A stretch of 46,952 nt of DNA from Hyphomicrobiales bacterium. GTDB lineage: Bacteria > Pseudomonadota > Alphaproteobacteria > Rhizobiales > Beijerinckiaceae. Every line of letters starts with the position of its first letter. The stretch's first letter is position 1. The translations under genes and the position numbers were made by a program. Shown here piece after piece: positions 1 to 46,952 of the stretch. Under the pieces are notes generated by a model. The model made no database searches. It was not told the DNA's origin and saw only the letters and a list, made by a program, of their open reading frames with translations. The stretch lies in the NCBI GenBank assembly GCA_025356415.1, contig JANXTB010000173.1:1-46952 (forward strand). Direction: 5' to 3'.

Positions 1-34
1 TCGACGCATCGGATTTCTTTTTCGGTTCGGACAT
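1..34 (-). CDS. Start of an unidentified gene, cut by the window edge
   Basis: Only the first 11 codons are visible (M-S-E-P-K-K-K-S-D-A-S). They begin at an ATG at 34 preceded by a good ribosome binding site (AAAGGAG about 6 nt upstream). The gene starts 19 nt after the stop of the livM-type permease on the same strand, so it is probably the last or next member of the same transport/catabolic operon. The lysine-rich start gives no family. It is reported because the site and ATG are clear; nothing can be said about function. Confidence 0.6.
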   Translation of the reverse strand, partial: MSEPKKKSDAS

Positions 35-53
35 GGCGGGCTCCTTTTCTAAT

Positions 54-1070
54 TTATTTCGCGTCGAACTGGACGACGCGACGGCGTAGCGGGAATAGAG
101 TGATGCCGGTGGCGGACGAGAACAGGCCCCAGAGGCCCTTCGGCGCTTTCAGCATGACGAGAATGGCGACGGCGCCGAGCAGCATGAGATAAATCGTCCC
201 GAGATCGGACAAAGTCTCGCGCAGCAGGAAGAAAATCAAAGTGCCGACAATCGGCCCCTCGATCGTGCCGATGCCGCCGATGACCACCATGAAGATGACA
301 TAAGCCGTCCAGTCGTTGACGCTGAAGGCGGCGTCGGGCGAGATGCGCAGCTTTTGCAGGAAGATCAGCGCGCCAGTCATGGTAGTGAGTGCGGCGGTTA
401 CGACGTAAAGCACGAGCTTGCTGCGTGCGATGTTGACGCCAAGACTCTCGGACGCAATCTCGCTGTCGCGGATCGCCGTGAGCGCGAGGCCGGCGCGCGA
501 GCGCAGGATGGCGTAGATGGCGGCAATCGTGCCAAGCCCCAGCGCAAGCGCAGACCAGTAGACGATCATCTCGCGCGCATCGCGCGTCGAGGCGATATCG
601 GTGACGATGCGCGCTGGCAGGCTTGTGCCGGAGCCGCCGCCAAGCGCGGAAACTTGCGCGAACGTCAGGCGAAACACTTCCGCCGCAACCCATGTGCCAA
701 TCGCGAAATAAGCGCCTTGCAGGCGGAAGAGGATGGGCGCCAGCGGCAATGCGATGAGCGCGCCGACAAAGCCGGAGAGCACCACCGCGAGCAGCGGCGG
801 CACGCCGTAGAAGATCGCGGCGGCGAAGAGCGCGTAACCGCCGAGGCCCACGAAGGCCTGCTGGCCGACGGACACGAGGCCGGTGAATCCGGCGAGCAGA
901 TTCCACAGGCTCGCGAGCGCGAGGAACGCGTAGACTTCGCCAAGCAGGCGCATGTTGGCGCGTCCCGCCCACCAGGGCGCCGCGATGAGCGCCACGATGG
1001 CCACCAGGCTGAGGGCGCCCGCGATGCGGCTTGCGTGTGTGGCGCGTTCGATCGTGTAGCCGGGCTTCAT
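54..1070 (-). CDS. livM: Branched-chain amino acid-type ABC transporter permease (LivM family)
   Basis: A 338-residue polytopic inner-membrane permease, the usual LivM length. Seen: many hydrophobic helices, the GFTGLVSVGQ/GLGGY block at about 61-79, a cytoplasmic coupling-loop-like segment around 191-213, and the GGIGTIEGPIVG signature at about 265-276. It would form the channel with the LivH-type protein and be driven by the two ATPases. Its ATG overlaps the livH stop by ATGA, so translation is coupled. In this family many importers carry aromatic acids or other carboxylates rather than leucine, and the catabolic neighbours favour that here (inference). TAA stop at 54. Confidence 0.93.
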   Translation of the reverse strand: MKPGYTIERATHASRIAGALSLVAIVALIAAPWWAGRANMRLLGEVYAFLALASLWNLLAGFTGLVSVGQQAFVGLGGYALFAAAIFYGVPPLLAVVLSGFVGALIALPLAPILFRLQGAYFAIGTWVAAEVFRLTFAQVSALGGGSGTSLPARIVTDIASTRDAREMIVYWSALALGLGTIAAIYAILRSRAGLALTAIRDSEIASESLGVNIARSKLVLYVVTAALTTMTGALIFLQKLRISPDAAFSVNDWTAYVIFMVVIGGIGTIEGPIVGTLIFFLLRETLSDLGTIYLMLLGAVAILVMLKAPKGLWGLFSSATGITLFPLRRRVVQFDAK

Positions 1071-1933
1071 CCGTCCATCCTCGGAAACAGGCCGCGCGGA
1101 CGCAGGATGAGGATGAGGAAGAACACGAGATGTCCGGCGAGCACCTGATAGCCGGGGTCGATGAGCGCGCCGAGCGTCTGCGCGACGCCAAGCACAATGC
1201 CGCCAGCGAGCGTGCCCCAGAGTGATCCGAGGCCGCCGATGATCACTGCCTCGAAACCAAAGATAAGGCGCATCGGCCCGGTGGATGGATCGAAGTTGGT
1301 GCGCACGGCAAGGAAGATTCCGGCCAGCGCGACAATGCCGGCCGAGAGCGCCATGGCCATCGCATAGATGTGGCGATTGTCGAGCGCCATCAGCTTGGCG
1401 ATTTCAGCGTCATCCGACGTGGCGCGGAAAGCGCGGCCGAGGCTCGTGCGCGTGAAGATGAATTCGAGTCCGAGGATGACGGCGATTGCGGTGGCGAACA
1501 TCGCAAGCGGCAGCACGCCGAGATTGAGGCCGCCGCCGATGGACACGCTCGCGGTCTCGATACCACCCGCCATCACGCGGCGGCTGTCGGCGGTGAAGAG
1601 CGTGAGCAGGCCGTTCTGGATGATGATCGAAAGGCCGAAGGTGACGAGCAGCGGCGCGAGCAGATCCTTGCCGAGCGTCGGATTGAGCAGAAAGCGCTGC
1701 AGCACATAGCTGAACAGCGCCATCAGCGGCACGACGATGAGCGCGGCGACGAAAGGATTCAAGCCCAGCGTCTGCACGACGACGAGCGTGAGGTAGGAGC
1801 CGAGCACGATGAAGTCGCCATGCGCGATGTTGACAAGCCGCATCACGCCGAAGATCAGCGACAGCCCTGCGGCGAACAAGGCGTAGAGTCCGCCGAGCAG
1901 CACGCCTTGCACGATGGCGTTGAGCCAGTCCAT
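1067..1933 (-). CDS. livH: Branched-chain amino acid-type ABC transporter permease (LivH family)
   Basis: A 288-residue membrane permease. The family block GGLYALFAAGLSLIFG followed by MRLVNIAHGDF lies at about 14-41, the coupling segment SLGRAFRATSDD at about 165-175, and GGLGSLWGTLAGG at 233-245. The start is taken at ATG 1933, which shares one base with the livF stop (TGATG) and has GGGAG about 7 nt upstream. A TTG one codon earlier is the only alternative. It pairs with the LivM-type permease, whose ATG overlaps this stop. The substrate is set by the binding protein at 3409-4698. Confidence 0.93.
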   Translation of the reverse strand: MDWLNAIVQGVLLGGLYALFAAGLSLIFGVMRLVNIAHGDFIVLGSYLTLVVVQTLGLNPFVAALIVVPLMALFSYVLQRFLLNPTLGKDLLAPLLVTFGLSIIIQNGLLTLFTADSRRVMAGGIETASVSIGGGLNLGVLPLAMFATAIAVILGLEFIFTRTSLGRAFRATSDDAEIAKLMALDNRHIYAMAMALSAGIVALAGIFLAVRTNFDPSTGPMRLIFGFEAVIIGGLGSLWGTLAGGIVLGVAQTLGALIDPGYQVLAGHLVFFLILILRPRGLFPRMDG

Positions 1934-2640
1934 CAATGGCTCCCGAAATATGCGGCGACAATATCGGCGCGGCTGTGATCGGCAGGCTTGCCCGCGAGAG
2001 AGACGCGGCCTTCCTGCAGGCAGACGAAGCTCTGCGCGAAACCAAGCGCGCGCGTCACGTCCTGCTCGACCAGGATGGCGCTGACGCCGGTGCTGGTGAT
2101 TGACGGCAGCGCTGCATAAATATCCTTGATGATCGCTGGCGCGAGGCCGAGCGAGATTTCATCGAAGAGAATGATTTCGGGGTTCGCCATGAGCGCGCGG
2201 CCAATGGCGACCATTTGCTGCTGTCCGCCAGACAACGATGTCGATGGCTGCTGGCGCTTCTCGCGCAGGATGGGAAACAGCGCGTAGACACGCTCGAGCG
2301 ACCATTCGCCTGCCCTGCCCCGCTCGCCGCCGATGATCAGATTTTCTTCCACCGAGAGCGAGCGAAACAGCCGACGCCCTTCCGGCACCAGTGCAATGCC
2401 GCGCCGCACGATCTTGTCCGCGCTGAGCCCGCCGATCTTGTCGCCGCGATGCACGAGCATCTGTGGCGCGCAGGGCAGCAGGCCGACAATGGTTTTCAGA
2501 AGAGTCGATTTGCCGGCGCCATTGGCGCCGATCAGCGCCAGCGCCTCGCCTGCGTGCAGATCGAACGAGACGTCGAACAGCGCCTGAAAATCGGCATATC
2601 CCGACGAAAGATTTTCGATGCGAAGCAGCGGCGCGTTCAT
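1933..2640 (-). CDS. livF: Branched-chain amino acid-type ABC transporter ATPase (LivF family)
   Basis: A 235-residue cytoplasmic ATPase subunit. Walker A GANGAGKS is at 38-45, the ABC signature LSGGQ at 136-140, and Walker B IILFDE at 156-161 followed by the D-loop. The switch region reads VEQD rather than a histidine motif, in keeping with LivF proteins. The ATG overlaps the livG stop by ATGA. It works as a heterodimer with LivG to energise the LivHM channel. Nothing looks damaged. Confidence 0.94.
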   Translation of the reverse strand: MNAPLLRIENLSSGYADFQALFDVSFDLHAGEALALIGANGAGKSTLLKTIVGLLPCAPQMLVHRGDKIGGLSADKIVRRGIALVPEGRRLFRSLSVEENLIIGGERGRAGEWSLERVYALFPILREKRQQPSTSLSGGQQQMVAIGRALMANPEIILFDEISLGLAPAIIKDIYAALPSITSTGVSAILVEQDVTRALGFAQSFVCLQEGRVSLAGKPADHSRADIVAAYFGSH

Positions 2641-3356
2641 GCGTCGAGCCCCATGTAGATGCTCGTCACCTCAGGGCTCGCCATGATGGCGGCGGGTTCG
2701 CCCTCGGCGATCTTGCGTCCGAAATCGAGCACGGCGATGCGGTCCACCACGGCGAGCAGCGCGTTAACGACATGCTCAATCCAGATGATCGAGACGCCCT
2801 GCGCGCGCACGGCCTTGATCGTCGCGATGAGTTCGTGACACTCGGCTTCGGTGAGGCCGCCAGCGATTTCATCGAGCAGCAGTAGCGTGGGTTGCGTGGC
2901 GAGAGCGCGCGCGAGTTCGAGGCGCTTGCGCTCGAGCAGCGTCAGTGTTCCAGCCAGAGCATTCGCCTTGCGCATCAGGCCCGTGAGTTCCAGCACTTCA
3001 AGCGCGCTGGCCGACGCCTGACGCTCGGACAGTCCACGCCCGAAAGCCGCGCCCACCAGCACGTTTTCGAAAGTCGTCATGCCAAGAAACGGATGCGGCA
3101 CCTGAAAGGAGCGCGAGATTCCCAAGTGACACCGCGCACGCGCCGGAAACGCACTGATGTCGCGGTCGTTGAAGATCACGCGGCCTTCGCTGGCCGCGAC
3201 GGTGCCGGCGATCAGGTTGAACAGCGTCGTCTTGCCCGCGCCATTGGGGCCGAGAATGCCAAGCGCCTCTCCCTTGTCGAGCATCAACGAAACATGGTCA
3301 GTCACCAGCAAGGCGCCGTAGCGCTTGACCAGTCCTTCCAGGCTCAGGATCGGCAT
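2637..3356 (-). CDS. livG: Branched-chain amino acid-type ABC transporter ATPase (LivG family)
   Basis: A 239-residue ATPase from the MPILSLEGLVKRYG start at ATG 3356. Another in-frame ATG lies three codons upstream at 3365. The open frame continues to 3515 but would run back through the terminator and the SBP gene, so the long start is rejected. Walker A GPNGAGKT is at 36-43, a degenerate signature around 138-152 (LTLLERKRLELARAL, lacking the usual G-x-Q), Walker B LLLLDE at 158-163 and the H-loop His at 195. Initiation signals are weak and the gene sits just behind an intrinsic terminator, so it is probably expressed well below the binding protein. Confidence 0.92.
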   Translation of the reverse strand: MPILSLEGLVKRYGALLVTDHVSLMLDKGEALGILGPNGAGKTTLFNLIAGTVAASEGRVIFNDRDISAFPARARCHLGISRSFQVPHPFLGMTTFENVLVGAAFGRGLSERQASASALEVLELTGLMRKANALAGTLTLLERKRLELARALATQPTLLLLDEIAGGLTEAECHELIATIKAVRAQGVSIIWIEHVVNALLAVVDRIAVLDFGRKIAEGEPAAIMASPEVTSIYMGLDA

Positions 3357-3370
3357 GGGGAGCATCCAGC

Positions 3371-3402
3371 AAAAAAGCGCGCGGGGAAAAGCCCCCGCGC
3401 GC
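3371..3402 (-). terminator. Intrinsic terminator/attenuator between SBP and livG
   Basis: On the minus strand a perfect 10-bp GC stem (3377-3386 with 3393-3402), with a 6-nt loop, is followed by a run of six T (3376-3371). It starts 7 nt after the SBP stop and ends only 6 nt before the first possible livG ATG. It should stop most transcripts after the binding protein and let a fraction continue into livGFHM. This is a common way to make binding protein in excess of the membrane complex. Confidence 0.85.
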
Positions 3403-3408
3403 GGTTCA

Positions 3409-4698
3409 TCACAGCAGGATGAGGTTGCCGCCCAGCGGGATCTCGGGCGCCGATTTGTTCGCAGTGATGACGAGCTCGACATTTGCGCCGCGCTTCTGCC
3501 ACTGGCCCGCGACAAGCGGCGTCTTGGTGACGTTCTTCACCGGCCCCTTGCTCCAGTCCACGGGGCCAACAATCGTCTTCAAGTTCGTCTTGCGTGTCGC
3601 ATCAATGATCGACTTCGGATCGGTGAGATCCGCCGTGCGCTTGATGACGTCGGCGACGACTTCAAACAGCGCATGGTTGAAGCCGATCGGCTGCGTCCAC
3701 GGGCGCTTCGTCGCGGCTGTGTAGCCTTCCGCGAGCCCCTTCGAGGTTTCGTCCGTCAGCGACGACGAGAACGGATGGTTCGGCGACCACCAGATCTCCG
3801 ACGACAGACCGATGCCGCGATCGCCGAGCGACGCGATGACGGAGGGGAACAGCAGCGCCTTGCCGATGGTCACGATCTTCGGCTTGAAACCCTGCTGTCC
3901 GGCCTGCGACCAGAAGGTCGCAAAATCCGGCGGGATCATGTTGCCGGTGACGATCTCGACGCCGTCTTTCTTGAAGGCGTTTATCTGCGCCGAGAAGTCA
4001 TCGGACATGAGCTGATAGCGGCCCGGATCGGTGAGCTTGTAACCAGCGGCTGCTAGCGGCTTCGGGAAGCCGCGCTCCTTGTCGCCCCAAGCGTTGCCGT
4101 CGGCGTCATTCGGGAACAAGCCGCCGACAGTCTTCGCCACACCGGGTTGATCCCACAGCGCGAGGAAGGAACCGATGACGTCTTCCAGGCCCCAGAAGAA
4201 ATGATAGGTGGATTGAAAGCCCTTCGCAGGATCGCCGTTGCGTCCGAAGAAATAGGGCTGCCAGGGGCAGTTTGTTGTGATGCAGGGCGTGCCGTTGACT
4301 TCAGCCTGATCGGCGACGGGATTGACAGTGTCGGGCGCCGCCGACGCGCAGATGATGTCGACTTCGTCTTTCAGGATCAGTTCAGCTGCGACTTCCGCAG
4401 CGCGGTTCGGATTCGATTGCGAATCCTTGGTGATGATCTCGATCTTGACCTTGCGGCCATTATTGGTCACGCCGTCTGCTAAAATCTTGCGGATGCCGGC
4501 GAGCACATAATCATTCGCTTCGCCGAAGCCCGCAAGGGGGCCGGTGAGCGGATTCACGAAACCAACTTTGACAACATCTTTCGTCGCCGCGAGCGCGCCG
4601 CCCGAGCGGATAACCGCCGGCGCCGCAATGGCGCCGAGCGCCGTGTTTTTGAGAAACGTGCGCCGCGTGGCGCTATTTTGAATTCCCTTGATCGTCAT
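3409..4698 (-). CDS. ABC transporter substrate-binding protein (Peripla_BP_6 / LivJ-like)
   Basis: A 429-residue periplasmic binding protein for the Liv-type importer just downstream. The N-terminus has a twin-arginine signal (T-R-R-T-F-L-K at 11-17) and a short hydrophobic stretch ending near ALAA. The mature part begins VKVGFVNPLTGPLAGFG, the typical opening of amino-acid/amide-binding family 6 proteins. The start is ATG 4698 with AAGGAGG about 7 nt upstream. It lies 26 nt inside the end of the preceding dehydrogenase gene, so the two are translationally coupled. A terminator follows the stop. The ligand is unknown; aromatic or short-chain acids are plausible given the operon. Confidence 0.92.
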   Translation of the reverse strand: MTIKGIQNSATRRTFLKNTALGAIAAPAVIRSGGALAATKDVVKVGFVNPLTGPLAGFGEANDYVLAGIRKILADGVTNNGRKVKIEIITKDSQSNPNRAAEVAAELILKDEVDIICASAAPDTVNPVADQAEVNGTPCITTNCPWQPYFFGRNGDPAKGFQSTYHFFWGLEDVIGSFLALWDQPGVAKTVGGLFPNDADGNAWGDKERGFPKPLAAAGYKLTDPGRYQLMSDDFSAQINAFKKDGVEIVTGNMIPPDFATFWSQAGQQGFKPKIVTIGKALLFPSVIASLGDRGIGLSSEIWWSPNHPFSSSLTDETSKGLAEGYTAATKRPWTQPIGFNHALFEVVADVIKRTADLTDPKSIIDATRKTNLKTIVGPVDWSKGPVKNVTKTPLVAGQWQKRGANVELVITANKSAPEIPLGGNLILL

Positions 4699-5623
4699 TC
4701 GCCCCTCCTTCGCCGCGTTCTGCAGCGTTCAGTTTCCTCAAATGCGTGAACACACGCTTGCGGAGGTCTTGCGCCTCCTCTTGGGTCCAGGTTCGAAAAC
4801 CTTCGCCGCTTTTCACACCGAGTTTTCCGTCGGCGATGAGCTGTTCGAGATAAGGATTGGGACCGGGCGTCCGGTCAAGAAAAGGAATAACCGTGCGGTG
4901 AATGTCGAGCGTCAGTTCGGTGCCGACGAGATCGGCGTTTTCGAGCGGCCCGAGCACGGCGAGACGACGGCCGAAGCTCGCCTTGATCACCGTGTCCACC
5001 GTGCGCGCATCGCAGATGCCTTCTGCGACAAGCGCGATCGCCTCGCGCCAAAGCGCATGCTGCAAGCGATTGCCGACAAAGCCCGCGACATCCTTCATCA
5101 CGCGCACCGGCGTCTTGCCGGCCTGCGTGAGCAAAGCCATCATCGCCTCAATGTGGCGCAGCTCGGTGTCGGGCGTGCCGACGACTTCGACGAGCGGCAC
5201 GAGAAACGGCGGATTCCACCAATGGGTGCCGAGCATGCGCGAACGCGTGCGCATTTCGCCGACAATCGTGCCGATCGGCATGACGGATGTGTTGGACGCA
5301 AGCACGGCGTCGGGCGGCGCCAGACGTTCGAGATCGGCGAAGATCGCCTGCTTGATTTCAAGTTTCTCAGGCGCGCATTCGAAAACGAAATCCGCGCCTT
5401 GCAGCGCCCCGCCAAGATCGGCGTGACCGCTGACGAGAGGCAGACAATCCATGGGTTCTTCGAGATCCCGCAGATTGCTTTCGATGCGTGCATGCAGGCT
5501 GTCGAGCGAGGCCGGAAACGCGTCATAGACCCGCACGCGGGACCCGGCGCGCGCAAAGACTTGCGCTATGCCGTGGCCCATCAGTCCAGCGCCAATGACG
5601 GCGATATTCGGACGCTCGCTCAT
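4673..5623 (-). CDS. 3-hydroxyacyl-CoA dehydrogenase family protein
   Basis: A 316-residue protein with the two-domain HAD layout. The NAD-binding GAGLMGHGIA is at 11-20, an acidic residue at the end of the second strand in VYDA (about 34), and the SNTS active-site segment at 110-113. The dyad His134 (GTHWWNPP) and Glu146 (LVEVVG) fits the family. The C-terminal dimerisation domain runs from about 185. The length is that of single-function dehydrogenases (also lambda-crystallin/L-gulonate or carnitine dehydrogenase relatives), not a FadB fusion. Tryptophans replace the common F-F after the catalytic His, so the substrate may not be a simple acyl-CoA. It overlaps the SBP gene by 26 nt. Confidence 0.88.
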   Translation of the reverse strand: MSERPNIAVIGAGLMGHGIAQVFARAGSRVRVYDAFPASLDSLHARIESNLRDLEEPMDCLPLVSGHADLGGALQGADFVFECAPEKLEIKQAIFADLERLAPPDAVLASNTSVMPIGTIVGEMRTRSRMLGTHWWNPPFLVPLVEVVGTPDTELRHIEAMMALLTQAGKTPVRVMKDVAGFVGNRLQHALWREAIALVAEGICDARTVDTVIKASFGRRLAVLGPLENADLVGTELTLDIHRTVIPFLDRTPGPNPYLEQLIADGKLGVKSGEGFRTWTQEEAQDLRKRVFTHLRKLNAAERGEGGANDDQGNSK

Positions 5624-5632
5624 ATTGAAACC

Positions 5633-6439
5633 TCAGCCTGCCGTGTAACCGCCATCGGCGTAAAGAATATGGCCGGTGTAGAAATCCGACGCCCGCGATG
5701 TGAGAAACAGCAGCGGCCCAGCGAGATCTTCGGGTTCGCCGAGACGGCCCTTGGGCACGCGCGCAAGAAATCCGGCGCGTGTCGCCTGCGCCTTTTCATC
5801 ATCGGCAAACATCCACGCGGTGAGCGGCGAACGAAACACAGTCGGCGCGATCGCATTGACCGTGATGCCCGTCGGCCCGAGCTCGCAACCCAGCGCCTTG
5901 GTGATGCCATCGACCGCGGACTTCGACGCGCAATAGGCGGTGTAACCCGCCGGGTGCCCGAGCAGACCACGTGCCGAGGACATCAGCACGATCTTCCCGC
6001 CGCCATCCGCCTGCGCCAGCATCTGCTTGGTGGCGGCGCGCGCCATCAGCCAGCTCTGCGTGACGTTCGCATCCATCACGTCGAGAAAACGCTCCGGCGA
6101 CATGTCGGGAATTTTCGCGACGTCGTTCTTGCCCGACGCGACGACGAGAATATCGACGCGGCCGAAACGCTTCACGCCTGCGGCGATGATGTCGTCGCAA
6201 GCGGCTTCATTCGAAGGGCGCACATTGAGCGCCTCAACTTCCGCGCCGAGCTTTTCGCAATCCTTCGTCACCGCATCGAGATCGGCTTTCTTGCCGGCGG
6301 TGAGGACGAGCTTGCAACCGGCGCCCGCGAGAATCTGCGCGGCCAGTGCGCCGAACGCGCCAGACGCGCCGGTGATGACAGCGACCTTGCCCTTCACGTC
6401 GAAGAGCGAGGCTGGGTTTTTCAGGAATTCAGCGTTCAT
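5633..6439 (-). CDS. SDR-family oxidoreductase
   Basis: A 268-residue classical short-chain dehydrogenase/reductase. The dinucleotide motif is T-G-A-S-G-A-F-G at 23-30, with Ala in place of the usual second glycine. The catalytic Ser lies in VLMSSARG (154-155) and Y169-x-x-x-K173 follows. The C-terminus DGGYTAG is typical. The ATG at 6439 overlaps the cupin stop (ATGA), which decides the start; the frame stays open 15 codons further upstream. It probably oxidises or reduces a hydroxyl/keto intermediate made by the cyclase step, with the HAD-family gene next in line. The substrate is not readable. Confidence 0.9.
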   Translation of the reverse strand: MNAEFLKNPASLFDVKGKVAVITGASGAFGALAAQILAGAGCKLVLTAGKKADLDAVTKDCEKLGAEVEALNVRPSNEAACDDIIAAGVKRFGRVDILVVASGKNDVAKIPDMSPERFLDVMDANVTQSWLMARAATKQMLAQADGGGKIVLMSSARGLLGHPAGYTAYCASKSAVDGITKALGCELGPTGITVNAIAPTVFRSPLTAWMFADDEKAQATRAGFLARVPKGRLGEPEDLAGPLLFLTSRASDFYTGHILYADGGYTAG

Positions 6440-6786
6440 GGCTTCACCCCCGGCGGATATGGAATGACGACCATAAGCGTGCAAACGAAGTTCGTACGGT
6501 TTTCGATCACACGCACTTCATTCGCCGCGATGGTGCAGGAATCGAACTTCTTCAGCACGGTTTCCTGGCCGTCGATGATCACGGTCAACTCGCCTTCAAT
6601 GACGATGTAAACCTTCTCGAAGGGAGTCGAATCCGGACCGGCGCCACCGCCTGGCAGGATTTGTGAAAGGCCGACCCATTGGTTGGTCGGGCCGCCGGGC
6701 TCGAAGCCCTGCAGGCGAAGGCCGACGACGCCCCTGTGGTTGGGAGCGTCGTAAGGCTTCGCATCTTCGAAGCGCTTGACGAACAT
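6436..6786 (-). CDS. Small cupin-fold protein lacking the metal-binding histidines
   Basis: A 116-residue single-domain cupin. The first cupin motif is recognisable from its glycine/proline frame (PGGG... EKVYIVIEGEL, about 46-68) but has no His where HxH is expected. The second motif (FDSCTIAANEVRVIEN, about 81-96) carries Arg where the third His would be. It therefore cannot bind metal in the usual way and is more likely a binding, isomerase-like or regulatory protein than a dioxygenase. It starts one base before the cyclase stop (TGATG) and overlaps the SDR start, so it is tightly coupled to both. Confidence 0.82.
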   Translation of the reverse strand: MFVKRFEDAKPYDAPNHRGVVGLRLQGFEPGGPTNQWVGLSQILPGGGAGPDSTPFEKVYIVIEGELTVIIDGQETVLKKFDSCTIAANEVRVIENRTNFVCTLMVVIPYPPGVKP

Positions 6787-7643
6787 CAGAAGCTCTCACC
6801 GGATTCGATGCGGTACTTCTGGCCCTTGTCGATCATGGCGACGAGACGAATGATGCAGCCGTCGCCGCGATCCCAGTTCCACGGGAAAAATGCGAAGGTG
6901 CAACGCTTGCCGGTGACGGCGTCGAGATCACCGCCGACGTTCTCAATGCCGAGAATACCGTTGGTGAAAAGCTTGCGATGCACGGGCTCCCACTCAGGGA
7001 AATCGTCCTTCCAGTCGCGCCCGCCGGACCATTCGAAATATTCCTTTTCGAGGTGCGGATGCAGCGGGCCGTTGCGCTGCGGGCCGATGGCGGTGGCGAG
7101 CGGATGATCATTAGCCTGCGTATCGTGGCCAACAACCTTTACCTTCTTCTCGACGAACCAGTCGCCAGCCGACGACACGAAGCCCGGGCACTTGCAGAAG
7201 TAATCTTCGCTGTCTTCATACTGCTTGTGCCAGCCCGTGTTGACGATGACGACGTCGCCCGGACGCACGACATGGCCGCCTGCCTTTTCGAGATCGTCAT
7301 AGGTGATCGGCTCCCACATCTTCTTGGGGATCGAGAGCACGATGCCCGAGCCGAAGAAGTGCGGCAGCGGCACTTCGTCGATGAAGGGCGTGCCCTGCAC
7401 GACATGCGCCGGCGCGTCGATGTGGGTGGTGTTGTGCATGGAGGTCGTGATGCGCTGCGAGAGCACGCCGGACTTCGCCATGTAGTGAATGCGCTCGATC
7501 TTCACGTCTTCAAAATAGGGCCAGTTTGGCGACTGGTACCCGAACCGATGCGAAAGATTGTAGAATTCGAGCCCCATGTCATTATTGAGATTGGTCTCAA
7601 ACTCGACGCCGCGAATCTTCACGGTCTGGTTCTTGAACGTCAT
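6786..7643 (-). CDS. Cyclase-family metal-dependent hydrolase (KynB/isatin hydrolase-like fold)
   Basis: A 285-residue member of the putative cyclase family (PF04199), which includes kynurenine formamidase and isatin hydrolase. The metal-binding signature H70-x-x-T-H74-x-D76-x-P-x-H80 is intact, and a second conserved His lies in GHDTQANDHP (173 and 180). Such enzymes hydrolyse amide, lactam or ester bonds in ring compounds using Zn or Mn. It is the first gene of the leftward operon, with AGGAGG about 7 nt before ATG 7643, and lies directly behind the operator/promoter region shared with the IclR gene. Kynurenine formamidases are shorter (about 210 aa), so that name would be too specific. Confidence 0.9.
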   Translation of the reverse strand: MTFKNQTVKIRGVEFETNLNNDMGLEFYNLSHRFGYQSPNWPYFEDVKIERIHYMAKSGVLSQRITTSMHNTTHIDAPAHVVQGTPFIDEVPLPHFFGSGIVLSIPKKMWEPITYDDLEKAGGHVVRPGDVVIVNTGWHKQYEDSEDYFCKCPGFVSSAGDWFVEKKVKVVGHDTQANDHPLATAIGPQRNGPLHPHLEKEYFEWSGGRDWKDDFPEWEPVHRKLFTNGILGIENVGGDLDAVTGKRCTFAFFPWNWDRGDGCIIRLVAMIDKGQKYRIESGESF

Positions 7644-7703
7644 TGGCGTTCCTCCTGTTCAGCGCTTCGTCCCTGGCGGCGATTTTACCGCCAAATTTCT
7701 TCT

Positions 7704-7733
7704 GGTCCATCATACGATACGCATGTACCATAT
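7704..7733. promoter_or_regulatory. Candidate IclR operator between the cyclase and iclR-type genes
   Basis: The imperfect inverted repeat ATACGATAC-GCAT-GTACCATAT (7712-7733; 7 of 9 positions paired, consensus half ATAyGrTAC) sits in the divergent region. Its left part belongs to a 17-bp segment (7704-7720) that recurs upstream of the TRAP operon at 8652-8668 with 15/17 identities. Autoregulatory IclR proteins usually bind in such divergent regions; the assignment to this regulator is inferred. Confidence 0.6.
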
Positions 7734-7742
7734 GGCGGTCAA
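7714..7742 (-). promoter_or_regulatory. Predicted sigma-70-type promoter of the cyclase-liv operon
   Basis: Reading leftward, TTGACC (7742-7737) is followed by exactly 17 nt and then TATCGT (7719-7714), a good -35 and a fair -10. The inverted repeat at 7712-7733 covers the -10 and most of the spacer. A regulator bound there would block polymerase, so repression by the IclR protein is the simplest reading. Assigned by eye. Confidence 0.55.
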
Positions 7743-7807
7743 TTGGTCGGGCGCGGGTTTTTTGAGCCTCTACCCCTAAAGGATCAGTGACTGATGCGGG
7801 AGGACGT

Positions 7808-8581
7808 ATGGACGACATGAAAGCGCCCGATGACAAGAGCGGGGCGCAGAGCGGCATTCAGGTGATCGCGCGCGCGGCCAGCGTCTTGCGCACACTCGAA
7901 AATCATCCTGGCGGCTTGAGCCTCGGACAGATTGCGAAATCGGTCGGCCTTGCGCGCTCGACCGTGCAGCGCATTGTCGCCGCGCTCGCCGCTGAAGATT
8001 TCATTATCGCGGCCGGCCCGGGCGATGTGCGCATCGGGCCCGGCCTCGTGCGCATCGCAGCCTCCGTCGCGTCCAACACAGCGGACCTGATTCGCCCGCA
8101 TCTGCGCGCGCTGGGCGATGAAGTTGGCGAAACTGTCGATCTCGCAGTGCTTTCTGGCGGCTCGACGGTGTTTGTCGATCAGGTGCCGGGCCGTCACCGG
8201 CTCGTCGCGGTGTCTGCTGTGGGCGAGCGTTTTCCGCTGCATTGCACGGCGAACGGCAAGGCGATTCTCGCCTGCTTCTCGCCGGAGGACGCCGAGGAAC
8301 TGATCGACAAGAGCGTCGCCGAGCATCCTGATTTTCCGATTCGCGATCGCGCGAAATTGCTGGCTGAACTCGACGTCATTCGCCGAACGCATCTCGCCTA
8401 CGACCTCGAGGAACATGGGGGCGGCATCTCGGCGATCGGCATCGCCCTGCTTGATGTGTTCGGACGCCCAATCGCCGTGTCGATCCCTGCGCCCTCGCAG
8501 CGTTTCGAGGAGCAGCGCGAGCAGCTGGCCGTGCAGCTGAAGGCTTTCCGCAAGCGCATCAAGGCGGTCGTCTCTCGCTGA
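7808..8581 (+). CDS. IclR-family transcriptional regulator
   Basis: A 257-residue regulator. The N-terminal winged helix-turn-helix is at about 15-75 (recognition part QIAKSVGLARSTVQRIV) and the C-terminal effector-binding domain at about 80-250, including GERFPLHCTANGKA. ATG 7808 is chosen because GGGAGGA lies just upstream (short spacing). ATG 7817 and GTG 7787 are possible alternatives. It is divergent from the cyclase-liv operon and upstream of the TRAP operon, so it is placed to control both. IclR effectors are often aromatic or other small carboxylates, matching the neighbourhood. Confidence 0.93.
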   Translation: MDDMKAPDDKSGAQSGIQVIARAASVLRTLENHPGGLSLGQIAKSVGLARSTVQRIVAALAAEDFIIAAGPGDVRIGPGLVRIAASVASNTADLIRPHLRALGDEVGETVDLAVLSGGSTVFVDQVPGRHRLVAVSAVGERFPLHCTANGKAILACFSPEDAEELIDKSVAEHPDFPIRDRAKLLAELDVIRRTHLAYDLEEHGGGISAIGIALLDVFGRPIAVSIPAPSQRFEEQREQLAVQLKAFRKRIKAVVSR

Positions 8582-8600
8582 CGCCGCAGACGAAAGAAGG

Positions 8601-8620
8601 GGCGCCCCGCAAAGGGCGCC
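8601..8620 (+). terminator. Hairpin after the IclR gene, weak terminator
   Basis: A 7-bp GC stem GGCGCCC/GGGCGCC with loop CGCAAA, 20 nt after the regulator stop. There is no T-run behind it, so it is not a textbook intrinsic terminator. It may only separate the regulator transcript from the TRAP promoter that begins three bases later. Confidence 0.4.
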
Positions 8621-8622
8621 GC

Positions 8623-8650
8623 TTGACCGGGTATCGTAATGCGGTACTCT
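8623..8650 (+). promoter_or_regulatory. Predicted promoter of the TRAP operon
   Basis: TTGACC at 8623-8628, the same -35 hexamer as the cyclase promoter, is followed after 16 nt by TACTCT, a poor -10. The spacer holds GTATCGTAATGCGGTAC (8631-8647), two facing half-sites of the type seen at 7712-7733. The -35 and operator resemblance is stronger evidence than the -10. Confidence 0.4.
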
Positions 8651-8668
8651 AGGTCCATGATACGGTAC
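8631..8668. promoter_or_regulatory. Candidate IclR operator upstream of the TRAP operon
   Basis: Three half-sites lie in 38 bp: GTATCGTAA (8631-8639), ATGCGGTAC (8639-8647) and ATACGGTAC (8660-8668). The segment 8652-8668 matches 7704-7720 at 15 of 17 bases. The repeated motif in two control regions flanking one IclR gene suggests one regulon with two import systems. Confidence 0.55.
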
Positions 8669-8724
8669 AACGAACGCCACAGAGCGGGCGAGCCGTCAGG
8701 GAAGAAACTCAGGAGGGAATACCC

Positions 8725-9741
8725 ATGAACTCAGGCATGACCCGTCGCGTTTTCGCCAGCAGCGTCGCTGGCGCTTGCTTCTTCGCCGCCGGCGCTCTCG
8801 CCCAGGCGCAGACCGTCGAACTCAAGGTTTCTCACTATCTGCCGCCGAACCACACGTTCCAGAAAGAACTGGTGCGCTGGGGCGAAGAGCTTTCCGCGCA
8901 GTCCAACGGACGCCTGAAGCTCAACATATTCCCCGCCTCGCAGCTTGGCCCGGTGAACCGCCAGTTCGATCTCGCGCGCAATGGCGTCGTCGATATTGCG
9001 GTCGGCCTGCATGGCGCGACGCCCGGCCGTTATCCCACCACCGAACTCGTCAGCCTGCCTTACGTGCATCCGAAAGCCGGCGACAACAGCGCCGTCACAT
9101 CGAAGCGCCTCTCCGAACTCGCGCCGGAATATCTCGCCGCCGAACACAACGGCCTGAAGATCCTCTGGATGGCCGTCACCAATCCGCTGATGTTCCACAC
9201 TGCGAACAAGCAGATCAAGAACGTCGCCGACTTCAAGGGCCTTCGCATCCGCTACGCGGGTGAGCAATTCGCGCAGATCATCCCCGCGCTCGGCGCCGTG
9301 CCGCTGCCCGTGCCACCGGCTGAAACGCAGGACGGACTTGCCAAGGGCATTATCGACGGCGCGACCTTCCCGTATGAAGCGACGCAGAGCTTCGATCTCG
9401 GCACAGTTGTAAAATACTCTCTGGAACCGGGCGTTTCCACGGCGACCTTCGCGGTCGTGATGAACCCGGCGAAGTTCAATTCGCTGCCTGACGATCTCAA
9501 GCAGCTAATCGAAAAGACCACCGGCCCCGGCCGCGCGGAGCAATTCGGCAAGGCGTTCGACGAGAGCGAAAAGCACGGTCGCGAATACATGATCGAGAAG
9601 AAAGTCACGACCACCAAGCTGACCGGCGACGATCTCGGCAACGTGCAGAAGGCGCTCGCGCCCATCGTCGACAAGGCTGTCACCAAGCTCGAAAGCGAAG
9701 GCAAGCCTGGCAAGAAATTCCTCGACGCTTATCAGCGCTGA
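8725..9741 (+). CDS. dctP: TRAP transporter solute-binding protein (DctP family)
   Basis: A 338-residue periplasmic binding protein. The signal region MTRRVFASSVAGACFFAAGALA could use Tat (TRR-V-F) or Sec, with cleavage near ALAQA (about 25-28). Mature features are the VSHYLPP opening, KGLRIRYAGE at 171-180 with the carboxylate-binding Arg of the family, and GIIDGATFPYE at 209-218. AGGAGG lies 10 nt before the ATG. DctP proteins bind organic acids, including aromatic acids and keto acids. It is the first gene of the rightward operon, followed by a strong terminator before dctQ. Confidence 0.93.
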   Translation: MNSGMTRRVFASSVAGACFFAAGALAQAQTVELKVSHYLPPNHTFQKELVRWGEELSAQSNGRLKLNIFPASQLGPVNRQFDLARNGVVDIAVGLHGATPGRYPTTELVSLPYVHPKAGDNSAVTSKRLSELAPEYLAAEHNGLKILWMAVTNPLMFHTANKQIKNVADFKGLRIRYAGEQFAQIIPALGAVPLPVPPAETQDGLAKGIIDGATFPYEATQSFDLGTVVKYSLEPGVSTATFAVVMNPAKFNSLPDDLKQLIEKTTGPGRAEQFGKAFDESEKHGREYMIEKKVTTTKLTGDDLGNVQKALAPIVDKAVTKLESEGKPGKKFLDAYQR

Positions 9742-9752
9742 TCAAGACGCGA

Positions 9753-9783
9753 AAGCCGGTCCCTTGCGGGGGACCGGCTTTTT
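9753..9783 (+). terminator. Intrinsic terminator/attenuator between dctP and dctQ
   Basis: A perfect 11-bp stem (9753-9763 with 9770-9780) and a 6-nt loop run into five T. It begins 11 nt after the dctP stop. Since dctQM lie downstream without a visible promoter, it probably acts as a leaky terminator that keeps binding protein in excess. Confidence 0.85.
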
Positions 9784-9810
9784 CATTTCTCGTCACGAGG
9801 ATACCGGGCA

Positions 9811-10299
9811 ATGGTCCGCTTCGCAGAAATTCTGAAAGATGCGCAACTGCGCCTCGCCATGCTGGCGTTGGGCGTGATGATGATGATCATCGTCGCCGAC
9901 GTCACGATGCGCTACGCATTCGGCAGCCCGATCCATGGCGCCTATGACGTGGTGGAAGTTTCGCTTCTCGTCTTCGTGTTTCATGGCCTGTCCGCCTGCT
10001 TTCTCGCGCGACAGAACATCGTCATCGATCTCATCGACAACATCGTGCCGGCGCGTGTCACGCATGCCCTGGTGCGCATGTCGGATCTCATCACCGTCGC
10101 CCTGCTCGCCGTGATGATCTGGGCGATGATTTCGCCCGCCGAACAGGCTTTCGAATACGGCGACAAGAAACTCGAGCTCGGCATCAAGCTCTGGATCTTG
10201 TGGACCGTCGCCATCGCGGGCCTCGCCTGCACGCTTTTCTGCGCGCTCGGCGCGCTCGCCAAACCCGTGGTCACGTCGCACGGTGGAGAACGGATGTGA
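9811..10299 (+). CDS. dctQ: TRAP transporter small permease subunit (DctQ family)
   Basis: A 162-residue membrane protein with four hydrophobic segments, the usual DctQ size. The first helix carries the MMMIIVADVTMRYAFG element at about 22-39, typical of the family. It forms the small membrane subunit that complexes with DctM. The stop overlaps the dctM GTG (GTGA). The ribosome site before ATG 9811 is weak (GAGG 11 nt away), again suggesting lower output than dctP. Confidence 0.9.
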   Translation: MVRFAEILKDAQLRLAMLALGVMMMIIVADVTMRYAFGSPIHGAYDVVEVSLLVFVFHGLSACFLARQNIVIDLIDNIVPARVTHALVRMSDLITVALLAVMIWAMISPAEQAFEYGDKKLELGIKLWILWTVAIAGLACTLFCALGALAKPVVTSHGGERM

Positions 10300-11600
10300 G
10301 TAATCAATGGGTCGGCGCCTGCGGCGTCATCGCGCTCTTCGCGCTGCTCTTTCTGCGCGTGCCGGTGTGGGCTTCGCTCATGCTCGTCGGCATCGTGGGC
10401 AACACGATTGTCGGCGGCTGGCAGTCTTCCTTCGCAATTCTCGGCACAAACGCCTTCGACACGTCCTCCGCCTATACGCTCTCGGTCATTCCGCTCTTCA
10501 TCCTGATGGGCGATGTCGCATCGAGCACGCGACTGTCGGCAGATCTCTTCAACGCCGCGCGCGTGTTGCTGTCTGGCATTCGCGGCGGCTTGTCTGTCGC
10601 GACCATTCTGGCCTCCGCATGCTTTGGCGCAGTGTGCGGTTCGTCTGTCGCGACCGCCGCGACCATGACGCGCATTGCTTTGCCTGAAATGCGCAAGGCC
10701 GGATATGACGATGGCCTCGCGACCGGCTCGGTCGCGGCTGGCGGCAGCCTCGGCATTCTCATTCCGCCATCCATCATTCTCGTCATCTACGCGGCCATCG
10801 CCGAACAGAGCGTGCCGAAACTCTTCGCCGCTGCGCTCATCCCCGGCCTTGTGCTCACCGCTATTTACATCGCGGTCGCGCTCGTCGTCGCGCACATGCG
10901 GCCCGAATATGCGCCGACCGTGTCCAACGTGACATGGCGCGAGCGTTTCGACGCCATGCGCCAGCCCTGGCAATTCCTGCTGCTGTTCATCGCGACCATC
11001 GGCGGCATTTATGCTGGCGTCTTCAGCCCGACGGAGGCCGCCGCCATCGGCGCCTTTGGCGCCATCATGCTCGGCCTGCTCGGGCGTCGCCTCACATGGA
11101 AGCAATTGACCAAGGCGGTCGAGGGCACGGTGATCACCAGCGCACTGCTGTTCGTCATCATCATCGGCGCCACGCTGTTCGCCTACTTCATCGTGCAGAC
11201 GCAATTGCCGGTGCTGCTCGCGACTTTCGCGGAATCGATGAAGCTCAGCGGCCTCGCGGTGATGCTCATCATCATCGTCGCCTATGTCGTCATCGGCTGC
11301 TTCCTGGAAGGCATCGGCATGGTGCTCATCACCGTGCCGGTCTTCCTGCCGCTGGTGATGAAATTCGGCTACGATCCGATCTGGTTCTCGATCATCGTCG
11401 TCATCGTCGTCGAACTCGGCCTGATCCATCCACCGGTCGGCATGAACCTGTTCGTCATCCAGGCGCAGGTTCCGGACGTGAAATTGACCGCGATCTATCG
11501 CGGCATCATCCCCTTCCTGATCGCGCCCTTCCTGCTCATCGCGCTGCTGCTCGCCTTCCCCGAGCTCGCGCTTTGGCTGCCCAAGAAACTCTACGGATAA
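10296..11600 (+). CDS. dctM: TRAP transporter large permease subunit (DctM family)
   Basis: A 434-residue protein with about 12 hydrophobic segments, an Na+-driven TRAP symporter subunit. Family motifs: VIPLFILMGDVASSTRLS around 64-81, CGSSVATAATMTRIALP around 114-130, and AAGGSLGILIPPSI around 147-160. The start is GTG 10296, overlapping the dctQ stop and preceded by GGAG. The frame is open back to 10200, but that part would be antifamily, arginine-rich sequence inside dctQ. The C-terminus HPPVGMNLFVIQ is also typical. Confidence 0.94.
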   Translation: MSNQWVGACGVIALFALLFLRVPVWASLMLVGIVGNTIVGGWQSSFAILGTNAFDTSSAYTLSVIPLFILMGDVASSTRLSADLFNAARVLLSGIRGGLSVATILASACFGAVCGSSVATAATMTRIALPEMRKAGYDDGLATGSVAAGGSLGILIPPSIILVIYAAIAEQSVPKLFAAALIPGLVLTAIYIAVALVVAHMRPEYAPTVSNVTWRERFDAMRQPWQFLLLFIATIGGIYAGVFSPTEAAAIGAFGAIMLGLLGRRLTWKQLTKAVEGTVITSALLFVIIIGATLFAYFIVQTQLPVLLATFAESMKLSGLAVMLIIIVAYVVIGCFLEGIGMVLITVPVFLPLVMKFGYDPIWFSIIVVIVVELGLIHPPVGMNLFVIQAQVPDVKLTAIYRGIIPFLIAPFLLIALLLAFPELALWLPKKLYG

Positions 11601-11602
11601 TC

Positions 11603-12544
11603 ATGACCTGCAACATCGCCATCATCGAAGAACCCGACGAGCATCTCGCCGACCGCCTGCGCGCAGAAGTGCCGGGCATTGTCGTGCACGCCGGCAAGAC
11701 GGAAGCTGAAATCCTGCCGTTCTGCGCTGAAGCCAACGTGCTCATGGGGCTTGCGCAGTCGATCACGCCCGCCATGGTGACAGCCGCCAAGGGGCTGAAA
11801 TGGGTGCAGGCGCTGACGACCGGCGTCGATCCGCTGAAGGCGATGAAAGAACTCGATCCGTCGATCCCGATCACCTCGGGGCGCGGCATCCACGGGCCGC
11901 AAATGTCCGAGCTCGCCTTCCTCTACATGCTGAATTTCGCGCGCGACATCCGCATGATCCTGAATGATCAGGACACGAAACACTGGGAGCGCCGCCCGCA
12001 AAAACTGCTGTGGAACAAGACCGTCGTCATCATCGGCGTCGGCGTGATCTCGGAAGATCTGGCGCGCTGCTGCAAGGCTTTCGGCATGAATGTCGTCGGC
12101 GTGTCGTCGCGCGCCTCCGCGCCGAATTTCGACCGCATGTTCACCCGCGCGCAGCTGAAGGAAGCTGCCGCCCTCGCCGACTTCCTTATCGCTGTCGTGC
12201 CGCTCAACGCAGAGACAAAGGGCATGATCGACGGCGCGGTGCTCGACGCCATGCCGGCGCATGGCGTGTTCATCAACATCGCGCGCGGGCCGGTGGTAAA
12301 CGAGGCCGAGATGATCGATCGCCTGCAGCGCAAGGTGATCGCCGGCGCCGCCCTCGACACATTCATCGAAGAGCCGCTGTCGCCCGACAGCCCGCTCTGG
12401 TCGATGAAGAACGTCATCATCACGCCGCATATCGGCGGAAAAAGCGAAAGCTACGTCGATCAGATTCTGCCGCTGCTTGCGCATAACATTCGCGCGTTCG
12501 AGGCCGGCAAGTTGGACGACTTCCGCAATCTGGTTGCAAGGTGA
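11603..12544 (+). CDS. D-2-hydroxyacid dehydrogenase family protein with altered glycine motif
   Basis: A 313-residue NAD(P)-dependent 2-hydroxyacid dehydrogenase. The catalytic triad is present: Arg228 (NIARG), Glu257 (FIEEP) and His276 (TPHIGG). The dinucleotide motif reads G-V-G-V-I-S at 145-150, so the third glycine is Ser. The second strand ends VSSR (167-170) instead of an Asp, which suggests NADP(H). Starts at ATG 11603, 2 nt after dctM; the longer open frame covers dctM in another phase and is ignored. It would reduce an imported keto acid or oxidise a hydroxy acid. Its stop overlaps the M24 gene region. Confidence 0.9.
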   Translation: MTCNIAIIEEPDEHLADRLRAEVPGIVVHAGKTEAEILPFCAEANVLMGLAQSITPAMVTAAKGLKWVQALTTGVDPLKAMKELDPSIPITSGRGIHGPQMSELAFLYMLNFARDIRMILNDQDTKHWERRPQKLLWNKTVVIIGVGVISEDLARCCKAFGMNVVGVSSRASAPNFDRMFTRAQLKEAAALADFLIAVVPLNAETKGMIDGAVLDAMPAHGVFINIARGPVVNEAEMIDRLQRKVIAGAALDTFIEEPLSPDSPLWSMKNVIITPHIGGKSESYVDQILPLLAHNIRAFEAGKLDDFRNLVAR

Positions 12545-12549
12545 GTCAA

Positions 12550-13740
12550 ATGTCAGAGCATCCGCGCATCGCCGTTCGCATTTCCGACGCCGAGCTGGAA
12601 CGCCGCTGGGCCGCTGTGCGCGCGGTCATGAAAGCGCAGCGTCTCGATGCCGTCATTGCGCAGGCGACGAATGACTGGCTCGGCGGCAATGTGAAATGGC
12701 TAACCGACATTCCAGCCAACAACCACTACCCGCGCACAGTGATCTTCCACGCCGACGATCTGATGACGATTGTCGAAATGGGCGTGTTCGGCGGCGCGCG
12801 CATGCTTGAAGGCAAGGATGCGATCCATCGAGGCGTTGGCAAGATACTCACCGTCCCCTCCTTCCCATCGATCAATTACACCGTGCCTTATGACGCCGAT
12901 CTCGCAGCGGGCGAATTGAAACGTCGCGGCGCGAAGCGCGTCGGTTTGATGACGCCCGGCGGCTTTCTCGCAGGCTTCCACCAGCGTCTCGGCCAGGCGC
13001 TCGAAGGCGTCGAACTGATCGACGCGACCGATGCGCTCGATGCCGTGAAGGCCGTGAAGAGCGAAGAAGAGCGCGCGCTCATCCGCCGCGCGGCGTCGCT
13101 GCAAGATCAGGTCTTCGCCGAAGTTTGCAGCTTCATCCGTCCGGGCCTGCGCGACATTGATGTAACCTCGCACGCACAGCACTTCGCGCAGAAGCTCGGC
13201 AGCGAACAGGGCATATTTCTGGGCGCATCCGCAAAAATCGGCGTGCGCTCGGCCTTCATGGGTCGCCATCTGCAAAACAAGACGCTCGAGCCCGGCGATC
13301 ATCTGTCACTGCTGATCGAGATCAATGGTCCGGGTGGCATGTACACCGAAATCGCGCGCACGCTTTGCCTGGGCAAGGCAAGCCAGCAATTGCTGGACGG
13401 TTTCGCCGCTGTAAAAGCCGCGCAGGATCACACGCTGTCGCTGATCAAACCGGGCGTGCTCTGCCGCGACATCGCCGCCGCGCATGATGCCTACATGATC
13501 GCGCATGGCCTGCCGCCGGAGATCCGTCTCTATTCGCACGGACAGGGCTACGACATGGTCGAGCGTCCGCTGATCCGCCACGACGAAGACATGGCCATCG
13601 CCGAGCACATGAATCTCGCCGTGCATCCGGGCTTCGAAAACGATGCGATCTTCGCCGTCATTTGCGACAATTATCTCGTCGAGGCGAACGGCCCGAGCGC
13701 CTGCCTGCACACGACGGAAAAGAAAATCTTCGAACTCTGA
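12550..13740 (+). CDS. M24 family (pita-bread) protein, creatinase/Xaa-Pro peptidase-like, altered metal site
   Basis: A 396-residue two-domain protein: a creatinase N-like domain (about 10-165) and an M24 domain (about 170-390). By eye alignment the five usual metal ligands (D, D, H, E, E) are occupied by Glu257, Glu267, His330 (YSHGQG), His359 (AVHPGF) and Cys372 (VICDNY). Only the His is standard. Creatinase has the same fold without metal, and the DMSP lyase DddP shows that the fold can do other lyase chemistry. A C-N or C-X bond cleavage on the imported compound is more likely than peptide hydrolysis (inference). ATG 12550 is preferred (AAGGTGA upstream); GTG 12541 overlapping the previous stop is possible. 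Confidence 0.88.
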   Translation: MSEHPRIAVRISDAELERRWAAVRAVMKAQRLDAVIAQATNDWLGGNVKWLTDIPANNHYPRTVIFHADDLMTIVEMGVFGGARMLEGKDAIHRGVGKILTVPSFPSINYTVPYDADLAAGELKRRGAKRVGLMTPGGFLAGFHQRLGQALEGVELIDATDALDAVKAVKSEEERALIRRAASLQDQVFAEVCSFIRPGLRDIDVTSHAQHFAQKLGSEQGIFLGASAKIGVRSAFMGRHLQNKTLEPGDHLSLLIEINGPGGMYTEIARTLCLGKASQQLLDGFAAVKAAQDHTLSLIKPGVLCRDIAAAHDAYMIAHGLPPEIRLYSHGQGYDMVERPLIRHDEDMAIAEHMNLAVHPGFENDAIFAVICDNYLVEANGPSACLHTTEKKIFEL

Positions 13741-13750
13741 GGACTGACGG

Positions 13751-14716
13751 ATGATCAAGAAAATCGCGCTCGAAGAACATTTCATGGCGCCCGACTTCGT
13801 CGACTATTGGGCGACAACATTCGGCAACATCTCTCCCGAACTCTCCGACAAGGCGCTCGGCGCGCTCTCCGATTTCGGCGCGCGCCGCCTCGACGACATG
13901 GACAAGAACGGCATCGAATTCGCGGTGCTCGGTCTTGCCGGTCCCGGCGTGCAGGCTGAAAAAGACGCAGCGCTTGCAACGCGCCGCGCGCGCGAGGTGA
14001 ATGATTTCCTGAGCGAAGAAATCGTCAAGAATCCGAAGCGCTACGGCGGGCTTGCGCATGTCGCCGTGCAGGACGCCAAGGGCGCAGCCGACGAGCTGGA
14101 ACGTTGCGTGAAGCAGCTCGGATTCTCGGGCGTGATGATCAATGGCGCGACCAACGGCATGTATCTCGACGATCCGAGCCTGGAAATTTTCTGGGAGCGC
14201 GCGGCAGCGTTAAAAGCGCCGGTCTACATTCACCCCAACAATCCCGCCGATCATCCCGCCATGTATGCGGGCCATCCCGAACTCTGGGGCCCGATGTGGA
14301 GCTGGGGAATCGAGACCGCGACGCATGCCATGCGCATCGTCACCGCCGGCGTCTTCGATCGTCATCCCGACGCAACGCTGATCCTCGGCCACATGGGCGA
14401 AGCGATTCCGTTCCAGATGTGGCGCATCGACAGCCGCTGGAGCATCGCGAACCGCCAGGGTCGCACGCTCGAGCATGCGCCGAGCCATTACATCGCCAAG
14501 AACATCATGGTGACGACATCGGGCGTTTGCTCGGCCGAACCGCTGCATTGCGCGGTCGATGCGCTGGGCGGCGCGAATGTGATGTTCTCGGCCGATTACC
14601 CGTTCGAGCGCACGGCTGAGGCGAGCCACTTTATCGAGACTGTCGACATCGACGACACGATGCGCCAGCAGATCTGCTGGGACAATGCGAAGCGAATTTT
14701 GAATCTGGATATTTAA
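13751..14716 (+). CDS. Amidohydrolase-family decarboxylase, gamma-resorcylate decarboxylase-like
   Basis: A 321-residue TIM-barrel protein of the ACMSD/amidohydrolase-2 group. The start M-I-K-K-I-A-L-E-E-H-F matches 2,6-dihydroxybenzoate (gamma-resorcylate) decarboxylases. Metal ligands fit that family: Glu8 and His10, His161 (YIHPNNP) and Asp282 (SADYPFE), with His214 in ILGHMGEAIP. The enzymes remove CO2 from hydroxy-aromatic acids, and relatives act on 5-carboxyvanillate. Starts at ATG 13751 with GAGGA upstream, 10 nt after the M24 gene, as last gene of the TRAP operon. A palindromic repeat follows. The exact substrate is uncertain. Confidence 0.88.
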   Translation: MIKKIALEEHFMAPDFVDYWATTFGNISPELSDKALGALSDFGARRLDDMDKNGIEFAVLGLAGPGVQAEKDAALATRRAREVNDFLSEEIVKNPKRYGGLAHVAVQDAKGAADELERCVKQLGFSGVMINGATNGMYLDDPSLEIFWERAAALKAPVYIHPNNPADHPAMYAGHPELWGPMWSWGIETATHAMRIVTAGVFDRHPDATLILGHMGEAIPFQMWRIDSRWSIANRQGRTLEHAPSHYIAKNIMVTTSGVCSAEPLHCAVDALGGANVMFSADYPFERTAEASHFIETVDIDDTMRQQICWDNAKRILNLDI

Positions 14717-14721
14717 TCGCT

Positions 14722-14804
14722 CGTCATTGCGAGGAGCGAAGCGACGCGGCAATCCATCTTGCGGCAGCCGTTAGATGGATTGCTTCGCTTCGCTCGCAAT
14801 GACG
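14722..14804. repeat. Palindromic intergenic repeat, copy 1
   Basis: Imperfect inverted repeat with ends CGTCATTGCGAG (14722-14733) and CTCGCAATGACG (14793-14804). It lies between the converging ends of the two amidohydrolase genes. The last 28 nt of the right arm (14776-14803) are identical to those of copy 2 (26240-26267). The long stem may act as a bidirectional terminator or mRNA end. Elements with this GTCATTGCGAG core are scattered in many alphaproteobacterial genomes. Confidence 0.85.
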
Positions 14805-14821
14805 GGTAAGGCCTCACTAAC

Positions 14822-15826
14822 TTACGAACCAGACAACATCCGCTCGGCATTGCCGCGCATGATGCCCGCCACTTCCGCATCCGTGAAACCGCAGCCACCC
14901 ACAAACTCATGCGGGTTGCGATCTCCGACCGGGTAATCAGTCCCCAGCACGATGCGATCAACGCCGACCGTATCCGCCAGCACGCGCAGTGCGCGGGTAT
15001 CGTAGACGCAGGTGTCGTACCAGAGCGTCTTCAGATATTCCGTCGGCGAACGCTTCATGTTCACGCGCGTCGTCGGCTTCTCGATCCAGTTCCGCTCGAT
15101 CCGGCCCATGTAATACGGCATGTAGCCGCCGCCATGCGAGATGCAGATGGCGAGCGACGGGAAACTCTCCAGCACGCCCTCATACATTAGCGACGCAATA
15201 GCCATCGCTTCTTCGAAAGACTGGCCGATGGAGTTCCAGAGAAAGTGCTTGCTGAAGCGCGGATCGGGATTGCCCGCCGGATGGATGTAGACCAGCGCGC
15301 CCTCTTCCGCCGCCGCTTCCCAGAACGGCCGCAGGCGCGCGTCGCCGATTTCCATCTCGCCCACGCGCGTCGAAATGTTTACGCCGACAAAGCCGAGCTC
15401 GCGCATGCAGCGGCGCACTTCCGCCGCGGCGAGATCGGGCGCCTGCAGCGGCACGGTCCCGAGCGCCAGAAAGCGTGAGGGATCGCGCGCGACACGCTCG
15501 GCAATCCAGTCGTTCGAGCGCTTGTCCATCGCGAGCGCTTCATCCGGCGCCGCCCAGTAGGTACATTGATGCACGAGGCTCGCGGAGAGCACCTGCACGC
15601 CGACGCCCATCGCCTCCATATGGCCGACGCGTGCTTCCATGTCGCCCATCGAGGCGATCACATAGGCCACGCGCTCGGCGGCCGCCGCACGCGCCTCGGG
15701 CGTCAAGGTGACGCCTTCAGGCGGGCGCGTGAACACGCTATGCGCCTTGGTTACGTCCCAGATTTCGGGGACGACAACATGCGCATGCACGTCGATCGGC
15801 CCCGCCGCCAGCTTGCCTGAGGACAT
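14822..15826 (-). CDS. Amidohydrolase family protein (ACMSD-like)
   Basis: A 334-residue amidohydrolase-2 (PF04909) TIM barrel. The metal site is complete: His14-x-His16 (DVHAH), His182 (YIHPAGNPD), His231 (CISHGGGYMPY) and Asp297 (LGTDYPVG). ACMSD (aminocarboxymuconate-semialdehyde decarboxylase) has exactly this ligand set, but so do several hydrolases and other decarboxylases. ATG 15826 is selected by GGAG about 8 nt upstream. It lies 5 nt behind the stop of the Bug-type gene; a GTG overlapping that stop is the alternative. Paired with a binding protein it likely acts on an imported carboxylate. It differs clearly from the resorcylate-type protein that converges on it. Confidence 0.9.
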   Translation of the reverse strand: MSSGKLAAGPIDVHAHVVVPEIWDVTKAHSVFTRPPEGVTLTPEARAAAAERVAYVIASMGDMEARVGHMEAMGVGVQVLSASLVHQCTYWAAPDEALAMDKRSNDWIAERVARDPSRFLALGTVPLQAPDLAAAEVRRCMRELGFVGVNISTRVGEMEIGDARLRPFWEAAAEEGALVYIHPAGNPDPRFSKHFLWNSIGQSFEEAMAIASLMYEGVLESFPSLAICISHGGGYMPYYMGRIERNWIEKPTTRVNMKRSPTEYLKTLWYDTCVYDTRALRVLADTVGVDRIVLGTDYPVGDRNPHEFVGGCGFTDAEVAGIMRGNAERMLSGS

Positions 15827-15831
15827 GCGCG

Positions 15832-16821
15832 TCACTCCGGCTGGATGCCAGCGGTCTTGATGACCTCCGCCCAGCGCTTGATGTCGCGCGCGACAATCTC
15901 CTTCAGCCTGTCGGGGCTGCCGCCGATAACCTGCAGCGCCTGCGCGTCGAGCTTCGCCTTGATCTCGGGATCGACGAGCATTTCGTTCAGGTCGGCATTG
16001 TATTTGGCAATGACCGCAGCGGGCGTTCCGGCTGGCGCGAACATCGCCCACCAATTGTCGATGTCAATGCCGGGGACGCCGGCTTCGGTCATCGTCGGCA
16101 CGTTCGGCGCCAGCGCGATGCGCTTGTCGCCCGAGATCGCAAGGATCTTGACGTCGCCGCCACCGGCGAGCGAATTGGCTTGCAGCGCAGGCATGAACAT
16201 GCCCCCGATGTGCCCGCCCGCAAGATCCTGCATGGCGCCGGCCAGCTGGCGATAAGGAATGTGGCGCAGCTGCGCGCCGGATTTCTGATTGAACAATTCT
16301 AGCGCGATGTGATGCGGCGAGCCCGGCCCCGGCGAGCCGAAGTTGATCTCGCCCGGCTTCTTCTTTGCGAGGTCGACAAGCTCCTGCAGCGTGTTCACGC
16401 CGAGCGACTTGTGCACCGCGCAGGCGAACACCGAATAGACAAGGCCCGCGACCGGCGCGAAATTCGCAATCGGATCGTAAGGCGCATTCTTGAACAGGCT
16501 GACGTTCATCACCAGCGTGTTGGCGGTGACCAACATGGTCAGCCCGTCCGGCGCTGCGCGAGCGACCGCAGCGGTCCCGATATTGCCGCTGGCGCCGACG
16601 CGATTGTCGACGACGATCGTCTGCTTCCACTTCGCCTGGAGATAATGCCCGGCGATGCGGCCGATCGTGTCAGGTCCGCTGCCAGCGCTGAAGGGAACGA
16701 TGAAAGTAATGTTCTTGTCGCCGCCGGCGACCTGCGCCTGCGCGCCGCCGCTCAGGGTGGCGAGTGTCCCGCCAGCGAGCATATGCGCAACGCCGCGACG
16801 CGTAAAATGATGGGCAGCCAT
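15832..16821 (-). CDS. Bug/TctC-family tripartite tricarboxylate transporter substrate-binding protein (orphan)
   Basis: A 329-residue periplasmic binding protein. The signal segment is FTRRGVAHMLAGGTLATLSGGAQA (about 6-29), followed by the Bug-family opening ITFIVPFSAGSGPDTIGR and VVDNRVGASGNIGT around 65-85. ATG 16821 has GGAGAG about 10 nt upstream; the open frame before it covers the intergenic region and amidase end. No tctA or tctB membrane genes are present, which is common for Bug proteins. It is transcribed ahead of the amidohydrolase, so both may serve one carboxylate substrate. Confidence 0.9.
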   Translation of the reverse strand: MAAHHFTRRGVAHMLAGGTLATLSGGAQAQVAGGDKNITFIVPFSAGSGPDTIGRIAGHYLQAKWKQTIVVDNRVGASGNIGTAAVARAAPDGLTMLVTANTLVMNVSLFKNAPYDPIANFAPVAGLVYSVFACAVHKSLGVNTLQELVDLAKKKPGEINFGSPGPGSPHHIALELFNQKSGAQLRHIPYRQLAGAMQDLAGGHIGGMFMPALQANSLAGGGDVKILAISGDKRIALAPNVPTMTEAGVPGIDIDNWWAMFAPAGTPAAVIAKYNADLNEMLVDPEIKAKLDAQALQVIGGSPDRLKEIVARDIKRWAEVIKTAGIQPE

Positions 16822-16930
16822 ATGGCGCTCTCTCCGGATCGTTTCCTCTTGCGTCCGGTTTTCCGGCTCGCGGAGCATCTTACGATCTGGGGCGCGGGAG
16901 AAAAGCTTTTTTTCCACCATGCAGGGCGGC

Positions 16931-16950
16931 TGTACCACCATGCGGGTACA
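16931..16950. promoter_or_regulatory. Perfect inverted repeat upstream of the Bug gene, possible operator
   Basis: TGTACC-N8-GGTACA, a perfect 6-bp dyad, lies about 110 bp before the start of the Bug-amidohydrolase pair, in the only sizeable gap (16822-16963) of this strand. The GTACC/GGTAC cores resemble the half-sites near the IclR gene, though spacing differs. The rest of the gap shows no gene. Confidence 0.4.
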
Positions 16951-16963
16951 CGACTTTGCGACG

Positions 16964-18361
16964 TCAAACGCGCATGGAAGCGGGCGCGATCGCCTTCGAG
17001 ACGCCGCTCTGTTCGAGCGTGTAGGCGGCGCGCAGGCACAGATCCTCACGCCAGGGCGCGGCGATCAATTGAACGCCGATGGGCATGTCGCCCCCAAACG
17101 TCGGCGCAGCGACGACAGGGAAACCAATGCAGGAGATCGGCTGCGTGAAGACGCCGATGTTGGGCCGCAACGGAATATCTGCGCCACGAAAATGCAGCAA
17201 GCGCTCGCCAGTCTTGGGCGCAACGCAGGGCGTGGCGGGCGCGATGATGACGTCGAAGGAATCGAACAGCTTCAGCATCTCGTCATGAAACCAGCGGCGC
17301 ACGCGTTGCGCGCGCACGAGCCACACGGCGGGCACGAAGGCGCCAGCGAGAAAGCGGTCGCGCGTGTCGGGATCGAAATCCATCGCGCGCGTGCGCAGGC
17401 GCTCCAGATGCAACGCCGAGCTTTCGCCATTGGTGATGAGGAAAGCCGCCGCGCGCGCCTCCAGTGCGCCACGAAGATCGACGACCTCGCGCGCGCCAAG
17501 CGCAGCGGCGACGCTGGCCACGGCCGCATGCGCTTCGGGCATGCCCGCTGTATCGAAATAGCCGCCCGCAATGGCGATGCGCAGGCCCTCGGCCCCTTTG
17601 CCGATCTCGCCTGACGTCAGCGCAACGCCGCGCGGCGCGCAGACGGGGTCATGCGCATCAAAACCCTGCAGGCAATCATACGCGAGCGCGAGATCGCGCA
17701 CGTTGCGCGCCAGAGGGCCCAGATGATCGAGACTGTCGCAGAAGGGAAAGCTGCGCGTTCGCGGCAGGCGGCCATAAGTTGGTTTCAGGCCGAACAGACC
17801 ACAGAAAGAACTCGGCACGCGGATCGAGCCATTGGTGTCGGACCCGAGCGAGATCGGAGCTAGCCCCGCGGACGTCGCGGCGCCCGAGCCAGACGACGAG
17901 CCGCCCGACATGCGCGAGACATCATGCGGATTGCGGCAATTGCCGTCATGCGCATTCTCGCCGGTGAAGTCGTAGGCGTATTCGCCCATGTTGAGTCCGC
18001 CGACGAGCACGCCGTCCGAAGCTGAAAGCCGCTCGATGAGCACGGCGTCGCGCGCGGCGGGCGCACGTTCGCGATTGATCTTCGAGCCCGCGCGCGTCGG
18101 CAGGCCTTCGATGTCGAAGAGGTTTTTGACCGCAAACGGTACGCCGGCAAGGGCCCCGAGCGTTTCGCCCGACTTGCGCTTGCGATCGATCTCGCGCGCA
18201 GCTCCGCGCGCCCGCTCCGCCGTCACGTCCGTGAAAGCCTGCAGAGTCGGATTGAGCGTCGCGATGCGCGACAAGGTCGCTTCAATCACTTCAACGGCGG
18301 CAAGATCGCCGGAGCGCACGCGCTCGGCTGTGACATGCGCGGGCGCGAAGGGATCGATCAT
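16964..18361 (-). CDS. AtzE/HpxY-type amidase (amidase signature family)
   Basis: A 465-residue amidase-signature enzyme. The Ser-cisSer-Lys triad is intact: Lys79 (FAVKN), Ser155 in GGSSSGSG and nucleophile Ser179 in GSDTNGSI. The ATG at 18361 overlaps the stop of the small AtzG-like gene (ATGA) and has GGGGAG 6 nt upstream, so the two are coupled. That pairing is diagnostic for the AtzE/HpxY group (1-carboxybiuret hydrolase in s-triazine use; hpx cluster amidase in Klebsiella purine use). The substrate is probably a small ureide or amide. No AtzD, AtzF or HpxW gene is present, so the exact pathway is open. Confidence 0.88.
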   Translation of the reverse strand: MIDPFAPAHVTAERVRSGDLAAVEVIEATLSRIATLNPTLQAFTDVTAERARGAAREIDRKRKSGETLGALAGVPFAVKNLFDIEGLPTRAGSKINRERAPAARDAVLIERLSASDGVLVGGLNMGEYAYDFTGENAHDGNCRNPHDVSRMSGGSSSGSGAATSAGLAPISLGSDTNGSIRVPSSFCGLFGLKPTYGRLPRTRSFPFCDSLDHLGPLARNVRDLALAYDCLQGFDAHDPVCAPRGVALTSGEIGKGAEGLRIAIAGGYFDTAGMPEAHAAVASVAAALGAREVVDLRGALEARAAAFLITNGESSALHLERLRTRAMDFDPDTRDRFLAGAFVPAVWLVRAQRVRRWFHDEMLKLFDSFDVIIAPATPCVAPKTGERLLHFRGADIPLRPNIGVFTQPISCIGFPVVAAPTFGGDMPIGVQLIAAPWREDLCLRAAYTLEQSGVSKAIAPASMRV

Positions 18362-18579
18362 GCGCACTCCCCTGCCCGGCCGGGCCGGAACACAGGCGCG
18401 AGTTCGGCTTCGTCCTCAGGCACAGGCGCGGCTTCGACAATGCGCGCCATGCGCTCAGCAACGCGCAGGAAATTCGCAACGCCATCAAGGTTAGCAGGAT
18501 CGATGCTGAGGCCGAGACCGGGCGACAGCGCGGCGATCACCGCTTCCGCATTGAAAGCAGGCTTCTCCGCACTGCTCAT
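18358..18579 (-). CDS. AtzG/HpxX-like small amidase partner (DUF4089 type)
   Basis: A 73-residue protein starting at ATG 18579, which shares a base with the stop of the upstream AtzH-like gene (TGATG). It has the family layout: a short helix around GLSIDPANLDGVANFLRVAERM (split here by function only) and the C-terminal E-x-A-P-V-F-R-P tail. In characterised systems AtzG binds AtzE in a complex resembling GatCA and is needed for a stable enzyme. An open frame 26 codons longer exists but is arginine-rich and lies inside the preceding gene. Confidence 0.85.
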   Translation of the reverse strand: MSSAEKPAFNAEAVIAALSPGLGLSIDPANLDGVANFLRVAERMARIVEAAPVPEDEAELAPVFRPGRAGECA

Positions 18580-18974
18580 CAGACGCTCCCGTCGGGATCG
18601 GCTATGACGCTCACATGCGCGGCGACGACGCGCCAGCCTTCGGGAAAGCGCACCCATGTCTGCATCTGGCGACCGATCTTTCGGACCATTCCGACGCGCG
18701 TGAACAAGGTCGACGCAGTTGCAAAATCACGTCCATATGTGGTGATGACAGTCGCCAGCAAGTCACGCTCAAGCCCGGCTGGCGAGCGCGCCTGACGGAA
18801 CGCGCGGATCTCATCCATGCCGTAGAGATTTTCGCCGCCGCCGTAACGGATTGTGCGCGGATCGTCGCGGAACAATTCTTCCAACACCGTCACATTGTTG
18901 GTGACGAGCGCGTCTTCGTAGCGCGCGAAAACGGCTTCGACTTCCGCCTTCACGTCCGGAATATCCACCTGCAC
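18579..18974 (-). CDS. AtzH/HpxZ-like protein (DUF3225, SnoaL-like fold)
   Basis: A 131-residue protein of the AtzH/HpxZ family. Recognisable blocks are LEELFRDDPRTIRYGGGENLYG (central, about 31-52), ITTYGRDFATASTLF (about 76-90) and WVRFPEGWRVVAAHVS (about 106-121). The start is GTG 18974 with GGGAGG 6-7 nt upstream; the first in-frame ATG comes too late. Family members occur with AtzE/AtzG and in hpx clusters, and AtzH is reported to act on a dicarboxyurea-type intermediate. Here it links the peptide-type ABC transporter and the amidase in one transcript. Confidence 0.86.
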   Translation of the reverse strand: MQVDIPDVKAEVEAVFARYEDALVTNNVTVLEELFRDDPRTIRYGGGENLYGMDEIRAFRQARSPAGLERDLLATVITTYGRDFATASTLFTRVGMVRKIGRQMQTWVRFPEGWRVVAAHVSVIADPDGSV

Positions 18975-18975
18975 G

Positions 18976-20661
18976 TCAACCTCCCTGAACAGGCGGATGC
19001 GGCGCCGCCGCGATCAGCTCGCGCGTGTAATCCGCCTTCGGCGCTTCCAGAACCTGCTCGGCGCTGCCCTGCTCGACGATGCGACCGCCGCGCATGACGA
19101 TGACGCGATCGCACACGAGCCGCACCACATGCAGATCGTGACTGACAAACAGATAGCTCATGCCGAGCTTCGCCTTCAGGTCCGCAAGCAGATTGAGAAC
19201 GACTGCCTGCACCGAAACATCGAGCGCCGCCGTGGGCTCATCGAGCACGACGAGATCGGGCTCAAGCGCCATGGCGCGCGCGATGCCGACGCGGGCTTTT
19301 TGTCCGCCCGACAGCTGGTGCGGAAAACGGTCGAGCAATTCGAGCGGCAGCCCGACAAGCTGTGCGAGTTCCTCCACGCGGCTGCGCAGATTCAGGCCGT
19401 GGTTGGCGAACCGCAGCAGCGGATCAGCGATGGCGCGCGCTGCGGTGTAGCGCGGATTGAGCGAATCCGTCGGGTCCTGAAACACCATCTGGATGCGCGA
19501 CCGCATCGGATTGCGCGCGAACTCCTTCGCCGGGATGGCGCCAATATTCTCACCGTCAAAGGTGATCATGCCCTCTGTCGGATCGAGCAGGCGCATCAGC
19601 ATCATTGACGTCGTCGACTTGCCGCAGCCCGACTCGCCAACGAGCCCGACGCTCTCGCCGCGCCGTACTTCGAAGCTGATCCCGTCCACGGCGCGGAACG
19701 GCGCCTCCTGCGCCTGAGCAGGACGCAACAGACGCGAGATGATGTTTCCATTTTCGCGCGGATATTCCTTCACCAGCCCGCTGACCGTGAGCAACGGCGC
19801 GCCCGCATCGGCGACCGGCGCGCTTTGGGGCGGCGGCGCCGGGCGATCATCCGGCAGAAGATCGCGGAGCGCGATGCCGGGGCGCGGCGTCGCGCGCACC
19901 AGCTTGCGCGTATAGGGATGTTTGGGCGCGGAAAAGATCTCTGCGGCAGGCGCACTCTCGACCACTTCGCCCTTTTCCATCACCACCACGCGGTCGCAAT
20001 AGGTGGCGGCAAGGCCGAGATCATGCGTGATGAGAATAGTCGACATGCCGCGCTCGCGCGTCAGCTCGACGATGAGATCCATCACCGCTTTCTGCGTCGT
20101 CACGTCGAGGCCTGTCGTCGGCTCGTCGGCGATGAGCAGTTTGGGGCGGCACGCCAGCGCAAGCGCAATCACGACGCGCTGGCACATGCCGCCAGAGAGT
20201 TCGAACGGATAGGCGCGGTAGCGCTCTTCAGGCCGCGAGATGCGCACTTGACGCAAGGCGTCGATAGCCTTCTCGCGCGCATCCGCAGAGCCCGCCTGCG
20301 CATGCTGGCGCAACACGTCCTCGATCTGCTCGCCGACACGGCGAATGGGGTTCAGAGCCGCGCGTGGATTCTGAAAAATCATCGACATTTCGCGGCCGCG
20401 CAGATCGACCATCTGGCTTTCCGGGGCATCCTGCAATTCAAGACCCGAGAAAGAAATCGCGCCCTCGGCGATGCGCCCCGCGCGATCGAGAATGCGCATG
20501 ACCGCGTAGGACGTCACCGACTTGCCGGAGCCCGACTCGCCGACAATGCCCAGCGTCTCACCCTTGGCGACGGTGATGTCGACCTGTCGAACGGCTTTTA
20601 CAATGCCGCGCCGTGTGGCGAATTCCACAGTCAGTCCGGAGACGTCCAGAAGTGCGCTCAT
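18976..20661 (-). CDS. Peptide-type ABC transporter, fused double ATPase (DppD-DppF / GsiA-like)
   Basis: A 561-residue protein with two complete ATPase halves joined by a linker at about 265-290. Half 1: Walker A GESGSGKS 41-48, LSGGM 155-159, Walker B LLIADE 175-180. Half 2: Walker A GESGCGKS 342-349, LSGGQ 450-454, Walker B VVLDE 471-475. The first signature has Met for Gln. Start ATG 20661, 7 nt after the DppC-type stop with GAGG upstream. It powers the DppB/DppC permeases for uptake of an oligopeptide-like, nickel-like or ureide substrate. Confidence 0.93.
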
Positions 20662-20668
20662 GTTCGCC

Positions 20669-21568
20669 TCACGTACGCCGTTGCGGATCGACAATGTCGC
20701 GAAGACCGTCGCCAATCAGGTTGAAGCAAAACACCGCGAGCATCAGCGCGAGGCCCGGAAACAGCGCGATCCACCATTCACCCGAGATGATCGAGCCGGC
20801 GCCTTCAGCGACCATGATGCCCCATTCGGGGGTCGGCGGGCGCACGCCCAGTCCGATGAACGAGAGGCCCGCCGCATTGAGAATCGCATAGCCCATGGTG
20901 AGCGACATCTGCACCATCATGATCGGCAGGATGTTGGGCATGATGGTGGTGAGCGCGATGCGCCATTCCGAATTGCCGGAAAGCCGCGCCGCCATGACAT
21001 AGCCAGCCTCGCGACGCACGCTCGCCTCCGAGCGCGCAATGCGGGCGTAAAGCGGGAAGTTGATGATCGCGGTCGCGATGACGATGTTGGTCACCGTATT
21101 GCCGAGCGCGGCGACGATGCCCATGGCGAGCACGAACAGCGGGAACGCCATGATCGTATCGGCGATGCGCCCGACGATGCGATCCGTCCAGCCGCCGAAA
21201 AATCCCGCTGCAATGCCGGCCAGTCCGCCAAACGCGAAAACCAACGCAACAGAGGTGACGGCGATGGTGAGATCGAGCCGCGCCGCCACAATCACGCGCG
21301 AGAAGATGTCACGGCCAAGCGCATCCGTGCCAAACCAATGTCGCCAGGTCGGCGGCTGCAGTTTCGCCATCGTGTCGCTCGCCAGCGGATCGAATGGCGC
21401 TATCCACGGTCCGAAAATCGCGCAGATAACGAGGATGCCCAGCAGAATGAAAGCAAAGCCAGTGACCGGATTTCCACCGATGACATAACGCGCATGACCG
21501 AGTGTCGCGAGCAGTCCCGACAGACGGCTTGGCGCGCGCACCACCGCGCCTTCCTGAGCCGCGCTCAT
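20669..21568 (-). CDS. Peptide-type ABC transporter permease (DppC family)
   Basis: A 299-residue membrane permease. The N-terminal cytoplasmic stretch leads to a first helix near 35-55, and the HWFGTDALGRDIFSRV block at about 96-111 is the DppC/OppC hallmark. The EAA loop is in the segment ARIARSEASVRREAGYVMAA near 175-195. The ATG overlaps the DppB-type stop (ATGA). It forms the heterodimeric channel with DppB. Confidence 0.93.
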   Translation of the reverse strand: MSAAQEGAVVRAPSRLSGLLATLGHARYVIGGNPVTGFAFILLGILVICAIFGPWIAPFDPLASDTMAKLQPPTWRHWFGTDALGRDIFSRVIVAARLDLTIAVTSVALVFAFGGLAGIAAGFFGGWTDRIVGRIADTIMAFPLFVLAMGIVAALGNTVTNIVIATAIINFPLYARIARSEASVRREAGYVMAARLSGNSEWRIALTTIMPNILPIMMVQMSLTMGYAILNAAGLSFIGLGVRPPTPEWGIMVAEGAGSIISGEWWIALFPGLALMLAVFCFNLIGDGLRDIVDPQRRT

Positions 21569-22578
21569 GTCGTCGACTCCAGGCGCGGGTCGATCAACCT
21601 GTAGGACAGGTCGATCATCAGATTAAGCGCGATGTAGAGGATGGCCATGGCGAGCACAAAGCCCTGCACGGGTGCGAAGTCCGAAGCAATCAGCGCTTCC
21701 ACCGCGTAGGAGCCGACACCCGGCCAGGCAAAGACTTTTTCAACCAGCACATTGGCGCCAAGCAGGAACGAGAACACCATGCCGAGCGTCGTGATAACGG
21801 GCAACATGGCGTTGCGAAACGCATAAGTCATGACGACTTTGCGCGCCGGCAGACCAGAAGCGCGCGCCGTGCGCACGAAGTCCATAGAGAGCACCGCGAG
21901 CATTGACGCGCGCGTGATGCGGGCAATCGGCGCCAGTGAAAAGATCGCCAGCGTGATGCCCGGCAACGCAAGCTGCGCGAGGCTAGAACGAAACGCCTCC
22001 CAATCGCGCGCCAGCAAAGAGTCGATCAGGTAAAATCCGGTGACGGTGGGCGGCGCGCTGGCGAAGACATCAAGGCGCCCGAGCGGCGCCGGAGATATCT
22101 GCCAGATGAAGTAGAAGAGATAGACCAGCAACAGCCCGGTGAAAAACACCGGCAGCGATACGCCCGCCGTCGCAATCGCGCGGCAGGCATGATCAATGAA
22201 AGATCCCTGTTTCACTGCGGCCAGAATGCCTAGCGGGACGGCGATCAACAACGACAGGATGAGGCCAAAAAGGGTGAGTTCCGCGGAGGCCGGCAACCGC
22301 GCTTTCAGGTCGGCGACGACAGGCTGGCCCGTCGTCAGCGACTGGCCGAGATCGCCATGCGAGAGATCGACGACATAGCGGCGGAATTGTTCGGGCAGCG
22401 GCCTGTCGAGACCGAGCTTTTTCTTCACTTCCTCGATCGCCTGCGGTGTCGCGGCGGGTCCGGCGAAATAGGCGGCCGTATCGCCCGGCAAAACACGCGT
22501 CAGCAGAAACGACACGACGACAACCCCGATGAGCGCCGGGATTGTCGTCAGGATGCGGCCAAAAAGCACTTTGAGCAT
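21565..22578 (-). CDS. Peptide-type ABC transporter permease (DppB family)
   Basis: A 337-residue permease with an N-terminal helix and the RVLPGDTAAYFAG and LGLDRPLPEQF elements (about 28-63) typical of DppB. The EAA loop is ARITRASMLAVLSMDFVRTARASG (about 222-245). ATG 22578 has GAGG about 7 nt upstream. It follows the binding-protein gene after a 60-nt gap that contains a hairpin. Confidence 0.93.
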   Translation of the reverse strand: MLKVLFGRILTTIPALIGVVVVSFLLTRVLPGDTAAYFAGPAATPQAIEEVKKKLGLDRPLPEQFRRYVVDLSHGDLGQSLTTGQPVVADLKARLPASAELTLFGLILSLLIAVPLGILAAVKQGSFIDHACRAIATAGVSLPVFFTGLLLVYLFYFIWQISPAPLGRLDVFASAPPTVTGFYLIDSLLARDWEAFRSSLAQLALPGITLAIFSLAPIARITRASMLAVLSMDFVRTARASGLPARKVVMTYAFRNAMLPVITTLGMVFSFLLGANVLVEKVFAWPGVGSYAVEALIASDFAPVQGFVLAMAILYIALNLMIDLSYRLIDPRLESTT

Positions 22579-22607
22579 GGGATCCTCACGCCAGACAATG
22601 ACTGGCC

Positions 22608-22627
22608 GGCGCGGACTTCTCCGCGCC
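22608..22627 (-). terminator. Hairpin between the binding-protein and permease genes
   Basis: A perfect 8-bp GC stem GGCGCGGA/TCCGCGCC with a 4-nt loop, 11 nt after the SBP stop on the minus strand. There is no T-run, so it may protect the 3' end of the SBP message or attenuate weakly rather than terminate. Confidence 0.5.
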
Positions 22628-22638
22628 GATCCTTAGCA

Positions 22639-24258
22639 TCAGGCTTTGACGAGGGCGCGGTAGTCGAGCCGGCGATGGAACCAGTATTGATAACCGGTGA
22701 CGTTCTTTTGCATCGCGATGTTCACATAGGGCTGGAACAGCGGAATACGCGGAACGTCGCTGAAGGCGAGATCGACAAAACCCTTCACGTTCTGCTCGTA
22801 GGCCGCCTTGTCGCCAGCAGCAGCAGTGGCCCGCGCGCCGGCGATGAGCTTGTCCATCTCCGCGTTCTTGTAGCTCATGGTGTTGAAGACGGAATTCGAG
22901 CCGTCGTAGCACCAGAAGAAGAAATATTCCGGATAGTCCAGCCAACCCGAGAAGACGTTGGTGAAGAGCGGCATTTCCTTCTTGTTCAATTCCGTGCGCC
23001 AGTTGGCGCCGGGGATCTTGTTGATGGTCGTCTTGATGCCGATCAGCGCGAGGCTTTCCTGCACGAGCACGCAAACCGGCTCGTTGATGCCCGCGAAACC
23101 AAGGTCGAAGGACAGCGTGGTTTCAAAGCCGTTCGGATAACCAGCCTCGGCGAGCAGCGCCTTGGCTTTCGCAATGTCGGTGTTGTAGGGCGCAGCCTGC
23201 GGCCACACAGCTTCCTTCACGCCGCCTGGCGAGGCGCCGAACATCGGCTTCGAAAGACCAAACAGCGCGGCGTCCATGATCTTCTGATACGGCACCGCAT
23301 AGGCCACAGCCTGCCGCACCTTCGGATTGTCGAAAGGCGCCTTGGTGACGTTCATGCCGAGATATTGAATACCGTTCGAGTAAGGCGTCGAAATGATGCT
23401 GAGCTTGTTGCTCTCCTTAAGCTCGACAAAATCCTTGTTCGGCAAATCGTAGGAAATGTCAGCATCGCCGCGCTCCAGCAGTGCGCGACGGTTGCCGGCC
23501 GACGGCACCATGCGCCAGATGATGCGGGGAATGGCGGGCTTCTTGCCCGAGACCCAAGCCTCGTTACGCTCCAGCACCACCTCGGTGCCCGGCGTCCACT
23601 TCGTGACCTTGTAGGCGCCGGAGCCTGCTGTGTTCTGCTTGGTGTATTCGAGACCCCAGGGGTCAGCCGCCGTCGCGTTCTTCTTCACGAGTTCGGAATT
23701 GATGACGCACGGCACGATGACGGCGAGATCGGGAATCGTCAGCCGGTCGGGGCGCAGGAAATCGACGCGGATCGTGTGATCGTCAACAACGACGAACTGC
23801 TCGGGCTTTTCAAGCGAGCCGGCCTTCATCTGGAACGTCGGGAATCCGCCCACGGACACCGCGCGATCAAGCGACCACTTCACGTCCTTCGCCGTCACCG
23901 GCGCGCCGTCATGGAAGGTGGCGTTCTTGCGCAGCTTGAAAGTCACGGAATCCTTCGAGAGGTTCATGTCCTCTGCGAGTTCCGGCTTGAACTTTTCGCG
24001 ATCGTAATAGGGCTGGCCGCTCGGGCCTGTCTTCATCTCGTGGCTGATAAGACGATCATAGCAATTCCACGATACTTCGTAGCCGGGCACATTGGTGCCG
24101 ACGCCATGAATGTCGAGATTGTTCGGGCCGCTTTCGGAGACGATCAGCAATGTCTCGGCGCGTGATTGCGCCATGGCGGATGTGATCACGGCAGGCGCGC
24201 TGACGCCACTCGCCGCAGCAGCCGCCCCTGCGTTCTTCAGAAATTTCCGCCGATCCAT
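22639..24258 (-). CDS. ABC transporter substrate-binding protein, family 5 (DppA-like)
   Basis: A 539-residue periplasmic binding protein. The start is ATG 24258 (GGAGG 5 nt upstream) and begins M-D-R-R-K-F-L-K, a strong Tat signal, with an Ala-rich segment and cleavage near SAMAQ. SBP_bac_5 features include the KFKPELAEDMNLSKD and VTFKLRKNATFHDGAPV regions (about 91-122), the classic opening of the peptide-binding fold. First gene of the leftward block that ends in the AtzE-type amidase, so its ligand is probably the amidase pathway substrate. Confidence 0.93.
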   Translation of the reverse strand: MDRRKFLKNAGAAAAASGVSAPAVITSAMAQSRAETLLIVSESGPNNLDIHGVGTNVPGYEVSWNCYDRLISHEMKTGPSGQPYYDREKFKPELAEDMNLSKDSVTFKLRKNATFHDGAPVTAKDVKWSLDRAVSVGGFPTFQMKAGSLEKPEQFVVVDDHTIRVDFLRPDRLTIPDLAVIVPCVINSELVKKNATAADPWGLEYTKQNTAGSGAYKVTKWTPGTEVVLERNEAWVSGKKPAIPRIIWRMVPSAGNRRALLERGDADISYDLPNKDFVELKESNKLSIISTPYSNGIQYLGMNVTKAPFDNPKVRQAVAYAVPYQKIMDAALFGLSKPMFGASPGGVKEAVWPQAAPYNTDIAKAKALLAEAGYPNGFETTLSFDLGFAGINEPVCVLVQESLALIGIKTTINKIPGANWRTELNKKEMPLFTNVFSGWLDYPEYFFFWCYDGSNSVFNTMSYKNAEMDKLIAGARATAAAGDKAAYEQNVKGFVDLAFSDVPRIPLFQPYVNIAMQKNVTGYQYWFHRRLDYRALVKA

Positions 24259-24290
24259 CACCGCCTCCAAGGCCTTTGTTCATCGGCGAT

Positions 24291-24319
24291 ATTGCATACA
24301 ATTTCCCGGGATCGTATGC
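24291..24319. promoter_or_regulatory. Candidate GntR operator in the divergent dppA-gntR region
   Basis: ATTGCATACAAT (24291-24302) is a near-perfect 12-bp palindrome (5 of 6 pairs), 32 bp before the DppA-type ATG. Its GCATAC is repeated in inverted form as GTATGC at 24314-24319. FCD-type GntR regulators commonly bind short palindromes with a GTATAC-like core, so autoregulation and control of the transporter-amidase block is likely. The rest of 24259-24411 shows no gene. Confidence 0.5.
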
Positions 24320-24411
24320 CCAAATGAGCGGCGTTCCTGCGCAAATTTCGGGAGACGAAGCCTAAGAACAAGGCACGAATTCCTGTGCATTTGGCGCTAG
24401 AAGAGAACGAG

Positions 24412-25092
24412 ATGGGCCATAACAACATGTCGACACGCGCCGAACAGCTTGCCTCAGACATCGCCGACGCCATTCTGGCGGGCGTCTTTGCGCCAGGCGC
24501 GCGCCTTGATGAACAAGGCCTCGCCGATCGCTATGGCGTGTCGCGCACGCCTGTGCGCGAGGCGCTTCGTCTTCTCGGACATACTGGCCTCGTCGAAATT
24601 CGTCCGCGTCGCGGCGCGACAGTCGCCGAGATGACAGCCGAGCGCGTGGACGAAATGTTTGTCGCCATGGGCGAGATCGAAGCGACATGCGCGCGCCTTT
24701 GCGCGCTCGGCATGACGCCGATCGACCGCCGCCGGTTGGAAGCGCTGCATGAGCGCATGGGCCAGATGGTGAAGAAGCGCAACGAGCCCGATTATGCGGA
24801 AGCCAACATCGCTTTTCACTCGGCAATTTACGCGGGCACGCATAATTCATTGCTGATAGAAATCGCCACAAGCTTGCGCCGTCGCCTGTCGCCATTTCGT
24901 CGCGCGCAATTTCGTGCCCCCGGGCGCCTCGCGCTTTCACATGCCGAGCATGATGGCGTAGTGAAAGCCATCCTGCGCGGCGATGCGGCGGAAGCGCATT
25001 GCGCGATGCTGCGCCACGTCAATCTGGTCGAAAATGCTTACGAGCAGGTGAGCGCCACAGCGACGCGCCGCCCCCGCCGCGCGACTAAATAG
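24412..25092 (+). CDS. GntR-family transcriptional regulator, FCD domain
   Basis: A 226-residue regulator. The winged helix is at about 10-70, with the GntR hallmark SRTPVREALRLL at 44-55. The FCD effector domain runs from about 77 to 210, with metal-site-like histidines in NIAFHSAIY, HAEHDGVV and HCAMLRHV. ATG 24412 is chosen, with a weak AAGAG-type site. GTG 24385 and ATG 24427 are alternatives. Divergent from the DppA-AtzE block, which it probably represses until a carboxylate effector appears. Confidence 0.92.
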   Translation: MGHNNMSTRAEQLASDIADAILAGVFAPGARLDEQGLADRYGVSRTPVREALRLLGHTGLVEIRPRRGATVAEMTAERVDEMFVAMGEIEATCARLCALGMTPIDRRRLEALHERMGQMVKKRNEPDYAEANIAFHSAIYAGTHNSLLIEIATSLRRRLSPFRRAQFRAPGRLALSHAEHDGVVKAILRGDAAEAHCAMLRHVNLVENAYEQVSATATRRPRRATK

Positions 25093-25169
25093 GCGGAAAA
25101 CAAACACCAGTTGCCAAGCCGCGCGCGCCAATCCAGAATTCAACATGACCTTTGAATGACGAGGCGATG

Positions 25170-26183
25170 ATGCTGCGAGAATGGATGCGTTTCGGATTGG
25201 CGGCCTGCGTACTCGGCGCATCGCCCGCACTGGCGCAGGAGCCTTTCTACAAAGGCAAGACGATCAACATCATGGTCGGCTTCGGACCCGGCGGCGGCTA
25301 CGACCTCTACGCACGCCTGCTGGCCCGCGTGATGGGAAACCACATTCCCGGGACGCCCAATGTCGTCGTGCAGAACATGACCGGCGCAGGCGGCGTGCGC
25401 GCCGCCAACCACGTCTATGCGGCCGCGCCCAAGGACGGCACTTACATCGCGGGCGTCAACCAGGGCGCCGCCATGTTCCAGATGCTTGGCGGCAAGGGCG
25501 CGCAATACGATCCCGCGAAATTCGTCTGGCTCGGATCGATGGCCTATTCCAACAACACGGTCTACACGTGGCGCGCGTCAGGCATCACCAGCATCGACGA
25601 TGCAAAAAAGCGCGAAGTGTCTGTCGCGGGCTCTGGCGTGATCTCCGACGCCAACATCTACCCCGCGATTCTCAACGCGCTCGTGGGCACGAAATTCAAG
25701 ATCATCAACGGCTATGCCGGCACCAATGAGAGCAACCTCGCGCTGGAGCGCGGCGAAGTCGAGGGTCGCGGTGGCGGCGCCTACTCGAGCCTCGTCAGCA
25801 CCAAGCCCGATTGGCTGCGCGACAACAAGGTCGCGATCATCGCGCAGATCGGTTTCGAGAAAGAACCTGACCTGCCAGACACACCGCTGCTGCTCGATCT
25901 CGTCAAGACCGAGGAAGCGCGACAAATCGCGACTGTCGTGACGCTGCCGACCGCCATTGGCTACAACCATTGGGTAGCGCCGGAAGTCCCGGCCGACCGC
26001 GTGGAGATCTTGCGCAAGGCTTATACAGCGTCCTTGAAGGACCCCGAACTACTCGCCGACGCCAAGAAGCAGATGTTGGAGATCCGCCCGAAAACAGCGG
26101 ATGAACTGGATGCGCTGGTGAAAAAGGCCACGGCGGCGCCGCAGCCTGTGCTGGCTCAGACAGCGAAGATTCTGGAGTGGTGA
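25170..26183 (+). CDS. Bug/TctC-like substrate-binding protein (orphan, second copy)
   Basis: A 337-residue protein with a signal peptide (MRFGLAACVLGASPALA, about 5-21) and the Bug-fold opening INIMVGFGPGGGYDLYAR, then VVVQNMTGAGGVRAANHVY. ATG 25170 is preferred because GAGG lies 5 nt upstream; another ATG directly precedes it. It has diverged strongly from the Bug protein at 15832. No membrane subunits are nearby. It follows the GntR gene by 77 nt on the same strand and may be co-transcribed. Ligand unknown. Confidence 0.88.
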   Translation: MLREWMRFGLAACVLGASPALAQEPFYKGKTINIMVGFGPGGGYDLYARLLARVMGNHIPGTPNVVVQNMTGAGGVRAANHVYAAAPKDGTYIAGVNQGAAMFQMLGGKGAQYDPAKFVWLGSMAYSNNTVYTWRASGITSIDDAKKREVSVAGSGVISDANIYPAILNALVGTKFKIINGYAGTNESNLALERGEVEGRGGGAYSSLVSTKPDWLRDNKVAIIAQIGFEKEPDLPDTPLLLDLVKTEEARQIATVVTLPTAIGYNHWVAPEVPADRVEILRKAYTASLKDPELLADAKKQMLEIRPKTADELDALVKKATAAPQPVLAQTAKILEW

Positions 26184-26190
26184 TCACGCC

Positions 26191-26267
26191 GTCATTGCGA
26201 GGAGCGTAAGCGAAGCAATCCAGATGGGCGCAACGCCTCTGGATTGCTTCGCTTCGCTCGCAATGAC
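26191..26267. repeat. Palindromic intergenic repeat, copy 2
   Basis: Inverted repeat with ends GTCATTGCGAG and CTCGCAATGAC, between the converging Bug gene and the large Mo-hydroxylase subunit. It fills almost the whole 86-nt gap. The right arm is identical over 28 nt to copy 1 while the middle differs, as expected of a mobile or amplified palindromic element. Probably a bidirectional transcript end. Confidence 0.85.
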
Positions 26268-26269
26268 TG

Positions 26270-28573
26270 TCATACCTTCGCGCGCGCGTCCTCGATCATT
26301 TCCCACACGCGCGACGGCGATAGCGGCAACACATTCGGCTTCACGCCGAAGGATGACAGAGCATTCGCCACCGCGTTCGCGACAACGCCGCCAACCGGAA
26401 TGATGCCGCCCTCGCCCGCGCCCTTGGCGCCGAGCGGATTGGTGGGCGACGGCCAGTTTTCCAGCGAGTGACAGCGCACGACAGGATAATCGCTTGCGAG
26501 CGGCACAAGATAATCGGCGAGCGAGCCGACCATCAGCTGGCCTTCGTCGTTGTAGACGAGCTCTTCCGAGAAGACCGAGCCAAAGCCCTGCACGGCAGCG
26601 CCCATCACCTGTCCGTGCAGCGTCATCGAATTGATGATGCGCCCGACATCGTCGGCCACCACATAGTCGACGATCTCGACATGACCCGTGCCAGCATCCA
26701 CAGCGACGTGCGCGAAGGATGAACCGTAAGTGTAGGTCGGCGTCTGGTTCTTGAAGGAGCCATCGACGTTGATGCCGTCCGCAATAACTTCCGACAGCGG
26801 CACAGAGCGCCCATCAGCGGTTCGCGCAACGCCCTCCGAGACAGTCACTTCTTCAATGGTAACGCCGAGCCGCGCAGCCGCATGCGTGCGGAACGCCGCC
26901 AGGAATTTCTTCGCGGCGTCGAGCACGGCGGAGCCGCCCATCACCGTCGCGCGCGAGCCGAACGAACCCCAGCCTTCCTTGAGGTAGGTGGTCGAGCCGT
27001 GGAAGACCACGATCCGGTCCATCGGCAGCTCAAGGTAATCGGCCGCAATCTGCGACAGGATCGTCTCAAGTCCCTGCCCGATCGCGGATGATCCAGCATA
27101 AAGCCCGACTTTTCCATCGGCGTGCAGTTCCATCCGCACGTTCTCCTGCGGACCCGATGCGCCACCCTCGATGAACGAGCCTATGGCGATGCCGTGATAT
27201 CGGCCATCGATCAACGTCCCTTGCAGCGCAGACTTTTCCGCCCATTTGGAATCGTGCACCACGAGCTCGAACGGCTCGAGATGATGACCGGAGTCGCATT
27301 GCGTTTCGGCGCGCCCGTCGCTCGGCAAGACGGTTGCGAGCGGATAAGGCATTTCCGTATGCGTCAGCAAATTGCGCCGGCGAATTTCGAGGCGATCAAT
27401 GCCAAGCCCGGCCGCCGCCTGGTCCATCAATCTCTCGATGAAGAAGCAACCCTCGTAGCGGCCAGGGCCGCGATAGGTGCCGGCCGGCGTCTTGTTGGAG
27501 ACGAAAGCATAAGCATCTAGATGAATGGCGGGAACGCGGTAGGGACCCGACATGAATTGCGCGGCGTTGCGCACCGGCGTCATGCCGTTGGGCCGCACAT
27601 AGGCGCCGATATTGATATAGAGCGAACCGCGCATACCGAGGATCACGCCATCCTTGCGGAAGGCGAGCTCGACATCCGATGAGCATTCGCGCGAATGGCC
27701 GATGGCCATCAAATGTTCGCGCCGATCCTCGATCCATTTCACCGGATGGCCGAATTTCCGCGCGCCGAATGCGACGAGATAATCCTCCGGATAAAACTCG
27801 CCGCGCGCGCCGAAGCCGCCGCCGACGTCGAGCTCGATGTAATCCACCGCCTCTTCAGGGAGCTTCATCATCTTGGCCATCGCCTTGCGATTGAAGAACG
27901 GCAGTTTCGCCGCGCCCGATACGCTGAGCTTGCCGAGCTTCGCATCCCATTCCGCCAGCAATCCGCGCGTCTCCATGGGCAGCGCAGTCTGGCGCTGCGT
28001 GTAGAACGTGTCGCGAATGACGTAATCGGCCGCAGCGAACGCAGCGTCCGCATCACCCTTGTCGGCGTTGAAAACTGTCGGAACGTTTGTCTTCACATCC
28101 TCGAACAGCAGCACCTTGTCAGACATCGCCGCTTCGCGTTCGATCACCGGCGGAAGCGTCTCGATGTCGAGCACGATTGCCGCCAGCGCGTCTTCCGCAA
28201 GCTCCGCGCTTTCAGCGAGAACCATGGCGACTGGCTCGCCAAAATAACGCACCTTCTCGCGCGCGATGATCGGCTGTGCATATGGCCCAATCGTCGGGTT
28301 CGGGCGGCGGAAGGGAATCGTCGGGATATCGCCTTCGATGTCATTTGCAGTCACGACCGCATGCACGCCGGCCATCACCAGCGCCGCGCTCGCGTCGATC
28401 TTTCGAATGCGGCCATGCGCGATGGGCGAGCGCAGGAAAGCGGCGTGCCACTGCCCCGGGCGCGACACATCGTCGAGATACTGGCCCTCGCCGCGCAGGA
28501 AGCGATAATCCTCGACGCGCTCGATGTGCCCGCCGATGTAGGTGTTTTGTGCGTGGTGGCTGGCGGGCTTCAT
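26270..28573 (-). CDS. Molybdopterin-binding large subunit, xanthine dehydrogenase/CoxL family (set 1)
   Basis: A 767-residue large subunit of a molybdenum hydroxylase. Seen: N-terminal hammerhead part (VEDYRFLRGEGQYLDD), the cofactor loop DVGGGFGARGEFYPED at 249-264, active-site loop RGPGRYEG at 368-375, and the catalytic Glu721 in GAKGAGEGG. The AYRCSFR loop of true CO dehydrogenase is absent, so it should hydroxylate an organic ring or aldehyde. ATG 28573 overlaps the 2Fe-2S gene stop (ATGA). Last gene of the 13-gene run, ending 2 nt before the palindromic repeat. Confidence 0.92.
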   Translation of the reverse strand: MKPASHHAQNTYIGGHIERVEDYRFLRGEGQYLDDVSRPGQWHAAFLRSPIAHGRIRKIDASAALVMAGVHAVVTANDIEGDIPTIPFRRPNPTIGPYAQPIIAREKVRYFGEPVAMVLAESAELAEDALAAIVLDIETLPPVIEREAAMSDKVLLFEDVKTNVPTVFNADKGDADAAFAAADYVIRDTFYTQRQTALPMETRGLLAEWDAKLGKLSVSGAAKLPFFNRKAMAKMMKLPEEAVDYIELDVGGGFGARGEFYPEDYLVAFGARKFGHPVKWIEDRREHLMAIGHSRECSSDVELAFRKDGVILGMRGSLYINIGAYVRPNGMTPVRNAAQFMSGPYRVPAIHLDAYAFVSNKTPAGTYRGPGRYEGCFFIERLMDQAAAGLGIDRLEIRRRNLLTHTEMPYPLATVLPSDGRAETQCDSGHHLEPFELVVHDSKWAEKSALQGTLIDGRYHGIAIGSFIEGGASGPQENVRMELHADGKVGLYAGSSAIGQGLETILSQIAADYLELPMDRIVVFHGSTTYLKEGWGSFGSRATVMGGSAVLDAAKKFLAAFRTHAAARLGVTIEEVTVSEGVARTADGRSVPLSEVIADGINVDGSFKNQTPTYTYGSSFAHVAVDAGTGHVEIVDYVVADDVGRIINSMTLHGQVMGAAVQGFGSVFSEELVYNDEGQLMVGSLADYLVPLASDYPVVRCHSLENWPSPTNPLGAKGAGEGGIIPVGGVVANAVANALSSFGVKPNVLPLSPSRVWEMIEDARAKV

Positions 28574-29049
28574 TTGTCACCTCGCGCCTGCTGATAAGAC
28601 GCGCGCGCATCGAGAGCCGCCTCGATGATCGGGACGTAGCCGGTGCACCGACAAATGTTGCCAGAGATCACGTCGCGAATGCGCTCCTCACTCGCGTCGG
28701 GCTCTTCGCTCAGCAGCGCATGAAGCGTCGTCAACATGCCCGGTGTGCAGAAGCCGCATTGCAGGGCATGATGATGCTTGAAGGCTTCCTGCAAAGGCGT
28801 CAGCCCCTCTTCGAGCGACAGGCCTTCGACAGTGGTCACGCTGGCGCCTTGCGCTTGCACTGCAAGCATGAGGCAGCCGCGCACGGCGTCGCCGTTGACG
28901 ATCACGGTGCATGCGCCGCACACGCCGTGCTCACAACCAATATGCGTGCCGGTGAGATGAAGTTCATGGCGCAGGCAATCGGCAAGCGTCATGCGCGGCG
29001 TGACGTCGGCCGACACCGCGGCTCCGTTGACAGTAAAAGTAACTTTCAT
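28570..29049 (-). CDS. 2Fe-2S small subunit of Mo hydroxylase (set 1)
   Basis: A 159-residue two-cluster ferredoxin subunit. Plant-type cluster cysteines are C39, C44, C47 and C59. The C-terminal cluster uses C98, C101, C133 and C135 (CGFC and CRC). Length and spacing are those of CoxS. It passes electrons from the Mo centre to the FAD subunit. GGAAGG upstream of ATG 29049; 2 nt after the FAD subunit stop. Confidence 0.94.
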   Translation of the reverse strand: MKVTFTVNGAAVSADVTPRMTLADCLRHELHLTGTHIGCEHGVCGACTVIVNGDAVRGCLMLAVQAQGASVTTVEGLSLEEGLTPLQEAFKHHHALQCGFCTPGMLTTLHALLSEEPDASEERIRDVISGNICRCTGYVPIIEAALDARASYQQARGDK

Positions 29050-29051
29050 GA

Positions 29052-29918
29052 TCAGGCCTTCCGATTGGCTGCAGCGTTCAACGCGCGGCTCAGGAGGGTG
29101 CCGACGAGCGCCTTGCGATAGCGTGCGCTCGCGTGAATATCGCCGTTGGGATCGACCTCGGCGGAAGCAGCTGCCGTGGCGTCTGCGATCGTCGCATCAT
29201 CGATCTTTCGGCCATTGAGAACAGCCTCGGCTTTCGTCAGCCGCAGCGGCGTATCGCCAACCGAGATGGCGCCGATATGCGCATTCTGCGCGAGACCCGA
29301 TGCATCCACATCGTAAAACGCAGCGACACCCGCGAGCGCGAAATCGCCGCGACGGCGGGAAAATTCCTGGAATCCCCAACGCCGCGTCGCGGGCCAGGCC
29401 GGCAGCAACACGGAGACGATGATCTCGTCACTCTCCAGCGACGTCATCAGCGGCCCGATGAAAAGGTCGCCCGCGCGAATGGATCGCTTGCCCTTGGCGC
29501 CGACGACGTCAATCACCGCGTCGCACGTCAGCGCAATAGTCGGCATTTCCGCAGCCGGATCGGCATGCGCCAGCGACCCGCCAACCGTGCCGCGATTGCG
29601 GATCTGGTAATGCGCCACATGCTCGATCGCTTCCGGCAACAGCGCTAGCGCCGTCTTCAAACCGGCATGGTCAAGAATATCACGCCAGCGCACCATCGCG
29701 CCCAGCCGCACGCCCTCGGCGCCGATCTCAATCTTGTTGAGGCCTGGAATGTTGCGCAGGTCGACAAGCATCGAGGGCTCGGCAAGGCGGAACGCCATCA
29801 CCGGCACAAAGCTTTGCCCGCCCGCAATCGGTCGCGCCATGCCGTCACCGGCAACCAGCAGCGCAATGGCCTCGTCGAGAGTGCCCGGCGCCTCATACTC
29901 AAAGTGAGGAAGTTTCAT
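29052..29918 (-). CDS. FAD-binding medium subunit of Mo hydroxylase (set 1)
   Basis: A 288-residue CoxM-type flavoprotein. FAD-binding elements are AGGQSFVPVMAFRLA at about 37-51 and the NRGTVGGSLAHADPAAE at about 107-123. The C-terminal CO_deh_flav_C domain follows from about 180. No cysteine-rich insert is present, which excludes a 4-hydroxybenzoyl-CoA reductase-type subunit. Starts 27 nt after the Pht5-like gene with GGGAGGAG upstream. Confidence 0.92.
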   Translation of the reverse strand: MKLPHFEYEAPGTLDEAIALLVAGDGMARPIAGGQSFVPVMAFRLAEPSMLVDLRNIPGLNKIEIGAEGVRLGAMVRWRDILDHAGLKTALALLPEAIEHVAHYQIRNRGTVGGSLAHADPAAEMPTIALTCDAVIDVVGAKGKRSIRAGDLFIGPLMTSLESDEIIVSVLLPAWPATRRWGFQEFSRRRGDFALAGVAAFYDVDASGLAQNAHIGAISVGDTPLRLTKAEAVLNGRKIDDATIADATAAASAEVDPNGDIHASARYRKALVGTLLSRALNAAANRKA

Positions 29919-29945
29919 TTTCTTCTTTCTCCTCCCGAGGGCGCG

Positions 29946-30935
29946 TCAGACGCGGAACACATGGCCGCGCTTGCGGCCTTGCGAGACGTCGAGAAACAAA
30001 TCATCGAGCGACATGCGCCGGTTCGTCAGGCCCTGCTCATGCGCGAACATGGACAGCATCTCAAGCTGCTTCACATTCTTGTCGGTCAATCCATTTTCCC
30101 ACGGATCGGGCCCGAGCAAAGCCTCCTGCTCTTCCCACGCTTCACGATACCAGGCGAGCGGCACGATGCGGGGATTCTCCATCCGCTTCATCGCCACATC
30201 TTTCGCCTTGTTGAAAGCATGGAACAGATTTATCGGCACCCACGGATATTTCTCGACGATCTCGCGCTTGATCCCCATCGTGTGCATGATCGGAAAAATT
30301 TCCGTGCGCTTGTAAAAAGCCATTTCCTCTTCCTTGTAATTGGGAAAGAGGCGCCCGACGCGCGGGTCCTTGTCGATCAGCGGCTGGATGAGATCAGGAT
30401 GGATGAGCGCATCGATCTCACCTTCCGCCAGCATCTTTTCAATCGACTGGTCGTCGCGGATCTTCTGGAGCTTCAAGCCTTCGGGCTTTGTGAACTCAAT
30501 CGATTCATCGAGCTCCGTGAACCACTCGATCGACTTGAAAGGCACGCCATATTCATGATCGAGAAGGCCGCGCAGCCACAGGATCGCGGTCGACTGATAT
30601 TGCTTGAGGCCAATCCTCTTGCCGATCAGGTCGCTTGGCTTGGTGATGCCTTTCGACGTGTTGATGAAAATGAAGCCGTGGCGGAACCGGCGATGCAGGA
30701 AGACCGGAATTGCCTCGAAGCCGAAGTCCTTGTCCTTGGCGGCGATGTAGGACGAGCACGAGACTTCCGCGACATCGAAATCCTGATTGCGCAGGAAGCG
30801 CCAATGGCGCGTGGTCGAATCCATCTGCGTCAGAACGTTCAGCTCGATGCCATCGGCCTTCACGGAGCCGTCCTGCAACGCGCGGGTGGTTTCGTAATCT
30901 CCCACTGCGAGCGTCAATTCAAGTTTCTTGCTCAT
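29946..30935 (-). CDS. 4,5-dihydroxyphthalate decarboxylase (Pht5)-family protein
   Basis: A 329-residue cytoplasmic protein with the periplasmic-binding-protein fold but no signal peptide. The N-terminus LELTLAVGDYETTRAL and the segment GLKQYQSTAILWLRGLL, followed by EYGVPFKSIEWF, are characteristic of proteins annotated as 4,5-dihydroxyphthalate decarboxylase (NMT1/THI5-like superfamily). ATG 30935 has GGGGAG 6 nt upstream, which decides against the longer frame. Family membership is clear, but true decarboxylase activity is proved for few members and many homologues sit beside Mo hydroxylases with unknown substrates. Confidence 0.82.
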   Translation of the reverse strand: MSKKLELTLAVGDYETTRALQDGSVKADGIELNVLTQMDSTTRHWRFLRNQDFDVAEVSCSSYIAAKDKDFGFEAIPVFLHRRFRHGFIFINTSKGITKPSDLIGKRIGLKQYQSTAILWLRGLLDHEYGVPFKSIEWFTELDESIEFTKPEGLKLQKIRDDQSIEKMLAEGEIDALIHPDLIQPLIDKDPRVGRLFPNYKEEEMAFYKRTEIFPIMHTMGIKREIVEKYPWVPINLFHAFNKAKDVAMKRMENPRIVPLAWYREAWEEQEALLGPDPWENGLTDKNVKQLEMLSMFAHEQGLTNRRMSLDDLFLDVSQGRKRGHVFRV

Positions 30936-30962
30936 ACCCAACTCCCCGCGCATTCATTTTGA

Positions 30963-31883
30963 TTATGATATCGAACTGATCCGGCGCACTGGCTTCGCCT
31001 GCGTATCCGTAACGGCCAGCAGGTTTCTCAAATAAGCGCTCGCGGCATGGCCTTTCAAAGCCGTGCTCCACATGTCCTTCACGGCCTTCTCATGCAGCGT
31101 AAGAGCCTCAGGCGCCGATGTGATCATGGCGACGCCGACGCGCACATTCGGATGCTCGCCGAGACGGAACGGGCTTATCGACAGGATCTTGCGGTCCGGC
31201 TGGCGAAAGATCTGGAAGCCGGTCTGCGGTAGCGTGTCAGTGACGAGCCCGATCTGGATGCCGATCGGATCTTCCTCGATGAGGCGTGCAAAATATTCCA
31301 CTTCGGCGCGCGCCAGCATGCGGCGGCGCTGCTGCTCATCTTCCGGGATCAGCGTCTTGCCGGTGAAGCCGTTGCGTAGCAACCGCTCGATTTCCAACGC
31401 TGACATCAGGTTGACGATGGCGGGCTTGCGCTTGCGATAGGTTTCCTTGCGTTGCCGCAGGATCTCGAGGATGGCCGCGACATCGGCCAGCGCGCGTTCG
31501 CGATTGGGTAGGTCCGCCGGAATACTTTCGCGCAGCATTTCCTCGAGCACGCTCTGGAAAGAATCCGACGAGAGCAGAAACGAAATTGGCCCGGCGAGCA
31601 CGATGATGTGCTCCGCCGTTTCCTCGATTTGCCGCATCCGCTCGAAATAAGCGACGGCTGACGAGATATATTCGATGCCAACGCCGAGCAGCGTCGGAAT
31701 GGAAACTTCGAGTAGTTCGGCAAGTCGCTCGATCGTTTCAATCTTGGCGAGCTCGCCTTTCTCGAAGCGGTAGAGCGCTGTTCGTGAAATACCGATCGAG
31801 CGCGCGACTTCGTCTGCGCTCAGGCCGGAGCCAAGGCGGAATGCTTTCAGCCTCTGACCAATTTCATCGTAGCGGAACGCCAT
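30963..31883 (-). CDS. XRE-family transcriptional regulator with large C-terminal domain
   Basis: A 306-residue protein. The N-terminal helix-turn-helix at about 7-62 has the XRE pattern (GLSADEVARSIGISRTALYRFE, quoted only as the region 20-41). The remaining about 240 residues form a separate domain that I cannot name; it carries R/E-rich helices and a beta-rich end. Starts at ATG 31883 with AGGGAGGGGG upstream. It sits in the middle of the 13-gene run rather than at its edge, so it is co-expressed with the enzymes it may regulate. Likely a ligand-responsive repressor or activator of the run. Confidence 0.85.
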   Translation of the reverse strand: MAFRYDEIGQRLKAFRLGSGLSADEVARSIGISRTALYRFEKGELAKIETIERLAELLEVSIPTLLGVGIEYISSAVAYFERMRQIEETAEHIIVLAGPISFLLSSDSFQSVLEEMLRESIPADLPNRERALADVAAILEILRQRKETYRKRKPAIVNLMSALEIERLLRNGFTGKTLIPEDEQQRRRMLARAEVEYFARLIEEDPIGIQIGLVTDTLPQTGFQIFRQPDRKILSISPFRLGEHPNVRVGVAMITSAPEALTLHEKAVKDMWSTALKGHAASAYLRNLLAVTDTQAKPVRRISSIS

Positions 31884-31896
31884 GGCGGCCCCCTCC

Positions 31897-32889
31897 CTAA
31901 GCGCGCGGCAACAGGACGATGCGTCCTGCCGTCTGCCGCTGTTCGATCTTGTTCAAGCCCGTCTTGAAGTCATCGAGAAGCAAGGTTTCGAACGGCAAAG
32001 CCTTCAGCTTGCCGCTTTCGAACAGGCCGAAAACCTCTGCGTAGCAATCAGCGACGCGCGCTGGCATGCGCTTGCGATAGTCGCTGACCTGCAGGCCGCT
32101 GACTTCGATGTTTTTCACCAGCACATAATTCATCTTGAGCGAGGGGATGCGTCCAGCCGCAAAACCAATCACAACAAGACGCCCGCACCAGGCGAGCGCG
32201 CGCACAGCGGCGTCGAAGAAATCGCCGCCCAGCATGTCGAGCACGATGTCAGCGCCCTTGCCGCCATTGCACGCATAAACCTGCGCGCGTAAATTCTCGT
32301 GCAGGTCGGGCGCGGAAAGGTCGATGATCTCGTCAGCCCCGGCGCCGCGCACCATTTGCGCCTTGTCCATGTTGGCGATGGCGCCAAGCACGCGCGCGCC
32401 CATCGCTTTGGCAAGTTGCACCGACGCAAGTCCGACACCGCCGCTGGCGCCAAGCACCACCACCGTTTCGCCCTCGCGGAGACGCGCACGCTCTCGCAGC
32501 CCAAACCATGATGTGTCGTAGACGAGCGATGATGCCGCCGCTTCCGGAAAGCTCATCTTGTCAGGCAGGCGATAACAGGATTTGGCGTCGACCGCGCAAA
32601 GCTGCGCATAACCGCCGGCCTCCGCCATCGCGAGAACACGGTCGCCGATGGCGACATTCGTCACGCCTTGTCCAAGACTTCGCACGATGCCCGCAGGCCC
32701 CTTGCCGGGCGTGAAAGGCAGCGGGGGCAGAAATTGATACTTGCCGCCGATGACCAGCAGATCGACGAAATTCAGCGGCGCAGCGTGAACTTCGATGACC
32801 ACCTGACCGGGCGCCCCGACTGGATCGGCGACCTCAGCGACGCTCGCCTTCTCAAACGAACCAAATTCCGTGACCTGAACCGCGCGCAT
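31897..32889 (-). CDS. Zinc-free MDR oxidoreductase (NADPH:quinone reductase-like)
   Basis: A 330-residue medium-chain reductase. The coenzyme motif GASGGVG is at 147-153, and the N-terminal substrate region NFVDLLVIGGKYQ at about 40-52 matches quinone oxidoreductases and enoyl-thioester reductases of this group. Zinc-binding cysteines are absent. With a CoA ligase immediately upstream, a role in reducing an enoyl-CoA-type intermediate is as plausible as quinone reduction. GGAG before ATG 32889; stop TAG. Confidence 0.9.
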   Translation of the reverse strand: MRAVQVTEFGSFEKASVAEVADPVGAPGQVVIEVHAAPLNFVDLLVIGGKYQFLPPLPFTPGKGPAGIVRSLGQGVTNVAIGDRVLAMAEAGGYAQLCAVDAKSCYRLPDKMSFPEAAASSLVYDTSWFGLRERARLREGETVVVLGASGGVGLASVQLAKAMGARVLGAIANMDKAQMVRGAGADEIIDLSAPDLHENLRAQVYACNGGKGADIVLDMLGGDFFDAAVRALAWCGRLVVIGFAAGRIPSLKMNYVLVKNIEVSGLQVSDYRKRMPARVADCYAEVFGLFESGKLKALPFETLLLDDFKTGLNKIEQRQTAGRIVLLPRA

Positions 32890-32901
32890 GGATGTCTCCG
32901 T

Positions 32902-34557
32902 TCAGGTCTTCGCCTTGAAGCGAACCGGTTGCGGTGTCAGCTTGCCTTCCACGACCGCGGTGACGAGATCCCGTTTCAGGATCTTGCCGCTCGGCGTCAG
33001 CGGAATGGCGTCGAGCGACATGAAAAATTCCGGCATGTCGAATTTCGAGAGCCCCGCCTCATCGAGATGCTGCAGCATTTCATCCGCGTCGATCGTGCGG
33101 CCCGCACGCGGAACGATCGCGAGACAGACTTTTTCGCCAAGCCGCTCATCCGCGACCGGCAGCACCGCCGCGCGCTCGACGCCAGTGTGACGCATGACGA
33201 GGGACTCGATGCGCGCCGGATAGATGTTGTGACCGCCGCGAATGATGACATCCTTCTTGCGGCCGGTGATGCGCAGATAGCCACGTTCGTCCATCCAGCC
33301 GAGATCGCCGGTCATGAACCAGCCGTCGCTGTTGAAGGATGATTCCGTGGCGAATTGATCGTCGAAATAGCCAAGCATGAGGCTCGCGCCGCGCCCGCCG
33401 ATCTGGCCGATTTCGCCGGCCGGCAATTCCTGTTCCGCATTGTCCTGCGCGAAGATCTTCACTTCGTACCCATGGCAGGCGCGGCCCGACGTTTCGATGA
33501 TCAACTGCGCGGGATCGTCTGGCAGCGTGTAGTGATGCGAGCCCGCTTCCGTCATGCCATAGCCACTTTGCGGCACGACGCCGCGCGCCAAAAGATCGGC
33601 GGCGACAGACGGCGGCACGGCGGCGCCGGATATACGGAAGCCCTTCACCTTGCCGAGTTGGGCGAGGCCACGGTCGCGTAATTCCGCTAGCAGGTCGATG
33701 GCGTGCGTCGGCACACCGATCACGAAGGTCGCGCCCGTCTCGATGATGCGATCAACCAGCGAGGCGCCGCGCGGCAGGTCGTGCACCACGAATTCGCCGC
33801 CGCGGCAAATCGTCATGACGAGCGCCCCAAGGCCGAGATTGTGGCTGAGCGGCGACATTGAATAGACGACCGAGTCCGCACTTATGGACCAGTCGTGCGA
33901 CAGTGCGCGCGCATTGGCGAGCAGCGTATTGTCGGAATGCATCACGCCCTTCGGCGCGCCCGTCGTGCCTGAGGTGAAGGCAAGGTAGACGATGCTGTCG
34001 GGCTCGCCGCAAGCTGCGGATTCATTGCCGCTCGCGATCGGGAACATCACGTCGGCGGCGCTCGCCTCCATCAGCGGCTCGAGACGCAGCACTGTCTTCA
34101 GGCTTGGCACATCAGCCGCACGCTCGAAAATATCGTGGCGATGCGCATCCGCGCCATAGCTGGTCTCGGTGATCAGAACGCGCGACTGCATGCGCTCGAG
34201 CAATTCGACAATATCGCCGACCGTATGGTCGCGATGCAGCGACGGGCAGCAAATGTAGCCGTTGCGCGAACAGGCGAGTAGCGCGACCGCTGTCTCGAAG
34301 CGGCTCGGCAGCCAGGCGGCGACGCGCTGGCCGGGCTTCACGCCCTGCACATGCAGCGCGCCTGCAAGCCGGTCCGCGGCGGCGACGAGTTCCACATAGG
34401 TAACGCGCCGCGATCGGTCGCGCAGAACGAATGCGTCGGGACGCTGCTGCGCCCAGCCGCGCGCCAGCGCGTAGATTGATTCATCGCGCCAATGACCGGC
34501 CTCGTAGAAGGCCTTCATCTGGCTTACGCTCAGGCTCGTCAGAACCGTGTTGAACAT
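32902..34557 (-). CDS. Acyl/aryl-CoA ligase (AMP-dependent synthetase family)
   Basis: A 551-residue ANL-family ligase. AMP-binding P-loop TSGTTGAPKG at 195-204, YGMTEAGS motif in the middle, hinge GDLGWMDERGYLRITGRKKD and the C-terminal catalytic Lys525 (TPSGK). It would activate a carboxylic acid with ATP and CoA, either a fatty acid or an aromatic/cyclohexane-type acid. Starts 36 nt after CoxG, the largest gap in the run. Similar to the cyclohexanecarboxylate/2,3-dihydroxybenzoate-AMP ligase branch by general look (low certainty). Confidence 0.9.
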   Translation of the reverse strand: MFNTVLTSLSVSQMKAFYEAGHWRDESIYALARGWAQQRPDAFVLRDRSRRVTYVELVAAADRLAGALHVQGVKPGQRVAAWLPSRFETAVALLACSRNGYICCPSLHRDHTVGDIVELLERMQSRVLITETSYGADAHRHDIFERAADVPSLKTVLRLEPLMEASAADVMFPIASGNESAACGEPDSIVYLAFTSGTTGAPKGVMHSDNTLLANARALSHDWSISADSVVYSMSPLSHNLGLGALVMTICRGGEFVVHDLPRGASLVDRIIETGATFVIGVPTHAIDLLAELRDRGLAQLGKVKGFRISGAAVPPSVAADLLARGVVPQSGYGMTEAGSHHYTLPDDPAQLIIETSGRACHGYEVKIFAQDNAEQELPAGEIGQIGGRGASLMLGYFDDQFATESSFNSDGWFMTGDLGWMDERGYLRITGRKKDVIIRGGHNIYPARIESLVMRHTGVERAAVLPVADERLGEKVCLAIVPRAGRTIDADEMLQHLDEAGLSKFDMPEFFMSLDAIPLTPSGKILKRDLVTAVVEGKLTPQPVRFKAKT

Positions 34558-34593
34558 CGAAAGCCTTGCCTTCCGTATCGCGGACGCGCCGCA

Positions 34594-35193
34594 TCACTTG
34601 TTTTTGAAGAGACCCAGAATGGAATTTAAAAGAACTCTAAAAATCAGGGAGAAACCGCTGATTGGCTTCGCCGCCAGAGCTGCTGGCGCAGGCGCCGGCG
34701 CGATCTCCGCCGATGTCGCGCCTTCGACCACCGCTGGCTTCTGCGCTTGCAGCATGTCCTGCAGCGCGCGCGCGAACTGGCCGATGATCTGCTGCGCGAC
34801 TTCCTGCAACATGCCCGCCGCGCGGCCATATTGTGCGACAGCGCCCGACAGAGTCAGATCCGTTTCGACATTGACGCGCGTGCCGCCGTCCACCGGCGTT
34901 AGCCCGAACATGACTTTCGCCGCCGCATTGCCGCGGCCCTTCGTGTCAGCGCCCTGCGCTTTCAGCCGCGCGGTGCGCGCGACCGGATCAATCTCTTCGA
35001 ATTTCGCCGTGCCGGTGAAAGCAAGTGATACCGGACCCAAACGCACCGAAACTTTCCCTTTGTAGGCGTTGTCGGGAAGCGCCTCGAGCAATTCGGCGCC
35101 GGGCAGGCACGGCGCAATGCGCGGCACATCCATCAGCAGCGGCCACGCCTCTTCCGGCGGCAGCGGAATTTCGAATGAGTTCGAAATGATCAA
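34594..35193 (-). CDS. coxG: CoxG-like SRPBCC protein
   Basis: A 199-residue protein: SRPBCC/START-like domain (about 1-150) and a C-terminal Ala/Pro-rich linker plus a hydrophobic anchor (ISGFSLIFRVLLNSILGLF). The opening NSFEIPLPPEEAWPLL and PCLPGAELLE match carbon monoxide dehydrogenase subunit G, which helps tether CO dehydrogenase to the membrane. The start is TTG 35193, with GGGAGAG upstream; no ATG is suitably placed. It probably recruits one of the two Mo hydroxylases of this run to the membrane so that electrons can enter the quinone pool (inference). Confidence 0.85.
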   Translation of the reverse strand: MIISNSFEIPLPPEEAWPLLMDVPRIAPCLPGAELLEALPDNAYKGKVSVRLGPVSLAFTGTAKFEEIDPVARTARLKAQGADTKGRGNAAAKVMFGLTPVDGGTRVNVETDLTLSGAVAQYGRAAGMLQEVAQQIIGQFARALQDMLQAQKPAVVEGATSAEIAPAPAPAALAAKPISGFSLIFRVLLNSILGLFKNK

Positions 35194-35206
35194 GCCCGTC
35201 TCTCCC

Positions 35207-36511
35207 TCAAGCCATCTCGGCGGCGACGCCCGCGCGCGCGATCAGCCATTGCGCCGCATCGAGCAGCTTCTTGTCTTCGTAACGGCGCGCGATCAATTGC
35301 ACACCAACCGGCATTCCACTCTCGCCCTTGCCCGCCGGCACGGCAATGGTTGGTGTGTGAAGCAGGGTCCAAAGTCCCTGAAAACTCGGGTCGCCTGCGT
35401 AGTGCAGCCCAACAGGCGCCTCGCCATTGGCGGCGGGCGTGAGCAGGACATCGTAATCGTTGAAGATCGCATCCGCCTCGATGCGGCAGGTTTCAGCGAA
35501 ACGCTTCGCCTGCACATAATCCTCGACGCTGGTCGCAAAACCAGCCTCGATGGAGCGCGACAGCGCGGCGCTGATCTGCGCGCGATGATGCGTCCACTCG
35601 AAGGGCAGCGAGCGCGCGCGCTCGACATTGTTGAAGATCTCGCGCGTGGCGGTAAGCGTCGAAAAATGCGGCGGCATTTCATAAGTGGTTACCAAGGCTC
35701 CGGCCTTGCTCGCGGCGTCCGCGGCGCGTTGCAGGGCTGTGCGTGCCGACGCGTCAGCCTTGTCCCAGAGATAGGTGCGGCAGAGACCGATGCGCAAAGA
35801 CTGCTCGGGCGCAACGGGCGCCACGAAGGCTGCGCCGGTGAGGACGGAACACATCAACGCCAGGTCTTCAATGTTGCGCGCAATGAGGCCGATCGTGTCG
35901 ATGCTCTCAGCTGCGAATTTCAGGCCGGCGCGATTGAACGTTCCGAATGTCGGCTTGTAGCCGATAACGCCGCAAAATGCAGCGGGGCGCAGCACGGAGC
36001 CGCCGGTCTGCGTGCCGAAAGCGAGCGGCGTCATGAAGTCCGCAACTGCGGCGCCCGATCCGCTGGACGAACCGCCCGGCGTACGCGTCGCATCGAACGG
36101 ATTCGTCGTCGCGCCCGGCGCCATGCCGGCGAATTCGCACGTGACCGTCTTGCCCAAGATCACCGCGCCCGCCATGCGCGCCAGCGCGACGCAGGCGGCG
36201 TCTTCCGCAGGGCGATGACCGGCATAGATCGACGAGCCCATTTCAGTCGGCATGTCATGCGTGTCGAGCACGTCCTTCACGCCGATCGGCACGCCATGCA
36301 GCGGGCCTTTGCTGGGCGCCTTGTCGCAAGCGCGCGCCTGCGCCAGAGCCGCTTCCGGATCGATGAACGACCATGCCTTCACGACGCCCTCGCGCTCGGC
36401 AATGCGTGCAAGGCATGCGGATACAAGAGCCTCGGACGTCAGAGCGCCCGAAGCGATGAGGCGCGCGGCCTCCGCCAGTCCGAGCTCGTGAAGGGGTTTC
36501 TGTTGCGCCAT
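35207..36511 (-). CDS. Amidase (amidase signature family)
   Basis: A 434-residue amidase with triad Lys79 (GVKD), Ser148 (GGSSSGSG) and Ser172 (GTQTGGSV). It is not followed by an AtzG partner and is distinct from the AtzE-type enzyme at 16964. ATG 36511 lies one base after the pyrC stop. It could hydrolyse a linear amide produced by ring opening. The neighbouring dihydroorotase-fold enzyme and Mo hydroxylases make that an attractive but unproved sequence of steps. Confidence 0.9.
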   Translation of the reverse strand: MAQQKPLHELGLAEAARLIASGALTSEALVSACLARIAEREGVVKAWSFIDPEAALAQARACDKAPSKGPLHGVPIGVKDVLDTHDMPTEMGSSIYAGHRPAEDAACVALARMAGAVILGKTVTCEFAGMAPGATTNPFDATRTPGGSSSGSGAAVADFMTPLAFGTQTGGSVLRPAAFCGVIGYKPTFGTFNRAGLKFAAESIDTIGLIARNIEDLALMCSVLTGAAFVAPVAPEQSLRIGLCRTYLWDKADASARTALQRAADAASKAGALVTTYEMPPHFSTLTATREIFNNVERARSLPFEWTHHRAQISAALSRSIEAGFATSVEDYVQAKRFAETCRIEADAIFNDYDVLLTPAANGEAPVGLHYAGDPSFQGLWTLLHTPTIAVPAGKGESGMPVGVQLIARRYEDKKLLDAAQWLIARAGVAAEMA

Positions 36512-36512
36512 G

Positions 36513-37556
36513 TCAGCCCACCACGCGCCACGGAATGGTTTCGCCGCCGCGATAGATCAGCGCGCGCTCTTCGGGTCCCTCGACCTTCATGGATTCCGGC
36601 GCGGTCCAACCTTCGCGCGCGAGCGTGATGGTCTCGGCATTGGGCGCCATGTTGTAATGGCGCGGGCCATTCAGCGACGCAAAGGCTTCGAGGTTTTCTA
36701 GTTTGCCTTCTTCATCGAAAACCTGCGCGTAAGTTTCAATGGCGACGGGCGCATTGAACAGGCCCGCGGCGCCTACGACAGCGAGTTTCTTCGCCACGGA
36801 ATGCGGCGCAGAATCCGTGCCGAGGAAGAAACAGGCATCGCCCGAAGTTGCGGCATTGCGCAGCGCAAGGCGGTCGGGCTCGGTCTTGATGACCGGCATG
36901 CAGTACATATAGGGGCGATTGCCCCAGCCGAGCCAATCCGTGCGATTGAGCTGCAGATGATAGGGCGTGATCGATGCGCCAACCTGCGGCGCGTGCGCAC
37001 GCACGAAGTCCACCCCGATCTTCGACGAGAGATGCTCGACGATGAATTTCAGGCCGGGAAAAGACTTGATCCAGGGCGTCAGGCGGCGTTCCAGAAACAC
37101 CGCCTCGCGGTCGAACACGTCCACGGCCGGATCGACTTCTTCAGCATGCATCAGAAAGCGCATGCCGATCTTTTCCATGCGCTCCAGCACGCGCTCGATC
37201 TTCTTGTAATCGGTTACGCCGGCGGCGGAATTGGTGGTCGCATTGGCCGGATAGAGTTTCACGCCGGTGAAAATACCGTCCTTGAAGCCGCGCTCGACGT
37301 CATCGGGATCGGTCGCGTCGGTGAGGTAACACGTCATCAGCGGCTTGAAGGTCGAGCCCTCCGGCAGCACCGCCATGGCGCGCGCACGGTAGGCGGCGGC
37401 GGCGGCGCTGGTGCAGACTGGCGGCACGAGATTGGGCATGAGGATTGCGCGGCCGAAATTCTTCGCGGTGTGGGGAAGGGCTGCGCGCAGCATGTCGCCA
37501 TCGCGCACATGCAAGTGCCAGTCGTCGGGCTTCCGGATCGTGATGCGGTCGACCAT
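36513..37556 (-). CDS. pyrC: Dihydroorotase, class II (PyrC)
   Basis: A 347-residue zinc enzyme of the E. coli PyrC type. All key residues are present: His14 and His16 (DWHLHVRDG), carboxylated Lys100 (GVKLYP), His137, His175 and Asp248 (LGTDSAPH). The orotate-binding Arg18, Asn42 and His252 also remain. It should interconvert carbamoyl-aspartate and dihydroorotate. AAGGAG upstream of ATG 37556. Strange place for a pyrimidine gene: it lies in a catabolic run between a Mo hydroxylase and an amidase. It may simply be housekeeping, or be recruited to open a cyclic imide. Confidence 0.93.
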   Translation of the reverse strand: MVDRITIRKPDDWHLHVRDGDMLRAALPHTAKNFGRAILMPNLVPPVCTSAAAAAYRARAMAVLPEGSTFKPLMTCYLTDATDPDDVERGFKDGIFTGVKLYPANATTNSAAGVTDYKKIERVLERMEKIGMRFLMHAEEVDPAVDVFDREAVFLERRLTPWIKSFPGLKFIVEHLSSKIGVDFVRAHAPQVGASITPYHLQLNRTDWLGWGNRPYMYCMPVIKTEPDRLALRNAATSGDACFFLGTDSAPHSVAKKLAVVGAAGLFNAPVAIETYAQVFDEEGKLENLEAFASLNGPRHYNMAPNAETITLAREGWTAPESMKVEGPEERALIYRGGETIPWRVVG

Positions 37557-37558
37557 GG

Positions 37559-39910
37559 TCAGGCTCCTTTACGCGTGGCGGCGTCGATAAGCGCGATAAT
37601 ATCGGGCGGCGACAGCGGGACTTTGGTGATGTTGACGTTGAACGGCGCGAGCGCATCCTCGATCGCGGACGCGACCGCGGCGGTCATCGGAATGACGCCG
37701 GATTCGCCGACGCCCTTGATGCCGAGTTCGTTCAGCGGCGACGGCGATTCCAGATGCACGAATTCAACCGGCGGCGGCATTTCGGTGGCGGTGATCAGCA
37801 GATATTCGGCCAAAGTATTGGAAACCGGCTGCGCGTTCTCGTCATAGGCCATCCATTCGAACAGCGCGTTGCCGAGACCGTGCGCGATGCCGCCGATGAT
37901 CTGGCCCTCGACGATCTTCGGATGCAGCATCTTTCCGCAATCATGCGCGAAGACGACGCGCGCGACGGTGACGAGTCCGGTCTCGACATCGACCTCGACT
38001 TCGACAGCGCAGGTTCCATTCGCATAGGTCATGTCGTTGATGATGACATGTTCGGTCGCCTGCAGGCCGGGCTCGACATTGCCGGGAATGTAATAGCCCG
38101 GCAGACCCGCCACAGCCTTGGCGATCTCCGCCAGTTCCACCTGCGCGCCGCCGCCCTTCAGGCGCACGACGCGGCCTTCGATCTCGAGCGCCTGTTCGCC
38201 GACATTCAACATGTGGCTGGCCACCAGCAGGATCTTCTTCCGGATTTTCAGCGCCGCCGCATGTGCCGACGAGCCGGCCATCACGGCCTGGCGCGAATTG
38301 AAGCCGCCCATGCCGAGCTCGATGGCGCCTGTGTCGCCGGCGACAACCACGATATTGCTCATGTCGCAGCCGAGCTGTTCGGCGACGACCTGCGCGAGCA
38401 TGGTCTTGGTGCTCTGCCCCATTGCGGCGGCGCCGGACGCCACATGAATGCGGCCGTTCTCGGCGACGCGCACGCTCACCGGCTCGAACGGTCCCCGTCC
38501 TGTGCCTTCGACATAATTGGCGACACCGATTCCGATGTAGCGGCCCTGCGCCCGCGCGTCGTTCTGGCGGATCTTGAAATCTTCCCAGCCCGCAGCATCC
38601 AGCGCTGCTTTCTGCGTGGCCGGATAGTCGCCGGAATCAAGCACGACCTGCATGCCGCCGCGCGTTTTCAGCGGCGTCTTGTAGGGCATGGCGGCGCCCG
38701 GCACGAGGTTGCGGCGACGCACTTCGGCGCGGTCGATCTTCAATTCGCGCGCAACGCGGTCGAGCAGCCGCTCCATCACGAACACCGCTTGCGGCTGGCC
38801 AGCGCCGCGGATCGGCGTGACGGAGACCTTGTTGGTGGCGACGAGCTTGATGTCGAGAAAGTAATTCGGGACGACATAAGGCAACGTGATCGCCGCCGCC
38901 GAGCCATAAGCGATGTTCACGCCGCGCGCTGTATAGGCGCCGTGATCGTGGATCAGCAGGCCGCGCAGCCCAAGAATCTTGCCCTGCGCGTCAACCGCGA
39001 TCTCCATGTCCCAATATTGATCGCGCTCTTGCGTGGTGGCGACGAAATGCTCGCGCCGGTCTTCGATCCATTTCACCGGCGCCTGCAGCATCTGCGCGGC
39101 GAGCGCCACTATCGCTTCTTCCGGATAGAAGACGAGCTTCGGTCCGAAGCCGCCACCGACATCGGGCGTGATAACACGCATCTTGTCTTCATCGCGGCCG
39201 AGCAGCCCGCACAGCACGCGCTTGCCGGCATGCGGCGTCTGCGTCGAGCTCCATAGAGTGAGCACGTCGCTCATCGGATCGAGATTGGCGACGACGCCAC
39301 GGCATTCCATCGATTGCGCGACGCCGCGATGCTGCCAGTAGGTTTCCTTGAGGACATGCGCCGCGCCCGCAAAGGCGCTGACGCAGTCGCCATAGCCCAT
39401 GTCGAATTCGGCGGCGATATTATGCGGCGCGCCGTGGTGGGCGCGCGGCGCGTCGGGCGCCATGGCGTCGCGGCAATCATTGGCCACCGGCAGCGTATCG
39501 AAATCGACAAAGACCAGCGCCGCAGCGTCTTCCGCGACATAGCGGCTTTCGGCAATGACGGCGGCGATGGCCTCGCCGACATGCACGACTTCCTTGTCAG
39601 CCAGCACGGGGCGATGCAACTCCTGCCGGTAGGCGGGGCTCGGCAGCGCGACTTTCAGCAAGCGGTCGGCGAGAAGCGGCGCGATATCGTCCATCGTCAG
39701 CACGGCGTGGACGCCGGGCATGTCGAGCGCGGCGCTCTTGTCGATGGAGTTGATCAGCGCATGCGCATGCGGGCTGCGCACGAAGGCGATGTGCAACATG
39801 CCCGGAAAGGCGATGTCGTCCACGAAGCGCGCCTGTCCCATCAGCAGCGCGCGATCCTCGAGGCGCTCGACGCTGTGGCCAACGATGCGTGTGTCGACGG
39901 GCGCGATCAT
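37559..39910 (-). CDS. Molybdopterin-binding large subunit, xanthine dehydrogenase/CoxL family (set 2)
   Basis: A 783-residue large subunit. Cofactor loop DVGGGFGPKLVFYPEE at 250-265, active-site loop RGAGQPQA at 368-375 (Gln where set 1 has Arg) and catalytic Glu736 in GIKGVGESG. No AYRCSFR loop, so not a CO dehydrogenase. Overlaps the 2Fe-2S gene stop by ATGA; pyrC starts 2 nt after its stop. Differences in the active-site loop imply a different substrate from set 1. Confidence 0.92.
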   Translation of the reverse strand: MIAPVDTRIVGHSVERLEDRALLMGQARFVDDIAFPGMLHIAFVRSPHAHALINSIDKSAALDMPGVHAVLTMDDIAPLLADRLLKVALPSPAYRQELHRPVLADKEVVHVGEAIAAVIAESRYVAEDAAALVFVDFDTLPVANDCRDAMAPDAPRAHHGAPHNIAAEFDMGYGDCVSAFAGAAHVLKETYWQHRGVAQSMECRGVVANLDPMSDVLTLWSSTQTPHAGKRVLCGLLGRDEDKMRVITPDVGGGFGPKLVFYPEEAIVALAAQMLQAPVKWIEDRREHFVATTQERDQYWDMEIAVDAQGKILGLRGLLIHDHGAYTARGVNIAYGSAAAITLPYVVPNYFLDIKLVATNKVSVTPIRGAGQPQAVFVMERLLDRVARELKIDRAEVRRRNLVPGAAMPYKTPLKTRGGMQVVLDSGDYPATQKAALDAAGWEDFKIRQNDARAQGRYIGIGVANYVEGTGRGPFEPVSVRVAENGRIHVASGAAAMGQSTKTMLAQVVAEQLGCDMSNIVVVAGDTGAIELGMGGFNSRQAVMAGSSAHAAALKIRKKILLVASHMLNVGEQALEIEGRVVRLKGGGAQVELAEIAKAVAGLPGYYIPGNVEPGLQATEHVIINDMTYANGTCAVEVEVDVETGLVTVARVVFAHDCGKMLHPKIVEGQIIGGIAHGLGNALFEWMAYDENAQPVSNTLAEYLLITATEMPPPVEFVHLESPSPLNELGIKGVGESGVIPMTAAVASAIEDALAPFNVNITKVPLSPPDIIALIDAATRKGA

Positions 39911-40404
39911 TTCACGCCTCCCGCGCGCATCTTTTCAGCTGCGTCCAGCGTCGCGGAAATGATGCCCTCATAACCCGTGCATCGGCAGAGATTGCCGGAG
40001 ATGGCGATGCGCACATCGTCCGCGCTTGGCGATGGATTGTCGCGCAGCAGCTCGACGAGCGTCGTCAACATGCCCGGCGTGCAGAAGCCGCATTGCAGGC
40101 CGTGGTGTTCAGAAAGCGCCTGCTGCAGCGGATGCATCTCGTCGCCATTCGCCAATCCCTCGACGGTCGTGAGTTCGTGGCCGTTCGCCTGCACGGCGAG
40201 CATAAGGCACGAGCGCGCACTCATGCCATCGAACAGGATCGTGCAGGCGCCACAGACGCCGTGTTCGCAGCCGACATGCGTGCCGGTGAGGCGGAGTTCG
40301 TGGCGCAGGAAATCGGCGAGCGTCATGCGCACGGAAACGGCTTTGGAATAGGCCTTTCCGTTGACTGTCAGGGAAATCGTGCGGGTGTCGACGGCGCTGT
40401 CCAT
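39907..40404 (-). CDS. 2Fe-2S small subunit of Mo hydroxylase (set 2)
   Basis: A 165-residue two-cluster subunit with C46, C51, C54, C66 and C105, C108, C140, C142. ATG 40404 has GAGGAG 4 nt upstream. A TTG at 40416 overlapping the FAD subunit stop is the alternative. Completes the medium-small-large gene order of the CoxMSL type. Confidence 0.93.
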   Translation of the reverse strand: MDSAVDTRTISLTVNGKAYSKAVSVRMTLADFLRHELRLTGTHVGCEHGVCGACTILFDGMSARSCLMLAVQANGHELTTVEGLANGDEMHPLQQALSEHHGLQCGFCTPGMLTTLVELLRDNPSPSADDVRIAISGNLCRCTGYEGIISATLDAAEKMRAGGVK

Positions 40405-40412
40405 GCCGCTCC

Positions 40413-41288
40413 TCAATGCTTCTGCATCGCGCCGCAGCGCGAAAAGGATTGCGCGAGCGCGCGCTTGCTCATCACGACGGCGAGGTGCTGGCGGTAGCTG
40501 GCCGACACATAGACATCGCCCACCGCCTCCACCTTGCGGCAGAGTTCAGCGGCGGCGCGGAAAGTCTCCGGCGTCGCCATCTGCCCGATGAGCGCGGCTT
40601 CAACTTCGTGCATACGCAGCGGCGTGGCGGCGACGCCTCCGAGCGCCAAAGTCGCGCGCGAGATGCGCCCCGCAGGATCGACGAGCAGCATCGCAGCAGC
40701 AGACACGATAGCGAAATCGCCATGGCGGCGCGCGAACTCCTGGAACGAATGCCCTGCTTCGCGTGGCCACAGCGGGAACGACACGCGCGTGACGATCTCG
40801 TTCAACTCGATGGAGGGCGTCATGTAGCCAACCGGAAAATCCGCAAACGCGATCTGGCGCGCGCCGTTGGGGCCGATGACGTCGATCACCGCATCCAGCG
40901 CGCAAGCGAGCGTCGGCAATTCGGCGGCGGGATCGAGATGGCAGATCGAACCGCCGATAGTGCCGCGATTGCGCGTCTGGCGATGGCCGACGTGATGCAG
41001 CGCCTCTATCAAAATTGGGCAGGCCTGCGCAATCTCCGCGCTGAACTCGACCTCGCGCTGGCGCGTCATGGCGCCGATCTCGACACGGCTCTCCGTGATG
41101 CGCACGCCTGAAAGCTCGGCGATGCCGTTCAGGTCGACAACATGATCGGGAAGCACGAAACGCATGTTGAGCATCGGCATGAGGGATTGCCCTCCGGCCA
41201 GCGGCTTCGCATTATCCAAAGTCGCGAGCAGTTCGACCGCTTGGCTCAACGTCGCCGGATCGTGGTAACTGAACGGCGGCGGCTTCAT
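40413..41288 (-). CDS. FAD-binding medium subunit of Mo hydroxylase (set 2)
   Basis: A 291-residue CoxM-type flavoprotein starting M-K-P-P-P-F at ATG 41288. FAD elements are AGGQSLMPMLNMRFV at about 32-46 and NRGTIGGSICHLDPAAE at about 102-118. The open frame continues 45 codons upstream through the control region; that extension is Arg/Ser-rich and not family-like. First gene of the 13-gene run, with only a weak, distant GAGG as ribosome site. Confidence 0.9.
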   Translation of the reverse strand: MKPPPFSYHDPATLSQAVELLATLDNAKPLAGGQSLMPMLNMRFVLPDHVVDLNGIAELSGVRITESRVEIGAMTRQREVEFSAEIAQACPILIEALHHVGHRQTRNRGTIGGSICHLDPAAELPTLACALDAVIDVIGPNGARQIAFADFPVGYMTPSIELNEIVTRVSFPLWPREAGHSFQEFARRHGDFAIVSAAAMLLVDPAGRISRATLALGGVAATPLRMHEVEAALIGQMATPETFRAAAELCRKVEAVGDVYVSASYRQHLAVVMSKRALAQSFSRCGAMQKH

Positions 41289-41337
41289 CTGGCGCGCATC
41301 CTCACATTCGCGTCGAAACGCGGAGCAGACATTCGAT

Positions 41338-41401
41338 TTTCTGGATTTACGCCAGAAATGGGACGACCGCAAGCCTGAGGGTCGTCGCGCAAAGCTTGCG
41401 C
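41338..41401. promoter_or_regulatory. Three adjacent perfect inverted repeats in the divergent control region
   Basis: TTTCTGG-N7-CCAGAAA (41338-41358), GACGACC-N11-GGTCGTC (41362-41386) and GCGCAA-N3-TTGCGC (41387-41401) stand side by side, 50-113 bp before the leftward FAD-subunit gene. A weak leftward promoter (TTGCGG, 17 nt, TAAATC) would overlap the first dyad. They are candidate operators for the XRE regulator of the run or an unseen regulator. The remainder of the 280-bp gap (41289-41568) has no gene. Confidence 0.5.
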
Positions 41402-41487
41402 AGCCTGCGTAAAGCCGCGCCACATTTGCAGAAACCCGCTTGAATTCAGATATATGTGGACTTCATGCTGAAGCGGGACAGCCTCGG

Positions 41488-41516
41488 TTGACGGATTGCG
41501 CCCGGCGTGGTCCAAT
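41488..41516 (+). promoter_or_regulatory. Possible promoter of the UbiD-type gene
   Basis: TTGACG (41488-41493), a 17-nt spacer and TCCAAT (41511-41516; 4 of 6 to the -10 consensus). It would give a leader of about 45 nt before the GGAGAG/ATG of the decarboxylase gene. By eye only. Confidence 0.4.
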
Positions 41517-41568
41517 TTTGGGACACAGGCCCGCTGCGCGCCAAAACTTCCCACTTGGAGAGAGTTGA

Positions 41569-43023
41569 ATGAGTTCGGAAAAAGTCACCGCGCGCGGGCA
41601 GGATCTGCGCACCTGGATCGCGGCGATGCAGGAGGCAGGCGAACTCGTCACCGTGAAAGGCGCGGACCGCGAGAGCGAGATCGGCGGCGTCGTCGACATC
41701 GCGATGCGCAAGATGGGCCGTCCCTCCGTGCTGTTCGAAGACATTCCCGGCTACGACCCCGGCATGCGCGTGCTCGGTAACCTGTTCACCTCGGTCAAGC
41801 GCATCGCGCTCACCGTTGGCCTGCCCGCCGACACGAAGGAGGTCGATCTCGTCCGTTTCTGGCGCGACTACATGCGCCACGCGCCGACCCTGCCGACGAA
41901 GGAAGTCAACGCCGGCGCGCTGCTCGAAAACACGTTCACGGGCGACGACATTGACATCATGAAAATTCCGGCGCCCCGCTGGCACGAGCAGGATGGCGGC
42001 CATTACATCGGCACCGGCTGCATGGTCATCATGCGCGACCGCGAGTCGGGCTGGGTGAATTTCGGCGCCTATCGCATCCAGCAGCACGACAAGCGCACCG
42101 CCTCGGTGATGATCTCGAAGGGCAAGCACGGCGACATATTGATGCGCCGCTACCATGAGCGTGGCGAGCCCTGCCCCATCGCCGTCGTGTGCGGCGTGCA
42201 TCCCGGCCTGTTCGCCGTCGCGGGTCTCGAAATCCCCTACGGCAAGAACGAGTTTGAAGCCGCGGGCGGCCTGCTCGGCGAGTCGATCCGCACCATCAAC
42301 GGGCCCAAGACCGGCCTGCCGATTCCCGCCGAGGCGGAAATCGCCTTCGAGGGCTTCGTCTATCCCGACGACCTGATCGATGAAGGTCCCCTCGGTGAAT
42401 GGACCGGCTATTACGCGGGCGGCAAGAAGAAGGAACCCGCGATCCGCATCGAGACCTTCTGGCATCGCGACAATCCGATTCTCACCGGCGCCATCCCCGG
42501 CATTCCGCCCAATGACGACACGTTCTATCGCGGCACTGCGCGCGCCGGCGTCGTCTGGCATGAGCTGGAAGCCGCCGGCGTGCCGGAGGTGAAGGGCGTC
42601 TGGTCGCATGAGGCGGGCGGCAGCCGCATGTGGCTGACTGTCGCCATCAAGCAGCAATATGCGGGGCATTCGAAACAGGCGGGCTACATCGCCTCGCAAT
42701 GCCACGCGGGCGCCTACGCGAACCGCGTCGTCGTGGTGGTGGACGAGGACATCAACCCGGCCGACATGGACAAGGTGGTCTGGGCCATCTGCACGCGCTG
42801 CGACCCGAAAGACGATGTCGACATTCTCAAGCATTGCTGGAGCACGACGCTCGATCCGATGGCCTACCCGCCCGAGCGCCGCAACATGAACTCGCGCATG
42901 ATCATCGACGCGTGCGTTCCTTGGAACCGCATGCACGAATGGCCCGACACGGTGACCAACACGCCGCCGCTGGAAGCCAAGGTGCGCGAGAAGTTCGGGA
43001 GCATGCTGCCGAAGGATTGGTAG
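41569..43023 (+). CDS. UbiD-family prFMN-dependent decarboxylase
   Basis: A 484-residue decarboxylase. Asn164, Arg169 and His187 fit the spacing of the prFMN/metal residues Asn168, Arg173 and His191 of A. niger Fdc1. The glutamates expected later are in KNEFEAAGG (228/230) and AEIAFEGFVYP (257/261). These enzymes reversibly remove CO2 from aromatic or unsaturated acids and need prenylated FMN from a UbiX partner; no ubiX is in the window. Clear ATG with GGAGAG. Divergent from the 13-gene run and ended by a strong terminator, so probably co-regulated with it but transcribed alone. Confidence 0.93.
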   Translation: MSSEKVTARGQDLRTWIAAMQEAGELVTVKGADRESEIGGVVDIAMRKMGRPSVLFEDIPGYDPGMRVLGNLFTSVKRIALTVGLPADTKEVDLVRFWRDYMRHAPTLPTKEVNAGALLENTFTGDDIDIMKIPAPRWHEQDGGHYIGTGCMVIMRDRESGWVNFGAYRIQQHDKRTASVMISKGKHGDILMRRYHERGEPCPIAVVCGVHPGLFAVAGLEIPYGKNEFEAAGGLLGESIRTINGPKTGLPIPAEAEIAFEGFVYPDDLIDEGPLGEWTGYYAGGKKKEPAIRIETFWHRDNPILTGAIPGIPPNDDTFYRGTARAGVVWHELEAAGVPEVKGVWSHEAGGSRMWLTVAIKQQYAGHSKQAGYIASQCHAGAYANRVVVVVDEDINPADMDKVVWAICTRCDPKDDVDILKHCWSTTLDPMAYPPERRNMNSRMIIDACVPWNRMHEWPDTVTNTPPLEAKVREKFGSMLPKDW

Positions 43024-43028
43024 GACCT

Positions 43029-43057
43029 AAAGGCCGGGCGCATCGCCCGGCCTTTTT
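43029..43057 (+). terminator. Intrinsic terminator after the UbiD-type gene
   Basis: GGCCGGGCG (43032-43040) pairs with CGCCCGGCC (43044-43052), extended by A-T pairs, and runs into five T. It begins 5 nt after the stop. The opposing small membrane gene ends at 43061, so the hairpin may serve both directions, though the leftward T-tail is short. Confidence 0.88.
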
Positions 43058-43060
43058 CTT

Positions 43061-43471
43061 TCAGGAAAAAATCAGCCGCAACTGCGCGCCGACGACCGGC
43101 AGTGAGAACGACCCGCCGACAAAACACGCGCCCGCCACCAGCGCCACCGCGAAAGCCGCGAAGACGGCGCGCATTGGCGGATCGGCGTCGTCGGGAACTC
43201 CCGCGAGCCTGGCGAGATACGACAGCCCGAGCATGTAGACGAAAATCGTCACCAGCGGCATGGCCAGAAACAGCGCCATCGCCACGAGGCCAGTCACGAT
43301 GGAGGAAGGCGCGATCCCGCCACCGCGATGCGCGAGAAACAGGCCGCCAGCCAGATAGGCTACCAGCAGGACAATCCGGAACGACCGATCGAAGCCGCTG
43401 CCAAAGACCCGCGTGCGAGCCTCTTGCCAAGCCTCTCGCCATCCCGCGCTGAATGCGCCCCGCCCTGCCAT
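43061..43471 (-). CDS. Small hypothetical membrane protein
   Basis: A 136-residue protein from ATG 43471 (M-A-G-R-G-A-F-S) with three or four hydrophobic helices, at about 32-50, 55-80 and 100-130. I do not recognise a family. The longer open frame to 43876 is rejected because it runs through the opposite-strand secreted-protein gene with low-complexity Arg/Glu sequence. The ribosome site is poor (GGGG 10 nt upstream). It is divergent from the His-rich secreted protein. Confidence 0.6.
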   Translation of the reverse strand: MAGRGAFSAGWREAWQEARTRVFGSGFDRSFRIVLLVAYLAGGLFLAHRGGGIAPSSIVTGLVAMALFLAMPLVTIFVYMLGLSYLARLAGVPDDADPPMRAVFAAFAVALVAGACFVGGSFSLPVVGAQLRLIFS

Positions 43472-43573
43472 TTCAAATTGCCCCAAGGTGACACGCTGCG
43501 ATGTGAACGGGCGCGGCTTGACCCGCGCGGCCTTCGATGTTTTGACACCCTGATGCGCCAATGGGCAAGAGAC

Positions 43574-43927
43574 ATGAGACGCTTCCTGCGGCTGGGCCTC
43601 CCGGCCCTCGCGGTCTATGCGCTCGTGCTGCAGGCCTTTCTCACCGGCGCCGCGCCCGCTGTCGCCTTCGATGCGGCCGGCGTACCCATCTGTGCGGAAT
43701 GGTCCGCCGGGCATGACCAGCCCGCGCCCGCCGGTCCGCATCATCATGGTCTCTGCGTCGCGCAATGCGGCGCGCCTGCTTTCTCGTGGCTGATCGGTGG
43801 AGCGGGTGCGGCGATCCCGCTCGTCCGCATCGCTCTGCTCGCGCCGTCGGCGCCAACCGCCAACGATCACGCCCACACTCTCTCACGGCATCGAGGTCCG
43901 GGCGCACGTGCGCCGCCGCAGGGCTGA
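43574..43927 (+). CDS. Small secreted His/Cys-containing protein, possibly DUF2946-like copper-locus protein
   Basis: A 117-residue protein with a signal peptide or N-terminal anchor (MRRFLRLGLPALAVYALVLQ, then AFLTGAAPAVA). The mature part holds Cys, a GPHHHGLCVAQCG cluster and a second hydrophobic segment. This arrangement resembles small DUF2946-type proteins that often sit beside copper-handling genes, and a YcnI-PCuAC gene follows after 45 nt. Start 43574 is a choice; ATG 43553 is also in frame. Assignment to the family is tentative. Confidence 0.65.
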   Translation: MRRFLRLGLPALAVYALVLQAFLTGAAPAVAFDAAGVPICAEWSAGHDQPAPAGPHHHGLCVAQCGAPAFSWLIGGAGAAIPLVRIALLAPSAPTANDHAHTLSRHRGPGARAPPQG

Positions 43928-43972
43928 TCGCACGTCGCTCGTCGATCGCTCTTCCGCACAGGATCCCATCTC

Positions 43973-44935
43973 ATGTCACGTATCATTCTCGCGGCGCTCG
44001 CCGCTGCTTGCCTCTCCCTGCCCGCCCACGCACATATCACGCTCGAAAAGCCCGACGCCAACGCCGGCCAGCCCTACAAGGGCGTGCTGCGCGTCGGCCA
44101 TGGGTGCGAGGGAACGCCCACGATCTCGCTCAGCGTGCAGATCCCCGATGGGCTCGCGGGTGTGAAGCCCATGCCGAAGGCCGGCTGGACCCTGCAGACC
44201 GAACAGGGAGCCTATCCCGAAGCCGTCACGGTCTCCGGCCAGAAACTCACCTCGGGCACGCGGCGCATCACATGGTCGGGCGGGCGCGTGCTCGACAGCG
44301 AATATGACGAGTTCGTCTTCGTCGGCCAGCTGGCGCCGGGTGTTTCCGGTGCGCTCTATCTGCCTGCCGTGCAGGCTTGCGAGAAAGGCGAACAGCGCTG
44401 GGTCGAGATTCCGGCGGCCGGACAAAGCGCGCGCGATCTCACCTACCCTGCCCCCGTTCTGCGCGTCGCCGCGAGCGAGCCGAAGGCCGCGCAGAGCGGG
44501 CCTTTGCGCATCGAGCAGGCCTGGTCGCGCGCCACGCCCGGCGGCGCCAACATCGGCGTCGGCTATCTGCGTGTGACGAACACCGGGAGCACGCCCGATC
44601 GCCTGCTCGGCGGCGCGACCGATGTCGCGTCGCGCATCGAGACGCATGACATGAAGATGGAAGACGGCGTGATGAAAATGCGCGCGCTGACGCAAGGCAT
44701 CGAGATCGCGCCCGGCGCGACGATCGAGTTGAAGCCCGGCGGGATGCATTTGATGATCGTCGGCTTGAAGCAGGGTTTGAAAGCCGGAGACTCTGTGCCG
44801 GCGACGCTGCGGTTTGAAAAGGCGGGCGTCGTGCCGGTGACTTTCAACGTCCTCGGCATGGGCGCGCCTGCTCCGAGCGCGACGCCGGCGAGCGAGCCGG
44901 AGATGGATCACTCGAAACATATGCAGGCGAAGTAA
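43973..44935 (+). CDS. YcnI (DUF1775)-PCuAC fusion copper chaperone
   Basis: A 320-residue secreted protein with two copper-related domains. The signal peptide ends PAHA (17-20), leaving His21 as the mature N-terminus, which is the copper-binding residue of YcnI proteins. YcnI domain about 21-165 (W72 and Cys45/Cys136 included). PCuAC domain about 177-295 with ligands His225, Met236, His259 and Met261, close to the H-x10-M-x21-HxM rule (here 22 residues lie between M236 and H259). A Met/His tail (MDHSKHM) ends the protein. It should bind Cu(I)/Cu(II) in the periplasm and deliver it to a copper enzyme such as cytochrome oxidase. Confidence 0.92.
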   Translation: MSRIILAALAAACLSLPAHAHITLEKPDANAGQPYKGVLRVGHGCEGTPTISLSVQIPDGLAGVKPMPKAGWTLQTEQGAYPEAVTVSGQKLTSGTRRITWSGGRVLDSEYDEFVFVGQLAPGVSGALYLPAVQACEKGEQRWVEIPAAGQSARDLTYPAPVLRVAASEPKAAQSGPLRIEQAWSRATPGGANIGVGYLRVTNTGSTPDRLLGGATDVASRIETHDMKMEDGVMKMRALTQGIEIAPGATIELKPGGMHLMIVGLKQGLKAGDSVPATLRFEKAGVVPVTFNVLGMGAPAPSATPASEPEMDHSKHMQAK

Positions 44936-44957
44936 CGTCGTCTCATCTGAGGCAGGC

Positions 44958-45088
44958 GCCCTCACCCGTCTGGCTTCGCCAGCCACCCTCTCCCGCCAGC
45001 GCGGGAGAGGGGCGGCACGCATGGTGAGGCGCGACCCCTCTCCCGCGACGCGGGAGAGGGCGGCACGCGAAGCGTGACGGGTGAGGGC
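44958..45088. repeat. Composite palindromic intergenic repeat
   Basis: Perfect 13-bp terminal inverted repeats (GCCCTCACCCGTC and GACGGGTGAGGGC) enclose two strong hairpins: 44986-45011 (11-bp stem, 4-nt loop) and 45036-45060 (12-bp arms). It lies between the converging copper-chaperone and crotonase genes. The CCCTCTCCCGC...GCGGGAGAGGG unit is a frequent type of dispersed intergenic element in GC-rich proteobacteria. It fills the 161-nt gap, so no gene is missed there. Confidence 0.85.
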
Positions 45089-45096
45089 GGCTGCCG

Positions 45097-45885
45097 CTAG
45101 CGCCCCAAGAAAACCGGCGCACGCTTCTCCGCAAACGCGCGTCGGCCCTCCGCGTAATCCTCACTCGCAAAACATGCCGCAACAGCGGCATTCGCCGCGC
45201 TCGCGTCGCGCGTGCTTTCCGCCTTCTGCAATTCGCGCAACGACAGCGCCACGGCCTTCAGGGTGAGTGGCGCATTCCCGGCGATGCGCGCGAGATAAGC
45301 CTCGCTCTCGGCGTCAAAACTCTCGGCGCCAAACACATTCGTCACCACGCCAAGCCGCTGCGCCTCGCGGGCGTCGAAGGTGCGGGCGGAATAGAGAATG
45401 TCGGCGGCGGCGCCGAGCCCGATACGGCGCGACATGAAATCGATATTGGGATAAGCGTAACCCAGTCCGAGCTTCGCCGCCGGCAGACAGAAGCGCGCAT
45501 TGTCGCTGGCGAGCCGCAGATCGCAGGACAGAGCCAGCGCGAGTCCGCCTCCAAAACACACGCCACTGATCCGCGCGAGCGTCGGCTTGGCGCCCGATGA
45601 CAAAGCTGCAAGCCCCTCGCTCACCGCGCGCTCATAAGAATCCGCGCCATCGGCATCGCTGCGCTTCTCGCCGAATTGCGAAATATCCGCGCCCGAGCAA
45701 AAGGCGCGCGCGCCGGAGCCTTCCACCACGATCGCCCGCACGCTGTCATCCTGCGCGGCGCGCGCGACGAGATCCGGCAGGCTCGACCACATGTCGAAAC
45801 TCATCGCATTGAGCTTGCCCGGTTGATGCAGCGTGAGCCGCGCGATCCCGTCGCGCACGGCATAGTAAATTCTCGCCTCGTTCAT
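45097..45885 (-). CDS. Enoyl-CoA hydratase/isomerase (crotonase) family protein without catalytic glutamates
   Basis: A 262-residue crotonase-fold protein starting M-N-E-A-R at ATG 45885. The oxyanion-hole segments are present (CSGADI at 63-68 and CFGGG at 110-114). The positions of the two catalytic glutamates of enoyl-CoA hydratase are Ala116 (GGGLAL) and Ala136 (LPAAKLG), so simple hydration is unlikely. It could be an isomerase, hydrolase or other crotonase reaction. The upstream extension reads GCIGGFGGGFG from a tandem repeat and is rejected as coding. Divergent from the MFS gene. Confidence 0.87.
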   Translation of the reverse strand: MNEARIYYAVRDGIARLTLHQPGKLNAMSFDMWSSLPDLVARAAQDDSVRAIVVEGSGARAFCSGADISQFGEKRSDADGADSYERAVSEGLAALSSGAKPTLARISGVCFGGGLALALSCDLRLASDNARFCLPAAKLGLGYAYPNIDFMSRRIGLGAAADILYSARTFDAREAQRLGVVTNVFGAESFDAESEAYLARIAGNAPLTLKAVALSLRELQKAESTRDASAANAAVAACFASEDYAEGRRAFAEKRAPVFLGR

Positions 45886-45886
45886 T

Positions 45887-45910
45887 CCAAAGCCCCCGCC
45901 AAAGCCCCCG
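45887..45910. repeat. Tandem duplication of a 12-bp unit before the crotonase gene
   Basis: CCAAAGCCCCCG occurs twice in direct succession, two bases upstream of the crotonase ATG. Read leftward it provides two copies of a GGGGG-CTTTGG leader, the only G-rich stretch that could serve as ribosome site. It also produces the Gly/Phe-rich extension in the open frame. Confidence 0.8.
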
Positions 45911-45962
45911 ATGCAACCCACGCCCGCGCTTGCCGTTGTGCAGCGTCAGCACGGGGAGAGCC

Positions 45963-46952
45963 ATGATAACCGGGAAGCCGGGGCGCGCGACGCCCGACTT
46001 AGGGCTGTACGCGACCGACGTTCCGCGACGGCTCGAGCGCTTGCCCTGGGGCCGCTTCCACACGCTGGTTGTGGTCGCGCTCGGCATCACCTGGATTCTC
46101 GACGGGCTTGAAGTCACGCTGGCGGGCGCGGTCGCGGGCGCGCTGAAGACCAGTCCGGTTCTCCAATTCACCGAAGGCCAGATCGGCCTCGCAGGCTCGT
46201 GCTATCTCGCGGGCGCGGTGCTGGGCGCCATCTTCTTTGGCTGGCTGACGGACCGGCTCGGCCGCAAGAAGCTGTTTTTCATCACGCTCGCCATCTACCT
46301 CACCGCCACCGCGGCGACCGCCTTCTCGTGGAATGCGTGGAGCTTTTTCCTCTTTCGCTTCCTCACCGGGGCCGGCATCGGTGGCGAATATACCGCCATC
46401 AATTCCACCATTCAGGAGCTGGTGCCGGCGCGCTATCGCGGCTGGACCGATCTCGCCATCAACGGTTCGTTCTGGATCGGCGCTGCTTTGGGCGCAGGGG
46501 GCGCGATCATCGTGCTCGACCCTTCCCATTTCGCACCGGACCGCGGCTGGCGCGCGGCGTTTCTTATCGGCGCGCTGCTGGGGTTGATCATCCTCTTCAT
46601 GCGCCTGTGGATTCCCGAAAGCCCGCGCTGGCTGGTCATTCATGGCCGCCCCGAAGAAGCGCAGAAGATCATGGCGCAGATCGAGGGGCGCTTTACGGCC
46701 GAAGGCCATACGCTGGCCGCGCCCCACAAGGGCGAGCCGATGAAATTGCGCGGGCGCCATCACACGCCGCTGGGCGAAGTCTTCCGCTCGCTGTTCGTCG
46801 ACCATCGCGGACGCACGGCGGTGGGCCTCGTGCTGATGTCGTCGCAGGCGTTTTTCTACAACGCCATCTTCTTCACTTACGCGCTGGTGCTGACGCGCTT
46901 CTACAATGTGCCCGCGGAAGGGGTGGGCTGGTTCATCCTGCCGCTGGCGCTC
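45963..46952 (+). CDS. MFS transporter, sugar/aromatic-acid symporter type (3' end missing)
   Basis: The first 330 codons of a major facilitator protein that runs beyond the window without a stop. ATG 45963 follows GGGGAG by 4 nt. The first helix carries the Asp47 region (WILDGLE); motif A is GWLTDRLGRKK at 93-103, then FLTGAGIGGEY at 133-143 and PESPRWL at 218-224 closing the N-terminal six helices. A charged central loop (about 225-275) precedes helix 7. These are features of the SP and AAHS branches, which import sugars, aromatic acids or other metabolites with protons. The opposite-strand 268-residue frame is a shadow. Confidence 0.9.
   Translation, partial: MITGKPGRATPDLGLYATDVPRRLERLPWGRFHTLVVVALGITWILDGLEVTLAGAVAGALKTSPVLQFTEGQIGLAGSCYLAGAVLGAIFFGWLTDRLGRKKLFFITLAIYLTATAATAFSWNAWSFFLFRFLTGAGIGGEYTAINSTIQELVPARYRGWTDLAINGSFWIGAALGAGGAIIVLDPSHFAPDRGWRAAFLIGALLGLIILFMRLWIPESPRWLVIHGRPEEAQKIMAQIEGRFTAEGHTLAAPHKGEPMKLRGRHHTPLGEVFRSLFVDHRGRTAVGLVLMSSQAFFYNAIFFTYALVLTRFYNVPAEGVGWFILPLAL

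Follow-up and report, generated by a model that had tools for sequence, protein, structure and literature searches.

Degradation of isonicotinate, a pyridine acid also formed when the drug isoniazid is broken down, reportedly proceeds in Mycobacterium INA1 via 2-hydroxyisonicotinate, citrazinate, and citrazyl-CoA to propane-1,2,3-tricarboxylate. We know of no genes for this pathway, and neither PyrC nor PyrDK is part of it to our knowledge; no paper on bacterial citrazinate catabolism was found among the literature matches listed for isonicotinate or citrazinate. In nicotine degradation, the second hydroxylation is ascribed to the molybdenum enzyme 6-hydroxypseudooxynicotine dehydrogenase (PMC8305194). 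Against this background we examined a gene run at 26270-41288 of the window (the whole 46,952-nt stretch of DNA analyzed), together with its flanks:

41569..43023, plus strand, UbiD-family decarboxylase, divergent from the operon and beyond 26270-41288 (TIGR00148, Pfam UbiD)
41289..41568, no strand, predicted divergent promoter region (intergenic alignment of eight loci)
40413..41288, minus strand, FAD2, molybdenum hydroxylase FAD subunit (Pfam FAD_binding_5, CO_deh_flav_C)
39907..40416, minus strand, FeS2, 2x[2Fe-2S] subunit (Pfam Fer2, Fer2_2; 8 Cys)
37559..39910, minus strand, Mo2, molybdenum subunit (Pfam; GVGESG motif)
36513..37556, minus strand, PyrC, dihydroorotase-family cyclic amidohydrolase (TIGR00856; matches PDB dihydroorotases)
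35207..36511, minus strand, amidase of the amidase-signature type, predicted to cleave off the amide derived from the ring (Pfam Amidase)
34594..35193, minus strand, CoxG, proposed molybdenum hydroxylase accessory protein (Pfam COXG)
32902..34557, minus strand, AMP-forming acid-CoA ligase (Pfam AMP-binding; FTSGTTGAPK motif)
31897..32889, minus strand, MDR-family reductase of the PIG3/quinone reductase type, proposed enoyl-thioester reductase (TIGR02824)
30963..31883, minus strand, XRE-family regulator (Pfam HTH_31)
29946..30953, minus strand, Pht5-like decarboxylase homologue (phmmer)
29052..29918, minus strand, FAD1 (Pfam)
28570..29049, minus strand, FeS1 (Pfam; 9 Cys)
26270..28573, minus strand, Mo1, second molybdenum subunit (Pfam)
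25185..26183, plus strand, TctC-like receptor homologue, convergent with the operon (protein cluster c15)

The first-pass annotation had described 26270-41288 as 13 tightly packed genes on the minus strand with no gap above 36 nt, and the gene caller returned exactly 13 consecutive minus-strand genes at these positions, bounded by the plus-strand genes 25185-26183 and 41569-43023. The intergenic distances range from -4 to +36 nt (from FAD2 to Mo1: -4, -4, 2, 1, 13, 36, 12, 13, 9, 27, 2, and -4 nt), with 4-nt overlaps at 3 and gaps of 1-2 nt at another 3 of the 12 junctions. FeS2 begins with TTG, and the gene caller favors a start at 40404. The gene names given earlier agreed with the domain calls; "Pht5-like" was upheld by a phmmer match to 4,5-dihydroxyphthalate decarboxylase (PDB 9jp7, E 1.4e-55), this protein having a weak Phosphonate-bd match with Pfam and no match in the NCBIfam scan. 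The divergent gene was assigned to the UbiD family by TIGR00148 (272.2 bits; cut-off 244.85). The convergent gene had no Pfam or NCBIfam match at the thresholds used but clustered with neighbors of TctC-like appearance from other loci, and by this association it is possibly an uptake component.

Synteny with related genomes was then compared. All 13 genes were found in the same order in three genomes of the same genus (G025, G039, and G037, the last of these with Mo1 truncated at the contig end). At otherwise matching loci, no CoxG match was found in G028; G016 had no CoxG match and one insertion, and G045 had insertions and neither a CoxG nor an XRE match. The concern that the two halves of the run might never occur together elsewhere was thus dispelled by all six of these genomes, and G041 carries both halves on one contig in rearranged form. 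With protein identities of 58-88% where the order is conserved, the 13 genes are a real co-inherited set. In the stretch read for G030 and G007, a different second molybdenum hydroxylase (38-39% identity) accompanies the PyrC half, and therefore its pairing with the Mo1 half is not universal. Of the heteroaromatic-acid route proposed in the first-pass annotation, gene content supports the unit itself, both hydroxylations, opening of the ring by hydrolysis, and activation with CoA.

Both hydroxylases have the makeup of the xanthine oxidase family, with three subunits, MoCoBD, [2Fe-2S], and FAD domains, and the GxGE glutamate. The best solved match of Mo2 was the pyridine hydroxylase 6-hydroxypseudooxynicotine dehydrogenase (Kdh, PDB 7dqx; 470 bits), followed by CoxL (8uem; 437 bits), and Mo1 likewise matched 7dqx best (455 bits). 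Mo2 represents the hydroxylase most frequently found beside PyrC of the window type. Considered as an aerobic CO dehydrogenase, Mo2 scored below the CoxL model cut-offs (715.3 against 950 and 486.6 against 991.15). Two molybdenum hydroxylases are unremarkable on their own in this genome, where MoCoBD_1 gave 34 matches, of which 21 exceeded 190 bits. Among the other enzymes, the amidase was closest to malonamidase E2 (PDB 1ock; 273 bits, with the next family at 149), an enzyme that acts on a carboxylate-amide. The CoA ligase was about equally near several families, and the MDR reductase scored 225 bits with TIGR02824, under the cut-off of 296.8.

PyrC scored as a dimer-type dihydroorotase (TIGR00856, 383.8 bits; cut-off 292.95), and in the PyrC tree the window-type sequences (n = 45) formed a single clade with a support of 100/100. 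The metal- and carboxylate-binding positions were at least 97% invariant across these 45 and 36 control sequences. Positions 14, 16, 18, 42, 100, 107, 108, 137, 175, 248, and 252 are kept in the window protein, and by an inferred offset of +2 we take them to be equivalent to H16, H18, R20, N44, K102, T109, T110, H139, H177, D250, and H254 of the E. coli enzyme. Eleven changes were specific to the clade, including the presumed Leu222 equivalent, which is Met in 44 of 45 sequences; in dihydroorotase, Leu222 is described as touching the catalytic loop threonine (PMC12809426). These changes may mean that the ligand is other than dihydroorotate. Since another (class I) dihydroorotase was present in 13 of the 15 genomes carrying window-type PyrC, and PyrD2 in 20 of the 22 carrying window-type PyrD1B (in 18 of them at a site away from the locus), the window-type PyrC and PyrD1B are probably not housekeeping copies.

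The neighborhoods of window-type PyrC were compared, up to about 10 kb on each side, with control loci of 53-58% PyrC; shared ancestry means that the resulting counts are not independent, and contig ends truncate many of the loci. Enriched in the window-type loci (lowest P-value 1.1e-9) were molybdenum hydroxylase (29/44 versus 1/36 in the control) and five families with no control occurrence (0/36 each), namely UbiD (24/44), CoxG (20/44), amidase (19/44), Pht5-like (19/44), and the tricarballylate dehydrogenase TcuA (12/44; 12/45 in the clade count), while the MDR reductase was barely enriched (10/44 versus 2/36, P-value 0.056). Carbamoylase homologues showed the reverse (0/44 versus 7/36). 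PyrE was present in 6/44 versus 10/36; in the six genomes with PyrE in the locus, the strong PyrE copies occur only there. PyrD2 was found in 3 of 45 loci. The orotate reductase genes (PyrD1B and/or PyrK) were detected in 23 of the 45 window-type loci and the CoA ligase and/or MDR reductase in 14, the window's included; the two modules never coincided (0/45), and 8 loci had neither, including long ones such as L070. The 14 ligase/MDR loci all belong to a single group of 15 rows in the PyrC tree, so this non-overlap amounts to about one event, which the Fisher P-value of 1.9e-6 overstates; the ligase and reductase together seem to have taken the place of PyrDK in one lineage. All 22 window-type PyrD1B proteins carry SCPT, compared with SCPN in the PyrD of 6 of 6 orotate-type loci (described below) and in three solved chains; 20 of 22 retain the Asn of the PyrD NSIGL motif, L071 has Gln in its place, and in L076 it was unmatched.

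Genes for tricarballylate oxidation recur in this setting. Locus L068 is a single run of Mo2-PyrC-amidase-ligase-thioesterase-MDR-TcuA-TcuB-CoxG-TctC-like-FAD2-FeS2. In related loci, TcuA scored 594 and 620 bits (cut-off 369) and TcuB 498 (cut-off 246.6); of the two TcuA models, the protein encoded within the L089 cluster exceeds the cut-off of one (594 against 369) but stays under that of the other (265 against 372.55). TcuA (712 bits) and a TcuB truncated where its contig ends are also encoded in the window's own genome, on a contig other than that of the operon. TcuA is widespread across the genus, being present in 15 of 15 genomes with window-type PyrC versus 27 of 36 others.

A candidate operator was identified at 41512-41521 from the aligned intergenic regions of eight loci (CCAATTTTGG on the plus strand and CCAAAATTGG on the minus strand). 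The pattern CCAAAWTTGG or CCAAWTTTGG gave 9 matches in 692 kb of window-type sequence (9 of 45 loci) versus 1 match in 697 kb of control sequence (1 of 36 loci); matches within genes are that of L086, inside a Mo subunit gene, and that of L061, inside the called UbiD frame. XRE homologues were found in 25 of 44 window-type versus 6 of 36 control loci. The site may be bound by a regulator, and the XRE-family protein would regulate the operon.

Overall, we consider it reasonably probable that this operon serves to catabolize a pyridine-4-carboxylate, with a ring of the isonicotinate type, and derives from an orotate-degradation module adapted to the new use. The pairing of PyrC with PyrD1B/PyrK in relatives indicates an orotate-like ring, and their tricarballylate dehydrogenase suggests the end product. 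The data directly establish which gene families are present, their linkage across genomes, the PyrC clade, the mutual exclusion of the two reduction modules, and the contrast to operons of the orotate type; each reaction, the substrate, and the order of steps are inferred. The two molybdenum hydroxylases, which CoxG would mature, would hydroxylate C2 and C6 to give 2,6-dihydroxypyridine-4-carboxylate (citrazinate). In the window lineage, the acid would be converted to its CoA ester by the ligase, the ring double bond reduced by the MDR reductase, and the free acid then released by a thioesterase such as that present in L068; other relatives would use PyrD1B/PyrK for direct reduction of citrazinate. 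The predicted product, 2,6-dioxopiperidine-4-carboxylate, differs from dihydroorotate in having CH2 in place of one ring NH, and it retains the scissile imide. PyrC would open this glutarimide ring, the amidase would release ammonia to yield tricarballylate, and TcuA/TcuB would oxidize the latter to cis-aconitate. Each step of this isonicotinate/citrazinate route has a candidate gene, with TcuA/TcuB encoded on the other contig and the operon having no thioesterase gene; a CoA ester would be a poor substrate for PyrC. Plain isonicotinate leaves the decarboxylase genes unexplained, and UbiD and Pht5 probably remove an extra carboxylate from the ring of the true starting compound.

Other explanations were weighed against this route. 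In true pyrimidine or orotate catabolism, the molybdenum hydroxylases would turn a pyrimidine-carboxylate into orotate, which PyrD/PyrK and PyrC would break down as far as N-carbamoyl-aspartate, whose ureido group the amidase would cleave. The co-occurrence of PyrC, PyrD1B, PyrK, and sometimes PyrE and PyrD2, the retained dihydroorotate carboxylate site, the resemblance of cousin operons to orotate degradation, and the six loci holding the only strong PyrE of their genomes are all consistent with this; however, carbamoylase is absent from all 44 window-type loci, the window amidase is malonamidase-like, PyrD carries SCPT throughout, TcuA has no role for carbamoyl-aspartate, and the ligase and MDR reductase would be unnecessary, so that we regard it as unlikely. 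Less likely still, PyrC, PyrD/PyrK, and PyrE may be analogue-tolerant copies that sustain pyrimidine synthesis amid orotate-like intermediates rather than pathway enzymes. Citrazinic acid is termed a potent inhibitor of orotate phosphoribosyltransferase (PMC7575509), PyrE and PyrD2 occur in 6 and 3 of 45 loci, and most of the genomes have other dihydroorotase and PyrD2 genes; yet this explanation leaves the operon without a ring-opening hydrolase, the mutual avoidance of ligase/MDR and PyrD/PyrK would be unexpected, and the in-locus PyrE of six genomes is the only strong copy and not an extra one.

A similar logic may also apply to another ring or order of steps, for example with either the first acid or tricarballylate as the substrate of the ligase, or with a different cyclic imide as the ring. 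This would suit a ligase near several families, a gene content that does not fix step order, and UbiD and Pht5 without an assigned place; on the other hand, by chemical reasoning, replacement of N1 by carbon is a single ring-atom change of orotate under which the scissile imide and the position of the carboxylate are both preserved, and with this change TcuA suits the product. We consider such a variant improbable. A chance stack of unrelated catabolic genes on the same strand can almost be dismissed: the genome is rich in molybdenum hydroxylases and runs of nine same-strand genes are present elsewhere in the window, but neither accounts for a gene order kept across diverged genomes or for the neighborhood associations. 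The isonicotinate-type route provides a gene-level, testable proposal for degradation of such pyridine acids in Proteobacteria. If true, pyrimidine enzymes were recruited into pyridine catabolism because the substrates are almost the same in shape, and genes of such operons annotated as "dihydroorotase" or "dihydroorotate dehydrogenase" may have another substrate than the name implies.

Compared with known systems, the window hydroxylases differ from Kdh in substrate and operon, and the window amidase differs from malonamidase E2 in operon. The INA1 isonicotinate pathway is alike in its predicted intermediates, use of a molybdenum hydroxylase, and CoA activation, and belongs to a different phylum. 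Unlike known tricarballylate utilization, TcuA/TcuB are here encoded outside the window operon, with above-cut-off members in related loci and the same genome. The orotate-degradation type of operon is exemplified by the Variovorax paradoxus VAI-C plasmid CP063167 and loci L102, L117, L131, L135, L136, and L137, which by their annotation would catabolize orotate. PyrK, PyrD1B, and PyrC form one run on the plasmid and in 6 of 6 loci, and a related XRE regulator lies within 4 of 6 (an HTH regulator on CP063167). As points of difference, an MFS carrier is found in 5 of 6, and a carbamoylase stands between PyrD and PyrC where the window has the amidase (hydantoinase/carbamoylase family, TIGR01879 273-293 bits against 204 in 3 of 3 scanned). 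These operons have no internal molybdenum hydroxylase, such genes lying a few kb off in L136 and CP063167; their PyrD carries SCPN and their PyrC falls outside the window clade. The 13-gene run itself does not qualify as an orotate-degradation operon, since PyrK, PyrD1B, and carbamoylase are all absent from its 13 genes. Tentatively, and at somewhat less than an even chance, a complete orotate module may have become a pyridine-acid pathway, with the ring specificity of reductase and dihydroorotase altered by one ring atom, the carbamoylase replaced by an amidase, and, in the window lineage, the reductase replaced by CoA ligase and MDR; as its intermediates resemble orotate, some carriers would then keep their PyrE and PyrD next to the operon for protection.

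The strand and spacing of the 13 open reading frames in the minus-strand run at 26270-41288 were confirmed as described in the first-pass annotation, and the domain names given there held in family-profile scans of the 13 proteins. The name Pht5-like was upheld by a phmmer match to 9jp7, a 4,5-dihydroxyphthalate decarboxylase (E-value 1.4e-55); no NCBIfam match was found for this protein. The run is bounded by two genes on the opposite strand:

41569-43023, plus strand, UbiD-family decarboxylase
25185-26183, plus strand, TctC-like protein

The best solved match of the former was 7pda, which may be a phenazine-acid decarboxylase. The latter is called TctC-like from its cluster, on reading, and had no family match in the NCBIfam or Pfam scans. 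Also present in the window are (i) genes for an ABC transporter of oligopeptide type (SBP_bac_5, a pair of permeases, and an ATPase), which follow downstream of the run on its strand (18976-24270); (ii) another catabolic patch encoding a second amidase, a TctC receptor, two Amidohydro_2 proteins, and an M24 peptidase-family protein (12541-18367); and (iii) a single protein combining DUF1775 with a copper chaperone domain of the PCu(A)C family (43973-44935).

A scan of species genomes confirmed at least 586 relatives of the PyrC protein, of which the best 80 were kept as loci: 44 at 68-84% PyrC identity (window-type loci) and 36 at 53-58% (control loci). In a tree of these 80 sequences and the window, the 44 and the window formed one group of 45 with support of 100/100. 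Within the same sequences, both sets retain the positions at which dihydroorotase binds metal and carboxylate, while 11 positions consistently differed between them; the presumed equivalent of Leu222 was Met in 44 of the 45 window-type proteins and Leu in all 36 controls. Leu222 touches the catalytic loop threonine, according to PMC12809426. PyrC matches at an E-value of 1e-150 or better were detected in 2 of 297 genomes sampled evenly from the order, own genome included, and window-type PyrC was not found in the plasmid search, where all 124 records fell below 60% identity. Isolates whose records contain PyrC of this clade include Roseiarcaceae bacterium H3SJ34-1, Roseomonas sp. KE2513, and Propylenella binzhouense L72. 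The metagenome-assembled genome (MAG) records behind four of the clade's loci (L074, L082, L084, and L098) bear the titles Bordetella parapertussis, Chitinophaga pinensis, or Klebsiella pneumoniae; the four sit among environmental proteobacterial rows in the tree, and the organism names look wrong.

To compare neighbours, open reading frames were called and clustered in the 45 loci, representatives were named with NCBIfam and Pfam, and the 44 window-type loci (window excluded) were counted against the 36 controls, all from the best 80 of at least 586 relatives; the control loci were the longer on average (697 kb in 36 versus 692 kb in 45, window included). Genes for the following were more frequent around window-type PyrC: Mo hydroxylase (29/44 versus 1/36), UbiD (24/44 versus 0/36), CoxG (20/44 versus 0/36), amidase and Pht5-like protein (each 19/44 versus 0/36), TcuA (12/44 versus 0/36), XRE (25/44 versus 6/36), PyrK and PyrD1B (each 22/44 versus 6/36), and ligase (11/44 versus 1/36). 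Counts for the remainder were 10/44 versus 2/36 for MDR (P = 0.056), 3/44 versus 1/36 for PyrD2, 1/44 versus 0/36 for TcuB, and 6/44 versus 10/36 for PyrE. By table count, at least two Mo subunits, whole or cut, occurred in 17 of the 24 loci of at least 15 kb. In three loci (L071, L076, and L090), PyrK and PyrC are separated by a gene whose product, by reading only, resembles a tetratricopeptide protein (cluster c20). Between UbiD and FAD2, a CCAAAATTGG-type palindrome was identified that recurs in related loci, with nine matches in the 45 window-type loci (one of them within a Mo gene) versus one in the 36 controls of the best-80 set; judged from sequence, it is a candidate operator only.

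The window is one contig (C85) of a 4.6-Mb, 429-contig assembly. Among its named relatives, the closest are MAGs with Hyphomicrobiales or Beijerinckiaceae in the title. With 34 MoCoBD_1 matches in this genome, of which 21 exceed 190 bits, two Mo hydroxylases are unsurprising by themselves. Among 101 genomes searched, 53 had some PyrC match and 15 carried window-type PyrC, namely the window's own, 12 with one full-length match each at 76-95% identity, and two with fragments (G017, pieces at 79-80%; G040, one piece at 78%). All 13 genes were found in order in L041, L042, and L043 (Mo1 of L043 is cut by the contig end). L044 and L047 had no CoxG match, L045 was without CoxG and XRE and carried insertions, and the contig pieces L039, L040, L046, and L051 kept the order, the last two without a CoxG match; the order was rearranged in L048, L049, L050, and L057. 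Genome G041 has the Pht5-FAD1-FeS1-Mo1 half and Mo2-PyrC on one contig, the former upstream of the latter. For G030 and G007, the stretch read holds a second Mo hydroxylase other than that of the run (38-39% identity). Thus, the halves of the run, which had been joined into one pathway at first reading, are often but not always linked in other genomes.

The first-pass annotation had proposed a route for a heteroaromatic or aromatic acid combining two hydroxylations, hydrolytic opening, CoA activation, and decarboxylation, an interpretation that holds in its broad lines and is extended here. Two hydroxylations beside the nitrogen of pyridine-4-carboxylate would yield citrazinate, the reduced form of which would correspond to dihydroorotate with CH2 for N1, with the cut imide and bound carboxylate in the same places. 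Opening by PyrC would then give the mono-amide of tricarballylate as the proposed substrate of the amidase, and TcuA/TcuB would oxidise the tricarballylate. This catalytic route is a prediction from chemistry and family knowledge, which we favour with moderate confidence. The best solved match of both Mo subunits was 6-hydroxypseudooxynicotine dehydrogenase (Mo2, 470 bits; Mo1, 455 bits), with CoxL second for both; CO dehydrogenase was rejected for Mo2, which scored below both model cut-offs. For the amidase, the nearest match was malonamidase E2 (273 bits versus 149 for the next family), and this match, together with TcuA, led us to drop a uracil-barbiturate-ureidomalonate route suggested by the amidase, PyrC, and ligase. 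A housekeeping role for PyrC is disfavoured, as its genome also encodes a second dimer-type PyrC (two contig-end pieces) and a dihydroorotase of class I. Imitation of orotate by the pyridine intermediate agrees with citrazinic acid being a potent inhibitor of orotate phosphoribosyltransferase, as stated in PMC7575509. The literature search returned no paper on these genes among the matches listed; PMC7356986 describes another pyridine pathway, whose amidohydrolase-family protein clusters apart from dihydroorotases.

Several observations fit the pyridine-4-carboxylate route less simply. No TcuA was found in the window operon; the own genome encodes TcuA on contig C219, together with a truncated TcuB. 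TcuA was present in all 15 genomes with window-type PyrC versus 27 of 36 others in the genus, too common to decide on the route, and TcuB exceeded the cut-off in 10 of the 15. To regard in-locus PyrD2 and PyrE as extra resistant copies is too simple, since the sole PyrD2 found in G103 and G106, and the only strong PyrE copies in six genomes, are those in the locus. Furthermore, UbiD and Pht5 imply a removable carboxylate, and the substrate in nature may thus be a pyridine with two or three carboxylates or a larger heteroaromatic compound. The surroundings of PyrC in L066 may hint at a larger starting compound: positions 343-9964 encode both subunits (alpha and beta) of a ring-hydroxylating oxygenase, along with a second Rieske oxygenase and a protein resembling Rieske ferredoxin. 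Proteins of these clusters are also encoded in L069.

Two modules may serve ring reduction. Among the 45 loci (best-80 set and window), 14 carry ligase and/or MDR, 23 carry PyrD and/or PyrK, none carries both, and eight carry neither (Fisher P = 1.9e-6). All 14 ligase/MDR loci fall in one 15-row group of the best-80 PyrC tree (95/90), nested among PyrD/PyrK loci, with L070, which has neither module, as the fifteenth row. We read ligase plus MDR as a single later substitution, and the P-value therefore overstates the evidence. The ligase step could also fall elsewhere in the route. The ligase and MDR genes of L068 flank one for a thioesterase (PF03061), and TcuA and TcuB come next.

A cousin arrangement, PyrK-PyrD1B-hydrolase-PyrC, was found in six control loci of the best-80 set (L102, L117, L131, L135, L136, and L137). 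The hydrolase belongs to the hydantoinase/carbamoylase family in the three of three scanned (273-293 bits, above 204), and homologues occur in these six loci and L133, seven of the 36 controls, versus none of the 44 window-type loci. The PyrD motif is SCPN in all six cousin loci versus SCPT in all 22 window-type PyrD proteins. From the CPN/CPT motif and residue numbering, the Thr of SCPT would presumably occupy the position of Asn132 in the Trypanosoma enzyme. Of the 22 window-type proteins, 20 retain the NSIGL-motif Asn, which presumably corresponds to Asn67. For the Trypanosoma enzyme, PMC12060061 and PMC4427443 list Asn132 with the residues that form bonds to ligands of orotate type and describe bonding of Asn67 to N1-H and C2=O. 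An annotated example of the cousin operon, on the Variovorax plasmid CP063167, consists of MFS, PyrK, PyrD, carbamoylase, PyrC, HTH regulator, and PyrE genes. Overall, the PyrK-PyrD1B-carbamoylase-PyrC run of the six loci and this plasmid, often accompanied by an MFS carrier and PyrE, looks like a system for aerobic orotate catabolism.
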